A program made the position numbers and the translations under genes. The notes under the pieces are model-generated. The model was given only the letters and a program-made list of their open reading frames with translations. It was not told the DNA's origin and searched no databases. Positions 1-64,000 of a stretch of 64,000 nucleotides of DNA are shown here, piece by piece. The stretch is from Ceratodon purpureus. Lineage: Eukaryota > Streptophyta > Bryopsida > Pseudoditrichales > Ditrichaceae. How positions within the stretch are numbered: the stretch's first letter is position 1; every line of letters starts with the position of its first letter. Where the stretch lies: assembly GCA_014871385.1 (NCBI GenBank), contig CM026424.1, positions 12,123,115-12,187,114 on the forward strand, read 5' to 3'.

Positions 1-2558
1 AACCCACATAACCCTCCTCTACAACATAAACTGGACATGATTTAGCTGCAACAAAATCCTCCCTTTCTCTCTCTCCCACTTCCTACATCATTGCACAGAA
101 AGCTCACCTCAATGAGATGATGGTTTAACATAGAATCACATGTGAGAAGATGATGAGTGAGCTATCATGTCCCAACTCTATGTGAGTTATCATAAAAACC
201 AAATTCAGATTTGCAAATGGGACTTATGCAAATGGAGTTTGATGAAGTGGAATGGATTAATTTATGAAATGCAAGTCAGAAAAAGGCTCATCCATGGCTT
301 GTGGGAGAGGATTTCTTTTCCATCAGGAAATGAGCTTTAAATCTAGTGAAAGCCCAGATTTTCCTCCACCTTGGCTTGGCTTTTCTGCATGCCACTTGGC
401 AGTTTTGGCCTTGTTTTTGTGGAATGCTTTTTTGTTACAAGTGTTGTGCATTGGTGGGAAAGACCAAGTTGCCACCAGCAAAGGTGATTTGTCGTAGCAA
501 GAACCATATCTTTGAAGACTTTCTTGTCATGAGCATCATTGTGAAAGACCATTTTGCCTCAACCAATGACCACTATGTCGCACCCAAGAATCAAAATGTA
601 ATGGTCAATATTATTTAATTACATCTTGGTTGTTGCAGTATGATATATGGCTACAACAAAGTCGTCTTTGGTTACATCAAAATGGTCGTTGGTTGTAGCA
701 AGATGGTCGATTTTTGGATTCAACAAAGTTGTTTTGGTTTCAACAAAATGGTCGTTGGGGTTCTATGATATGGAACCTCCAGCCCCCTCGGATTGGGTGG
801 TTTTATTAATTTAAAAATAAATAAAATAAAAAACTATGTATGATTTATTTTTCTTCTTGGCCAGCAGTGCTCTGTTTGGCATTTATACCAATCTTTGCAA
901 CGAGTAATAAAGCTTCTCGTTGGTGTCAAAAACAAAATTTAAAAATAAAAAAATAAAAAAATGGTCGTTGGTTGTAGTAAGATGGTCTTTGATAACATCG
1001 ATGGAAAGACGGTCTTTGAAGAAGTAATAGTGAATGATTTTGGTGGTGGGAACATAGTCTTTTGCACTAGGATATAATACTTGTGCCAAAGAGTATTCTA
1101 AATGGTTTTCTATAAAGAAGTGTTTTGAACTTGAATGAGATTAGTTTCCTCCAAAATATGCAATAACGTATTTGTTTCTATTTGAGGGATCATTGTGAAT
1201 TAAAGGCATGTTTGTGGTTTTATGTAATCATTAGTTTAATACTTCAAAAAAAATGTCCCAATTGAATGCAACTAATTAATAGATTTTGACTTAATTGGAT
1301 CTTGAATTTATATTTTTTTTATATTTTTTTTTGCAGGAGACTACTAAATTGGATGATTGCATAAAAACACGCTAAATGATTTTATGTGAGCATTTTGATT
1401 GTTCATACCTAGTATGATTAATTTTTTGTAGAGTTTATTTGTTCAATATCTTATAAAAAAATCCACATGATAAAATTTAATACTAGTAATAAGAATTTAT
1501 CTATAATCTTAGAAGTTATACCATGTTTAAAATATGAATTTATCTATTATACCTTTCAACTACATTTGTGATTTTTTATGCAAGTAACTAATATGATTGG
1601 CTTTGAAATTATCAAAAGAATTATTAAAAATAAAATAAATAAAATTGTTGTGGAAGATTTTCATTCTATGAAGAATCAAGGTTTTTCATGCTTTCTAATC
1701 AAATTCTTTTACTCTATGTGGTCAAATTTATTGGATTTTTTAATGCACGATCTTCTAAAAATCTTAGGTAAGATTCTACAATTGGAAATGCTAAGAAAGC
1801 TTTAGATTTGGTTTGTTCACTTTTACTTCAGAAATGGCAATATTTGGAGTATTCTTGATAAGAAATGGTCACAGCCAATTTGGCAATTAGGGGTTAAGAT
1901 ACCACACCCATATAGATTACATAAAGATACAAGCAATTAACAGTCCTCCAAAAAATCCATAAAACTTATACAATCATGTAGCTTTGGCAATATGAACTGC
2001 AATTGGAAGGTAAATCCCACCATAACCAAAAAGATCATTCACAATCAACACACGAGGCACTTATTAAGCTGCAGTAGCCACTGGTAAAGCTGACTAAATC
2101 TTTTCCATGATCTGAATGTCATCCTGATAAGAATGAAGTAGTACATACGTCTCATGTTTACAATATTAGCCTCGCCCTGCATCTACACAATCATGGACCG
2201 ACTTTACATTCAGCTTGTTTCATTGAGCAACTGCAATGCGAAGTTCCAGCTCTCAACATAGCCACCCGAACATGCAAAGTTCAATCCGTGAGAACATAAT
2301 ATCATCTTCAGAGAAGAAAGCTAAAACCGAAGAAAAGGAGAGAAAAATAAAGCACCTGAAACCTTTGAGATTAGCTCGAACACCGCAGCAGACCTTCTGC
2401 GACAAGGTTGGTTCATCGGCCATACAGTCTTTGGAGACTCCTTGGCAGGTCCTCTAGCTGATCAACTTCAAGGTTCCAGTTTCTAATTGTCGGGAAGAGT
2501 ACATCATTTTGGAATCTTCCAATTCAGTACCTTAATAATTTTGACAACCAGCTGAGAA
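1..2558. other. Intergenic, no gene seen
   Basis: AT-rich DNA without a convincing coding region; the short open frames show no family resemblance and no coherent splice structure. A direct repeat of roughly 28 bases (tggtcgttggttgtag core) occurs at about 681-708 and 960-988, inside a stretch rich in variants of 'caacaaagt/aatggtcgt', so 640-990 is probably a decayed short tandem or transposon fragment. The last 300 bases may include the 3' UTR of the neighbouring minus-strand F-box gene. Confidence 0.5.
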
Positions 2559-4354
2559 CTAAAAGCTGAAACAGGAGAAATTCAGGCTCTTTTTCCAGAG
2601 CTGTGGTCTGAAGACAAGGCCTTGGCCAAAGTATGACACAATGTCCGTCACTTGAGACACTATTGCCTCATAACTGACTGGACTGTTGATGTGAATATAC
2701 ATCTCCAGAGAGTTTAGAGTTGGTTTCAACAGTAACTGTAAAATAGCAAGACAGGCGTCCAGGTTTTGAGGAATCATGTGGATTATGAGCCGATTGAAAG
2801 GGGGCCAATTTTGCACCGTGGACAGCTCTTCCAGGTTCACTTCCATGGCATGCCAGAGCCCAGGCCCAATATTCAGCACCGCAAGTTTCTGGCACAGAAG
2901 CAGATTCTTGAAAGTTGGGAGGGCAAGTGGGATGTTCTTCAAAACACCTAACCATTTTCCATCTTCACCTAGAGCCATGCAGGGTATGTCTAGGAACAAT
3001 TTGCTGAGCATTTGATTTGTGGCAACAAGGCTCCAGAGAGTAGCGAAACTGGAGGCCCCGTACAAAACCTCTTGCAGGTTGTGAAGATTCTTCATCTCCA
3101 CCTTGGCTGCATCCTTAACCTCAAGATTGAAAGCCATGAATTTCAAACTAGCAGCATTGATGGTTAGCTTCTCCGGACACATGATTTTCAATTGCAGTTT
3201 GACGAGACTCGGTATGTCTATGCTTACATCCTTGGCTATGGTTGAGAGCCCCAAGCATAAAACCTTCATAGAGGGAAAGTCCAAGTTGCCATGAGTCACC
3301 CCAAATACTCCTAATAGAGCCAATGTTGTTAAATTTCGCATGCGAGCGTTGATGTGCTGTAATGTGTCACCAATGACCTTCACACACCGCAATGTGAAGC
3401 TTGTCATCCTCGGCATGTCTTCTACTTCACTTGAGTCGATGAACATGTTCCGTAAATCCAAAGTCTTGAGCACCTTGCCTGACAACAACAAATGCATAAT
3501 TAGGTCACATTAAAATGTATACAACCTCTTCCAATCACAAGATATACTTTGGTGAACCCATTGTGTTCATTATCACAAACTTCCCGATGTCCTGGTAATT
3601 GTGTATATCATTAACAGCATAAACACTTTAAATTTAATGAGTGGCCTTGGCCGATTTACCAGGAATAAGCTGACATGTACTACATCTACTAGGTTAAAAA
3701 CTGATGTCATCAAAACTCACAGTTCTGGGATAATATTTTGAGGATGCTTGTTCTCCGCATGATAGCCTGCTGTCCATAATCCACAATACACAAGTGTTGC
3801 AAAGTCGCTTGAACAGAAGGTACCCATCTCATCAAATGAAACGGATCGCTAAGCCAAAAATCAGTTCTCCTCCGCTCCGGAACAGGAACAGTCTTGGACT
3901 GCAGCCTTGACTCAATCTCTATCCTCAGCTGTTGCAAGTGGGGCTTCTCCCTCACGAAGTCCACCACCACATCCCTAAATACCAAGAAGCTGTACTCATC
4001 ACCAGACGAAGAGCCCTCATCGTCACCAATGCTCATGGCCTGTTGCTGCTGCCCTTCCGGGGCACCTTGAGCTGCAACAGCATTTGATGTACTGGCTTCA
4101 GCTTTGGCATCGTGCAACCCACTTCCAGCTCTAGCATCCTCGTGATACTTGTTCAAACATATCAACCGAGCTGACCGCACCCTTCTTCCTGCCTCCTTGA
4201 AGCTTCTGCAAACACAGCTGGCACTTGCAATGGCACTCGCATTCTCAAGCCGGTTGAATATCTCCTCAAGCAAGGCTTGCGACAGCACTTCAAGTAGTGC
4301 TGATTGAGATAGCTCAACATCCAGCTTGGATGAAGAGGGGTCACTGACCTGCAT
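2559..4354 (-). CDS. F-box/LRR-type protein, two exons
   Basis: Spliced model: exon 1 4354-3721, intron with GTGAGT donor and a pyrimidine-rich TTGTTGTCAG acceptor, exon 2 3478-2559; phases join exactly (Cys codon split) to give 517 aa. An F-box-like segment lies near residues 20-60 (LLEEIFNRLENASAIASAS, followed by CVCRSF). An acidic, Gln-rich linker follows. The C-terminal two thirds contain irregular Leu-rich repeats (LKTLDLRNMF, LTTLALLGVF, LPTFKNLLLC). By family knowledge such proteins are the substrate-recognition subunits of SCF ubiquitin ligases, F-box binding SKP1 and LRRs binding the target. The substrate cannot be inferred. The start is the first ATG of the open frame. The gene looks intact. 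Confidence 0.82.
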
Positions 4355-7317
4355 CTAATTTGCAAGCCTATCAGTCGAATTCAATTCTAAGGATGCATCA
4401 CCAGAGACACCAAAGCAAGCAATGACAAGAACAAATCATAACACGCTCCCCCTTCTCAATCCCAAACACTCCGCCTCCTCACGAAAATGCCCTCATACTC
4501 ATTACCCAGTGCCCACGTCATGAATCATCAGCAGTGACGACCTCTCTCGCAACTACCACTGCCAAATATCAAGGAACTAATCCCTAGTAGGTAGACAGCT
4601 TCAAAAACAAATGCATATGTAGAAAATGAACCCTCTGCAACTAGACAACACAACTGACTCTCAAATCCATACCAACTCCTACACTTTCAGCACCTGGCCA
4701 TGGCGAGCTCTGCCGGAGAAGCCTTCCCAACTAGAGGAGGCTTCACAAAAAGAGTAAAACCACCCACCGACCTGCATCTATGAAACTGAAACCAACCTAC
4801 ACACAACCCTCCTATCGCACTGCAACACCAAAAATGAATACTTTAATGCGTTCCTAAGCGCTTCCGAAAACCCTTTCGAAGTCCACCAGAATGTCGATCC
4901 ACTCCATCCACCTCGTCAACACATACCTTGCGCTCAGCACGAAGCGGCATGACCTTAAGAATACCATTCCGCTCCAGAGAAAAGCTCAACCCCTACCAGT
5001 ACCCCAGTGCTCCAAGAGCTGCTTGAACCTCCCCACCGCAAACCCATTCCTTTGGTCCTTCCATGTGCTCACCACCGCCTTGCACATTCAGCAACACGCA
5101 CCAACATCTTGACAAAACTAGCAAGCTTCGGTAAGCTCCTCCCTTACTCCAACTTAAGTATCACAACTCCTCCGAAGCTCCTCAGACGCCATTGCAGACT
5201 GCTTCCTCGCTTGCCGAAAAAATAACTAAATTTTATCTAGAAGAAGAACTGGGGCAGTCTAGTCTAGGTGTGTGTGCGTGTGAGAAGTTGGTCAAACGTG
5301 TTTATCAAACTTTGCCATTCTTTTTCCAACAAAATGGGTAAGAAACCTGCGGTAGTGTTACACTAAGGAATTCCCAATCTAGACCAGATTCTAGGGTTTC
5401 TGAGTTCAGGAATTCACTCACAAGATGTCTGTTTGTGTGTGTGTGTGTGTGTGTTTGCCGACAGTCACTAGATTGGACACCACCATGCCATCACCGACTG
5501 ACTACATTCAACAGTTTACAGATAGATGTTGATCACTTTGCGTCAGCTTATACCACTTGTGGAATGATAGGACTACCGGTACCATATTGGCTAAGTTGAG
5601 ACTGTTGACTGTAAGGTCTCTAGACTCTCTACCATGATTTTCAGACAGGAAAAAACTGGCTCAATTATGACATGAAATACAGGTGTGATCAAGGACAGGT
5701 AAATTGAGGTGTTCTCGGCAATGAAGTTCGTATAAATGATGAAGAAAATTGATGCAATGCCATTCACAACCGGCATCAAGCTTTCTTCAGGTGCTAACCG
5801 GTCAGGTATTAACTCTTTCGGTGTCAACTCCTCACCGCATGCAAGGGAGTGCATCCAAACCCTATTTGTCTCTTGCATGCATTGATGCCATTGAAATTTC
5901 GAAGAGGTGTTTCTTATTCATTTGGAATTTAAGGCACTTCACATTATGACCAAAAGTCTAGAGGTCGTCAATTTCCGCCAATCAGATTGAGAAAACGTCT
6001 AAAGTCCAACTCCTTCACTTCGTATGAGTGAAGTCTAGAAGATGTTACCTTTTATTAAGTTTACATGGCAATATATTTTGGAAGTTTTGATGCCAAGGTG
6101 ACGTCAGCTTAAGTAAAATGTGGTCATTTATATTTGAAGGACCTATACTTTCCTTGAAAGGTTCTAGAATATTATTATTGAAATTTCACGTAAAGACAAT
6201 CCTCTTGGTTAACTGGGGTTGGTTATTTCTTAAAGCATCAACTCAACAAAATGGGTTGATTTAGGGTGTCGTCGTGCTCCCGATAAGTCCATTTTTACAC
6301 AATGAAGCTATAATTTTGGCACACTATAGACAATTATCATATCTTTCTAATAAGACCATTCATGCTTCAAAATTCCTTGTAAATTAGGAGATATTCACTC
6401 TCAAAGTTTGAAAATACTATTTGGGCATGCTGAAAGCTGCCCAAACCTGGGGTATATGCTCATTTATTCTCAAAATCTGCCCAAAATTAAGTAGATCACA
6501 AAAACTTCAGAAATTCACCAAAATTTGGGATTTAATTTTTTTCAAATTTGTTTTTTTCTACATGTGAAAGAGATACCAAGGTATTTTCTCAATGTTTGGA
6601 TTTCAAATATGATAATTTTTTACATGCCTTTTTCATTGTCAAAAACTAGCCTTTGTATTTGAATTCCGGCATTACCCCATGTGAAAATTAATGTTTTTCT
6701 CAAGGTTCTATATGTCCAATGAAGGTGAAATTTTGAAGGCATACACCTAATTCACCTAGATACAAGAATTTAAATTGCTTCTAGTCATTTCTACTTGGAA
6801 AAATGGTTTTTTTGGCCCTCGAATCACTTATGTCCCCTTCTACTACAAAGAAAAAAAAAAAAAAAACTTTTTTTCCAACTGCAAACATCATGATCTCTTA
6901 AATGGTGTAGATTTTATATCTAAGATTTGTAGTACATGTATATGAAAAAGTTAGATAGTAAATCCCACGGTTACACTCTTTGAAATACGTCACAAATTGA
7001 ATTTGAAACAAGGCACATTTAAGGGGAAATTGCCGAATTTGATGCCAAAAACTTTAGGGGTTATGCAACATGCTCCATTAGCCTTGCCATGCTTTGTTAA
7101 TTATCTTTTGACAGTCAATCATTGGGACTAGACCTATATTGGCTAAATTTTGATTAGTCACATCAAGAAAAATCAGTATTCTCAAAGGGGCCTTTGACAT
7201 CAACATGTGCTAAAACAATTGAGCCCAAACCGTGCACTTTTAATGATGGCACTAATGGTGCCATCTGACTAATAGCAGTGCAGTTCCATGGGTCGAACAA
7301 GGGATCTAGCCAATCAA

Positions 7318-7425
7318 CGCTGCCAACGCTACCAATATTGCTAGCATTGCCATTATAGCCAGCATTGCCATTATAGCCAACATTGCCATTACTGCCCGCA
7401 CTGCCATTACTGCCAACACTTGAGC
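7318..7425. repeat. 18-bp minisatellite
   Basis: Imperfect tandem copies of a unit close to ttgccattatagccagca run for about six units. Read on the minus strand they give an open frame of repeated Met-Ala-Ile residues, which I regard as a by-product of the repeat rather than a protein. Confidence 0.7.
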
Positions 7426-10031
7426 TTCTGACGTTGTCAGCGTGCGACGTGCTCCAATGGGCTTTTGTGGTGAGGAATATTTGGGCATCGGTTCACCTAC
7501 CATGGATTGTATTACAGGCTACTTTGGAACCCCATTTTTCCTCTAATGTAATGGTGTCATAACAATAGATCCGTTGCTGAAATATTTTCTACATGTTCCT
7601 CATTCATATTTACACCTATCTGAATTTTTTGATGATTTTCAATATTTTTTCAATTTCATATGAATTTTCAAATATTCAACTCATATTTACATAAGGTGAT
7701 ATTTGTTGGATACAATTCCAATGCCAGTTTTAGTTTTGTAGGTTAAAAACTTAGATTAATCCAAGTAGTTTGAAGATTTGACAAGCACTTTAATATTACA
7801 AGATCTAGTTTTTAATTCTTTTTGTTCTCAGAAATGTGGGCCATTACTTGGTATTACAAGGCCTTTTCTATACATTAGCTTATTTATTTGTGATTTGTTT
7901 TTTATATGAATGTATTTTAAAGATGACATTAAAACATTACAATTAAAAGTTGTTTTATTGAAAAGGATTAAGTAGTATCATTTTGATTCCAAAGTGCAAA
8001 TAGTAAAATTCAATATTGACACTAAAATATTTAAAAAATTAGTCTATGGGTCTGCATTAGTTCAACTATAATTTGCATAATGTACATCTCTGCTAAAAGA
8101 TGTGGACTATAAAAGCAATGGCGTTTATTGAGCTAAAAACAATTTTGGACTTTGGAATTTAGAGTCAAATCAAGCAAAAACACATTGAATTAGAGCCCAA
8201 GAAAATGAAGATTTCTCATTTGTAGATAGAATTGGTATTGTTAAAATTTAAAAAATTGTTTTGATTTTATGATTTTTTTTGAAAACAAATGAAAATAAGC
8301 TCATTGCGCAAAAGTAAAATAAAACACCAAGTAAAATTTGAAATGTAAATTGTATACATTTTACTTATATCAAATAAATCAAAGACAATTAATATTGGAA
8401 AAGATGAACAGCTATTATTGGACATCCATCAATTCTAAATTTATTTGTTTATACAATGTTTTTAAGAGATACACGTCTTCAAAAACGTGAGATAAATTAT
8501 CTTATAGTGCAAATGAAGTATAAAAGGTGCTTAGATTGTTGAGATAGGACTATTCTTAGTTTGATTGAAATAGCTTGTAGAGACCCTATAGCATAGAAAA
8601 TGAGCTTGTTCAACATTATTAATTTTCTTTTTTTCCCCAACGCCTAAAGTTATATGATGTTTTTTTAACAAAAATTGCCAAAACAAACCTCTAGTAGTAG
8701 GAAAATACCAATTTCTAATATTTTTGAAATCATAAGATTTATAACCATAGGGTTTTATACTTACCATGTATTCTAAGGTGAAACCAATTTTAAGAGCAAA
8801 TGACCATATACATTGGAAGATTGAAAGGTTCAAGATCACTTTTAATTCTTCTTACATTTTCCAAGCAACATATCTAATTTTTTGTGCCTAAAATTTTTAC
8901 TTTGCAAAGGCATTTGATTCAAGGAGGGCCATTGATTCTTGTAGTTACTAAGGTTAGGTTTATACTCACAAAGTGTGAACCACATTCTTAATTGAAAAGT
9001 TGAGAAATCCTCATTTTGATCATTAGGTGTGCGCAAAAATTACCTTGCACTTCTTTGATTCAAGACACCAATAGAAGAGATGTTTTCATGTATTTGAAGT
9101 TATTTTATTTTCTACGAGACAAGAAAAACAAAAATTATTACATCAATTAGAAAAACTGAGATTTTTGGACATTTTAAAAGTGGAAAGAATTCAATTATAA
9201 TTATAAATAAATTGGAGTAGTTGTTCCATCAAAAGAACTTTTGCCCTTTCTACCCTTGTGTGTGAAGGGAAGACTAAGCTAATTACATGGTTTTCACTTG
9301 TATTTGATTTGCTATGAATTCTTAACCCCATAAAGGGATAAGAAATCCATTTCGAGTCTATTGTGATTTTGGGCAGATTTGTATGGTTTTTTTTTGGAAA
9401 GTTATGATCCCCCAACTAACGTTTAATTTACCTTCACAATTTGGGATCATTGTTGTTGGCCAAGGCAAGTGTAAGATCTTATGGTTACAATAACTAAATA
9501 TAGTATTAAATTTATCCTCCAATCTTTTTTTATATTTTTTTACACAAGACCAAAAAATGGCAATTTTTTTAAAAAGAACAATTTATCCTTTTAGGGGTTT
9601 AAGGTTTATATTGATAAAACCAAAATGGAAAAATCATATGATTACCGTAGCCATGTGCAAATGAACCAATTACCAAGAAGAAGTCATGTTGATTTGAACT
9701 ACTTCCCATCAGGGAACGGGGAGATTTTGGGGAAAATCGGTAAAAATCCTTACTTTTGTGAAGTCACTCGGTCAGTGTGCTGATACTTGGATGATAATTT
9801 GACAATATTTGGATGATACTCATCTAATATCTACATGATACCTGGATGATTTTAAAATTTTCAGTCGGAAAATAACCGATGACATTCAAACTCTACCGGT
9901 CAGGTGTGGATTTCATTCGGTCAATCTGTAACTAGCAGCCGGTTCTCCCCGTTCATTGCTTCCCAGCTATCACTTGTTGATTTATGCCACTCCAAATTAT
10001 TGGTACACCAAGCTTGGCAAGTATTGGAATT

Positions 10032-10075
10032 TGGTGCCTTTAGAATTTGGTGCCTTTGGAATTTGGTGCCTACTG
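10032..10075. repeat. 15-bp tandem repeat, three units
   Basis: Three consecutive copies of ggaatttggtgcctt, with one or two changes, just left of the large hairpin. Confidence 0.75.
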
Positions 10076-10098
10076 GTGGTGGCGCTCCTATGTTAGAC

Positions 10099-10561
10099 AG
10101 TTATTTGAACATAGATGAGTACTGTTCTATTCAACGTGAACAGTTGAAGTTTGGATGTTGTGAGTCTATCCTGAATAAAGTCATAGTGCCAATAAAAGTT
10201 ATGTGTCGTGCATGGTTTATTTTATGATAAATAGGTGATGTATGCTCAACAGTGAGCTATTCACTGTTTAGATAAATAGCCTTGCCTTCTATTGTTTTTT
10301 ATGAAACTTCAGATTTTGCTTATTGAATTAATTTGTGGCTCCAAAATCTGATGTTTATAATAAAGAACAGAAGGGAAGGCTCTTGATTTATGCAGTGAAT
10401 AGCTCACTGTTGAGCATACTTCACCTATTTATCATAAAATAAATCATGCACGGCATATAACTTTTATTGGCAGTATGACTTTTATTCAGGATAGACTCAC
10501 AACATCCGAACTTCAACTGTTTACGATGAATAGAACAGTATTCATCTATGTTCAAATAACT
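10099..10561. repeat. Long hairpin (foldback element)
   Basis: Two arms of about 220 bases (10,099-10,318 and 10,342-10,561) are inverted copies of each other at roughly 90% identity by eye, separated by a loop of only about 23 bases. The arms begin GTTATTTGAACATAGATGA and end CAGATTTTG. Such a structure is typical of foldback/hairpin MITEs, and of long hairpin loci that feed small-RNA production when transcribed. No clear target duplication was seen. It lies directly against the left end of LINE copy A, so it may have inserted there or marked its integration site. Confidence 0.88.
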
Positions 10562-10569
10562 ATTTAACC

Positions 10570-12420
10570 CTTTTTACTGCCGGGGGTAATAAGCAATGTG
10601 AGATCTATTTTCCAACTTGAGTCCCATCGCTCTCAATTTGGTGCTAACTCTTCCACTACCAAGGCACGTTTTATTACTTGGTAGCGGAAGCATGAGCACC
10701 AAACACAATTTGACCTTGCCCATATCTACAAAGACAATGGCGGACACCTCATCACCATCCCAAAAATGAAATTATCTTGGTTATGGAAACAATACAAACA
10801 TGCAAAAAACACTCCACATGGACTAGAATTACTTATCCAACCATTTGAAACCAAAATTGTTTGTTGTATCAATGATATAAATATTGTATCCCAAAAAACG
10901 ACCCGCTTAAACGTGTTCAATACACAATATCAACTCCAATATTAAACTTCCTTATAACCACATTCAATATTAGCCATTCATACTTCTCATCCCCAGTTAC
11001 ATGCCCTATACAATTCAATCAAATTTACTCATCATTCTCAAGAAATAGAATATTTAGATTGTTAGAAAAAACATTTTATAAAAAAATGGAATGAAATCGA
11101 CCCCGCCCACCCTCATACTTCAATAGATTTACAACAAGTCATTCTCTGGGCCCGCCTTGGGACCAAAAATGATCCAAATACAATCACTATATTCATCTCC
11201 TTGGATACTGACTCATATCAAAACTTCAACCCATATACCGGCCCATTTTCAGATACACACATTATTGCCTACTCTGCGGCATGAATTATCTCATACCAAG
11301 AATCGACAATACCATCTAAATTTAACATCACAAGGAAAGAATTATCTACACTACAAATATTTTGCATCCACCATCCAAACAGCAACATCCGTAACTACAA
11401 GCAAATGAATTAACTCACTTATATAATAAATAATCTTCCAATACTACAAATACACATACAAATTGCACCACCCACCTTTCTAAATACCCAGGTCAATCCC
11501 AGTAAGAAATGTTCTAAATTAAACTATCCAAACACATCTGCAAATAATGACATACTTATCCCACAAATTCCAAACTACCAAACAAACTTACCACTAAAAT
11601 TCCACCCTCAATTCAATTCAGCTAGAGAGAGATGAACTTCGGTCTCCAAAGGAGACCACCGTGAATTAAGTGTATACTCTATCTACTGTCAATTTAGCTA
11701 CTATACTAATGGTTTCTTTAAAACTCTCAAAGAAGTTATCCTTAGTGTATGGAGAAAAGAAAAGGCATGGTATGGTATCTACAGCCCCAAAAGCCTCAAT
11801 ATCTCTAAAAGACTTCATGGACTCTAAAATATTCTATGGCTTGAAATGATTGCTAATCACAAACCACTAAGAATTATCAATACACAATATCCAAATGAAC
11901 CCGCGTACATATTTGCCAATAGTCTAAACTTATTATACCTACTTCACACACAAATCAAACATTATAAAGTCAGAGCACATGTCAACATTGACGGCAATGA
12001 AAAAGCAGATAAATTGGCAAAAGAAGGTCTAGATTTGGCGCACAAAATTGATAGTCACATGTACGAACGTACCCATGCCACTCCATACTACTACTAAAAG
12101 ATGTATGGGCCTCAATGATGGACGTTCCAGACAAAGGCCCAGTTTCTTTTCTAGAAAAACAAAGTATAAAATATGATAAAGAAAATAATTTAGAAATCAT
12201 GGCCATAGAAATCCTAATATCTTTAAATGGACAAGAAATGAAGACATAGGCAATGAAGTTTTTAACAATTTTTGGGAAAACCAAGCTATTACAAACAAAC
12301 AAAAATCATGCTTCATCAAATTTTGTATAAGAATAATTCTGTACAACCATAGTAGATTAGTAGAATAATTGTTTCTCAATTCGACCAAATCCTTTGTTAA
12401 GATGATCCTAACCATTGCTC
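10570..12420 (+). mobile_element. LINE fragment, copy A (RNase H region)
   Basis: Frameshifted remnant of a non-LTR retrotransposon. Conceptual translation in shifting frames gives segments shared with copy B at 15-17 kb on the opposite strand: WARLGTKNDPNTITI followed by FNPYTGPF, and RIINTQYPNEPAYIF. It also carries a recognisable RNase H end, VRAHVNIDGNEKADKLAKEG (about 11,960-12,030), with the D-x-x-A-D element of that fold. The downstream region (12,200-12,300) matches the flipped segment at 15.70-15.78 kb. Many stops and frameshifts show it is dead. The reverse transcriptase core was not found, so this is a partial copy. Confidence 0.72.
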
Positions 12421-13872
12421 ATTTTTCCTTGATATATAATTTTTGCGTCTACATGAACCCTAATTGCTATGATCAAAAATAAAATTCAACCAAAAGCGAC
12501 TTTGAGGCCGTAATGAACTACAAAGACTCGCTACTTTGGAGGGGAGGGGAAAAAGCCGCAAGGTCTTGGAACTATCTAGGAAAATTGGTTTAAGAAGGGT
12601 GTATTCCCTTAAATGAAAGAATTTGTTATGAGTGGATGAAATGTTTGAACGCCAACTACTCATGGTATTTAAGGTTGGTGAATCTAAAACACCTAGTAGA
12701 GCAAATGTTCATAACCCAACAGAAATGTACATGAAACTCGTTTGAGATGATTAAATGCTACTATAAACCAAAATGCATACATGTGCATATATAAAGATTT
12801 TTTATTTTTTTTGAACTTATAGGCCAACAAAAGAAGTATATAGCCGTAACATTTATGATTCAAAAACATCCAGTAACCTCTAAAAGATCACTTGTATTTT
12901 GGAAAACATAGTAGTAAATTGTTGTCATTTCAACAATTCTTTTAACTTTCACAAAAAATTAGCAATTTAAAAAATTATTGGTATGATCTTCAAGATTATA
13001 GTAACATGGTCTTGCTTCAAAAAACAAATTAGACCTTAGATGCACATGATTTGCAATATTATAACTAAAATCATTTTCAAATTTTTTTTATACATTCAAA
13101 AATTTACACTTCAATAGTTTCATTTACTTGTTTTTATCATGAAAAACTTCTAAACAGAAAAAATCAAAAATGTTTTAGAAACCATGAGAATACAAGTCTG
13201 CAAAAAGAAGAGGATTGCTTTTTAACATATTTACAAGGGCAATTTTTGATGGTTAATATAAAATCCAAAAAAAGATGATATGCTAAAAGTGAATGGTTAG
13301 ATATTGGTGATGGTACAATTTAAAATGTTGAAGTTTGAAAAAATTATAAATATGATTTGATGCAAAAAATAATAATGGATTCTAAATCAAAACCTAAATT
13401 TTGGAATATGTTTCTTGGGGCAGTTTAAAATAAATCATCTTCCATCCTTAAGCCTTGGATTGGGCAAACTTATTTCGACAACAATTAAAAAAAATCTAGA
13501 TGTCTTACATGCACCTTGTTGGTTGCAGGCTGACCTCGAATAACAATATAGTTTATTCTTTAGAAATTTTAGGCCAAATTTTTTCCATACAAAGTGAGAA
13601 TTTTAAAAAAAAAAAGGTAGATTATCAAAGTTGAAAACTCTACAAGATTGTAAAATTCATAAAAAAAATAAAAAAGTATTTTAAATCCACCCTAAGCTTC
13701 CTTAAAAGGCCCACGACCCACTTTGGGCTCGCTAGTCCTTTTGGGATTTAAAATGGGCAAAGTTTAATAGATACTATTCTGTATTACGGATGATAAGAGT
13801 ACTCTTGAATATGGATGTTGGATCTTAGTTCTTAGGGTTAACATGTACATGTGTCTGGCTGTAGATGAAGTG
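12421..13872. other. AT-rich intergenic, no gene seen
   Basis: Homopolymer-rich AT sequence with no long open frame and no recognised repeat, ending at the large GA/CT tract. Confidence 0.6.
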
Positions 13873-13928
13873 CGAGAGAGAGAGAGAGAGAGAGAGTGCG
13901 CGAGAGAGAGAGAGAGAGAGAGTGCGCT

Positions 13929-14007
<79 letters not shown>

Positions 14008-14090
14008 CTCTCTTTCTTCTCTCTCCCTCTCGCTCTCTCTCTCTCTGCTCTCCTCTCTCTCTCTCTCTCGATTTCTCTCTCCTCTCTCTC

Positions 14091-14140
<50 letters not shown>

Positions 14141-14141
14141 C

Positions 14142-14173
<32 letters not shown>

Positions 14174-14309
14174 CCTCGCTTTCCCTCTCGTCTCTGCCTC
14201 CGCTCTCTCGCTACTCTCTCTCGCTCTCTCTCTCTCTCATCTCCTCTCTCTCTTCTCTCTTCTCTCGCTCTCTCTCTCTCTCTCGTCTCTCTCTCCTCCT
14301 CTCTCATCT

Positions 14310-14354
<45 letters not shown>

Positions 14355-14386
14355 TGGCTTCTCTCTCTCTCTTCTCCTTTCTTCGA
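13873..14386. repeat. (GA)n to (CT)n strand-switch microsatellite
   Basis: From about 13,873 to 14,008 the plus strand is almost pure (GA)n. From there to about 14,386 it is almost pure (CT)n with scattered interruptions. The two halves are therefore inverted with respect to each other and can fold into a long imperfect hairpin or form intramolecular triplex DNA. Open frames here (Ser-Leu or Arg-Glu repeats) are artefacts of the dinucleotide. Confidence 0.95.
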
Positions 14387-14477
14387 GACCAAAGTGAATT
14401 ATATGTCTGTTCGATCCACCTCCAATCCAATGCCCACAGGACAAAGGTATGGAAGTAAAGATCTACTATCCCCTTTC

Positions 14478-14545
14478 AAGAGTAGACACTTTAGTCACAA
14501 AGTAACCAGTAACTAGTAACCAGTAACAAGTAACAAGTAACAGTA
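14478..14545. repeat. Short tandem repeat (agtaacca-type)
   Basis: Consecutive 8-10-base units such as agtaacc, agtaact and agtaacaagtaac form a small array between the GA/CT tract and a spacer. Confidence 0.7.
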
Positions 14546-14879
14546 GTGATTATCTTCTCAAGATTCATTTGATTGCGATTTTGGACACCAAGCCACGAGT
14601 TCATTGTTGGTTGGAGGTGAGCGTTTGTCTCATTAATTTGGTCCGGGTTCGAACCGTGATGAACTCGTTTGAGTGGATGTGGGAGATGAAGTGGCTTGGT
14701 ACTGCTGAGTGAGCGATCGCAAGCAGTAGATGAGTTGTGCCAACCAACAATCCCCTTTGCGAGAAGTTGACAAGAGACTTGACACTCGTATGCTAACAAT
14801 TTAAATAAAGTAGTTCTAGCTACTAAAAATTTACTTGTATTTTTATTATAATTTGGGGTTTTGACTATGGGGGATCTAA

Positions 14880-16960
14880 TGTTTCGGGTAATAGTTGGTG
14901 GTTTTCTATTCTTCTTTTGTGGAGAAGAATAGATATGGCATATTGTATGGCAATAGTGTTTATGTTTTGAAAGGTGTTTTTGATGGTAAGCAAAGGTATT
15001 TTGAAATTGTCTACACGTAGTTTCATTGATGGAATGTGTGTGGTAGCTCTGGCGCCTAATGTGATGACAATAAGGGGGTCAACTTTCCATCCTCTAGCAG
15101 TAATATTGGCAATTAATGGATTGTATTTGTTGGTTTTAGCTTCAAATGTTTATGGTGAGAATCTGTCATTGCAGTATGTGAATCCAATGAATTGTATGGT
15201 AAGATTGGGGTTTATTTCTGTAGGGGGATCGCTTTGGTATGGTAAACCTTTAACGCAAAGAATGTCTGGTCTAAATTTAGAGTTACAATGACATCTTTGT
15301 GTGTCACATGTGCATGGAAGTAGCCAATTGGGAACGGTATTTTCTGAGGGTTTATCATTGAAGGTGCCCGCGTTTATTAGAATAAAACAACGAGATTTTT
15401 TGGATGAGACTAGTAGTTTTCTAATTTTCCATACTGCTTTGTTGTATCTTTTGACTCGAAGGGAGTGTATATGTTGTTGTTGGCATGTGAGTAAATTATG
15501 TAGCCATGTATCCGGTTCATGTGAACTGCAAATGGGACATGTGATAGATAGAAATCTTTCTCTTCTGAAAAACATTTGTTTTCTATCTTGGCCCATGTAG
15601 GTTCCCGTACGGAATTTTATGAGGCATGATTTTTGTTTTGCTAAGTAATTCTAGATTGTTAGATTTCTAGATTTCTAGATTTCTCGATTTACCCCCAACA
15701 TTTGCAAATGGACGGGAAATATAGACATAGACAATGAACTTTCTAACGAATTTTGGGAAAATCTAGAAATCTAACAATCTAGAATTGTAGCTAGCTCATA
15801 GAAAAGCCCTACTCTCATACGAACATGCCCATGCCACTCCGTTCTACTTCCAAAAAGATAACTGGCCTTCGAGAATAGATGTCCGAGATAAAAGACCAGT
15901 TAGAACTCTAGAAAAACAAATCAAAAAATTTGACAGAGAAAACTAGAAATCTACATTTAGACAGTCGGTAAATATATATGCTGGTTCGTTGGGGAATTGT
16001 GTGTTGATAATTCTGAGTGTTTCGCGTACTGCCATCATTTCTGCACGTAGTATATTTTGGTGTCCGTGGAGTCTTTTGGGGATATTGAGGCCTTTGGGGC
16101 TGTAAATACCGTATCCAGCTCCTTCCCTCAGCCATTTACCGTCGCCAATTTCTTTTGGGGGTTTAAATGATCCATCTGTGTAATAACTGAATTGAGGGTG
16201 GAATTTTAGTGGTAGATTTGTTTGGTAATTTGGTAGTTGTGGGATAGGTGTTGAGTTATTTGCGGGGGTGTTTAGATAATATAATTTGTAAAATTTTTTA
16301 CTGGGATTGACATGGGTGTTTAAGGGAGTCGGAGATGTAATTTATGTGTGAATTTGTAATATTTGAAGATTGTTAATTATTGTATGAACGAGTTGATTCA
16401 TTTGTTCGTGAGTACCTATGTTGTTGTTTTGGTGGTGAATACAGAATATTCTGAGCGTAGAAAGTTCTTTTCTTTCAAGTTTAAGTTCGGGGGGAATTAT
16501 TGGCTCTTCATATATAAGGGTGTCTGCAGCAAAATGGGCAATAATGTATGAGTCCAAGAATGGGCCGGTGTAAGGGTTAAAATTTTGGTACGAGTTAGTA
16601 TTGGGAGAGATGAGTATGGTGATAGTGTTTGGGTCATTTTTTGCCGCAAGGCGGGCCCAATGAATGGCTTGTTGTAAGTCGGTTTCATTGTGGGGGTGAA
16701 CGTAGCCAATTTCTTTCCATTTATGATCAAATGCTTTCCCTAGGGAGCCAAATATTATATCTCGTGAAAATGGTGAGTAAAATTGGGTAAATTGTGTAGG
16801 GCATGTAACTGGTGATGAAAAGTAAGATTGGTGGATGTTGAATGTTGCTATTAGTAAGTCTAGTATTTCAGTTGGTATTGTATATTTAGCACATTTAAAT
16901 GGATCATTTTTTGGAACACGATATTTATATTTTTAATATAGCCACACAATTTCAGTTTCA
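14880..16960 (-). mobile_element. LINE fragment, copy B (RNase H plus C-terminal endonuclease-like)
   Basis: Second copy of the 10.6-12.4 kb LINE family, on the opposite strand. From high to low coordinate it encodes an RNase H region (REGAGYGIYSPKGLNIPKR, RAEMMAVRETLRIINTQFPN), two inverted pieces at 15.96-15.70 kb, then a Cys/His cluster (CPICSSHEPDTWLHNLLTC, about 15,550). This is followed by a segment with RPDILCVKG ... QFIGFTYCND ... KTNKYNPLI, which resembles the R-P-D ... E/F-T ... K pattern of restriction-like endonuclease domains. Frameshifts and stops interrupt it. The endonuclease reading is inference from motif spacing; a Gly stands where the acidic residue would be. Confidence 0.68.
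15648..15790. repeat. Inverted repeats bounding a flipped LINE piece
   Basis: The sequence tctagattgttagatttcta near 15,650 returns in inverted form near 15,766-15,786. Between them lies a plus-oriented piece matching LINE copy A around 12,210-12,280, whereas the rest of copy B is on the minus strand. A related aactagaaatctacattt lies near 15,945, at the far end of the second flipped piece (15,790-15,960). Confidence 0.7.
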
Positions 16961-19900
16961 AATGATTGGGTGGATGGCTCAAGGCCGTGTGGGGACCTTG
17001 TAAGTTATGGTCGAAGCCCGAGGCAGTGGGCACCAGAGCCACTGCATACCAAAAGGACTACGCAACTTGCAAGAATATCGTATCATTGGTGCAATACAGG
17101 ACTCATGAGAAGAAGTCTGGAATCCGACTCTGGATGATGTTGTAGGATCTGGTTGTCTGACTCTTGTTCACCTAGATATTCTAGTACTGTATCCAACAAT
17201 CCATGACGTCGGAGTCTCCGACCACACTCCCACCGATGAACGATGAGCCTGCCATCTCTGCAACACTATTCACTGTTCATGTTAGTACTCTGCAGTTGTC
17301 AGATTCATGCGAGGAATCGTGGCCCTCGAGCTCACTCTGCATGCAGAAGCTGTATAGTTCGTACATCAGATGCACACTGGTCATTGTGTAGAGTTACAGT
17401 ATGTATAAACTTCAAGACTACTGGCATGCAAGTATACTAGTATAGTATATGTATATGGAACAGGAGGTGCTTGTATTAGGGAAGAACAAGATCCGAATAA
17501 TCAGTTGTCACCGGGAGAACCTCGGGAATCCAGAGAATGTTGGAGCTACGATGATCTTCCCAAGAAAAATTCCCGACTCTGAGTCGACCACGAAGGAGCA
17601 GGTTTGACAGAATCAGTCGACGGAGAGGATATTAATTGCGGAGAGCCCATACCATGCAGACAGCAGCACGAGGTCGTGCACGAGGGTATCGTTCAAGCTG
17701 TTAGGTGGTGCACGCGCGGAGGACTCGCCCAGCACCGGGCCTACTAGTCTTGACAGACAGACTGCTAGGCAGTGACTCGAGTGCGAACATATAATCAATC
17801 TGCTTTTCTTTTCTGGAGACTAACATGGGTTGTGCCTGAGGCTGAGTAGTTGGGTATCATAAATTGGGCAATTTAATGGTAATTTAGTTTCGTAATTTTT
17901 TTGGCGAGTGGTGACTCAGCTTGCGCACTTGTAGCAGTCGTGTCACGAACAGACGTGTATTGACTCGCTTATTCATCACGTGCTTACCTACTGCTGTTCA
18001 GTACTTGGTACTGTACATACAACGAAAAGAGGTCGGAAGGAGGGCATGTGAATGAGTTCTGCAGTTCGTTTGAGAAAAAGGACAAAAGGAAAAACAAAAA
18101 AAATGAATCGGAAGGTTAAATTATGAGCAATTCAGCTTGTTTCTGATATGAAAGCAGTCATTGAATCATTTCTAAAACGTTTTTGTTGGCGAATGGTAAC
18201 CAAATTTTCGACTTGTCCTAGGAATTGAGATAGCTCCGAACTAGTGAGTAGCGTTGTCAGGGAAATTTGGTCTGTTGTGTAGTGCGTGCGCGTGATTACT
18301 TAGCTTCAAAGAGACTGACAGACTATGCCCAGCAGTGATCACGAGGTCTGTGCAAACTCTGTGCTTGATCTTGGCTTCTTGTTTCATACTCCAACTTGTC
18401 CACCTTTTTTAATTCTTAAGTCTGCACAAGATTCTCGTTGAATCAGACATGGCGAACTGTGGAATTAATCGCATCACATGCTGTTCTTGCTTTGCAATGT
18501 AATTTCAGGTTTAAAAGCTTGAAAGCAGCTCGATATCATCAAGTGTCAACTTTACTAAGCGGCGACATGAACCTTAAAACTAAATTGAAATGAACTGTTC
18601 AAAATATGTTTTGACTTGCAGCACCGTCAATTGAGTTGCTGCGTGGGAGTTCACTGCAGAAATCTGCTGTGTCTCTTTATTATTACAAAATAAAGAATTC
18701 AATCAACCATATTGCATTGCACGTCGAGCTCGGTGAGTCGATTGCAGGTCATTTCTTCCTGTTGACCTCTTGCTTAAGCCACTGTCTACGTCATCCTAGC
18801 ACAAAAATATTGTGAGATTGAGCTCCTTTGCATGCAAGTTGCAGTCATCCCAGCACATGTATAGTTACTTTGGCCGGCGCTTGCATATTGCGCCTCAATG
18901 TACTTGGGTTCCTGTTTTTAATCCCAAATGTTCAGGTTTTCCAGCACATTCTAAGCTCCCCACCAGTTTTTCCTGTTCCTTGAAGGCGTTTCATAACTAT
19001 CATCGTAGTACGAGTGCTTACTTAAAACTAACAGAAAGTCAATCGGCATGCACCGAGAGTACGTTGTCTTGACATCCACAATGCGTGGCAATATTAATAA
19101 TCTGAATCTGTGACCATCACAAGTACAGTTAAAAATCTGCGAAATTATATAAAATGTTTATCAGTCATAGCCATTGGACAAGAACACTTATTTACAAATA
19201 CTTCCTCCACATGAATCGAATGTGTATATATAAATAAAGATGTACTCCTAGTTGACATCGCAATTAAAAAACGTTTCTGGGTACGATTAATATGTCAACC
19301 ACGTTCATATAAATATAAATACTATATATGTCAAATGGCCAGATGCAGCAATATCAGAAACATTTTTATTTTCTCATGGAGTACGCTAGCAGCCTGAGTT
19401 TTGCACTTCGTGCCATCATCTAGTTTCCGGAGAAGCTTTAGTTTCTGGAGAAGCTTTAGTTTCTGGATAAAATTTCGCTCGATCACGGCTCTTCGAAGGG
19501 AATATTAGATTGCTAGGTTTAGAGGGCGCCTGGCCTGAGAACACTTTCGATTGTACGATGCCGAGAATATTGTAACTGCTCGTGGTGCACCTTTACTTGT
19601 TCATTTTTTTTGCTGAACTTCAGCAAACTAATTGCATGTATGTACTAGTTAGGGGAGTGGTTCTTTTGAGTTTCTCACTTCAATTTAAGTCCTGGGATTG
19701 CTCTGGAGTACTACCCAGGGTACTAATATTAAGTGGTGACAGTCCTTCGATAACGACTTTGTAAGACGAATATATGGTATGTACTTGTATGAAATGTACG
19801 CGTAATATATGGTATGTCTTCGAGAATTAAGCAATTGTAATGTCAATCCAAATTAGTAGCCACACCTTGAATGTCAAGGGAATAGAGCACTTTGATATCT

Positions 19901-20437
19901 CACGCCAGATTACGTCTAACTAGTGCTCAAAGTGAACGGTTGTGTGTTAGAGCTGAAAATGTTGAAGCTCAGCGACCAATAACTATTCTGAAATCAGGAC
20001 AGTTTTGGACTGCAATCCACCATTTTCAAGACTGAAGATTTGTTGAACGCAACTCATTTTAAGTTTCTGAACATTCTGCAAACAAAGTATGAATGTGGCA
20101 AGACTTTGGTCACTTTGATCAACATGAATTAGACTTTTGTAAGTTCGTTATTGAACTACTTATGGAATCATGATTAGGTTAAGAATCTTATGTCAAAACT
20201 ACTACGGTCATTCACAATCGGCAGATCGGATAGCAATGTCAACTCCTGATGAGTCAAATGGGTTCACTGTGTCCCATCCTCCAGCTTTTTGCATATAAAA
20301 CAACCTAATTGCCACTAGGCGCAATTTATGTCTGTTGAATTTTTTTAAATCAGTCAAGAAATGAAAAGATCAAAGAATAAGTCTACATTGTGCATGATGC
20401 GAGCATCTAGTTGTTGACTTGTACCTCTAGTTTTTGG
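16961..20437. other. Intergenic, no gene seen
   Basis: No long open frame with recognisable protein character. A 19-base unit (agtttctggagaagcttt-like) is repeated three times at about 19,420-19,475. The right end is the upstream region of the peroxidase gene. Confidence 0.55.
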
Positions 20438-20445
20438 TATAAATA
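20438..20445 (+). promoter_or_regulatory. TATA box of the peroxidase gene (probable)
   Basis: TATAAATA stands alone in the right orientation. A start about 30 bases downstream would give a leader with a 5'-UTR intron: donor at 20,560 (ATCAG|GTAATG) and acceptor ending at 20,945 (TTTCTTTACAG), leaving 36 bases before the ATG at 20,982. Confidence 0.5.
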
Positions 20446-20981
20446 GACATGTATTTCCATCAAAAAACAAGAACTCGTACTATTTTGTATGAGTGCCTTC
20501 GTCAAGAGTATTCCACAATTGCTTCTCGAAGACATCCCTGCTCATCGCAAATTCATCAGGTAATGTACACAGCTAGTATGGTCATCTCTAGCTATTGTAG
20601 GAAATGTGAGTTAACCATGGAAGTGATGTACATATATGTTGGCCATGTTCGCCCACCTTGAACTGGTCCACGTTCAAGTCATATGTGTAACAGCTTGCAT
20701 TCATGTATATCCGCATATTGAATAACTATGCTTCCATTATGTCTTAGCAGATACGATATAGTTCTGCAGTGTCATGTACTGTAACAATACAATGCTCTGT
20801 CAATTGTCTTCTACGTAGTGAGTAAAATACCGTTACTTTCATTGTGTGATCGGCTCCACTCGCATCAATATGAGGCTACCATAATTCTCATTTCCCCATT
20901 TGAACAGCGTTATGTTTTTTTGGTGCTGACCATGTTTCTTTACAGCTACAGCACCACATTCGGAAATTCATCCCGAAGACA

Positions 20982-22784
20982 ATGGACAAGGTAATGGCAC
21001 TGATCCTGTCAATGCTCATGGCATTCCTCAACTTGGCGTTACACGTCAATGCCGTACCTCCAGGTAGTGCTCTTTCTTCCACATACTACGATGGACTGTG
21101 CCCCGGCGGCACTAAGAGGTTCCAGACCATTGCATCCACAATTGTGGCTGCTAAGGTCATCGCAGATCCTACGCTAATTCCTGCCTTAGCGAGGTACATC
21201 TCAACTCGCCTGAATTACAATACTATGTATCCAATATACTTGAATTGCTACCTATGAACTCGGATAATAATAAACGGGCTTCGGTTTATCACCTATTCAG
21301 TGATTTCATTTCTATTTTTTTGAAAAATAATCAAAGTTTACCACTCTCAACTTCTTTTGCAGGATGTGTTTTCACGATGGCTGGGTTGAAGTAAGCCTCT
21401 TCACCAACTTGAAATATTGTGTATTGTGAAGACTTGAGAAATGAAATTTGAATTGCTTTTAATATGTGGTTCTGATCTTTTCCTGGGAATTATGTCAGGG
21501 GTCGGATGCTTCAGTTCTGCTAGATTTCAACTCAAGCTTTCCGGATGTAGAGAAGAATTCCCCTGCGAACAACCCTTCCCTCCGAGGGTATGAAGTCATC
21601 GATGCAGTCAAGTCTGCGGTGGAAGCATACTGCCCAGGGGTTATTTCATGTGCCGACATCCTCCAAGAGAGTGTACGGGTTGCCTTTAAGACCCTGGTAA
21701 GTTAGCTGGTCTTGTCAAGTCCCATACTATATTCTAGACTTGCTATGGTAGTCCATCGGTTGGATGGCCATATTCAATCACAAACAAACTGATCAGCGTA
21801 TCATGAACGTTTAGACTGAATCATAATCAGGAAGGGATCTCCTCTTAAGCTCAAATGCAACGAGCTGATTTGAAGAGTAGCTTGTGGGTATCGTGCTGAT
21901 TTGTGGATGTCCTTGCAGTTTGCAGGCAGTCTACTATATAATATTAGATATGGAAGGCGTGATGGAAGTATTTCCCTCATCACCGAGGCTAATCAACAGC
22001 TTCCACCACCTACTTTCAATTATTCTCAACTGATTACGAGTTTCGCGAGTAAAGGTTTCAATGCCCACGAACTGATGGTTCTTTCAGGTAAATTAATAAT
22101 ACTCCACTTACTAATTGAAGATTCGAATCTTTTGAAGGGTGCAACATTTGCTGTCTGCACTGCACAACCACATTCATGATATTTAACGTCATCCTAACCG
22201 ATCACATTCTTAGCTGATATTCCTTGAAGCTGATTAAACGGCAACCTCACTGCGAAAATTGCTAATAGCATATATTACCACAACCACCTACTTAAACAAC
22301 GAAGGCATTCGGAACTAATGATTTCAAATGCAGCTTGACGTAATAAGTCTTATTTTTTATTTGTCCAGGAGCACATACTTTCGGCGTTTCTCATTGCAGC
22401 AGCTTTACCAGTAGGTTGTACAATTTCTACGGCAACGGAACAGGCACCGATCCAGCTCTAGACCCAACTTACGCCTTCGCCCTCAAAGTGGCTTGCCCAC
22501 AAACCGCAACAGTAGATGGTATAGTACCATTAGACTATGCCAAACCAATAATAACTCTTCCAAGTTTTGACAACCAGTATTACAAGAACATCCTGGCCGG
22601 CAAGGTCCTCTTCATCTCTGATAACGCCCTCCAAGTCGGAGATCTCGCGGAGGTTAATTTGTATGCTAGCAATAACAATCAATTCAGAAATGATTTCGCG
22701 CAAGCCATTGTGAAGCTGAGCGAAGTGCAGGTCAAGCTGTATCCTAATGGACAGATTCGTGCTAATTGCCGCAAGAGAAATTGA
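20982..22784 (+). CDS. Class III secretory peroxidase, five exons
   Basis: Exons 20982-21193, 21363-21390, 21499-21696, 21919-22087 and 22369-22784 all have GT-AG borders and matching phases, giving 340 aa. Residues 1-24 are a signal peptide. Heme peroxidase landmarks are present: distal Arg71 and His75 (RMCFHD), distal calcium ligands Asp76/Val79/Gly81/Asp83/Ser85, GRRDG at 158-162, proximal His205 in LSGAHTFG, a DPALDPTYA block, and FDNQYYKN. Cys40, Cys125, Cys131, Cys212 and the C-terminal Cys336 are kept. The usual FHDCFVxGCD is FHDGWVEGSD, so both cysteines of one conserved disulphide are lost together, and an extra Cys72 appears. The enzyme would act in the wall or vacuole, oxidising phenolics with H2O2. 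No downstream frame damage is seen. Confidence 0.9.
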
Positions 22785-23763
22785 TCGAGGCCCATTAGAC
22801 TGTGTGTAGACATATTTTGAAGCAGTATTCTGTGTTTAAATATGATCAGCTTGGTTTGATAGAACGGGTTCAGTTTGATTAAAAACTTGAGTAGTATGTT
22901 GTTTTAATGAACCTTTGATAGTAACGAGTAGCTAGTCAGAGTGACAAAGTGATGGGAATACAATCATATTTTACTAAATGTCATTGGGATTGGCAGATTG
23001 TGAATATGAATGTGTCTTGACATAATTTAGCTACTTCTATAAATAATAAATAAAGTTCAGGGATGATACGATTATGCTCTTTATCATTACAAAATGCATT
23101 TCATTTGATGAAAATGTGGACGAAATTGCTACTGGTTTATTGAAAGCTGAATACCATAGATATCTATCAAAAGTTTGGAATGCCATGACTGCAATGAAAA
23201 GTTTGAACAATAGGAAGAGAATGCCATATGATCAATGGCATTGAGCTCACACAGCCAAGAATGGCAGGTGTCAAAGGATTCCTTGTGCAAGAATATATTC
23301 TCTTTCTGGAAGAGATTTCCGGTAGATGTGAGATAGTCGTGGAGGATTCATGCGTTGTGAGTTCGTACCGGTACTTGGAATATTCATGCTTTGTAATTTT
23401 GAAATGGATTCAAACTTGGCAACTTGGGGAAAAAGGGTACGCCTGTACTGCCACTTCAAATGCCTTCGTGGGAGCTTAGGTGTGAATAAATGCACAAGGA
23501 AACAATGGTACAGGGAGGTAACGTCCACAAGTTGATGGGATACTCGAGAGTAAATAATATAGGTTGTCTAATATCTGCTGGTTTCATTGAGAAATTTTCT
23601 AGCCTGCGCTCTCAAATATGAAAACGAGTACATCAAAGTAATTGAATCGGAGTCCAACTTAACCCTTAAGTGACCAGAAACTGGTCGCCAGGAGGCTGTA
23701 ATCGTGCAACCAGATGCAGGCTTCCCCCAGGATATCAGATTGTTCACCAAGTGACTCTTCTTT
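22785..23763. other. Intergenic between peroxidase and F-box pseudogene
   Basis: Peroxidase 3' UTR and spacer. Short open frames on both strands around 23,230-23,530 are unconvincing. Confidence 0.5.
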
Positions 23764-25069
23764 TCATTCCACCACAAGTCCTTTTGCGAGGACTTCCAAG
23801 CCATCTTCCACAGTGCTAGGACACAGGTAGTGTTCTCCGGAAAGAGGTGTGCTATATGTGTCGTGGACGAGATTGATGTTATCAGGAAGATCCTTCTGAG
23901 GCCCGGGTGCTTTTGATGAGTAAGCTATCACACCGTTCTCAGAGCTGCTCTCCTTGACAACCTCCACAATCAAACCTGGCCGCTGAACCAGCATCCTCAC
24001 CCCTGCCGGCTTCACTTGGTAGGCCGCTTGCACTTACAGCTGCTTCTTGAGCTGGGGCATCCCAGTGCCTTAGCCGCCATACCTGACATCATGCACATCA
24101 TAGATCAGTACTGAAGTTGTCACCTGGAAATACTTTCAATTTACTTCATCGACAAAGTCGAATGTTGACGAAGTTATGTGAGACTTGAACAGGGACCAGG
24201 TTATGATTTTCAGCTCGGTCATAATGGAAGTCAGTGTAAGTCAGCTACATATTTTCACTACGATATAGCTGAACATCGTGCCACATTAAATAAAGCTATC
24301 CCAAACAGGGATGGTCACCAAAACACGATGACTGTGGGTATGGACTTACTTGCATCTCCAAACGGGCAATGACGAAGTTCAAGTTTCCGCAGTTTCACAC
24401 ATCCAACAGCTATCAAGGCAACTTGGGCCTGCATCACTGGCCTCACAATTGTGAATATGATGATCTCGGATTGCCTACATATTTTCCAATATAGCTCATA
24501 CTCTCATCGGTGATCATTACCTTTGAGAGGCCAAATCTGCTGAAGCAGAGTGCTAACTGTCTTGCCCTGGGACACTTCATTAGCAGTGCCTACACCCTTA
24601 AGTTCAAGGCAGAGCTTCCTTCCATATCTATTGAATAGAGGTCACAACGGGATCTTTGTCAAATTCTGCTTTGAACTAAAGAGAAGTGGAAGAAGGTACG
24701 AGACGCACCGGGTGGGAATCGGGGTATTTTTGAACTAGCCAGACAGTGATGGATCTGTAAAACTTCACTGAGACACCCATTCAAGGTGCAGCGTAGGCAC
24801 CCCATACCTCTGCGTGGGGTATGAGAAAAATCCACTACTCGAGGCTTTCCTTTGATGGTGATGGACTTAGCGTTCGGGAACCGCGTCACCAGCGTCATCG
24901 GTCGAATGGCATAGCAATTGGAGATCATCACCGTCTCCCGTGACTGCCCGTCATTGGCATTCAGGCGCTTGCACAGCACCAGTGACAAGGCCGCTTTCCT
25001 GTCTGCTGGATCCGGGAGAAAATCAATAACCTTCTCCAGAATCTCATCCGGAATCTCATCCGGTAACAA
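23764..25069 (-). pseudogene. TIR1/AFB-like auxin-receptor F-box gene, broken
   Basis: The N-terminal piece (25,069 downward) reads IPDEILEKVIDFLPDPADRK, then a SNCYAI block and a KSITIKGKPRVVDF block. These match the F-box and first LRR of TIR1/AFB proteins, where the equivalents are GNCYAVSP and a GKP-x-F/V-x-DF motif. After frameshifts, middle pieces appear near 24,490 (MSYIGKYVG) and 24,390 (GCVKLRKLELRHCPFGDAS), the latter almost diagnostic for TIR1/AFB. The C-terminal piece at 24,000-23,764 carries a VRMLVQRPGLIVEVVKE segment and then GPQKDLPDNI, corresponding to the family's C-terminus. The frame breaks several times and the total length is short for a roughly 575-aa family, so I call it a pseudogene. 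A multi-exon functional gene is less likely because the breaks lack splice signals. Confidence 0.75.
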
Positions 25070-25819
25070 CTATCCTCCGGTCCTGCATCCTTTTCTCTCC
25101 CCCTCCCCCTCACCCACCCATCTTCACACCCTGCCTCTCCACCTGGCTCCTCTCCACGAGTAGAAAACAACACGTCCTAAAGCACCAATTTCACACCCAG
25201 CTTCACAGTTACCACATATATGAGACTAGTACTAACCTGGTCATAGTTATCCTTCCCAATACTGCACCTGCGTGACACTGCGTCGACGCCATATATTTTT
25301 GCGATATCCAACATGGCCAGACTGGGTCCAGCGATGCACAAGAACCAGCAAGCCGTTCAGATGAGTTCGATTGCAAAATGTAGTACTAGAATTTCAAGTG
25401 AGCTCAACGTACCGGGCGACTGAATAAATTCTGAGTTCAGAGCGTATATGGGCATACACCACTCCTGCCTTGAGAAATTGATACATAATAAAAACCTAGA
25501 ATCCAATATCCTCATGATCAAACAACTAGAAATACGTGAGTGTAAAGTTGTAGTGATTCGTTGGCTGGATATTTACCACACTCTAGAACATTCGCGGTTC
25601 GATGTAAATGTAAAATGGGCTCTTGTTGAGTCACAACAGCTGAGCGGTGTGACACTTGCGTGACACTCCATATTTCGGAACAGACGCTTCATTCAGACAT
25701 ACAGACATACTGATAAGATGTATTGACTTAGCATTTACCATTTTCTAGCCATTCATGGCCTCCGTGACACACAAGGAATCGTTGACTAAATATGGAAGCC
25801 CTAAAACAATATCAACACC

Positions 25820-25865
25820 GGCAGTCCACGCGCCAGCGCCAGCAGGCCTGCTGCTGGCGGCGAAA
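25820..25865. repeat. GC-rich hairpin
   Basis: A palindromic stretch around agcaggcctgct, flanked by cgcc...ggcg on either side, could form a short stable hairpin. It lies about 90 bases left of the MITE. Confidence 0.55.
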
Positions 25866-25951
25866 TACTAGGCGAATTTATTCCTGGGCTTTTTGTTTGA
25901 TTTTGCAGACTTTTTGGGGGGCTGTCTGCGCTAGCAGCCCCCGAAGTGTAA

Positions 25952-26550
25952 GGGCCGCTTTACATCTAGGGGCCGGGCCAACTTTTCTTGAGGCCAATTG
26001 CTTGAAATTTCAGCCCATTTTTGGGTTGGGGCCGGCCTCAAGTCCTCATTATAATAACATTAGAACAAGGGCCAATTTTCCCTTATGTAATGGCCTTCGG
26101 GCCAAGAAGCCGGGCCAATCCATCAAATCTAGAAAAACAATCCATTATTACTTGTAGACATGAAGGTGTAAAGAAGGATGTGGTGGATGAGATTGTCGGA
26201 GGCTCTTTCCTAGAATCCACGAGGTGGTGGGCTCTATTCCCCGCAGCTTCAGGAATCACTGTGATTGGTTGGAAGTAAAGGCTTTTTTATTGTGATATAT
26301 TTTTTTAATTAAAATCTGACATTGGCCCCGAGGCCAAGAGTTGGCCTTCCATTCTCGGTGCACCCAATTCACCGAGCTCGGGCCATGTCAGTCCTTCCAT
26401 TTCTTGATTAAAAAAATTCTGCCACCAACTTGGCCCGAGGACTAGATGTAAAGGGGTTCGGGCCAATTTTTTCCTCTCAGCCAATCACGATTGAGGATTT
26501 CAGCCCTCAAAGGGGCTGAATTGGCCCGGCCCCCAGATGTAAAGCGGCCC
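25952..26550. mobile_element. MITE, PIF/Harbinger (Tourist)-like
   Basis: A 599-bp element with terminal inverted repeats starting GGGCCGCTTTACATCT and continuing for about 30 bases with one mismatch. It is flanked by a direct TAA on each side (25,949-25,951 and 26,551-26,553), the three-base target duplication of PIF/Harbinger elements. The interior is non-coding and contains further subterminal GGCC-rich inverted segments. No transposase is encoded, so it is non-autonomous. Bases just outside the target duplication (cgaagtg/cacttcg) are also inverted and may reflect an earlier target palindrome. Confidence 0.85.
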
Positions 26551-26553
26551 TAA

Positions 26554-27796
26554 ATCACACTTCGAGTGCCGAACTTGCGCTCACTTCGCACCGTCCTCCC
26601 ACCACCTTCCCATTTTCCTAAGTTTACTCTCCACCACCTTCCTACACTCCCACCGCCCTCCGCCTCCCACTTAAAGGTTCATGTTCCACGATTGAGCCTG
26701 AGTGTAGTGTGTGTCAATATTTGGGATGAGAGTTTCGGAGTGTGCCACTCGGAGTGCGCGTAGACCTGGCACCAGCCAGTTCGCATGTCAGAACCAACAC
26801 GTGGTGCGAAAGAAAAAGCAGACGACATCGGACATTCGTCAAGGACTAAATGAAAAATACCTGTGCAAACCGAGTATGTATACAGTCGCATACCATGAGG
26901 ATGAAAAGCTCTTGTACACAAATATCTCATCCAGTATAAAATACGTATATACATACTCGGTTACACTTATACGTCCCGCTACGGTTAAGCATAGAACTTA
27001 TACCTGATGTACAGAAGGTCAGATTAGAATTAACGACAAACAAGGCATTAACAAAACAGTAGAAATCAGATTATCCACTAAACAAGTGAAAAGTTGGATA
27101 GTGTATCCGATGATAGACTGAATGGATCGATTAGACTGCAGAGAATAAGTGTACACATACTGCTCAGATCCCAAGAGCGCAAATGTCGGGGTGAAACAAA
27201 CAGAATTTAATTGAAAACAGTTAGAGACACATACAAGCACATAGCCTCCCGAGATTAATACAATATTGAGTTCGTATGGTACCAATAATAAAAGCGGTAA
27301 CGACTAGATCGAATCAAATCAGCTCATGCAGTGCAGAATCAAGAAAAAAGCTTCGGTATTAAATAACCATTTGGCGCCGGCGCCAAATGCAAATGCAAGA
27401 CAACATGGCACCTTCAGCGCTGCCAAGTAAGCACGAACATCATTCCTCGAAAAACAATCGGCAATCGATTTCACGGAACAATATATTGAAATATCCCAAC
27501 CAAGTATACCATACAGAACACCAGATATATTTCTGATTAAGGGACGCAAGCAACGACATTGGCGCCAGCGCCACTCGGAAATGTAGCCCGAGAAATAAAA
27601 TCTACGAGCAACAACAACGGCTTAAGCGACTAAGATAAAAATCTGATAGAACCGGAGGTGAGTGTCACGACCGATCAGATATAAATATTGGCAAAAAAAA
27701 TCTGATCTAAACGTAACGACCAAATATAACTAAGACAAACTAGGCACCAAAGGAAGAGATCGAATGCAGGATCCTTCAAGTCGATCAGTCGTCCAT
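26554..27796. other. Intergenic, left edge of the palindrome-bearing region
   Basis: No convincing gene. It contains the first two copies of the TGGCGC-NN-GCGCCA palindrome at 27,372-27,385 and 27,560-27,573. The first is embedded in a longer perfect 22-bp palindrome beginning CATTTGGCG (27,368-27,389). Confidence 0.6.
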
Positions 27797-28435
27797 TTAT
27801 GTGTGAGTGAGCTGGAGCTCAAGTTCCTCCCAGCGGTTGTTGCCAGTTACCAAATATCTCACTGTACCCCGGTGGATCCAGCGCTTCTCCACCCGGTCAA
27901 GCTGCCAGAAATCGAGAACTTGCATACGGAGGCATCCTTTCACCCGCCTTGAGAGAAGGACCTGCATTGCGGGCAGCGATTCCCAATTAGAATCCAAGAA
28001 GAGCGATACTTGGTCGGAAACTGGCCCAAAACTCCCTCCACGAATCAAAACGAAGTGAGGATGATAAGGAAACTTATCAGCGCAAACTCCATAGCAGATC
28101 GATGTCCAAGAGAACGTCTCCTCAGGGCATGGCTCTAACACAGGAAGAATCTCAGCTAGTAGCTTCATCAATCTACTGGAGGATAGTGATCGAAACCATC
28201 GAGAACTCAAGGAAGAATTCGGCACAATGGAATCATAATTCGGTTCGAAATCGGAGTCGCTACTATCACCTTGGCCTTCACCGGAGACAATCTGAGCGCC
28301 CGGGATACAATTAACCCACCTCGTTGCTAATCCAGCCATTAACGCATCAAATATCGGACCATTCGACGATGGAGCCCTAGGGGCTGAGCTCAGCAGCAAC
28401 GCAGACGGAAAGCATGTGGAGCGCTTCTCCGCCAT
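27797..28435 (-). CDS. Unknown protein, 212 aa
   Basis: Single open frame from the ATG at 28,435 (MAEKRSTCF) to a stop at 27,797. There is an acidic Ser/Asp stretch near residues 45-60 (GQGDSSDSDFEPNYDS), a hydrophobic mid-section and a Trp- and Arg-rich C-terminal part (VLDFWQLDRVEKRWIHRG). I recognise no family, signal peptide or membrane helix. It lies downstream of the ParB/methyltransferase-like gene on the same strand, with a small plus-strand gene between them. The composition looks protein-like, but no splice or homology evidence supports it independently. It could be the last exon of a larger gene. Confidence 0.5.
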   Translation of the reverse strand: MAEKRSTCFPSALLLSSAPRAPSSNGPIFDALMAGLATRWVNCIPGAQIVSGEGQGDSSDSDFEPNYDSIVPNSSLSSRWFRSLSSSRLMKLLAEILPVLEPCPEETFSWTSICYGVCADKFPYHPHFVLIRGGSFGPVSDQVSLFLDSNWESLPAMQVLLSRRVKGCLRMQVLDFWQLDRVEKRWIHRGTVRYLVTGNNRWEELELQLTHT

Positions 28436-28930
28436 CGAACAAAGGAGTATCCTGAATCGAAATAGCACCAGATAGTGACTGGACGAACGGCGCTGGTGCA
28501 ATAAGGCCAGACACTTCCAAATTTTTCAACAAGGTTCTAGAAATTGATAAAGCGCAATGTAGAACTAATGATAAGCCAAGACATCGAGCTGTCAAATACC
28601 AATGCAGCAAAAGGTGTTGATACCCTGAGAATTATTAAAAACACATGGGCAAATTCAAACAACCAACTATTAATGCTACGTCCAGGTAATAATGCTGCTT
28701 AACTATGTCAATATATATATGGCTTTCCTCATTAAGATTCTGGAAGAAAATATCAAAGATCCAAACAACATCAACATGTACAGTTGAGATCTGAAACTGG
28801 CGCATCCTTCATAATGGGCTTTGTTACCCTTGGAAATGGGTGCAGGCCCTACTTTCGGCGCATCTTGGAGACGATCATTCGCACTTATTGCAATAACTCA
28901 AAACGCAACGCAGTTCAAACATCTGGTGAA

Positions 28931-28940
28931 TATAAATATA
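28931..28940 (+). promoter_or_regulatory. TATA box of the 28,985 gene
   Basis: TATAAATATA lies 45 bases before the ATG at 28,985, fitting a short leader. Confidence 0.5.
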
Positions 28941-28984
28941 GAAGTGAGAGGCCAGTCTTTAGAGCACAAACTCCGTCTCGTTAG

Positions 28985-29484
28985 ATGGCCACTCCCAGGC
29001 GAAGGTTGCGCAAGGCTCCGAAGCGACGGAGTCGCCATGGATTGCTCTGGGAAGCAAGACAGAGAGCGAGAAGCAGAAGGACGTCTGGTATAGGCTGTTC
29101 AGGTACCTGGATTCTGGTTTTATGAATAGTGTCTCTACATGATTTCGAATTCATAATTTGGTATCGCTGAGCGCTGCTTGTACAGATGTCTTGTAAATCT
29201 AATTGAACGGTGCTTCTGCAGACTCCAACTGTGTGTGGCATTCGCAACTCAATCAACCGCTAGCGAATGCACCTTGGATACCAAGCATGGAGAGTGCTGA
29301 ACGAATGGGCATCTCCGTGTCTGCCACCGAACGGGCTGTGGAGCAAACTAACTTCGTTTCGAACCCAGCAACGGCGGAGCCAGGCATCCAAGCAGATTCA
29401 GAATCAGGTGATGCAGTAATGCACTTTGATATGATTTCAAAGTTCTGGGTTGACATAGTGAGTGACACGGACCTTGAGGACTAG
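28985..29484 (+). CDS. Small Arg-rich/acidic-tail protein, two exons
   Basis: Exon 1 28985-29102 and exon 2 29222-29484. The intron has donor TTCAG|GTACCT and acceptor GCTTCTGCAG; the phases match and the product is 126 aa. The first 34 residues contain a dozen arginines (TPRRRLRKAPKRRSRHG), resembling a nucleic-acid-binding or nuclear-localisation tail. The C-terminal half is acidic and ends DIVSDTDLED. No family is recognised. The upstream TATA box, the clean intron and the abrupt charge polarity support a real gene. The final codons form the first unit of a tandem array that continues past the stop. Confidence 0.6.
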
Positions 29485-29565
29485 TAAGTGACACAGACCT
29501 TGAGGACTAGTGAGTGACACAGACCTTGAGGACTAGTGAATGACACAGACCTTGAGGAGTAGTCA
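29459..29565. repeat. 26-bp tandem repeat overlapping a stop codon
   Basis: Four head-to-tail copies of a unit near gtgacacagaccttgaggac. The first copy is the coding 3' end of the small Arg-rich gene; the later ones are in its 3' UTR after an in-frame stop. Confidence 0.85.
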
Positions 29566-29838
29566 GCTTGGCTTGTGAGAAGCTTTCAATGGTATGCCGT
29601 AGGACATGAATGGGACATCGATGGGACATCAATGGGCAAATGAAACATTGTGATACCAATGAACTGGGATTTGAATTTGACTGAATGTGTATATAACTTA
29701 TAGATTTAAAGATAACAGATACAGTGCAAATAAAGTAATTCGAGCAATTAGCCTTGTTCACTAATATCATTTGAGCAAATAGGTCTGATATGCGACTAAG
29801 TTAAACCGTCCTAAACAATTCTATTAGGAAATCGTCTC

Positions 29839-32800
29839 TTAGATAGCTATTCCATTCGAACTACCGCTGAGGGCCGGTTGTGGCGTAGGATGGGAAAACT
29901 GAGCGTCCAGCTCCGCGAAGTGCTGATGCAAGGTTAGCAGGCGACTGTCCTCGATTCCCCTGTCCGCGGCGAGTGTCACTGGGAATTCATTTAGACACAT
30001 GTTGTATGCAGCCTCGTCCGCCTCCAGGGCGAGTACATGTCTGCCGCTTAACTCACAGGCCCGGACAGATGATCCTGTCATGACCAACAGCAGCATCACG
30101 AACTCATCAGGCCATATTTGTCATGATTATAGAAAATGTTAAAATCAATGAAATGCTCACCCATCCTTGGTTTGTAGTTTGATTTCACTATGAATAGCCT
30201 TACCAATTCCTCCTGTTAAGTCGAGAACGGCGCTCCCTTTTCCAGTACAGATTTCTATCATAGTTTCCATGAATGCAGGTGACTTCTGTTTTGAGCCACG
30301 ATACGACACAGTTTCCTCGCAGCGAAGTAGATTTTCATCCGTCACAACATTCTCAAGCACATCGGACGATTCGGGATTCCAATCCATGACCTTGCTTGCA
30401 ATTTCGTTAAATTGGAATTTGATGTGGCTCATAGATTTTCGCCTTAGCACCTTAGCTTTGAAGAGACGCTTCTGAAGTCAACAAACATAGCACACTTCAG
30501 TGATGAATCCAAGTTCGGCATAACGGAATGAGCTAAAAACGAAATAGACTTATATTAAGTAAAGGACACGAAGAGAGAAGGTGTACCCAGAGGGGCGAAA
30601 ATGGCCTGTGGTTGATCACATAAAAGGTCCGCATACATTCCCAGTCGCTAGCCCAGACCGGGGACATCAATGTTGGTTGCTCCTCCGCCGGAACGAATAA
30701 CAGAATAAATCCCGAGTCCGCTAGTACGGATTCCGCAACATGGAATATGGCCGGAAATGTGGTTCGCTTAACCATGTTCCAAGGCGGCGTCTCAGATCTT
30801 CCATTGACAGTTACATCAGGTACTTCGCTATTATCCGGGGTGTCGCAGAGAATCAGGTCGACACAATGTGGGCTCCATACTCTATTATGCTGCCGGAGCC
30901 GTCCTCCATTGATCTACAATTATAACGAAATAGAAAAAAAAATTAGAAGGTAAACTAATGGCGCCGGCGCCAACCTTAAACATTAAGAGGTCGACTGAAT
31001 TCCCAGTCCACCAGTCAACTTAACATGCAGTTGAAAACCAAGGCTAGGTAGTCTACGATGCATACTGTCCATTGATGTAAATACATTCTGACATTAATAG
31101 TACTTGGATTCATAAGGGAATCCCAGTTGGCGCCGGCGCCACCTATGCCCAGTAAGAAGTCGAATAATTTCCTAACGGTATTTGTCCACGTCACATTCAT
31201 AATCGCAGTCAGTATCATAGCAAGCTGTTCTCTGTATCAAGATGCTTAATGAAAACAATGTGGATAGAAACGCAATAAGCACATTTGGAAAACAAAATCC
31301 TGACTTCACGCAAACTGACTTGCCACCTCAATAATTGAGATTTGGTAGGTCAGGACTAAGCATAACTGCGAAAGACGCCGGCGCCAACTCATAGAAGAAG
31401 ATAACTTGCTACATACACTCCAAAATCCAAGAAGGAAAATAGATAACCAAAGTTCTACTAAGCAAAACAAATAAGGTCGGGCAAATGACTCAGAAAAACA
31501 TGCTTCTAAGAGGGAACTGACGCCAGCGCCGTGATCTGGAATGTGCACTGACCTTAACAAGCGACCTGGAATGTTCTGATACATTGTTGGAGTAGCAAAA
31601 CGAAGGACAAATTCTGAAAACTGACTGAACTCTACGGAATAGTGATTGCTACGAGCGAAATAATCGAAGGAGCTAAAAAACTCAGACTCAAGGTAGTTAC
31701 TGAACTTTTCGAAACCAAACCAGAATGATAAAGATGTCTTGGAGAAAACCTGCTTCTCCAAAAAAAAGAAAAAAAGAAAATAAAAATACCTGCTTAATAG
31801 CGCCCAAGAATGAATTAAAGTCTGAATGCTTCATTCCCTCGACAAATTTATCAAACGCAAAGTTCATCGATAGCTTGACAGTCGGCGCGACGCCTTCGAT
31901 CTTCAGCGCTTCGTATTTCCCCGGCAACGACGATTTCTGTAACTTCTTCCTAGTTTTTGAGGATGTCTTGCGCTGAGAAGAGCCAATCTCCGAGACGTTT
32001 TGATGAAGGTCATCAGCAACCGGGACCTCTTGCGAAATCTTCTTTGGTCTTAAGTTATGCAGGTGACCACCACTGCGACCCTCCTGAGCATCGCTACCAC
32101 TTTCCGAATTGCGCGGTTTGGGAACTGAAGGGTGGGCATTCACACCCTCAACATCCGACATAGCACCTGGAATACTGCCACTACCATCCTGAACCTGCGA
32201 TTGAAGACTCTGGACTTCCTTCCCGGTTTTGAAGGCAATCATTTCCTGCAGCTCATGAAACATTACGGGTACGTAATGAGCGACGGAAGTCCAAGAGTTA
32301 GATATAGGAACGTACACTTTGTTTTGCCTACCCGATAACGCAGAAAGCAGTGTAGAGGATGGAACTACCGTGTCGCTATCTCCTGACTCCAGGTCGGTCT
32401 TCGACTGCACGAGTTCTTTTATCTCTTCAAGTGTGGCGTCGAGAGCCTCTGCCTTTTCCAAGAATGATGCTGACTCTAGTGCTTCAATCTCCTTCAGAAC
32501 GCAGCCAAGAAGGGCTTCATCATGCACATCCAGAAAGCCCTCTACATCAGGAACGTTCTCGATGTACCAACCAAGCCCTTTAAGATGCGGTGGATCAAGT
32601 TTCGATATCTGCTCCTTGGTATAAACCCCATCCTCGGAGATCCGGAGCCAGTCCTGGAATACGGGAAACTTACTGATATCCCCGCTCTCCCTTGGCAGCA
32701 ATCTTGTGGTCTCGCAAATCCAGCGAACAAACCTCATTACAAACCGACGGACAGCCTTCTCGCCCAAGTCGTAGGTAATCTGATCCTTCAAGCACTTGTG

Positions 32801-35800
32801 CCGAACGGGCCCTCCGTCAGGAATAAAAATCTCTGGGAAAAAGTTGTAAAAACCATAAACCATAACCTTGTCAAAACACTCCTCAAAATGGGGACGTAAA
32901 TCAGCAGCTCGAACAATCCCAACTCCCTTCTCTGGTTTTGATTTCGAGACCAATTCCGAGAGAATTTCAAATGCCCGGGTGCCCATCTGCATCACAATGC
33001 GAAAATCTTATCATTCTGCGAAGTCAAAGCGCATATCTAGCAATCACCCTACACATACCAGATCTAACAAATCATGCAAACATCGCTATAACTTTATGCA
33101 AAAAACAAAAAACAATTATATATGAACTCAAACATAATACAAACGATATTCGAAGTAGGAGAAGTAAATCCATACAGTGGTACATCGGTTTGAGCGAAAT
33201 GACTGGGGCCTACCTGCTCCCACCAAGCTCTACGATTCAACCACTTTTGAAATGCAGCCCTGGTAAAATCCAAGTCGGGGAAGTGGTACCGTTCTTTATC
33301 AGCGGTGGTCCCATTCCAGAGCTTCAATACCCTATGAATGTCCACCCCTTGTGCCCCAACAAGAATGCCAAGATTGTCAATAGTCATCGCACCTGTCTTC
33401 CTCTGAGGTGCCCGCGTGTGAGCATCGAGTTCATCAGCAAGATGGGGATGGTATTTAGGATTGCATAGCCTGAAGATTTTCTTCATATAGTCTAACTTCT
33501 CCTTTCTTGTAGAATGGGCGCCTTCAAACTTAGCTTCCTCAATCTGCTTAGGCGTCGGATTTTTAACCTCTTCCTTCAAAGCCTTCACTCCTTCTCGCTC
33601 AGCCAGAGTTATCTCACGCTGCGTAAGCAGATATAAAACCGTCAGGATCTCAGAAAACATCCAGATCACAGCTTACAAAACTAACCCATGGATGATCCTT
33701 CTTGATCAGACGCTAGATATGACAGGACAGTAGCCCTTAGTTGAGATGCAGAGACATGGAAACCACTGATAGTGGTTCAGCATGCCGAGTGAATGGTTAC
33801 CATCATCAGTAAGTTCAAATTTAACCGCAACGTAAAGTAACTAACTAGGATAACGATGTCTAGCATTAAAGATATCTGGGAACCTAGCAACAAAAGCTGT
33901 CAACGCAACCAGTTGCTAAAAGAACGAGGCAAACAGTTAACATAATGTTTAAGACATCCAAATTGCGAACTGTACAGCCATCCAGGACATAGCAGACACT
34001 AAAAGAAGTTCTCCAGAGTTGCGAAACGCGCAATGCTCAGATAGAAAAATTAGACTAAAACACTGTAGTGACCAGAAATGATGAAAACTGACGAGTTTTA
34101 GAACCGCTCCAACTTCAAGAGCTGCTGGCGCCGGCACCATTTGCCCCTCAGGTGAAGAATTCATGTTCAGAATAGACACAAGAAGCTGAAACGAAAACTA
34201 ATTGTTCTACTGAATGAATCGATCAAGAAACATGACAATTAGACAATAAGACTGTAATTGAGAGGATGGCAAGTCCGCTTGGAGAGTGTTCTTCGGAGAC
34301 CGACTGATTTACCAAAGAAATCACGAAATCGCGCACGGCTAATTTTAAAAGCAGCAGATATGCTCCGAAATCATAGGTTGCATATCCAAAGAGGCATCAA
34401 CAATACGCAATTAAACGAATTACAATGATCAAACACACCTTGAAATATACTTCAGTGACGGCATCGCACGTCATGTTGTACCAGCGCCCTTTGCAAACAT
34501 CATTGATTCTTATCATCTCGTCATCAGAGAAATAGTGGCTATACTCCTTCGGATCCCTCTTCGCGATTTGCATAACTTCATATAGGACATGGGCCAGCTG
34601 CTTTTTAACAGTGGTGTTCGAGGTTCCACTGGCACAAACAAATTTCACTACGGTCAGGAAATCAAACATAAAACAGATTAAAAAGATAGGATTCGAAGTT
34701 GAACCGGAAAACATGATACATGTCTGGAGATGATCCTAAAAACGCGAAATGAAACAACCAAGTCATCAGGATAAACAAACTCATCGAGACTTACTCATTT
34801 ATATCACGCATAAAGTTGGAAATCCAGCCACGATCTGCTTCAGTATCGTTCAGGACGAAGCAGCTTACTTTGATGGGGTCACCGTTGTTCTCTTTTATGT
34901 GCTGCATCCATGCAAGAGCACGGTGGTTCCCATCCCACACATTGACGTACTGACCAATAATCCTCTCATACACACCTTTGTTCTCTGGGTCGGTATCGCA
35001 AAGCTTCTTCAGTTCAGCATCAAATTCATCAGAAAGTGCTTGCCACCGTCCCAAGTCCTCGAATCCTTCCCCTGGAAACTTTCCAGGGCTCCCGCAACAA
35101 GTAACCCAAAAATTAGTACCCCAGTTCCCGATATGGAAACCTTCGTAGACTGTCTGGACATCCGCTGGAAGAGCTTGTCGAACCCATGTTGTTGGTTTCA
35201 GCCTACATAGCGGAATCTCAAGGCGCACAGGTACTATCTTCCGTATCTCCAAGTGTTTGCGGATGTTGACTTGGCTAAACAATTTCTCTTGAAAGCTCTC
35301 GAAGGATGTCACAGATGGATTGGGGTCTTTGCCCCGTTCAATGGCCTCTTCACAGCCATCGTCGTCGTTGACCGGCTCAATCTCGCCCCAGTCTTGTTGA
35401 GCAGCGCTGAGACCTGTGTCTGCATTCTGAGCAACCAAAAGGAAACACTGAGCAACCAAACAGAAAAACTAAGCAATAACCAACTGGTACCCTAATTTAA
35501 AGGAACAATGTGCTGAATATAATCACGGCTGCATTGAAAGATTGAATGCATTGGATTTTTTAGGAAAACAAAGATATCGAGAATAAAGGATAGAATAAAA
35601 TAGGCCAGGATTGAAGCAATTATTGATACTACGAACAATTCCGTGAGAAGCCCGAATAAAAGAAGAGCGTATCCAAAGATCAATAGTACTCGCATGGACG
35701 AACCGCGCTGGCACCCTCTGCGGGATTACGTATAGAATCAACTAAAGTCTGGTACCTATGAACTGCTGAGGAGCACATTCAGTCAACATCTTAGCGCGGA

Positions 35801-37055
35801 GCAGAGAGATTACACCGAGGCTTCTTAGTGGGAGAATCCCTGATTTCATAACATATCTCTAGCTGGCGAAGACTTATAAATACGAAACATTCCAAGACCA
35901 TAACAGCCCACTGTACACCTCATTGCTCAAAATAATGGACCCATATCGAACCCACGCGGGCACCATCTGCGTGCAACAGCGACCAGGCAATGATCTCCGC
36001 GGTCTATGTGACCTGACCAAACTAGATACCAAACAAGATATCGAATGCATATACAAGTGGACTTCTTAATCAGATATCCGTGGCAGACATGGAATAATCA
36101 CAACAGGATCTTGGCAATATTGAAGTTTTCAGTTGATTGTGAGAGACGATTCGAGATTAGTAAGTTAAGTAAACATCAACCATAGAATAAACTAGAGTCG
36201 ACTGAATAACAACAGGGAAACCTTCCAATTCGCGCAGGCCCAGGTTGAACGAGAGATTCGGCAAACCCATTGTGCAAGAGCCGGCTTCTCAAAAATTCAT
36301 AACTTCATTACCATGTCTGCGTATTAAACTCCTCTCAACTTGAAAAAAAAAAGACCAATTATATGTGAATGAAACCTCCTGCTGAAAGTCGGAAAACCTA
36401 CCCGCGCCGGCACCATCTGACCCGAACAAAGACGATGGAATGGTGTGACCGGACTTGTGGCTCTGTTAAACATGTAATCTATACTCTACATAAAATTGCT
36501 GGTAGAACTGGACAAGTAATAATGAAAATTAAGAAATCATTAAAAAAATCACAACGAGATCTTGGCAATACAACAAGTCTCAAACGCTGCCAAAGTGAGG
36601 ACAGACCGATGACAGCTCTGGGGTCCATTTATGACAAAATAACAGGTGATTCACAAGCTTCCCACACCACATAAAATTAACGATATCGCACTAACCGTGA
36701 AGCTCATATACTGCACCCAACAATCTAATCGAACCCATTCGTTTAGAGCAGAGACCAGTCTCGTTATTTGCAGTCGGAGTTATACCCTAATACTTGAATT
36801 GCCGCCAGCGCCATTTACCAAAAGCATAACCCAGAAAGTCGACATTGGTAGAGGAAAGCCAGGAAGACATACCTCTTGCTCGACCCACAACGTAACCGGC
36901 CCCTTTCGCTTCTTCTTGATCTTGTTGCCGTCCGACTCCGCAAGGCGCTTACTCTTCCCCATGCTTACGAGCGATGCAGTGCCCGAACCCCTACCAGCAG
37001 CAGAACCAGAAAGAAGCCCTTCAAAGAACGATGGCGCAGATATCATCTTGACCAC
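29839..37055 (-). CDS. ParB-like domain plus DNA-methyltransferase-like protein, nine exons
   Basis: Exons 37055-36873, 35426-34795, 34628-34439, 34185-34093, 33618-33214, 32986-31790, 30913-30587, 30471-30204 and 30074-29839. All introns are GT-AG and every phase joins, giving 1,176 aa. A nuclear signal (KIKKKRK, 45-51) lies in exon 1. Residues about 125-255 match the ParB/sulfiredoxin fold pattern: EIPLCRLKPTTWVRQ at 131-145, then VNVWDGNHRALAW at 222-234. Residues about 911-1120 look like a permuted (beta-class order) DNA methyltransferase. A motif IV strand VDLILCDTPD (918-927) comes first. Later come a K-x-P element (1072-1074) and motif I AVLDLTGGIGSS (1090-1101), followed by GRHVLALEAD. 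Catalytic D/N/S-PP-Y is replaced by DTPD, so activity is doubtful. Fusions of ParB-like and methylase domains are known in phages and bacterial mobile elements. The role here, probably DNA binding or marking, is inference. Confidence 0.82.
30959..31531. repeat. Palindrome array in intron 6 of the ParB-like gene
   Basis: Four copies of the palindrome (30,959; 31,128; 31,373; 31,518) lie at intervals of 169, 245 and 145 bases within one 876-bp intron. The first two have perfect arms. This is the densest cluster in the window. Confidence 0.88.
34126..34139. repeat. Palindrome copy inside exon 4 of the ParB-like gene
   Basis: TGGCGCCGGCACCA on the plus strand, one arm base changed. On the coding strand it encodes Val-Pro-Ala-Pro (residues 352-355) in a 31-codon exon, so the site is tolerated or used within protein-coding sequence. 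Confidence 0.8.
35702..36813. repeat. Degenerate palindrome array in intron 1 of the ParB-like gene
   Basis: Four altered copies lie in the 1,446-bp first intron (35,702; 35,952; 36,402; 36,800). The first three share extra bases on the right side (GGCACCATCTG-like) and on the left (GAACC/ACC before the CGCG core), so they may derive from one longer ancestral unit. Confidence 0.7.
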
Positions 37056-37611
37056 TTAACTAACTTATAATGAAGTCCACGAGATATTGGTGACCTACTA
37101 ATAATGGAACACGAGGATGACACGCAGCAGAAGGGCACGAGACAAAGGTAAAGGCGCTGTGAGGATATGGTCAACTGGAGAGCTTCTATTTATAGGAGAT
37201 TTGGAATTGTCCTCACGTCCCATCGGCGCCACAGAGATCCGTTGGGAACACATTTCTCATCCGCCGATGACTCAGATCCGCTTTTGGAGCACGAATAGGT
37301 GCCGGCTAAATAATATTGTTGAGGTATTACGGCTGATACATAAATCGTCTGCTTCCTTTTGACGGCTATGGATTAATTCGTAAGTAATCGACCGTTTGAT
37401 TAGCACTTTTCTGATTCACCGCAATAAAAATGATTGATCCCGTTGTAACCATTCCAACGGACTTGATTTAGATTTTATAAAGAAGATTGAACAGAAATGA
37501 ATCATGTCAATTACAACTTACAGCTGTTGTGTTACTCAGAGTGAATAGGTCCAGGTCTGCCCATTACCTTTGGAACAAGTTGCTCGGTAATTGGAAGTCT
37601 GTAGCTTTGAG
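37056..37611. promoter_or_regulatory. Divergent promoter between ParB-like gene and transposase
   Basis: The two largest genes of the region point away from each other across 556 bases. The minus side has a clear TATA box. On the plus side TTTATAAAG near 37,475 is the best candidate. One half palindrome lies between. A shared control region is plausible but unproven. Confidence 0.5.
37186..37195 (-). promoter_or_regulatory. TATA box of the ParB-like gene
   Basis: CTATAAATAG on the minus strand, about 130 bases before the ATG at 37,055. A half palindrome GGCGCCA stands about 30 bases further upstream at 37,225-37,231. Confidence 0.6.
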
Positions 37612-40600
37612 ATGGCGCAATCTAGTAAGATGATCTTTCGTTTAGCGGGAGAGCTCTCTCATTTGAAATATTCGTCATCTGATGCAGACATCGAGATCCC
37701 AGAGTTGGAACTCGTTCTGGCCTTTGGGCTGCAAGTGGGCACAGTCCACGTTAAGAGAATAGATTTGCAGGGCGCGGTGAGGGGGGACTATTGGCCGGAG
37801 GAGATAGAAGGCCAATCCCGATTCAATCTGCCAGTGCTTGATGGTGCCTCGTTCATTGTGTTTGGTGAGAAAGATCCAGGTCCTTCTCGGCCTCTGAGTG
37901 CTGCTGGAATAGTGGCAAGGACGCCGACGCCACTAATTGAGCTAGACGACACATCTGTGGACACGACTAGCACAAGGAGCCAGATGTCGTCCCCAACCAG
38001 AGTGTTACCAGGTACATCTACGGTTGCGCAAGCTCCTAACAGGCTGGAAGACTATCCAATCGAACGTATTGACGATACACCAACTCCTGGTGGCCATTCT
38101 TCTCGAGTTACGTTATTAGCTCCAGCTGATGACGGATTTGCACCATTGACTGGACATAGGATCGAATCACCACTGATTAATGTAGTGGGACAAACATTTC
38201 ACGATGCTGCCTGTGCCCCGACACCCACTATTGACAGCTTTGAGGGCATCGTCATGGAGGACATATCGTACCCAAGCATGCCAAGACCGAATGCGCCAAA
38301 CGAGGTGGAGGAAGTCGCTCAAATCCCAGGTAGTCGATCTATTCTACCCCTTTTAATGGGTTTGGCAAACCGTGGATGTACAGGGGAATTAGCATTCTTG
38401 CCGTTTGCTGATTTTCAAAGGACCAAATGCAACTATCTTCCAATGGATTATGATGGGAATTGTATATTTGAACTCCCACCAGTGATAGACGATGATACAA
38501 TCTCTACAGATATATCTTTTGATGGTCATCCTTGGGTTAAGTCCAATAGTTACAAGTCAAACCTCATAGAAGATGCAGGCCTCCGAGTCCGGAAATCGTT
38601 CTGTAGTGGTTCATTCATATGCAGAAGTCCAGAGTGCGGCCATCTTACTCTTCATGGGATACCAAACACGCTTTATTGGGAAGGCCGGTGCCAGGCCAAG
38701 CCTAAAGCCGGAAACTTTCCAATCGATGGTGACTGGAGGTGCTCGTTTTGCCGGTGGACTCCTACCTGTGTCTCGCAGTGTTCAAGTATTCTTTGGGTAG
38801 TTCACCACGAATCTGACCTCTATACTCGAGCGGTCGTGCATACTGGCAAGCATTCCCATCCATCACCGCCTGGAAGAAGTCGAGAAGCATATGCCAACAT
38901 GACAGTCACCATTCAGAAGTACCTTGATCTGAATCCTTGGCTCATGGATGCTCCCGGCTGGGTCGGGTTCCGTTGCGCGCACAGAAACTTCCTGGATTTG
39001 ATTATGAACTCGACCACCGTTGAAGAACAACAGCTTTTGACAGAATCGCAGCTCAATGAGATTCTCGAAACTGCACCACCATACCACGACAAGGGACGGG
39101 TCAAATACGTCGTCACAAAATTCAGGTCAGACCAGGAGCGCTGTATTTTTGCCTTGAAGAAATTCTCTCGTTACAACTATATCCAAGATAGCCATTTTCC
39201 AGGACAGTCTCATAATGGCATTAAATTTGTGTTCAAGATGTCTACCGTGGGCATTGGAAGTGGTGTTGCCATTGTGAAAAGGATGCAATCTGGGGATCTT
39301 AAGGATTCCTTCATCATGTTTGATCACATCAAACGTGTGAATATGTGGACAACAATGGCTGCGCACGTATATGACCACAACCTTGGGAGGCTACTGACAA
39401 TTGCAGTATGTGAGATGAAACTAGAAAACACTGAGAACCAGGTTAAGTTTTGGGAGCTACTGATAGAGACGGTAGTTCATAGTGGTCAGCCTCGTCCAAG
39501 GTTCAGAGGGTTTATGGCTGATGCCGCTCCTGCAAATTATAACGCAGTCAGAAAGGTCTTTGGACACTCAGAGGGATTAGATGGCAACGTTGGGGACGAG
39601 GAACCAGTTCTTAATCCGAATGACCCAATCCTGCGAACCTGCTATTTCCATTTTGTTCAAAGTATTCGTGATCATACAAACAAGTGGGTTCATGAGAAGT
39701 ACCGCACCCACCATGTAGAACTTTGCAAAAGATGGGCCGCAGCTCCAACGAACGAGGAATTCCGCGAAATCGCGTTTGAATTGGAGGATTTTTGGACTAA
39801 CTCAGGCGCTGTGCACAAGGACAACCTCAGGAACATGATGGCCTGGATGACATGGTGGATGGCCAGGCGCACTCTCTTTGCATATCACCACCTCAATGAA
39901 CTCGAGCTTGACCTTGAGCGAGAAGCATTGGTACCTAACACAAATCTTTGCGAAGCAGTCCATAGTTCCATGTGGGCAACATCGGCAAGCGGATTCAAAG
40001 TAAAAATGGATTTGTATACCGTCTGCGCAGAGGACATGACGAGATCATTACTACAACAACAGTTTTGTTTGGCCGCATCAAAGGGACTCTTGCGAGGTAC
40101 TGGCCCATCAAAGGCCGAGTTAATGTGGCGCAATGCAGCTAGGTCTCATAAACCAGAGCGTTTCGCCATGGTCGTTAAGGCAGCTGTTGAAGGAACTCCG
40201 TTTCACTCACGTGGTTTAGGATTAGAGGGGGATTTGGACCGTACCCAGAATGTGAGATGCCAGTCGCGCCCAGGAAGGCGAAAAATGGCACGATCACATA
40301 GACCGGATAAAGATAGCAGAAGCATTAGACCCCCTCTCAGGCATCAGCCTCAAGGATTTCGGAACTTGGAAGATCAGGGGAGGAGGAATACAGGATTCGA
40401 TGGAGTCGAGTCGAATCATAATACTGGTCAGGTCACCCAGGCCGAATTCTCGTTTGCGACTCCATCAGCGCCACAAACATTTCAAAGGAATCTTTTCGAC
40501 TCGCCTCAAGCGCACAGGAGTCATCTGCGGCGGGATTCACATCAGCATCTAAGAGAGAACGTCATCGCCACTGAGATGGCGCCAGCGCCAACTAACCACC

Positions 40601-41997
40601 CGAATTCATATCGGCCAACCCGTGCATTCGAGTCGTTTCAAGAAGAGGTCATGGCGCCGGCGCCAACACGGGTCCCAATGACCATGAATCACAACCTATC
40701 CCAACCATACCATTCGAGATTTCCTACGTCTCCAACTCACTACATGTCTACTAACAATGAACGATCGCTTGAGGAGACCTCTCACACTCGAAGTGATGAT
40801 GACTATGGACAGTCAGAGTCCTTTCGATTTCCAGAATCGATCCCACTTCGGGCTACGGAGCAATATCGAGCCCAAGCCAGTGATTATTCATTCAATATTC
40901 CTGGTACAAGACTCAGCAGTCCATCCACTCCATACCAAAGCCAAGCTCGTGGACCTACATCTGGTTATCAGGGCAGCCCTGATGTTTTCAATGGATTTCA
41001 CAACATTACACCCCCTCCGAGGGTTCCAATTGACGACACCTGGTCACCGCTCCCCTCATCACATCAAACTGTATATCCTAATCCAAGACATGGCGTGCAC
41101 GACTCACCAGCTTTCCAGTTTGGTCAACTTGTTCTCGAGAAAGAGACAGATCACAAGGACTGGGCTATTCGGAGATGCCTACCGAATGAAAATCCCAGAT
41201 GTTCAGCGGTGATTTATCGCAATGGACAATGGGAGAGTTGTGCGCGCAATATAAAGCCTCGGCCAGAAGCTAGCCATGCAGGTCCTAGTTTTTACGGAAC
41301 TATGGAGCAGCGATATAAAAAAAGTTTTCAGATTTATTGGTTTTGTGGGGCCACTGTGCGAGGGTGTGTGGCGACTGATCATGTCCAGCTGCTTCGAGGC
41401 GGTAAGCCCCCAGCACTGCCCTCAATTTGGCCAGTTGAGATAGGAACAAAGTTATCAACGGAAGAAGCTGCTAAGCTTGGGAGCGGGGGTTTTACCCTAG
41501 TCGAGACAGACGTACCCCAGAGTGGTAGATCTCATCCATATCAGGCTGGCGTGAGTAATCCAGTTCAGAATTTCCTTCTCGACCCTTTGAAGAGACCTCC
41601 ACGGCGCGGTGGCAAAAGGGTGAACAGACGGACCTTGACCGATGCAGGCGAGTCTCGAAGGAAGGAGGGTCTAATGATGACTGCCCAAGTCCGCCTCCTG
41701 GATGAGGAACCTGCGTCAGGTTCTTACCGATTCGGCTTGAACACCATATCCCGAACAACAAACAAACCCGTTAGCTATATAGTCACAATCAGTGACACAC
41801 CTGGGTGCAATTGCCCATTTTTTGTCAGCAGTGTGGCTGATAGCAAAAATGGTCAATACTTTCTGACGTGTAAACATATGTACCATGTTTACAATGTTGT
41901 AGTCGGACTACCACTGCATGATGAGAGGCCTCATCAAGCCACTTTGAGTTGGGTGGAGGTTGACGATATAATGAGAACTTGGAGGAACTCGCGATAG
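37612..41997 (+). CDS. MULE-type DDE transposase with SWIM zinc finger
   Basis: Intronless, 1,461 aa from the first ATG at 37,612. A Pro/Thr/Ser-rich N-terminus is followed by a Cys/His domain (C377xxC380 ... HTGKHSH at 410-416), like the WRKY/GCM or FLYWCH fingers of Mutator-family transposases. The catalytic core shows Asp571 (MFDHIKRVN), Asp637 (FMADAAPAN), the C677xxH680 signature of MULEs (TCYFHFVQS) and Glu781 (NTNLCEAVHSS). A disordered 600-residue linker, rich in Pro, Ser, Arg and Gln, contains two in-frame palindrome copies. Near the C-terminus is a SWIM finger, CNC at 1399-1401 and CKH at 1420-1422. Family knowledge: such enzymes cut and paste elements with long inverted termini and 9-bp duplications. 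The frame is uninterrupted and the triad is present, so it may be active. Terminal repeats were not found within the window. Confidence 0.87.
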   Translation: MAQSSKMIFRLAGELSHLKYSSSDADIEIPELELVLAFGLQVGTVHVKRIDLQGAVRGDYWPEEIEGQSRFNLPVLDGASFIVFGEKDPGPSRPLSAAGIVARTPTPLIELDDTSVDTTSTRSQMSSPTRVLPGTSTVAQAPNRLEDYPIERIDDTPTPGGHSSRVTLLAPADDGFAPLTGHRIESPLINVVGQTFHDAACAPTPTIDSFEGIVMEDISYPSMPRPNAPNEVEEVAQIPGSRSILPLLMGLANRGCTGELAFLPFADFQRTKCNYLPMDYDGNCIFELPPVIDDDTISTDISFDGHPWVKSNSYKSNLIEDAGLRVRKSFCSGSFICRSPECGHLTLHGIPNTLYWEGRCQAKPKAGNFPIDGDWRCSFCRWTPTCVSQCSSILWVVHHESDLYTRAVVHTGKHSHPSPPGRSREAYANMTVTIQKYLDLNPWLMDAPGWVGFRCAHRNFLDLIMNSTTVEEQQLLTESQLNEILETAPPYHDKGRVKYVVTKFRSDQERCIFALKKFSRYNYIQDSHFPGQSHNGIKFVFKMSTVGIGSGVAIVKRMQSGDLKDSFIMFDHIKRVNMWTTMAAHVYDHNLGRLLTIAVCEMKLENTENQVKFWELLIETVVHSGQPRPRFRGFMADAAPANYNAVRKVFGHSEGLDGNVGDEEPVLNPNDPILRTCYFHFVQSIRDHTNKWVHEKYRTHHVELCKRWAAAPTNEEFREIAFELEDFWTNSGAVHKDNLRNMMAWMTWWMARRTLFAYHHLNELELDLEREALVPNTNLCEAVHSSMWATSASGFKVKMDLYTVCAEDMTRSLLQQQFCLAASKGLLRGTGPSKAELMWRNAARSHKPERFAMVVKAAVEGTPFHSRGLGLEGDLDRTQNVRCQSRPGRRKMARSHRPDKDSRSIRPPLRHQPQGFRNLEDQGRRNTGFDGVESNHNTGQVTQAEFSFATPSAPQTFQRNLFDSPQAHRSHLRRDSHQHLRENVIATEMAPAPTNHPNSYRPTRAFESFQEEVMAPAPTRVPMTMNHNLSQPYHSRFPTSPTHYMSTNNERSLEETSHTRSDDDYGQSESFRFPESIPLRATEQYRAQASDYSFNIPGTRLSSPSTPYQSQARGPTSGYQGSPDVFNGFHNITPPPRVPIDDTWSPLPSSHQTVYPNPRHGVHDSPAFQFGQLVLEKETDHKDWAIRRCLPNENPRCSAVIYRNGQWESCARNIKPRPEASHAGPSFYGTMEQRYKKSFQIYWFCGATVRGCVATDHVQLLRGGKPPALPSIWPVEIGTKLSTEEAAKLGSGGFTLVETDVPQSGRSHPYQAGVSNPVQNFLLDPLKRPPRRGGKRVNRRTLTDAGESRRKEGLMMTAQVRLLDEEPASGSYRFGLNTISRTTNKPVSYIVTISDTPGCNCPFFVSSVADSKNGQYFLTCKHMYHVYNVVVGLPLHDERPHQATLSWVEVDDIMRTWRNSR
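40577..40665. repeat. Two perfect palindromes within the transposase frame
   Basis: Copies at 40,577-40,590 and 40,652-40,665 are in the same frame, and each encodes Met-Ala-Pro-Ala-Pro (residues 989-993 and 1014-1018), 75 bases apart, in the disordered linker. Another altered copy at 37,919 encodes Thr-Pro-Thr-Pro. Confidence 0.9.
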
Positions 41998-43076
41998 AAT
42001 ACATGTCCATCCATGTACATCTTCAGAACTTAGTTATGGCGCGGGCGCCAACTGAGGATCAGAATGACTATCACCCCAATCTAATTTTATTTGAAATGAA
42101 AATGGTCGAATTTATAGTTCATATATATTATGTTTTATCCTATCTAAATTGTCATATCCTTTTCATATATATCTCATGATGATCATAAACAATATCTGGA
42201 TATTATTCTGTCCTTTACTCAGTACCTCAAGACTGTGAGCAAAGACTCGGAAAGGAACAATCTATTCCTAGTATTGGGAAATCCTAGTACATATAGCAAA
42301 TGACTGTGTACAATCACACGGGTGGCACGATTCTATTGCTAATATTGTGAATTCTTAATACAAACTGTAAACTCCAAGGACCAAATGCAAATGAGGAACT
42401 AGTATTATAATGAAATTGGGCTTGATAAATGACAGACTGTGTTCACGAGAGGAAATGCATCCTTTTGAAATTGCGACAAGACAATATTGCAAATTACGAC
42501 ATATTTTAATTCACGACTTAATCATACGAATCAATTTCCTCCAAAGTGTGACGAAGTAGCCAGGTACAAATAAAACATAAATGAAATTCGATATACTCAA
42601 TTTTAAACAAGAATGGCGCCAGCGCCATTATTCATCGACATGAACGAAACGGCATTGTTATTTATCGTTTGGTGAATAATATCGTTGCTGGTTATCGTTG
42701 CTGGGATTCATTACGCAGCAGTCCCTCATGAGGATCTCGCGATTATTTACAGTCAGAGAAGATACCATGTACCTGACTATGTCCGTATGAGCTATAATGG
42801 GTTTAACTACTTGGAGCTTGCGATTGGCGCCGGCGCCGCTTCCCCAATCTGCATTGAGTTAGGCTTCATGGGTTTTTGAATTTATGCACTGACATCGACA
42901 AACGGCTTCTTTAACACAACGATGCATATATAAGCAATGTGTTATGCATTCTGAACTCAGAACTACTAAACTCCTTGCTGTTTGCGTACGACACTGTGTG
43001 GAGCTTTCTTATTTGAGTACTCATTCATTTTGAGTGATACCTAGCGAGAATTCAGGTTCCTTCTTTGCGTTTTGCC
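41998..43076. other. Spacer with three palindromes
   Basis: No convincing gene. Palindromes lie at 42,037 (40 bases after the transposase stop), 42,614 and 42,825. A short open frame around 42,685-42,879 lacks an ATG at its start and spans a palindrome, so I do not call it. Confidence 0.6.
42927..42933 (+). promoter_or_regulatory. TATA box of the RING-like gene
   Basis: TATATAA 150 bases before the ATG at 43,077. A near-perfect palindrome lies about 90 bases upstream of it (42,825-42,838), a position typical of an activator or repressor site. Confidence 0.6.
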
Positions 43077-44171
43077 ATGTCTAGTGGAGCTCGTCTGAAC
43101 GTTAGTCCTTGTCCGCGCCCGTCTAGAGTCTCGGCAATTCTGGCACATAAATGCCGCCTAGCGAATGAAGCGAGCAATAGCCTTAGCCTCGGAGAAGTAC
43201 GGGAGAGAATGTTGAGGGAGGAGTTCAAATTAGAAAGTCCATCCCTTCCAGAGGAAGGAAAAGGTTGTAGTGAGGTAGCCGAGCTTGAGGAAATTCTCCG
43301 TGATGTACATAGCCGGTATGAGCTATGTGCTAATTCTGTAAAGGACGCTATCACGCAAGCGGAGAGTATCGATGCAACCACGATCGATCCGGAGATTCGG
43401 AGTGAGACTAGAGCAAATTTGATTGACCTCCGAGAGAAGATGTTTCAGCTCAGACAGGATCGCTCTCGCGCTGAGACTAATTTGCGCAACCACCCTAGCT
43501 TCAATGAGTTCAACTCACTACTTGCACTCCTGCTAGAGGCTGAGCGCGAGTCAGCGTACCTTCGAGAGGTCCTAGACGAGCTCCAGGCGGAGAACGACTT
43601 GGTGCTGGAGACACTCAATAGCTACGCTCAGCATACTCACCTCAAGCTGTCACGGCGGATACACCATCCGAGAGTACCTGCAGCGGATGATGGTCGGAGA
43701 TGCGAAATGTGCGACCACGGCTTTCCTGCCAATGAAGTGCAGATCTCCCCCTGTGGTCATTTTTATCATTTATTTTGTCTGGCAATAAGAGTCGCAATAT
43801 ACCCAGATTGCTCTCGACAGTCCTGCAGAGAGCCTTTCCCACCTTGCTGGCTGCGTAACTTCGGATTTCCTTCATTTGTTGAGTCGGAATCGAGCACAGA
43901 TGGTTCAAGTGATACATCTTCGTCAGGTCGCTCCAGCAATGGTGCGAATCGTTGTTTATTAAAATCATTCATATAGTTTTCTTACTGTAAATTCTAATGT
44001 CTCCGTTCTGTTCGTGGTTTAACTTCTTCGGTTGTATCAACAGACAATGACAGTCCAAGCAGCAACTATACTCTCACAGCGACTCAAGAAGAGAGTCAGG
44101 ATGGGGATGCAACCGAGAATGCAGATTCTCCCCCGACCTCCCTGACAAAGCGCCGCAGAGTTCATCCCTGA
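43077..44171 (+). CDS. Coiled-coil RING-like protein, two exons
   Basis: Exon 1 43077-43941, intron with GTGCGA donor and TTGTATCAACAG acceptor, exon 2 44044-44171; 330 aa. Residues about 65-190 are Glu/Leu/Arg-rich and probably coiled coil. A C3H2C3-like finger follows: C209xxC212, C226xH228xxH231xxC234, C245 and C250. The last pair is spaced by four residues instead of the usual two, so the fold is RING-like rather than textbook. A Ser-rich acidic segment and a C-terminal basic KRRRVHP, a likely nuclear signal, follow. RING proteins usually act as E3 ubiquitin ligases; here the target is unknown. The model is supported by TATA, splice phase and domain. Confidence 0.75.
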
Positions 44172-45770
44172 ACTTCCACGATTAGTCCAGTTGAATTAAG
44201 CAGAGTATGCGTAGTGTGGATGCTCACTGGTTATCAGAAATATAGTTCAGATTTTAAATAGCAAAACCAATTTTGTCAGGTAATGATTACTCCTTGGAAC
44301 ATTATCTTGACATGCTTCGACCTAGCATGTAATTTTTGTACCGGTTTTATGAAATCGAATTTGTATACAGATGCATTAGTTAGCTAAGAAAATTTGTAAG
44401 CGAAGTCTAATTATTGATCAAGCTTATTTCGTTTTCCATATCCAAATGCATGTATTTTTATATGCAGTCGAGTAGCGCTGGCGCCAAATGGTAATTCTAC
44501 TTCAATATGGAACTCAATTACCATTTACTTGTCTCTGGAGAGAATATGACTCAACATTCGGGTATTGTACTTACAGAAACCTCGAACGTTTCAATCAGAA
44601 GGTCACCCCAAGATGTACTCATCAACTAGTATAATGAAGATTATCAAACTTGAAATATTGTCCTATCCTAAGCACGCCTGCAATCAAATTCTGTGAAACA
44701 ATAAGAAGTCGAACATCAAATTTAAATTTCAATACGACTTTGAAACTGAGTCCTCTGACACTTTGTTTGACATTTTCCGATCCAGCCCGTCCATGACGGT
44801 TCTCAAATATATGTAGCAAAAGCATTCTTTGATTTAGAATATCTGCGACCACGCCATGTACTATCTGTATCACCAAGTGCCTCATGAATCACATAGGCGG
44901 TCAAGTTGCGCTGGCGCCAAATGGTTCTTCCACTTTAAATCTACATTAAGAAATCTATGTCCTTAGGCACAATTCAGCTCATCATTCGGGTGTTGTTTTT
45001 TAAAGCCATGTTGAATAGGTTGGTCTGGTGTATTCGCTGAGTCTGTTATCTGCCCCATTCGCCTGCCTCGCATACCGCTGGCCTATGATTTTTCTTAGAA
45101 TCTATTTAATTAAAGATTTTAATTTCTGAAAAGAAGGCTAACACAGCACAATCATAAACGACCTTCAGAACTGGACCCAACACAGCATTCCTCTTTTTTT
45201 CTTTTTCAACACGTCATTGAAAACCAGACCAAACTGCCAAGTGCTCAAATACCCCTGAAAATAAAATTGAGATGAACTAATTCTTGATGGAATCTATCCC
45301 CCCAAAAAGAGCCCCAAAAATGCAAGAATATAGTCATTATTCCATTCGTTTGCTTTAATTTGTCCTAGTATATACGTTATTTCAGTGCTCTCCGGGGTCC
45401 AAGTTTTGATTAACATTTACTTGCTATTACAAAGTAAAGATGATGATCTCGGGAGACATTATCTTTCGGAATGATTCTTTGTTCTAAGATATCTAGAATT
45501 TTGCATGTGCTACACCTAATCTCTGCGAGTTAGAAACCAGTGCAGCGATTCCTGACATGCACAAGAATCGATCACATATCTGTTAAGATATTCATGCAGT
45601 TCGCTGACAGAGCCGACTTGCAGTGGTTGCACATGAGAAACCGACAAAGGCAGCACCAACACAGTGACTCTCCAGCTGGCTGTATCGCTCATGTTGCCCT
45701 TAAACGTTGGTTATAGACTGTCCGCTCTAATTATCGGCCGCAGTTGTTAGAATTTTTTGACATTGCGAGA
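44172..45770. other. Spacer with duplicated palindrome-bearing segment
   Basis: No gene seen. Two altered palindromes (44,473 and 44,906) sit in similar surroundings: gcgctggcgccaaatggt is identical in both, and partial similarity continues for about 100 bases, to ctcatcattcgggt-like sequence. This indicates a local duplication about 430 bases apart. Confidence 0.6.
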
Positions 45771-46292
45771 ATGTCGCAGAAGTCGTCTTCAGGTCATTGC
45801 AGTAAAATAGGTAGTGAACAGCTGAAGGATCATGGGTTGAAAAGCAACGTCAGTTCGAGCGAAGAAGAACGTAGGTACCACCGAGTGAGCAACGGCGTGT
45901 GGCAGACACTAAAGCGGTCGTTGGTTATTGAGGAGGTAGAGGCGGAGAGGCAGTCCTTCATGAATACCAAAGATGAGGTCTTCCACACTCCGCCACAAAG
46001 TCCTCGTGAATTGACCCCTAACGAAGACCCAAGAATCCACGATCCTCTGCTGACTGAGAGCAAGGTCTCGGATCGGTTGTACACACCATCCCGCGCGCAG
46101 CTCATGCTTACCTTGCACGACACAATAGTAAGAGATCTAACACGTCCCGAGGCAAGTCGACTACCTGCTCCGGCGTTGGAGGCATCCAGAGTAGAAGGCC
46201 GGCGTAAACAGGTCATGTCGTATTTTCCCGCTGGCGATGGAACCCCGGGACGAACTGTTAGATATGCGTATCCTAGGGAAGAGGACAAATAG
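45771..46292 (+). CDS. Unknown protein with TP/SP motifs, 173 aa
   Basis: Single open frame from the ATG at 45,771. It is hydrophilic, rich in Ser, Glu and Arg, with several Thr-Pro and Ser-Pro sites (FHTPPQSPRELTPNEDP and RLYTPSRAQ). The TPPQS element resembles phosphodegrons and CDK sites, but that is only a motif resemblance. A central helix-prone segment (LMLTLHDTIVRDLTRPE) and a basic region (VEGRRKQVMSYF) follow. I recognise no family. Its place between the RING-like gene and an F-box-like gene suggests it belongs to the same cargo set. An upstream in-frame non-ATG extension exists but is not used here. Confidence 0.5.
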   Translation: MSQKSSSGHCSKIGSEQLKDHGLKSNVSSSEEERRYHRVSNGVWQTLKRSLVIEEVEAERQSFMNTKDEVFHTPPQSPRELTPNEDPRIHDPLLTESKVSDRLYTPSRAQLMLTLHDTIVRDLTRPEASRLPAPALEASRVEGRRKQVMSYFPAGDGTPGRTVRYAYPREEDK

Positions 46293-47099
46293 CGGATAGA
46301 CATTATAAAGATGAATACAAGAGCGGTTACCCACAGGGTCGGGATGTTTCTATTGTATCTCTGTGATGTTATGGTCGCAATAAAGATTATTAAACAATAC
46401 TTCATTTTGGACACTAGGTTGTACTCATTCAGGTTCGCGAATAGTGCATGCACTGTCGACTCTTCCTCGCATACCACAGAGCTACTCGCGATGGCAACCC
46501 TTTCGGTTGGAGTGCTTTCCGTAATAGAACACAAAACACGATTTTCATTCATTGTGAAGAACCTCAGTAGACTGCTCTACCGTGACGACATTAGACGCCC
46601 CGCTTCTGGATACGAAATCTGAAACCACCTAAATCGTCATCCTGCAACAAAATGCTATAATTTTATAATATGTTACAACACTTTATTTATATAATATTTT
46701 CAGCCGCTGAGGTCCAAATCTGAGCCGACCTAAATGTAAAAATCCAGGAAGATAAACATGGATGTCCATGAATTCCATTTAATAATCTAGTTATCGAACG
46801 ATCGGCAACGTCCACAAGACTATTAATGTATGCGATCAATGACATGCAGTTCAGCCGTCAACACAAGATCAATGCTTGCCAGTATCACAGAATTCGGTTG
46901 AGCCATTTGAAAACAATCTGGTAAGCTAATTTATTCTGCACCGCAAACGGTTAAGTCATCAAAACAGTACAGACTGCGGAGCTGAAGATGACACTATAAA
47001 GAATGGCAGAATTACTCCTCAGAATGGAGATAACCGTCTTCAGTTGTCATTATCAAGTGTTGTTTTAGTTTCGAATAGTTTAGGCTGAGTATAGACGCC
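46293..47099. other. Spacer, no gene seen
   Basis: A 46,311-46,622 open frame lacks family resemblance and is probably chance. The right end is the promoter of the next gene, with TATAAA at 46,995-47,000. Confidence 0.5.
46995..47000 (+). promoter_or_regulatory. TATA box of the first F-box-like gene
   Basis: ACTATAAAG about 105 bases before the ATG at 47,100. Confidence 0.55.
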
Positions 47100-47725
47100 A
47101 TGACATTCATAGATGGGATTCCTGAGGAGGTCGTTGTGAAAGTCCTTCTTCCGAAGCTCAGAGTTCCTCTCAATCGTCGGAGGGAATGTGACTGTGGGAC
47201 AGTGATTGTGAGAGAGAGTCTGAACAGAATAAGACGAATTTGGGCATCCTCTGCCCAGTGGAAATCAATCATCGAATCCACCGCAGAGTGGGCTGCTTGG
47301 CGGCTGGCCCGGTGGGAAGCAGAGCAATTCCAAGTCGAGTCCACTGAAAATGGTGCGTTTAATTTCATAAGGCGCAAGTCAATTCTATGTTGTATCCACA
47401 GATTACAATAACTGATTTTGTGCCTGTATGATTGTGAACAGAATACACGCTAATTGATATCGATCCCAGTCACCCTCTGTTTGGGAAATCGGACGTCGTC
47501 GAGAATTTCATTATGAATTTGAACGCTTTCGTGAAATCGAAAGCAGTATGGGTTTATTGCAGAAGACATCCTCCTCTTTCAGCTAGAGAGTTGCACGCTC
47601 CTCTGCAGGAACTTTCTATGCCAGAGCTTGTTAGGCTCCGAAATGTCCTGACAAAATCCATCTTTGGGTACAACAAGATTTCGTCGGGCCAAATATGGGT
47701 AACCCCATTAGATCGGTTAGACTAA
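47100..47725 (+). CDS. F-box-like small protein, paralogue 1 (two exons)
   Basis: Exon 1 47100-47352 (donor AATG|GTGCGT) and exon 2 47442-47725 (acceptor TTGTGAACAG) give 178 aa. The N-terminus, FIDGIPEEVVVKVLLPKL, followed by basic residues and an SSAQWKSIIES stretch, resembles an F-box. A conserved block AEWAAWRLAR ends exon 1. Exon 2 carries DPSHPLFGKSD, NAFVKSKAVWVYCRRHPPLS and a C-terminal WVTPLDRLD. The paralogue at 58,943 has exactly the same exon lengths (253 and 284), intron phase and block order, which strongly supports both as real genes. F-box assignment is tentative; no LRR or Kelch domain follows, so it could be a minimal adaptor that binds SKP1. Confidence 0.75.
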
Positions 47726-48910
47726 TCGTTAGACTAGATCGGTAATCCAGTAATCTAGAATGTTTGCTTTAGAACTCACCTGATACTGTGTTAGCAACCG
47801 ACACGATTCGATGGAGGTATAACAACCTGTGCTTTAAATTCGCTCTTGGCATTTGGCGCCGGCGCCATTCTTGATAAGCAATGTGTCTTCATTTTCTGTG
47901 CCAAATTTGATCAATGACTTAGCCCTCGGTTGAAGGGATATGATCATTTCAATCTAAATGATCTTCATTTTATTTTTCACTCGATACTTTCACTACTGTG
48001 TCTATTGCACAATCAAATTGGGCACTTTACTGGTTTCTCAATGCTTACTTGGTTTCAATATTCTCAGTAAATCTAAATTTCTTAACTCTGGCCAGTTTGT
48101 TTGGTGTCAAAATGAATATTCCTCCTGATATCCAAAGTATCAGTCAACACACATATCGGTTCATTCTCTAAATCATCTTGAAGGCTATTATAGATACATT
48201 ACGCCAAATTAGAATATGATACTGAAAACAAATTACCAATTTGGAAAATAAAATTGGCCTTCGTCTTCACCGAAGGATAATTATAGTCGAGGCATTGTCA
48301 TTGACCAGTAGTAAAACTGAGGCTTGTGTTGTGTTCTTCTATAGTTAGATGCTGGATATTCTAGACAGTGGTACGCCTCATACAGACAATTAAGATGGCA
48401 ACCTTTGCAGTTAATTCCTTTCATTTGAATTAAAACAAGAAATTAATCTGAGAAAGCACAATATCGATGACGAGGAATCTTAACTAGGTTGGAGTCGTAG
48501 ATTAGTTATTTTCATATGAACCTATCAACTGACATTAGAAAATATGACGGCTATTCAAATGTCGCATTTGGACAGTGATTGAGAACGGCAGAGTAACTCA
48601 GGTCTCGATGCACGCAGCAATTGATTGCGCCGGCGAGAACAATGTCGACCAACTAAACATGTTCGTTGGATATTAATGTAGCGATCGAATTTTCCCCAAA
48701 GCTAGTCATGGCCGATACGGACAGGCGCCGGAACTCACAGCATTTATACGAAACCAAATGGACATCTTACCATCGCATATAAGTCAATGTCACTAGCAAT
48801 AGTTTCTTCTGTGTGCACTTCCGGGTTTGGCCATTGTTGGTCGTTGCTTGATCTCGCCAAAGGTCCACTTCAGAGCTGAGAGTGTATTCTAGAGGAATAG
48901 CTGAGCGATC
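47726..48910. other. Spacer with one perfect palindrome and a half-site
   Basis: No gene seen. A perfect palindrome lies at 47,854-47,867 about 130 bases after the preceding stop. Degenerate copies are at 48,625 and 48,723. Confidence 0.6.
48778..48783 (+). promoter_or_regulatory. TATA-like element of the 48,911 gene
   Basis: CATATAAG about 130 bases before the ATG, with a GGCGCCGG half-site (48,724-48,731) about 50 bases upstream of it. Confidence 0.45.
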
Positions 48911-49462
48911 ATGAGTGACGTTTCAGTGATGACTCAGAAAGCCGATGCAATGCCATCCGATCAAGTAGTGCCGGAAGTATCCTCCGTTGAACGAGCTACA
49001 GACATGGGAAGCCTCCCGGACGCGGAGAAGCTGGCGGATACAGATTGTGCCAACGTACTAGTTCAGCTCGTCTCAACGTTAGACGGGCCCTCACCATTAG
49101 ATCATGCAGTTTCCAAGATCCCCTCAGTGGGCGGCGCTCACCTAGCAGCACCAATTTCAGGCTCGGACGGTTGCTTGATCCCGCCAAAGACTTTGAAGCG
49201 GGCTTGTCCAACAGTAGTTTACCGGAGACGTAAGCAACGGCTTGTGGAGAAAGAGTTTGCTGGCCCAACGACTATTAAACTAGCGGAGCAACTGCGATAC
49301 AACTTTAGCAAAAGTCTATCACTAGAAGAATCGAGCCCATCTGAGCCACTATTAGCGGACCAGGTTTTCAGTAATCTTTCTAGATATCCTGTTGACCACG
49401 GCAACAAAGACTTAGGGGATCGATGTGAAGAGCGTAGCTCTTCTCCGAAGCAGTCTTTATAG
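48911..49462 (+). CDS. Unknown acidic protein, 183 aa
   Basis: Single open frame from the ATG at 48,911 to 49,462. The N-terminal half is acidic and Ser/Val-rich (VPEVSSVERATDMG, PDAEKLADTD). The middle has a basic cluster, VVYRRRKQRLVEKEF (about residues 102-116), that could act as a nuclear signal or nucleic-acid contact. The C-terminal third is Ser/Glu-rich with LADQVFSNLSRYP. I recognise no family, no membrane segment and no signal peptide. The upstream TATA-like element with a palindrome half-site matches the arrangement at the RING-like gene. It could be incomplete if further exons lie downstream. Confidence 0.5.
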   Translation: MSDVSVMTQKADAMPSDQVVPEVSSVERATDMGSLPDAEKLADTDCANVLVQLVSTLDGPSPLDHAVSKIPSVGGAHLAAPISGSDGCLIPPKTLKRACPTVVYRRRKQRLVEKEFAGPTTIKLAEQLRYNFSKSLSLEESSPSEPLLADQVFSNLSRYPVDHGNKDLGDRCEERSSSPKQSL

Positions 49463-50543
49463 TCAAAGTTAGGCTCTTCTGTTGATATGATCGCCTTAAC
49501 GCTTTTTTAATATGTCCCGCAATTTGTAATTCGAGTTTGAGATACTCGCCTTCTCGCTAATGATTAGAGTCCACCGACTTACGTTCTTGAGTAGTTCCGT
49601 TGGTCGTTGCCTGTTTGTGGTTTACGTACCCATGGCGCAATTGTATGGCGCGGGCGCCAGTCGTTCACGTATTCTTGAATTAAGCACTCCAAATTTGAAT
49701 CATGTCTTGCGGGCTACTGATTCATGGAAGTTCCGACTTTCGCAGAGCAGCACCTTTGCATATCTTGAATCAAAGCAATGATGCCGGGACTAGACCTTGG
49801 ACTTAAATCTTCACAACGCTGCATCTCTGCACATCTTGAATCGGACCAATGATGATCCTGAATCGGCAAAAAATGCGTATGATCATTCAAAAGATGACAT
49901 AACTAGGTGAGAATCACATGATTTTCTTTTGAAGCAAACGAAGTAAACTATTGCAAGTGACAAAAATTCACCCAGCCTTCATCGGAGCTATAACCAGAGC
50001 GTGAAAGAGCCGACCAATGGACAGGTTCAAGTATCCCGCTTGGTGGGACTAGATGATCATTTCAAGATATCCATGTTAAGTCCGTGAGAAGATTATCCAT
50101 GATCATCGTTTTCCGACCATTTTACTTATGAGAGGATGTGATGGCGCCAGCGCCAATTGTCACCCAATATGCCTATACAAAATTTCGCAGCGGCGCCCCA
50201 CTAGTTCCTTGTTCTACGACATAAACATTCGGTCCAGAATCTTCAAGCCATCCACCTTATTGATAATCCGGGAGCATTGGTGGTGTGTATCTCGATGGTG
50301 TATAAACCAATTCAAGCTCCCGATTCAAGACAGATCCCGATGAATTTTTACAAGATTGTATACGAATAAGATCTGCTGAGCAAAAAGATAAGTCTACATG
50401 TGATAATCTGCTCGTTAGCTTTATAATAATCATTAATCATACATCTAAACCGAATTGTCCAAGTTTAATTTTTAAGTTTAGTTATAATCTAGTACAAAAA
50501 TTTGTATTTAAATATTGCTATGAAATATGAATTACAAGGACTA
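49463..50543. other. Spacer with two perfect palindromes
   Basis: No convincing gene. Palindromes lie at 49,646-49,659 and 50,142-50,155, the last before the AT-rich gap. A short repeated phrase (gcagagcagcacctttgcatatcttgaat versus gctgcatctctgcacatcttgaat) occurs near 49,741 and 49,819. Confidence 0.6.
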
Positions 50544-50827
50544 AGGTTGACACACCTATAGTCGACACATGACCAATAGCCGATATCTTCTAATTCCTAG
50601 ATTATGAAAGAACAGATGTACCTCATTTGTATATATCGGCTATTGGTTCGGAAGTACTTTTCACTTTGAAAAATTGTACAAATTCCAATATTGGGAGATA
50701 ATTCATGAAAAAATGCTCATTCTTCATGAACATTATTTTCCTATGAACCAAAAATATCTCCTTGTCGATAACCCAAGCTTTGATATGCTAAACTGCTTTA
50801 AGTTGTCGGTTATAGGTGTGTCAACCT
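50544..50827. mobile_element. MITE with TA target duplication
   Basis: 284 bp with terminal inverted repeats starting AGGTTGACACACCTATA (about 22 of 24 match), flanked by TA on both sides, as in Tc1/mariner or Stowaway-type elements. A second inner inverted pair, accaatagccgatat/atatcggctattggt, lies within. It has no coding capacity. Confidence 0.78.
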
Positions 50828-51373
50828 TAATAGATGGAACGATCTTTATCGACTCGCTAATTTTATGACGATAAAATATTTTTCAGATATCACTTTCCCG
50901 TAGTTATATCAATATCGACAAACCCTTCATTTCATGATTCTCTTCATATTTTTCCGAATTTCATGATGACTAAATACCGAGATAATCACATGATCAAATC
51001 TTAACGTGCAACTATATTGAATATTTAAATCATACAAATAAAAAACATCGAGCTTACGAGCTTATATTAATAGACATGTGAATGACAACCATATAATTTA
51101 ACAGGTATAGTGCTGCTGTAAATCATCCAGCCTCCAAATGTAATTTCCTTCAGTTCTCCTACGGTTTATGATCCGCACGTTTTGCGTGATGATCACTTCT
51201 GCTACTTCATAACATAATTTCTTCTCGGATTAGCGACTTACCATGGCTTCTTTGTCAAACAATTACCAGATTCAACGCTGCTGATGACTACCAAAGAGAC
51301 ACATTCAGCAATTCTTGTTTTTTTTTCTTTCGTTTTTTCCTTTCTTGATTGAAATGGTGAAATTTTATTGCAG

Positions 51374-51574
51374 AGAAAAGAAATCACATTGTGCAAGGCA
51401 ATGGTGTGCACGGTCAGCAGGCAAGATAAGAAATTGACCCTTTTGCAAACTACTATTATCAGTTCTACCAATCTGAACTATAAACCGACGAAGAGCAACC
51501 AGAATGTGCCACAGTCTATCGTTGGAGACTCAATCGTAAATCCTGAATTCGGGTACATTATCAAAGTTAAAAAG
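51374..51574 (+). other. Possible orphan exon (67 codons)
   Basis: An open stretch of exactly 67 codons is bounded by a strong acceptor (TTTTATTGCAG) and a donor (AAAAAG|GTAAAG), in phase at both ends. The product is Lys/Thr/Asn-rich and unrecognised. No partner exon was found, so this is weak. Confidence 0.2.
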
Positions 51575-51612
51575 GTAAAGAGTGTTTGTGTATTATACCA
51601 TCTCTAGATATA

Positions 51613-51690
51613 AGTTGGAGGCAACCATAGCCGCCCATGCGCCCATAGCCGACCATGCACTCATAACCGGCCATGCACCCATAACTAATC
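51613..51690. repeat. 18-bp tandem repeat (cccatagccgaccatgca)
   Basis: About four imperfect units in tandem. The same phrase, agccgcccatag, recurs inside the neighbouring MITE, so the array may derive from that element family. Confidence 0.7.
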
Positions 51691-51773
51691 AGTACACTGC
51701 TCCATTTCCAATCTCCATTGCCAACCACTTATTGTTCAAATCTTAGAAGATCTAGACGAAATTATGAAGCATA

Positions 51774-52023
51774 AGGTAGAATGACCTTAAACCGTGCGAC
51801 CCCCCGGAAGCGCAGGGTAGACCGCCCCTGTAGCCGCCCATAGCATGGACCTTATTGCGTGCACAACAATTTCATAAATAGTGACTCGATATGGACATGT
51901 GTAGGGAGGTGGTTGGTTCATGGTTCATGGTTCATGTGTAGGGAGGTGGTTGGTTCATGGTTGGTTCATGGTTCATGGTTCATGCTCAATCTCTTATTCG
52001 CACGGTTTAAGGTCATTCTACCT
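51774..52023. mobile_element. MITE with TA target duplication and internal minisatellite
   Basis: 250 bp with perfect 25-base terminal inverted repeats beginning AGGTAGAATGACCTTAAACC, flanked by TA. The termini resemble those of the 50,544 element (AGGT-x-GA...ACC). Its interior contains a ggttcatg-type minisatellite (about 51,915-51,984). Confidence 0.8.
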
Positions 52024-52114
52024 TAGTTTGAGAAATGGAATCATAGGGAATCTTCTAATTGAAGCACAGTAATCAAGTTTTGGTGTCATGGTGGTCGGAT
52101 TTAGGTGGGCCTAC

Positions 52115-52232
52115 ATATTGGTAATTCATATTATTAATTCATACTGGTAATTCATATTGGTATTTCATATTGGTAATTCATATTGGTAAGTCATACTAGT
52201 AATTCATATTGGTAAGTCATATTGGTAATTCT
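52115..52232. repeat. 13-14-bp tandem repeat (attggtaattcat)
   Basis: About nine imperfect units at the left edge of the very AT-rich stretch. Confidence 0.85.
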
Positions 52233-52239
52233 TTCAAAA

Positions 52240-55200
52240 TTCATAGTAAATTAAATATTGAAGTAAACGTGATATTTAGAGTTGCATTCCTCCTCACAAC
52301 TTCAAGGAATAATCTCCTACAACTTAAATACATCTAATCTTAGTGTCAAATCGCTTAAATGGTCAGTTACACGTACCCTCTCTTTACACAACGGAAACAG
52401 AATATTGTTAGTTCTGATGATCTTTAATGCCATTGCAAAACAAGTGAATTTGATGTTATTCGTGTATTTATAAGTATTTAACAACTTATAAGACACTTGT
52501 TTCATCCAAGATGTCATGAATTGTTGGCGTAAAACCGTGGCCGCTACTTGATTTTTTCGGTTTAAGGATTCCTTAATCGTATTTTTGAATTTTAAAATAG
52601 TCTTTTATCAAGATAACTAATATGGTACTTACAGTCAAATACATCTATGCTAAACATTATATGATTTATAGATGTAATCTACAATTATTATGAATTTACT
52701 TTGTCTGTGTTCATTTCGAAACTAAAATCAATTAATTAACAAAACAATTATTCTATGTGGTACAAAAATATGGTATTCTAAATGATAGTCAATTTTCAAG
52801 ATTATTAATTGTTCTTCATTTGATTAATTTTGATTCAAAATTATATCAATTGCAAATGATAAAAATGGCTAGAATTTCACATTATAGCTGCCTTTCAACC
52901 ACCCAACGTTAACTGTGTTTGTCGCGGTTTTGCGATGCGATGTCCACAAGACAATCAATCATATCAACTCAATATCAATATATTCATATGCGAACACTAA
53001 CTAGCATCTTATGGTAACGAAATACCCATGTACTGGTAGAAACATCTTTTTGTTGCACTTTGGATTGAGATTTTTTACTTAATTTTTCAAGCAGTGCCAA
53101 AGTGTCTACGTTCTGTAATGTTGTATAACTTTGAAATTAGCTTTTAGTAATGAAAGTTCACCATTAGCCTCAAAAATGATTAAAAAGGAAATATAAATAA
53201 AAATGAAACAAACCGAAGTAATTTGTAATACTTCACAAGACTTTAATGCTTCACACATCTGTTTAGATAATTAAGATGTATTATAACGGTAATAATCTAT
53301 GCTATTAATTTTAAAAAAATGATGGTTTTTTGTCAGGTTTAGTCACTAAGTACAGATTTGAATTATTGTAGTAAGTACCTAAGGTGCATGATATTGGTGG
53401 TTGCTCTTAATCATTATTAAAGAGCTATTGATATGTACTCAAGATCGGTAAACTGTTTGGTATGTTTTATCAATTTTTATATTCTTGTAACGCATATAAA
53501 TTGAATAAAACATGTTTATTCGATTGTTTTAATTTGCACGAGACTTTACTTTGAGATGAATAACTAAAAATTTGTTGCTTAAAAATTCATAAATCTTTTA
53601 AATCTTTTAAAGCAAAGTATAAACATTAATGGTAGTCACTGTCACTAATCATTTGTATACAATAGATCTGTCATTGCATTTTAATTACATCAAAATTACA
53701 AATAATGTGTAAAAAGAGAACCATAATGTGTAGAATTGAAAAAAATAAGATTTTCTTATGTGTAATATAAAGCCAATAATAACTATTCTAAGTTGTTATA
53801 ATCTATTTTTAATAAAAAATTTAACTTCTTATAATTAAAACATATGTTTTTTAAATACAATATACAAGAAAAATCTTTAAGCTAATGAGCATAAAACAAA
53901 TCATATTAAATTTATTTTGGCAAAAATACATGTGCAATTGAATTTCAAGAGTTTTGTTCTAGTTTTATGTACTTATTGAAGTTAAATTGAACAATAATTA
54001 AAGTTAGTTTGAATAATAATTGTGTAAATTTGCTAGCAATTATATAAAAAAAAACACAATTAGTTTTTTTACTTAATTTTTATCTGTGGTAATTAAAGAC
54101 TAATATCATTAAGAAAATTCCGATTAACGTTTTATTATCTTTTATTTCGTAAATTATACACGTTTCTAAATAATTAAAAAAATGCTATTTATTGCATATG
54201 ATATATTATTTAGTTATTTTAATTAAGTTTGTTACTTACTCAATTCTTAAACTTATGAAAAATCGTCATGTATTTCAAATCCTCAATAAATATTTGTAGG
54301 TAATACACATAATATTTTTGCCATATTAGTAAATACTGTGGCTCTAACTAGGTGAACAATATCATAATACATCTTACAATTCAAGTACTAGTTATCATTT
54401 AAACGTTATACAACAATATGAAAACTTAGGTTGCAAGAGCACCTATGTAAGAAAAAGACCATAGGTCATGAATTATGTAATGCATTGTTTAACGTCAACA
54501 TATCATTAATACGCAATGAATTCTGTGATTTAAAAGTTAAAAAAAATTGTACCAATCTTAATTAAAATTAGCTCCGATTCACATAATATACCATTAATGA
54601 TGTTAATTGATAATTTATGTCATTGTGTTTGTATTTTTACTGCAAATTGTAATAAAATTCGAATCAATTTAAAAGTTTAAATAGTGTTTCAAATACGCAG
54701 TTAGTTTTGATGCATTAATAGGTTATGATTGAATTCATTTTTAATTTTATTAATCTTCTTTTTAAACAAAAAAAATCATTATTAAATAATATTTGATTAT
54801 TTAAAGCCTTACAACAGAAGTCGTGAAACTAAACTAAAGACGTTGCATAATTTAAAAAGATTTTTATTGTAATCTACGAAGTCAGATATATTTGGTTTAT
54901 TTAGAAGTCCATTGCTTAAAAAGACTTCAAATTAGCTTAGTATGACTTTTCAATACGTATCACATTAGGAGAGGAAATTGCTGCTTGACAACTCGTCTGT
55001 GATGGTTCAAGAAGGAGGTGATTGAAGTCGACTCAAACTCTTTCAAAGTATTGCAATAAATCATCGAAAGTTTATTTTCATTTATATGCAGTGCATATTC
55101 GTTTGCCCTTAAACAAAAAAATTTCAAAAATCCTATCTAAGAATTTGAATTCCAGAAGTATTGTAAAAAAACAAAAAGATATTGATTATGCGAAATTAAA

Positions 55201-58200
55201 TCCTTTGTTAAACTTATAATTGTAAATTAAAAACAGAGTTTTTTTTTTTATTGTACAATGCAAAATATAATAAAAATTTCGATTTTTAAGATTGAGGTGG
55301 TGTTTAATATGCATTGCATATAATCAGTACATTACAATGGGCAACGAAATATTAGATTTCAATGTGCAATAAAGTATTCAAATTTCAATAAATATCGTAA
55401 TGTTCAAATTCTAAATAGCAACAAGGTATCCAAATATCAATGTTTAAAGTACTAAAAACATACATGTCTATAGTACAAATTGTACCATTATAAAAATTAA
55501 GTGATGTAACAAAATATCAAAGTTGTTAAAACAAAACATTGCAATATTATGAAAAAGAACGGGTGCTTGCTCCATCGCTTGAATAAGACAAACTTGTAGC
55601 CTGCAAAATTAAATTCAAAACATAATATGTTAATCTATGGTTGATCATAAATTGCGCAAATTTCTCACAGATTACTTTATCTAAAGATATTAAATATGAT
55701 TATGTAAACAATTACCCACGAATAAACAATATCTATGAATAAAATCTATCGAAAAAAAGATTTAACAAATAAAAAATTTGAATTAATTCGAATAACAGTT
55801 GATCTGCACTTCACTCTCACACTTTGTATTGTACTGTACATTGTAAAATAATCTTGAGAAAACTATATTCAAAACTAACTATGAAATGACCGTTTTTTAA
55901 AGTGCATAATAATTTAAAACATTGTTTAGTTCGTTAATTTCAACAAGAATTATTATACACCCTTGCATATTAATCGTATGTGTATTTTAATGAAACCAAG
56001 AATACAATACGTGTTCAAGGTTCAAAGAACATATGAACTTTAATTAATAAACCATAAATTATAATTTTATACTCTTTATAAACCACAAGACTTTGTCTAA
56101 ATGTGCCTTAAGACTCTGTATAAATGTAATTAAAATCCAATTCTAGTTAAATTCAAATATTTTGGATAAATCAATCAAAAAATATACAAATTAACTAAGA
56201 TTAGTTTAGTTTGCCGTAATTGATTATTTAATAACTCTAATAAGCCTAATTTAACTTTATAAACGTCTATTTAAAGAATTTTTTTTTTTGTGATTATTAC
56301 TTTAAATCTTGAATAAAATAAATTTATTATTTTAGGTTTTAAATAACACAAGGTTATATTATTTGTAACCATTTTATATGTGTATTAACAAAAGGTATGA
56401 AAATTTTATTTTATATACAGTTTGAAAATTAAAAGATTGAACATAATAATTTATTTTCATTTTTAGTACTCGTCTTGTTCAAATTAATATCTAATAAACT
56501 TATAAGAAATTTTTGCACTATTTATTTTTGGATTGAATTATGAATGATTTTTGGATTGAATTAAAGACGATATAATATGAACGACTACTACAAAATATAA
56601 TTTTATTTATTTTATATGATAATAGATTGATTACAATGAATTTTTTATGTCTTAAAACAATTTAAAACCATAAGAGTTGCAATATCAACTGCAATATACA
56701 AAAAACTAGCGTTTACATTTGTGTAACTTGAAGTAGCTATAGTAATTGCAATTGACAAATCATTGGTTATGAGAGAAAAGGTTATCGGAAACAATAATTC
56801 ATGCAACTAGCCACCATTGTCTTTCTAGCGCAATGGTGTCACTAATGAAGTAACAATTTCATTTCTGTGTATTTACATACTTCAGGGCTATAGTAATTTA
56901 ATTTTTGTTCGTTTTATAACATTAGGTTGATTGATATATTTTTATTATTCAATTGCAACTACTTTAAAAAAATTTAAAACATTACATATGTGATCAAGAT
57001 ACAAATTATTACAATCAATAATTTTGAATTAAGATAGAATATCTCTATTTGACTCCGTATGAAGTGTATAAAATAGAAAGTTTCAAAGTTCATAGTTTCA
57101 TTATAATTAATGTGCTTAATCATTTTTACCCTCTGCCGCCTTTTTTTTTTTTTTTTTTTTTTTTCAGTAGCAAATGGTGAATTTATTCCAGCCGATAATA
57201 AAACAAAGGCACGGCCGTGCAACCAAGCACACAAGGCTGGCTGCAAATCTGATCTATTTAATTTTTAAACACGTGGTAAATAGTTGTTATAGTATCTTAT
57301 CTACAAAGAACGAGCTAACATGTAACAAAGCGGCCTAGCAGTGGCCGTTGGTAATTTCAATGTATTCCGCATTCATCATACATAAAGAAGAGGTTGTGGT
57401 GGATTCATCAATGTATAAACGATGTGTAGGGCGAGAAAATGTATTATGAATGATGGGAGAGGGTCTGAGCTACGTGTGTCGAGCAGTGGACGCAATATCC
57501 ACAAAAGAGAGACAGAGATGGCTTTTAAGCACGACGAAGGCCCTCCGATTCTCATGAAACACGAGTTGGTTTCGCTCAATCCATATCTTCCTTAGGACTG
57601 TCCTTGGAGTAGAGATATGGATCGGGTAAAGGTTTCCAGAAATGGCAAGAGCGCTTGGAGGATAATACAACGGTTATCAAAACGAGCCAACTTACTCTTA
57701 CTCGAGCTACCATCCTTTCAAACATTACTTCTTCAAAAAATATGTTATTAAACGAATAAGAGAAACATGTTTATTTTCATTTATTTATATGATACATGAT
57801 TTCAAAACTCCTACATTTTAATATTGCATAGAAACCACCATTATATCCACTTTTATTATTCAAAATTGTAAATGATAACTATATTACTTTTATTATACAT
57901 ATTTAATTAATATTCAGTTTCTTAAATAAGGGTGTCATCTATGCTCACTTTGAGAGTCATCTTCTTCTAGTGCATTACTTGCACGAGTTTTTGTTATAAC
58001 ATATTAGCAATTGATACATTCTCACCTCCATAACTTCGGTAATTGCACCACTCCCTCTTGGCAATTGGATTATTTATTCTTAATACAACTTTGCTAATTC
58101 AATATAATGCTAATCTTCATAATTCAATTTTCATTTTGATTCAAATATCTATTTAATCTCTTGTGTCTAACATATCCAGGTCTTGATTGGTAAGAGGAAC

Positions 58201-58890
58201 CTGTATGGAGGTAATATTTTTTATTTTTTATTTTTTTTTATTTTATTTTTTTCTTCTGCTTGGAACAAGGAACTCATATATCGAAAACGAGCAATAACAA
58301 CCTTTAAAATGGTAATACTTGCACTTTCTTTTGACAAAGAAATTTGATTTTGCCTTGGTACTAAGGTCAGATTTTCTTGGAATATTGCCCAAACCATTTT
58401 ACCCACCTTTACATTGCATCACATTACTCAGTACATAGAGCATTATTCTTTCACGTACAGTATTATCTGATGCTCTCACATTGGAGACTCTTTCCATAAG
58501 CGGGTACTTCTATAATCCACTAGTCCAGTGAACATCATAGTATAAATGATAGAAACTTAGTTCTAAACCTCCTTTATTATGTTTCACCTAAAATCGCTCT
58601 AAAACTGCAATTCAAATGTACGAATCATGAACTTGGATCAAAAAGTCATTATTTCTGAATTTGAACCAAAAAGTCATTATTATCGTAGATAGCTCTAAAG
58701 TTTTTTAATTTATCAGTAGCTTCAGAAAGGGGTGACCAACAGAAACCCACCTTCGGGGATTCAGATTAGTCAGTATTACTTAAGGATAGCTCGAGACGAC
58801 TCATTAGATGGCAGTACACAAGATCTGGTTCCACTTATTAGGTATTTCTCTTTGCTCTTTGGGTCCAATCCACAGACTGAGTCCAATCTG
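52240..58890. other. AT-rich gene-empty island
   Basis: Sequence is dominated by A and T, visibly more than on either side. It has no open frame of note, no copies of the palindrome and no recognisable gene. A LINE tail is inserted at 57.1-57.7 kb. It interrupts the palindrome-bearing region and separates the two F-box-like paralogues. It could be an insertion, a decayed repeat block or matrix-attachment-like DNA. The rightmost 600 bases return toward average composition as the promoter of the 58,943 gene. Confidence 0.65.
57141..57680 (-). mobile_element. 5'-truncated LINE tail with poly-A
   Basis: On the minus strand, sequence from about 57,680 down to 57,165 ends in a 24-base A run (plus-strand T run 57,141-57,164). 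A frame within it contains VLRKIWIERNQLVFHENRR, the conserved end of plant L1-type reverse transcriptase polyproteins (IW-x-x-RN-x-x-F). Only the 3' end is present, typical of incomplete target-primed reverse transcription. It is not the same family as copies A and B, as far as can be seen. Confidence 0.72.
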
Positions 58891-58942
58891 AGTGATTAAG
58901 GAGTATTTTCTCTCGGAGGATAGTTTATTCGAAGTAGTCAAT

Positions 58943-59594
58943 ATGCAATTCATTGCTGGTATACCTGATGAAGTTGTGGTGCGGAGCTTCCTGCCGAAGC
59001 TTAGGGCTCCTTTGAATCGAAGAGGAAAGTGTACCCTGGACAGGAGAGCGCTAAAGGATGTGGTGCAGAGGCTTCGGAGGTGTTGGGCGGTGTCGTCCTT
59101 GTGGAAATCTAGTATCGAAAACTCTGCAGAATGGGCAGCGTGGCGACTAGCGAGGTCGGAAGCGGACCTATATCGCCAAAATTCGACTGGGTCAGGTAAG
59201 CCTCTACATAGTACTTAAAAATTAAGATCAAGGTTTGTTGCCTGTATCATGTTTTGCCATTCCTGAACTCTCCAGTCATCAATTTGCGAATTAACCGTAT
59301 CATTTTCCAGGATATTCGCCGGTTGAGATTGACCCCGGCCACCCCTTCTACGGAAAAGCGGACCCCTTCGAGAATTTCAAGACTAACGTAAATGCTTTTG
59401 TCAAGTCTAAGGCAATCTGCGTGCATTGTAAGCGGCATCCGCCGCTATCATCACGCGAGCTGAACTCGCCCATGTCGATGTTGTCACTTCTCGAGCTTGC
59501 CAACCTACGTAACGTCTTGACAAAGTCAGTCCGCGGTGTATGCAAAGGGTCGGCAGAGCAGATCTGGGTGGCCCCACTAGATCGCTTAGACTGA
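58943..59594 (+). CDS. F-box-like small protein, paralogue 2 (two exons)
   Basis: Exon 1 58943-59195 (donor TCAG|GTAAGC) and exon 2 59311-59594 (acceptor CATTTTCCAG) give 178 aa. The block order is that of the 47,100 gene: FIAGIPDEVVVRSFLPKLRA, AEWAAWRLAR, DPGHPFYGKADP, NAFVKSKAICVHCKRHPPLS, IWVAPLDRLD. Protein similarity is clear while intron and flanking DNA have diverged beyond recognition. This implies an old duplication with selection on the protein. The conserved Cys/His in the CxRHPPLS block (YCRRHPPLS and HCKRHPPLS) may bind metal or hold structure. F-box reading rests only on the N-terminal 20-45 residues and an SSLWKSSIE stretch. Confidence 0.75.
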
Positions 59595-62500
59595 GTAAAA
59601 ACGTTTGCAGAATATTGAATTACAGGTTTTACATTGATTTGTCTTGGTGGACATACTTTTGGGTTTTATATCGTGTGCATAAATTCAGCAATAGTGCGTT
59701 TTTATGTTAAGTATCTAGCAGTAGAGTCTGTCGTGGGAACCCTAATTAACTAGTATTTTTTGGCGGATACTTGAGACAACAATCCCATTATGCAGGGTGC
59801 TCTGTTGGCGCTGGCGCCAGTTTACGGAAATGAAAATTTTGCTTAATTTCTCGCGGGTGATTTTTTTTCACGATGTTATGTTTACAAATATTTGTGAACA
59901 TGGGCGCCCTACTTGGCTGTGCTTCTGTATGTCGGGGATGTGTTGTTCAAATCTTAGTATCAGGAGATGAAGCGAATTTGTTTTTCATATTAAAATCTAA
60001 AGAAACAGTCTGTCTAAAGCTTCGTTGGAAGTGCAAATGCAATGGATGACGTCAGAATTCAATTTGATTAAGAGTTTTGTTTGGTCTTGACCTGATTCGG
60101 TGGTGCAGGGTGTGCTGTCATTTAGAATTCCGGAACATGCATGCTGGCCACCACGGTTAGTTCAAGTTCTAAACCACATCATATTACCTAAGCAAATGTC
60201 CTTTCTTTTATGATACAAATGTAGTGCAACAATCGTGCATCAAAGGGTTGCGTATTCACTTAGCCATTCTTAACTTATTTGTGGTGAAAGGTTGCTTTTG
60301 CTGATTTTCATATTGAGTTTGCTATTTATCTTGGATATTGTTGCGTGTATCGAACAATCCTATGGTGCCATCGGTATGATTCATGGGGAGCGCAAAAATG
60401 TAGTCGACCAATATGCTGACTGAATTATGCGAATGCTAAGACTTGAGGTAAGTCGTACATTCAGATTTTCATATACTTGGTTGTTAGAATAGTTGTTATT
60501 TAGCTTAGTCTGGTTTCACTGGACCGCATGGATAATGAAAATTCAAAAACAGCATATACAGCGTCACTAAGATACATAATTTAATACATAACTAGCATGT
60601 ATCAGATATGTATAAGAAGAGTATTATTCAGACGTCCATGAAACAAAATATTAGGCGGTCACGAAAATCTCACTTAGAGTGCATGTGCTTGATAGTATCG
60701 TTTAGTTATCAAAACCGTAATATTTTAGGATATTGATAGTTTGCCCTAACGCTTGGAATTGCAACAACAGCTGATTAAAAGCTTCGTAGTTCTAGGTAAT
60801 TGTTTACTGCCCGAATATTTGTGAGAATAAAGAATTAAATAACTGGTAGATTGCTATAACAAGTATTGTGAATGGCACTTTAGAACTTGTTAAATAGTTC
60901 TTATGACTCATTTATGATCAAACAGTGCCCTACATGGGATCCAGGTGTTGCCGATTTCCATCCAAAAAATAGAACTGTTCGGATAGTTCTTATGATTTGG
61001 TTTCACGGTGGTTCACCCCAGGGTATATTTGGTGCTAACTGATTATATTAGCAAGGTGCGAATAGTGATCAGGAGGCTAGGCGAGGTCCTGAAAGGTTTG
61101 GATGTCTTTACCATCTTTATCTTTCCTATCAAGAATTAGTTTAGTTCTGTCACATAAATGAATATTTTGGTCCGGGACCGCCATTGTTAGGAACTCAAGG
61201 GTCTGAGCAGACATTTGATTATGTTTTATTAAGATCAACAAGTTTTTCTATAAGTGTGCAGAGAATATTTCCTTCTTATAAGAAGTTGGTGTAACTTGTG
61301 GCAGAAATGAACTTTTTAACATGTATGATACTTGGAATGGTTAAAAAACATTTCATTCTTCTTAGATTTTTGTATTGCTGAGATGATGTGACAGAGAAAG
61401 CGTTCAACGGAATCATGGACTAAATGGACATTCAGGAGGTGCTGAAACCCAGTTCCTTCGTGGTCTTCCAAATTGATTTCAGGGAACATGATGCAATGAT
61501 CTGGGGTTATTTGAGGACCGGCGCCAGCGAGAAGTGAGATAACTCTATTGTATTACATGCCAGGCATCTCTAAGACCATGTCCCTAATCAGTTTAATTTT
61601 CCTTATTTTTGCGAAATCAGATGAGTGGAGGTAGTCAAGAGCACCGTCTGGCGCTGGCGCCGTTCAAGGTCCCTGATAAGTGAAGGCTCGCGCTTCCCGA
61701 AGGGCAAACACGAGGAAGTGCACAATGGAAAAAATGCTAATAGCGAATTAGCGGCTCAACTCATACGAGACGTATGTGATGCCAATCAGGGCAAATTAAT
61801 ATAGATAACCATACTTTAGGCGATTTCGGTTTCGTGCCAATTCGACACATTCTATATTTTATGGTGATTAATTTGTCTGTGTTCATGCCTTCTAGTTTTG
61901 ATGTCTTGTAGTTTGGTTCTTTCAACACTCAATTTTTCATACTCTTGACGAAGGTTTTAATGGAAGTACTTATGCTCTTTTGCAGGTTGCGGGAAGTCAA
62001 CGAGACACTTGAATTGAATATATCTGCAGGTGATGTTAGGTGATAGCGTTAAACTGTGGTATGATAAATTGAGCAGGTAGAATTGAGGCTGTTTTTGCTG
62101 CACTGAAATGATAAGATGGTTTGAGCAAAAGAAGGTCTTTAATACATAACTATTTTCAAAACGTTTTAACTCGACAGCTTGCATTCTCGGAATAATGGAT
62201 CTTTACGTTATAGCGGCTATACTGTGTATGATTCCACAGTGGTTTAATTTCATTTTAAATATCCGAGTGTGAGTTTGGAGAATCTGGATACAGTATAATT
62301 GTCATCAAAATATCACATCGTATGCAATTTGAATTATACGCTGCAGGATTGTAAAAGCTAGGTTATTGAAGTTTGCTCCTTTTTCATGTATGCAAAATCA
62401 CATATTCACGAATGCCTATGCAAACGTTAATTTTGACGGTATCGGTTTCCCATTCTTTAAGTACATTAGTTTCATCCTCCATAAACTTGTAGCAACCGAA

Positions 62501-64000
62501 TTGTTGCAAAGTCTGGATTTTTGGTCTGGTGTTTTGAATTCCACTAGACTCTTGGAAATCGGAGTTAACAATCTTTAGTATTCATTAAGCAAGGACCCAA
62601 GTCAAATTTCAGAAAGGTCATATGTGAACAATGCTTTGAGTTTTTGCGAGTGGCGCAGGCGCCAACCGGAATTCAGATAAGTTCGGTGTGTGGCCCAGGT
62701 GACCAACGGCATTATGACGAGGAGTCTTGAACCTCTGGCCAAATTTTGTTGTGAAGTTAGTATAATTGACATACAAAATATCTGGTATTAGATGAAGATA
62801 TTAGACCCTGGTTATTACTTTATTTTCCACCAATTCTGGTTTATCCATCAGATTTTCCTATTGCACCACTGCACACATTCACCTAATTAATGAACGTCAA
62901 TAAGAAGAATGTTACTGTAGTTTAAAGTAATGCCTTGAGTTGAAATTTAATTTCTTTGTTCAGTTTGATAATACAAAAATACCAATTACAATACAAAACA
63001 AGAGATTTTGTTTAAAGAAGTGTTATGAGAATATCACTCAATCTGTTTCAAAAAAAAAAGGAAAAAAAAAAAAGAATATCACTCAGGGGCCTAAGAGTGG
63101 CGCCGGCGCCATATGAGTAAAAGTCCAAAGAAAGGTCAATGTTTTATATAACAATAATAATAACAGTTACCAATCAGACCACCGACTATAGAACCTTTTT
63201 TGTAGAAAATTAGACACGTCAGGATGAACTAACTGATTAAGCAAATACAATCGTTGCAGAAAAGTGGAGTAACACATTTGATGATGATCCCACTTAATAA
63301 ATGAATGCATTTTTAGCTTATTCATACTATTTTTAACATGAATAAAAAGTATTCTCAAGCTATACTGCTCATTGAGCAACTAAAAGGAAGGAACTGAATG
63401 TTTTTTTTGTTAACTGTGGACACCCGTCTCATTGATCAAGTTAGGTGAGTAGACGACAATTTGATGCAGCTATTGAAATTGCAATCCAACATATTTATGC
63501 ACAGTTTTCTGAGTATAGGACTTGTACTTGATATGATCAGAGGGGCTAAAATGTTCGAATCCGAATTGAAAATGGCTGAGAACTGAAGATGAGGACCTTA
63601 TAATTATTGACAAATTAAACTGTCTGCGTCTGAAGTGCAATTCAAAGAAACGCCATTAATGTAAGAATTCCGTAACAGCGTACTTACTAGAACGCATTAT
63701 ATCAGAGTCATTTGATGCACCAATGTTACCATTATACCAAGCCTTTCCTACTAAATGCCTGCCGCCAAGTTCACCCCAACGAATAGGAAGAAGGACGCAA
63801 ACTGTTCTCGGGCACACAGAGGTGGCTCACAAAGTTTTTCTTGCAATAGTCAGACCAGATTGCAGCAAGCTCAGAAAGGAAGAGCTAGATAGAAGAGTTA
63901 GACCAGATTTACAGAGACGATGGAGGATACTCGTAGTGAGCGATATTTTGCAACTACGATAGGTCTCCCAAACTACGGCTTGGATCCCACCAAAGATTGC
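59595..64000. other. Palindrome-bearing right end, few or no genes
   Basis: Palindromes at 59,806; 61,519 (weak); 61,649; 62,651; and 63,098 show that the marked region resumes and continues toward the window edge. No long open frame is convincing. A 38-codon frame at 61,424-61,537 ends through a palindrome copy (reading RTGASEK) and could be an exon. An ATG-initiated basic 79-codon frame at 63,723-63,962 may be a gene or exon whose continuation lies outside the window. Neither has family support. Confidence 0.5.

Follow-up and report, generated by a model that had tools for sequence, protein, structure and literature searches.

Why does one short palindrome recur so often in a single part of a moss locus, and what might read it? 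In the window (the whole 64-kb stretch of DNA that was analysed, C4:12123115-12187114 of Ceratodon purpureus), the 14-bp palindrome TGGCGCNNGCGCCA has 14 perfect copies spanning 27372 to 63111, against a mean of 0.00 in 100 dinucleotide shuffles. A sequence-only reading of this stretch had reported 14 perfect-arm copies where far less than one was expected by chance, with none in the first 27 kb, and both points hold for perfect copies. Its figure of about 28 copies hinges on the mismatches tolerated: with at most two there are 23 sites in the window against 0.62 expected, one of which (at 25828) lies outside the element described below, and a tolerance of three adds seven further sites in the first 27 kb that look like background. 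The arms had been described as fixed and the centre as varying. The centre does vary, but within limits: the 40 perfect sites of two elements show CG, CA/TG, GG and AG/CT there and no other pair, so that every perfect site has at least one GGCGCC. The outer flanks of these 40 sites (window element and relative) are unrelated, as claimed (the best pair is 32/60 identical), but show a weak preference for C at -4 (37 of 80 half-sites), and the surroundings described as AT-rich are only mildly so (41% GC over the element). An Rfam scan of the window gave no match. Two stretches stand apart in composition: 52000-58000, within the element, has 25-28% GC, no perfect palindrome and mostly lower conservation between copies (83-87%), and 13870-14380, outside it, is a CT/GA-rich low-complexity repeat with SLSLSL/RERERE reading frames.

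The region to which the palindromes had been assigned is the window part (26723..64000) of a single 52.5-kb element. Its left edge is at 26723; the right edge, some 15 kb outside the window, is at 79256 in extended coordinates (C4:~12202370). This repeat unit was delimited by comparing its junctions with those of a second copy at C1:20.26-20.37 Mb. The 9 bp before the element (26714..26722), TCAATATTT, are found again after its right end, about 15 kb past the window, as expected of a target-site duplication. The left end reads GGGATGAGAGTTTCGGAGTGTG, and both ends carry a short, imperfect inverted core, TTTYGGAGTGTGYCA. The C1 copy is flanked by its own 9-bp duplication, GGAATTGAA, provided that the C1 locus is treated as one element; a 10-kb run of N (C1:20316865-20326864) interrupts it. 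We rejected two tandem elements at this locus, because the same target duplication occurs to the left of one and to the right of the other. The contig end beside the N run is probably chimeric, since the stretch next to it matches the window almost letter for letter, even in flanking DNA beyond the element. A diverged relative of 43.0 kb (C1:675407-718414), which has the terminal core with two mismatches at each end, is flanked by GCCCCATGG, and target duplications of 9 bp are thus seen in three insertions, within the 8-11 bp that characterise the Mutator superfamily.

The element encodes a transposase that is of MULE type by its motifs (37591..41997, forward strand), with an N-terminal Cys/His finger, D-D-CxxH-E blocks and a C-terminal SWIM-type CxC..CxH. 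Judged by eye, these motifs are conserved among four aligned transposases, and Pfam profiles gave no MULE, FAR1 or SWIM match on the protein. Other forward-strand genes include a RING-like protein (43038..43976), conserved between the two elements and with weak Pfam matches below the cut-off; the start of a second gene with a RING-like end (63902..64000, continuing to about 65077 in extended coordinates), so called by eye and by similarity to the first and without a Pfam RING match; and a small protein in two open pieces (47079..47722), F-box-like by eye only and without a Pfam match, with a paralogue at 58892..59591. Neither F-box nor RING identity reached the Pfam cut-off. Terminal inverted repeats are not present in all MULEs. 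The 9-bp target duplication, the transposase motifs and the imperfect terminal repeats together point to a giant Mutator-like DNA transposon, most of which lies in the window. Such duplications and, as read by eye, a SWIM-type finger and DDE-type motifs are shared with Mutator-like elements as surveyed in PMC6446971 (whose main text does not contain the words moss, bryophyte or Physcomitrella), from which the giant size and the extra genes set this element apart. The Pack-MULEs of Jiang et al. 2004 are given as at most 7 kb in the text of PMC6431247.

Next to the transposase, and divergently transcribed from it, is a gene on the reverse strand whose exon 1 (34795..35468, start codon not fixed) has a predicted ParB-N/sulfiredoxin fold (AF2 with Foldseek/VIA). 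Its WDGNHR box, which by eye would hold the box II (P motif) arginine of the ParB-CTPase fold, is present in the window copy and in eight of the nine aligned relatives long enough to include it (the exception is P0009; two more relatives end before it). Exons 2 (34628-34439) and 3 (33618-33214) together cover 33214..34628, and their join is supported by Ceratodon M758_UG071400. Exon 3 encodes a candidate DNA-binding helical segment, whose AF2 model is too weak for comparison with the HTH domain through which canonical ParB binds parS. In this segment MT..L, WN, FP and W are kept in the three clades compared and the residues between differ, as would be expected of a reader with a changed target. 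Exon 4 (31790..32986) has no Pfam match, and the C-terminal exons (29842..30913), whose joins after exon 5 were made by eye, encode an N6_N4_Mtase-like domain. The only named relatives of the ParB-like exons are two neighbouring-numbered proteins of Ceratodon purpureus itself, M758_UG071500 and M758_UG071400; a single ParB-like transposon gene seems to have been annotated there as two hypothetical proteins. An IMG/VR scan with the ParB-like alignment found no relative, and no ParA partner was noticed among the part of the element ORFs scanned with Pfam.

The palindromes are spread over this element from end to end. In the window they lie at 27372 and 27560 (27372..27573; 649 and 837 bp from the left end), at 30959 and 31128 (30959..31141; intron 4 of the ParB-like gene), at 40577 and 40652 (40577..40665; a variable linker of the transposase ORF, where they read MAPAP), at 42037 and 42614 (42037..42627; the first is 40 bp past the transposase stop), at 47854, 49646 and 50142 (47854..50155), and at 59806, 62651 and 63098 (59806..63111); eight further perfect copies follow beyond the window, the last reaching 78217 in extended coordinates. 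All 22 perfect sites are inside the element and none is in 41,357 bp of flank (counted with a right end of 79251; the end at 79256 alters no count). In the diverged relative the corresponding figures are 18 of 18 and none in 26,992 bp. Listed exons and ORFs make up 27% of the window element, and 20 of its 22 sites are outside them (P 0.036); the other two are those in the transposase linker, where the relative has sites too.

The sites are also better conserved than the DNA around them. Each of the 22 perfect sites in the window copy has a perfect counterpart in the C1 copy, four of them within the chimeric-looking part; without that part 18 of 18 are kept against 8.98 expected from windows within 1 kb of the sites (P ~2e-6). 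The reverse comparison is less clear-cut: the C1 copy has 24 perfect sites, of which 22 are also perfect in the window copy (one falls in a gap and one has two changes), or 18 of 20 outside the chimeric part, against 9.91 expected (P ~1e-4). The other part of the C1 locus gives 8 of 8 against 4.67 expected (P 0.011), the two parts not being independent. CpG content was considered as the cause of this conservation and rejected: even with two or more CpG, a window stays unchanged in only 56% of aligned cases. The palindromes are thus element-borne, being confined to the elements in the DNA examined, dispersed, mostly non-exonic and kept as their surroundings change.

Across the genome (362 Mb in 151 contigs), TGGCGCNNGCGCCA has 1,390 copies and the reversed pattern two. 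An even distribution, which the sequence-only reading had named as the outcome that would speak against it, was not found: the listed copies are strongly clustered. It had also proposed testing whether clusters coincide with pairs of ParB-like and MULE genes; the two elements examined both carry the pair and confine the sites. For the AG-centre subset, listed completely at 58 sites, 48 are within 55 kb of an exon-1 match of the ParB-like family, in windows that make up 2.7% of the genome, and 10 are not near a listed match. The clade-1 set used here comprises 108 ParB-like exon-1 matches at 40% identity or more, fragments included (88 places after merging). It comes from a listing of 150 matches scored among 1,545 candidates, so that the true co-localisation may be stronger; as sites within an element are not independent of each other, the result is to be read as the fractions. 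Contig C6 carries 61 of the 108 clade-1 rows and 35 of the 42 rows with internal stops. Old copies pile up on this contig, which may be the sex chromosome: it reaches beyond 108 Mb, and a contig of such size is a moss sex chromosome. The copying of whole elements inflates all genome-wide palindrome counts; the argument leans on the multiplicity of sites within an element, with unrelated flanks, and on the agreement between palindrome and clade described next.

The other 42 ParB-like rows are homologues at 23-33% identity. We fetched 20 kb around two of them; both adjoin a divergent transposase of the same type and have a methyltransferase-like end, and TGGCGCNNGCGCCA is absent from both stretches. 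WDGNHR is found in one clade-2 and one clade-3 copy, and CDGNHR in one clade-4 copy. Three further palindromes were chosen, each among those repeated within a 20-kb stretch, and each was searched genome-wide once. That of clade 2, TCTCGGATCCGAGA, has 1,160 genome copies against none for its control. In the clade-2 stretch it forms a tandem array of four perfect copies and one with a mismatch between ParB-like coding pieces, which we infer to be in an intron of the gene, and a single copy lies beyond the transposase. The palindrome of clade 3, GTTCTGNNCAGAAC, one of several overlapping candidates, has 405 copies against 17, and ten sites with at most one mismatch in the clade-3 stretch, two of them perfect. 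Eight clade-2 ParB-like copies (L028:6500-7114, C11:8427761, C10:8586879, C5:19682355, C5:19706338, C13:2587622, C3:22420875 and C3:2126611) share 98-100% protein identity, a sign that this family spread recently.

In the listed places, each palindrome clusters with its own clade. Taking the first 50 listed sites of each motif and matches within 25 kb, clusters near clades 1, 2 and 3 number 2, 0 and 0 of 4 for motif 1, 0, 9 and 0 of 18 for motif 2, and 0, 1 and 8 of 14 for motif 3; random means for the diagonal are 0.03, 0.44 and 0.17, respectively, and about half of the clusters have no listed ParB-like match. The places that entered this comparison are those listed on C1 for all three motifs and, for motif 3, on part of C2; rows 36-42% identical to the clade-3 query were set aside as a clade of their own, clade 4. 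For the latter, GCTCGGNNCCGAGC (searched with a shorter arm than the longest found) has 155 copies against 30, and 14 of its 24 listed clusters (34 of 50 sites) are near clade-4 genes. Its assignment as the clade-4 palindrome is suggestive, and weaker than the others because many listed sites are at the same place in near-identical copies. In the listed places there are thus three, perhaps four, element lineages that each have their own palindrome clustering with their own ParB-like clade.

These results support the view that the palindrome is a multi-site recognition sequence for a dimeric protein: the sites are confined to the elements, better conserved than their neighbourhood and near ParB-like genes, which would encode the putative reader. 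We think it fairly probable that the element bears a system of ParB/parS type, in which the ParB-like protein binds dispersed operators and likely serves anti-silencing or compaction. The clade-1 protein would bind TGGCGCCGGCGCCA as a dimer, load on the element at about 20 places some 2.4 kb apart on average, and cover it. Its most likely purpose would be to protect the element from silencing, the role that VANC proteins have in VANDAL MULEs; it might also, or instead, compact 50 kb so that the two ends meet for transposition.

A close parallel is provided by the VANDAL MULEs of Arabidopsis, which encode the anti-silencing VANC proteins (these cause loss of DNA methylation at copies with the motif), with targets that differ between families and are often in tandem repeats (Hosaka et al. 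2017, PMC5735166). In both cases a MULE codes for the reader (a putative one in the moss) of a short motif that is scattered through introns and intergenic DNA, and it is this layout, with another protein family, that makes us favour an operator-reading, element-opening ParB-like protein. The two differ in several respects: VANC proteins have DUF1985 and DUF287 domains with no ParB-like one named, the VANDAL motif YAGTATTAY is non-palindromic, unlike the moss sites, and VANDAL copies measure several kilobases, compared with 43-52 kb here. No Pfam match to DUF1985 or DUF287 was found in the ORFs scanned, the ParB-like gene being scanned in pieces. Among bacterial and plasmid systems, ParB/parS, Noc and KorB resemble the moss gene in the ParB/Srx fold with a GxHR-like box, and KorB and Noc have palindromic sites scattered over their replicon. 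The moss gene differs from bacterial ParB in belonging to a eukaryotic transposon and in its C-terminal methyltransferase-like domain, and no ParB dimerisation domain was identified.

Other proteins could read the palindromes. It is conceivable, if unlikely, that the transposase itself binds them, as internal enhancer-like or subterminal sites, the ParB-like protein then having another role. In favour of this, the elements code for the transposase too, which likewise varies from clade to clade, and palindromes are present within about 1 kb of both element ends; yet they are spread over all 52 kb, some in introns, and the ends carry TTTYGGAGTGTGYCA, a different sequence without the palindrome. 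A host transcription factor or repressor, exploited by the elements or targeting them, seems less probable still. Many transposons carry sites for host factors, and the palindrome-binding protein is putative; against this, the fetched flanks have no perfect palindrome, 48 of the 58 sampled copies are near family ParB-like genes, and within one genome the palindrome changes with the element clade.

About as improbable as a host factor is a self-marking system in which the methyltransferase-like domain modifies the palindrome. The domain does resemble N6_N4_Mtase in Pfam: the clade-3 homologue passes the 26.7-bit gathering score (27.7 bits), the window gene (21.9) and its C1 relative (17) fall below it, and the clade-2 and clade-4 pieces give no match. 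The canonical catalytic motif IV of N6/N4 DNA methyltransferases is (D/N/S)PP(Y/F/W), a form seen in none of the copies examined: both clade-1 elements examined have DTPD, the clade-2 and clade-4 copies DVPE and the clade-3 copy DLPF (one copy each). With so degenerate a motif, the methyltransferase-like part is probably non-catalytic or altered in clade 1. Fusions of ParB-CTPase and N6_N4 methyltransferase domains are known from phages (survey PMC12704722), and they lend the idea some support, the same two kinds of domain being joined in a mobile element; the moss gene differs from them in having introns, in its plant transposon setting and in its degenerate motif IV. Finally, that the palindromes are functionless hitchhikers copied with the element is very improbable: any sequence of a multicopy element will be abundant, GCTCGGNNCCGAGC (155 against 30) may be largely that, and the window copy lacks two of the C1 copy's sites in intact form, but there are 22 and 18 sites per element in unrelated flanks, they are kept better than neighbouring windows in both directions, and they are common to elements whose DNA aligns in coding parts only.

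We found no published description of such a system of ParB-like gene and palindrome in transposons in the open-access literature; the survey PMC12704722 covers eukaryotes, and its main text has neither "transpos" nor "plant". The lineage-specific palindromes suggest that transposons mark their own DNA by a means not described before. If a ParB-like protein does read these operators, sequence-specific self-recognition in plant transposons would have been built separately from VANC, in a system made from a bacterial-type segregation fold and a methyltransferase fold. More tentatively, giant MULEs in plants may form a large superfamily with a eukaryotic system of ParB/parS type, marking themselves in chromatin by nucleotide-regulated clamps at lineage-specific palindromes, with the co-diversification of protein and operator insulating sister lineages. 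It would also make the 1,390, 1,160 and 405 sites directly testable. With several clades and different operators side by side in one genome, changes in the target of a ParB-like reader could be followed as a natural experiment, and such a system could help explain how DNA transposons of 43-52 kb persist.
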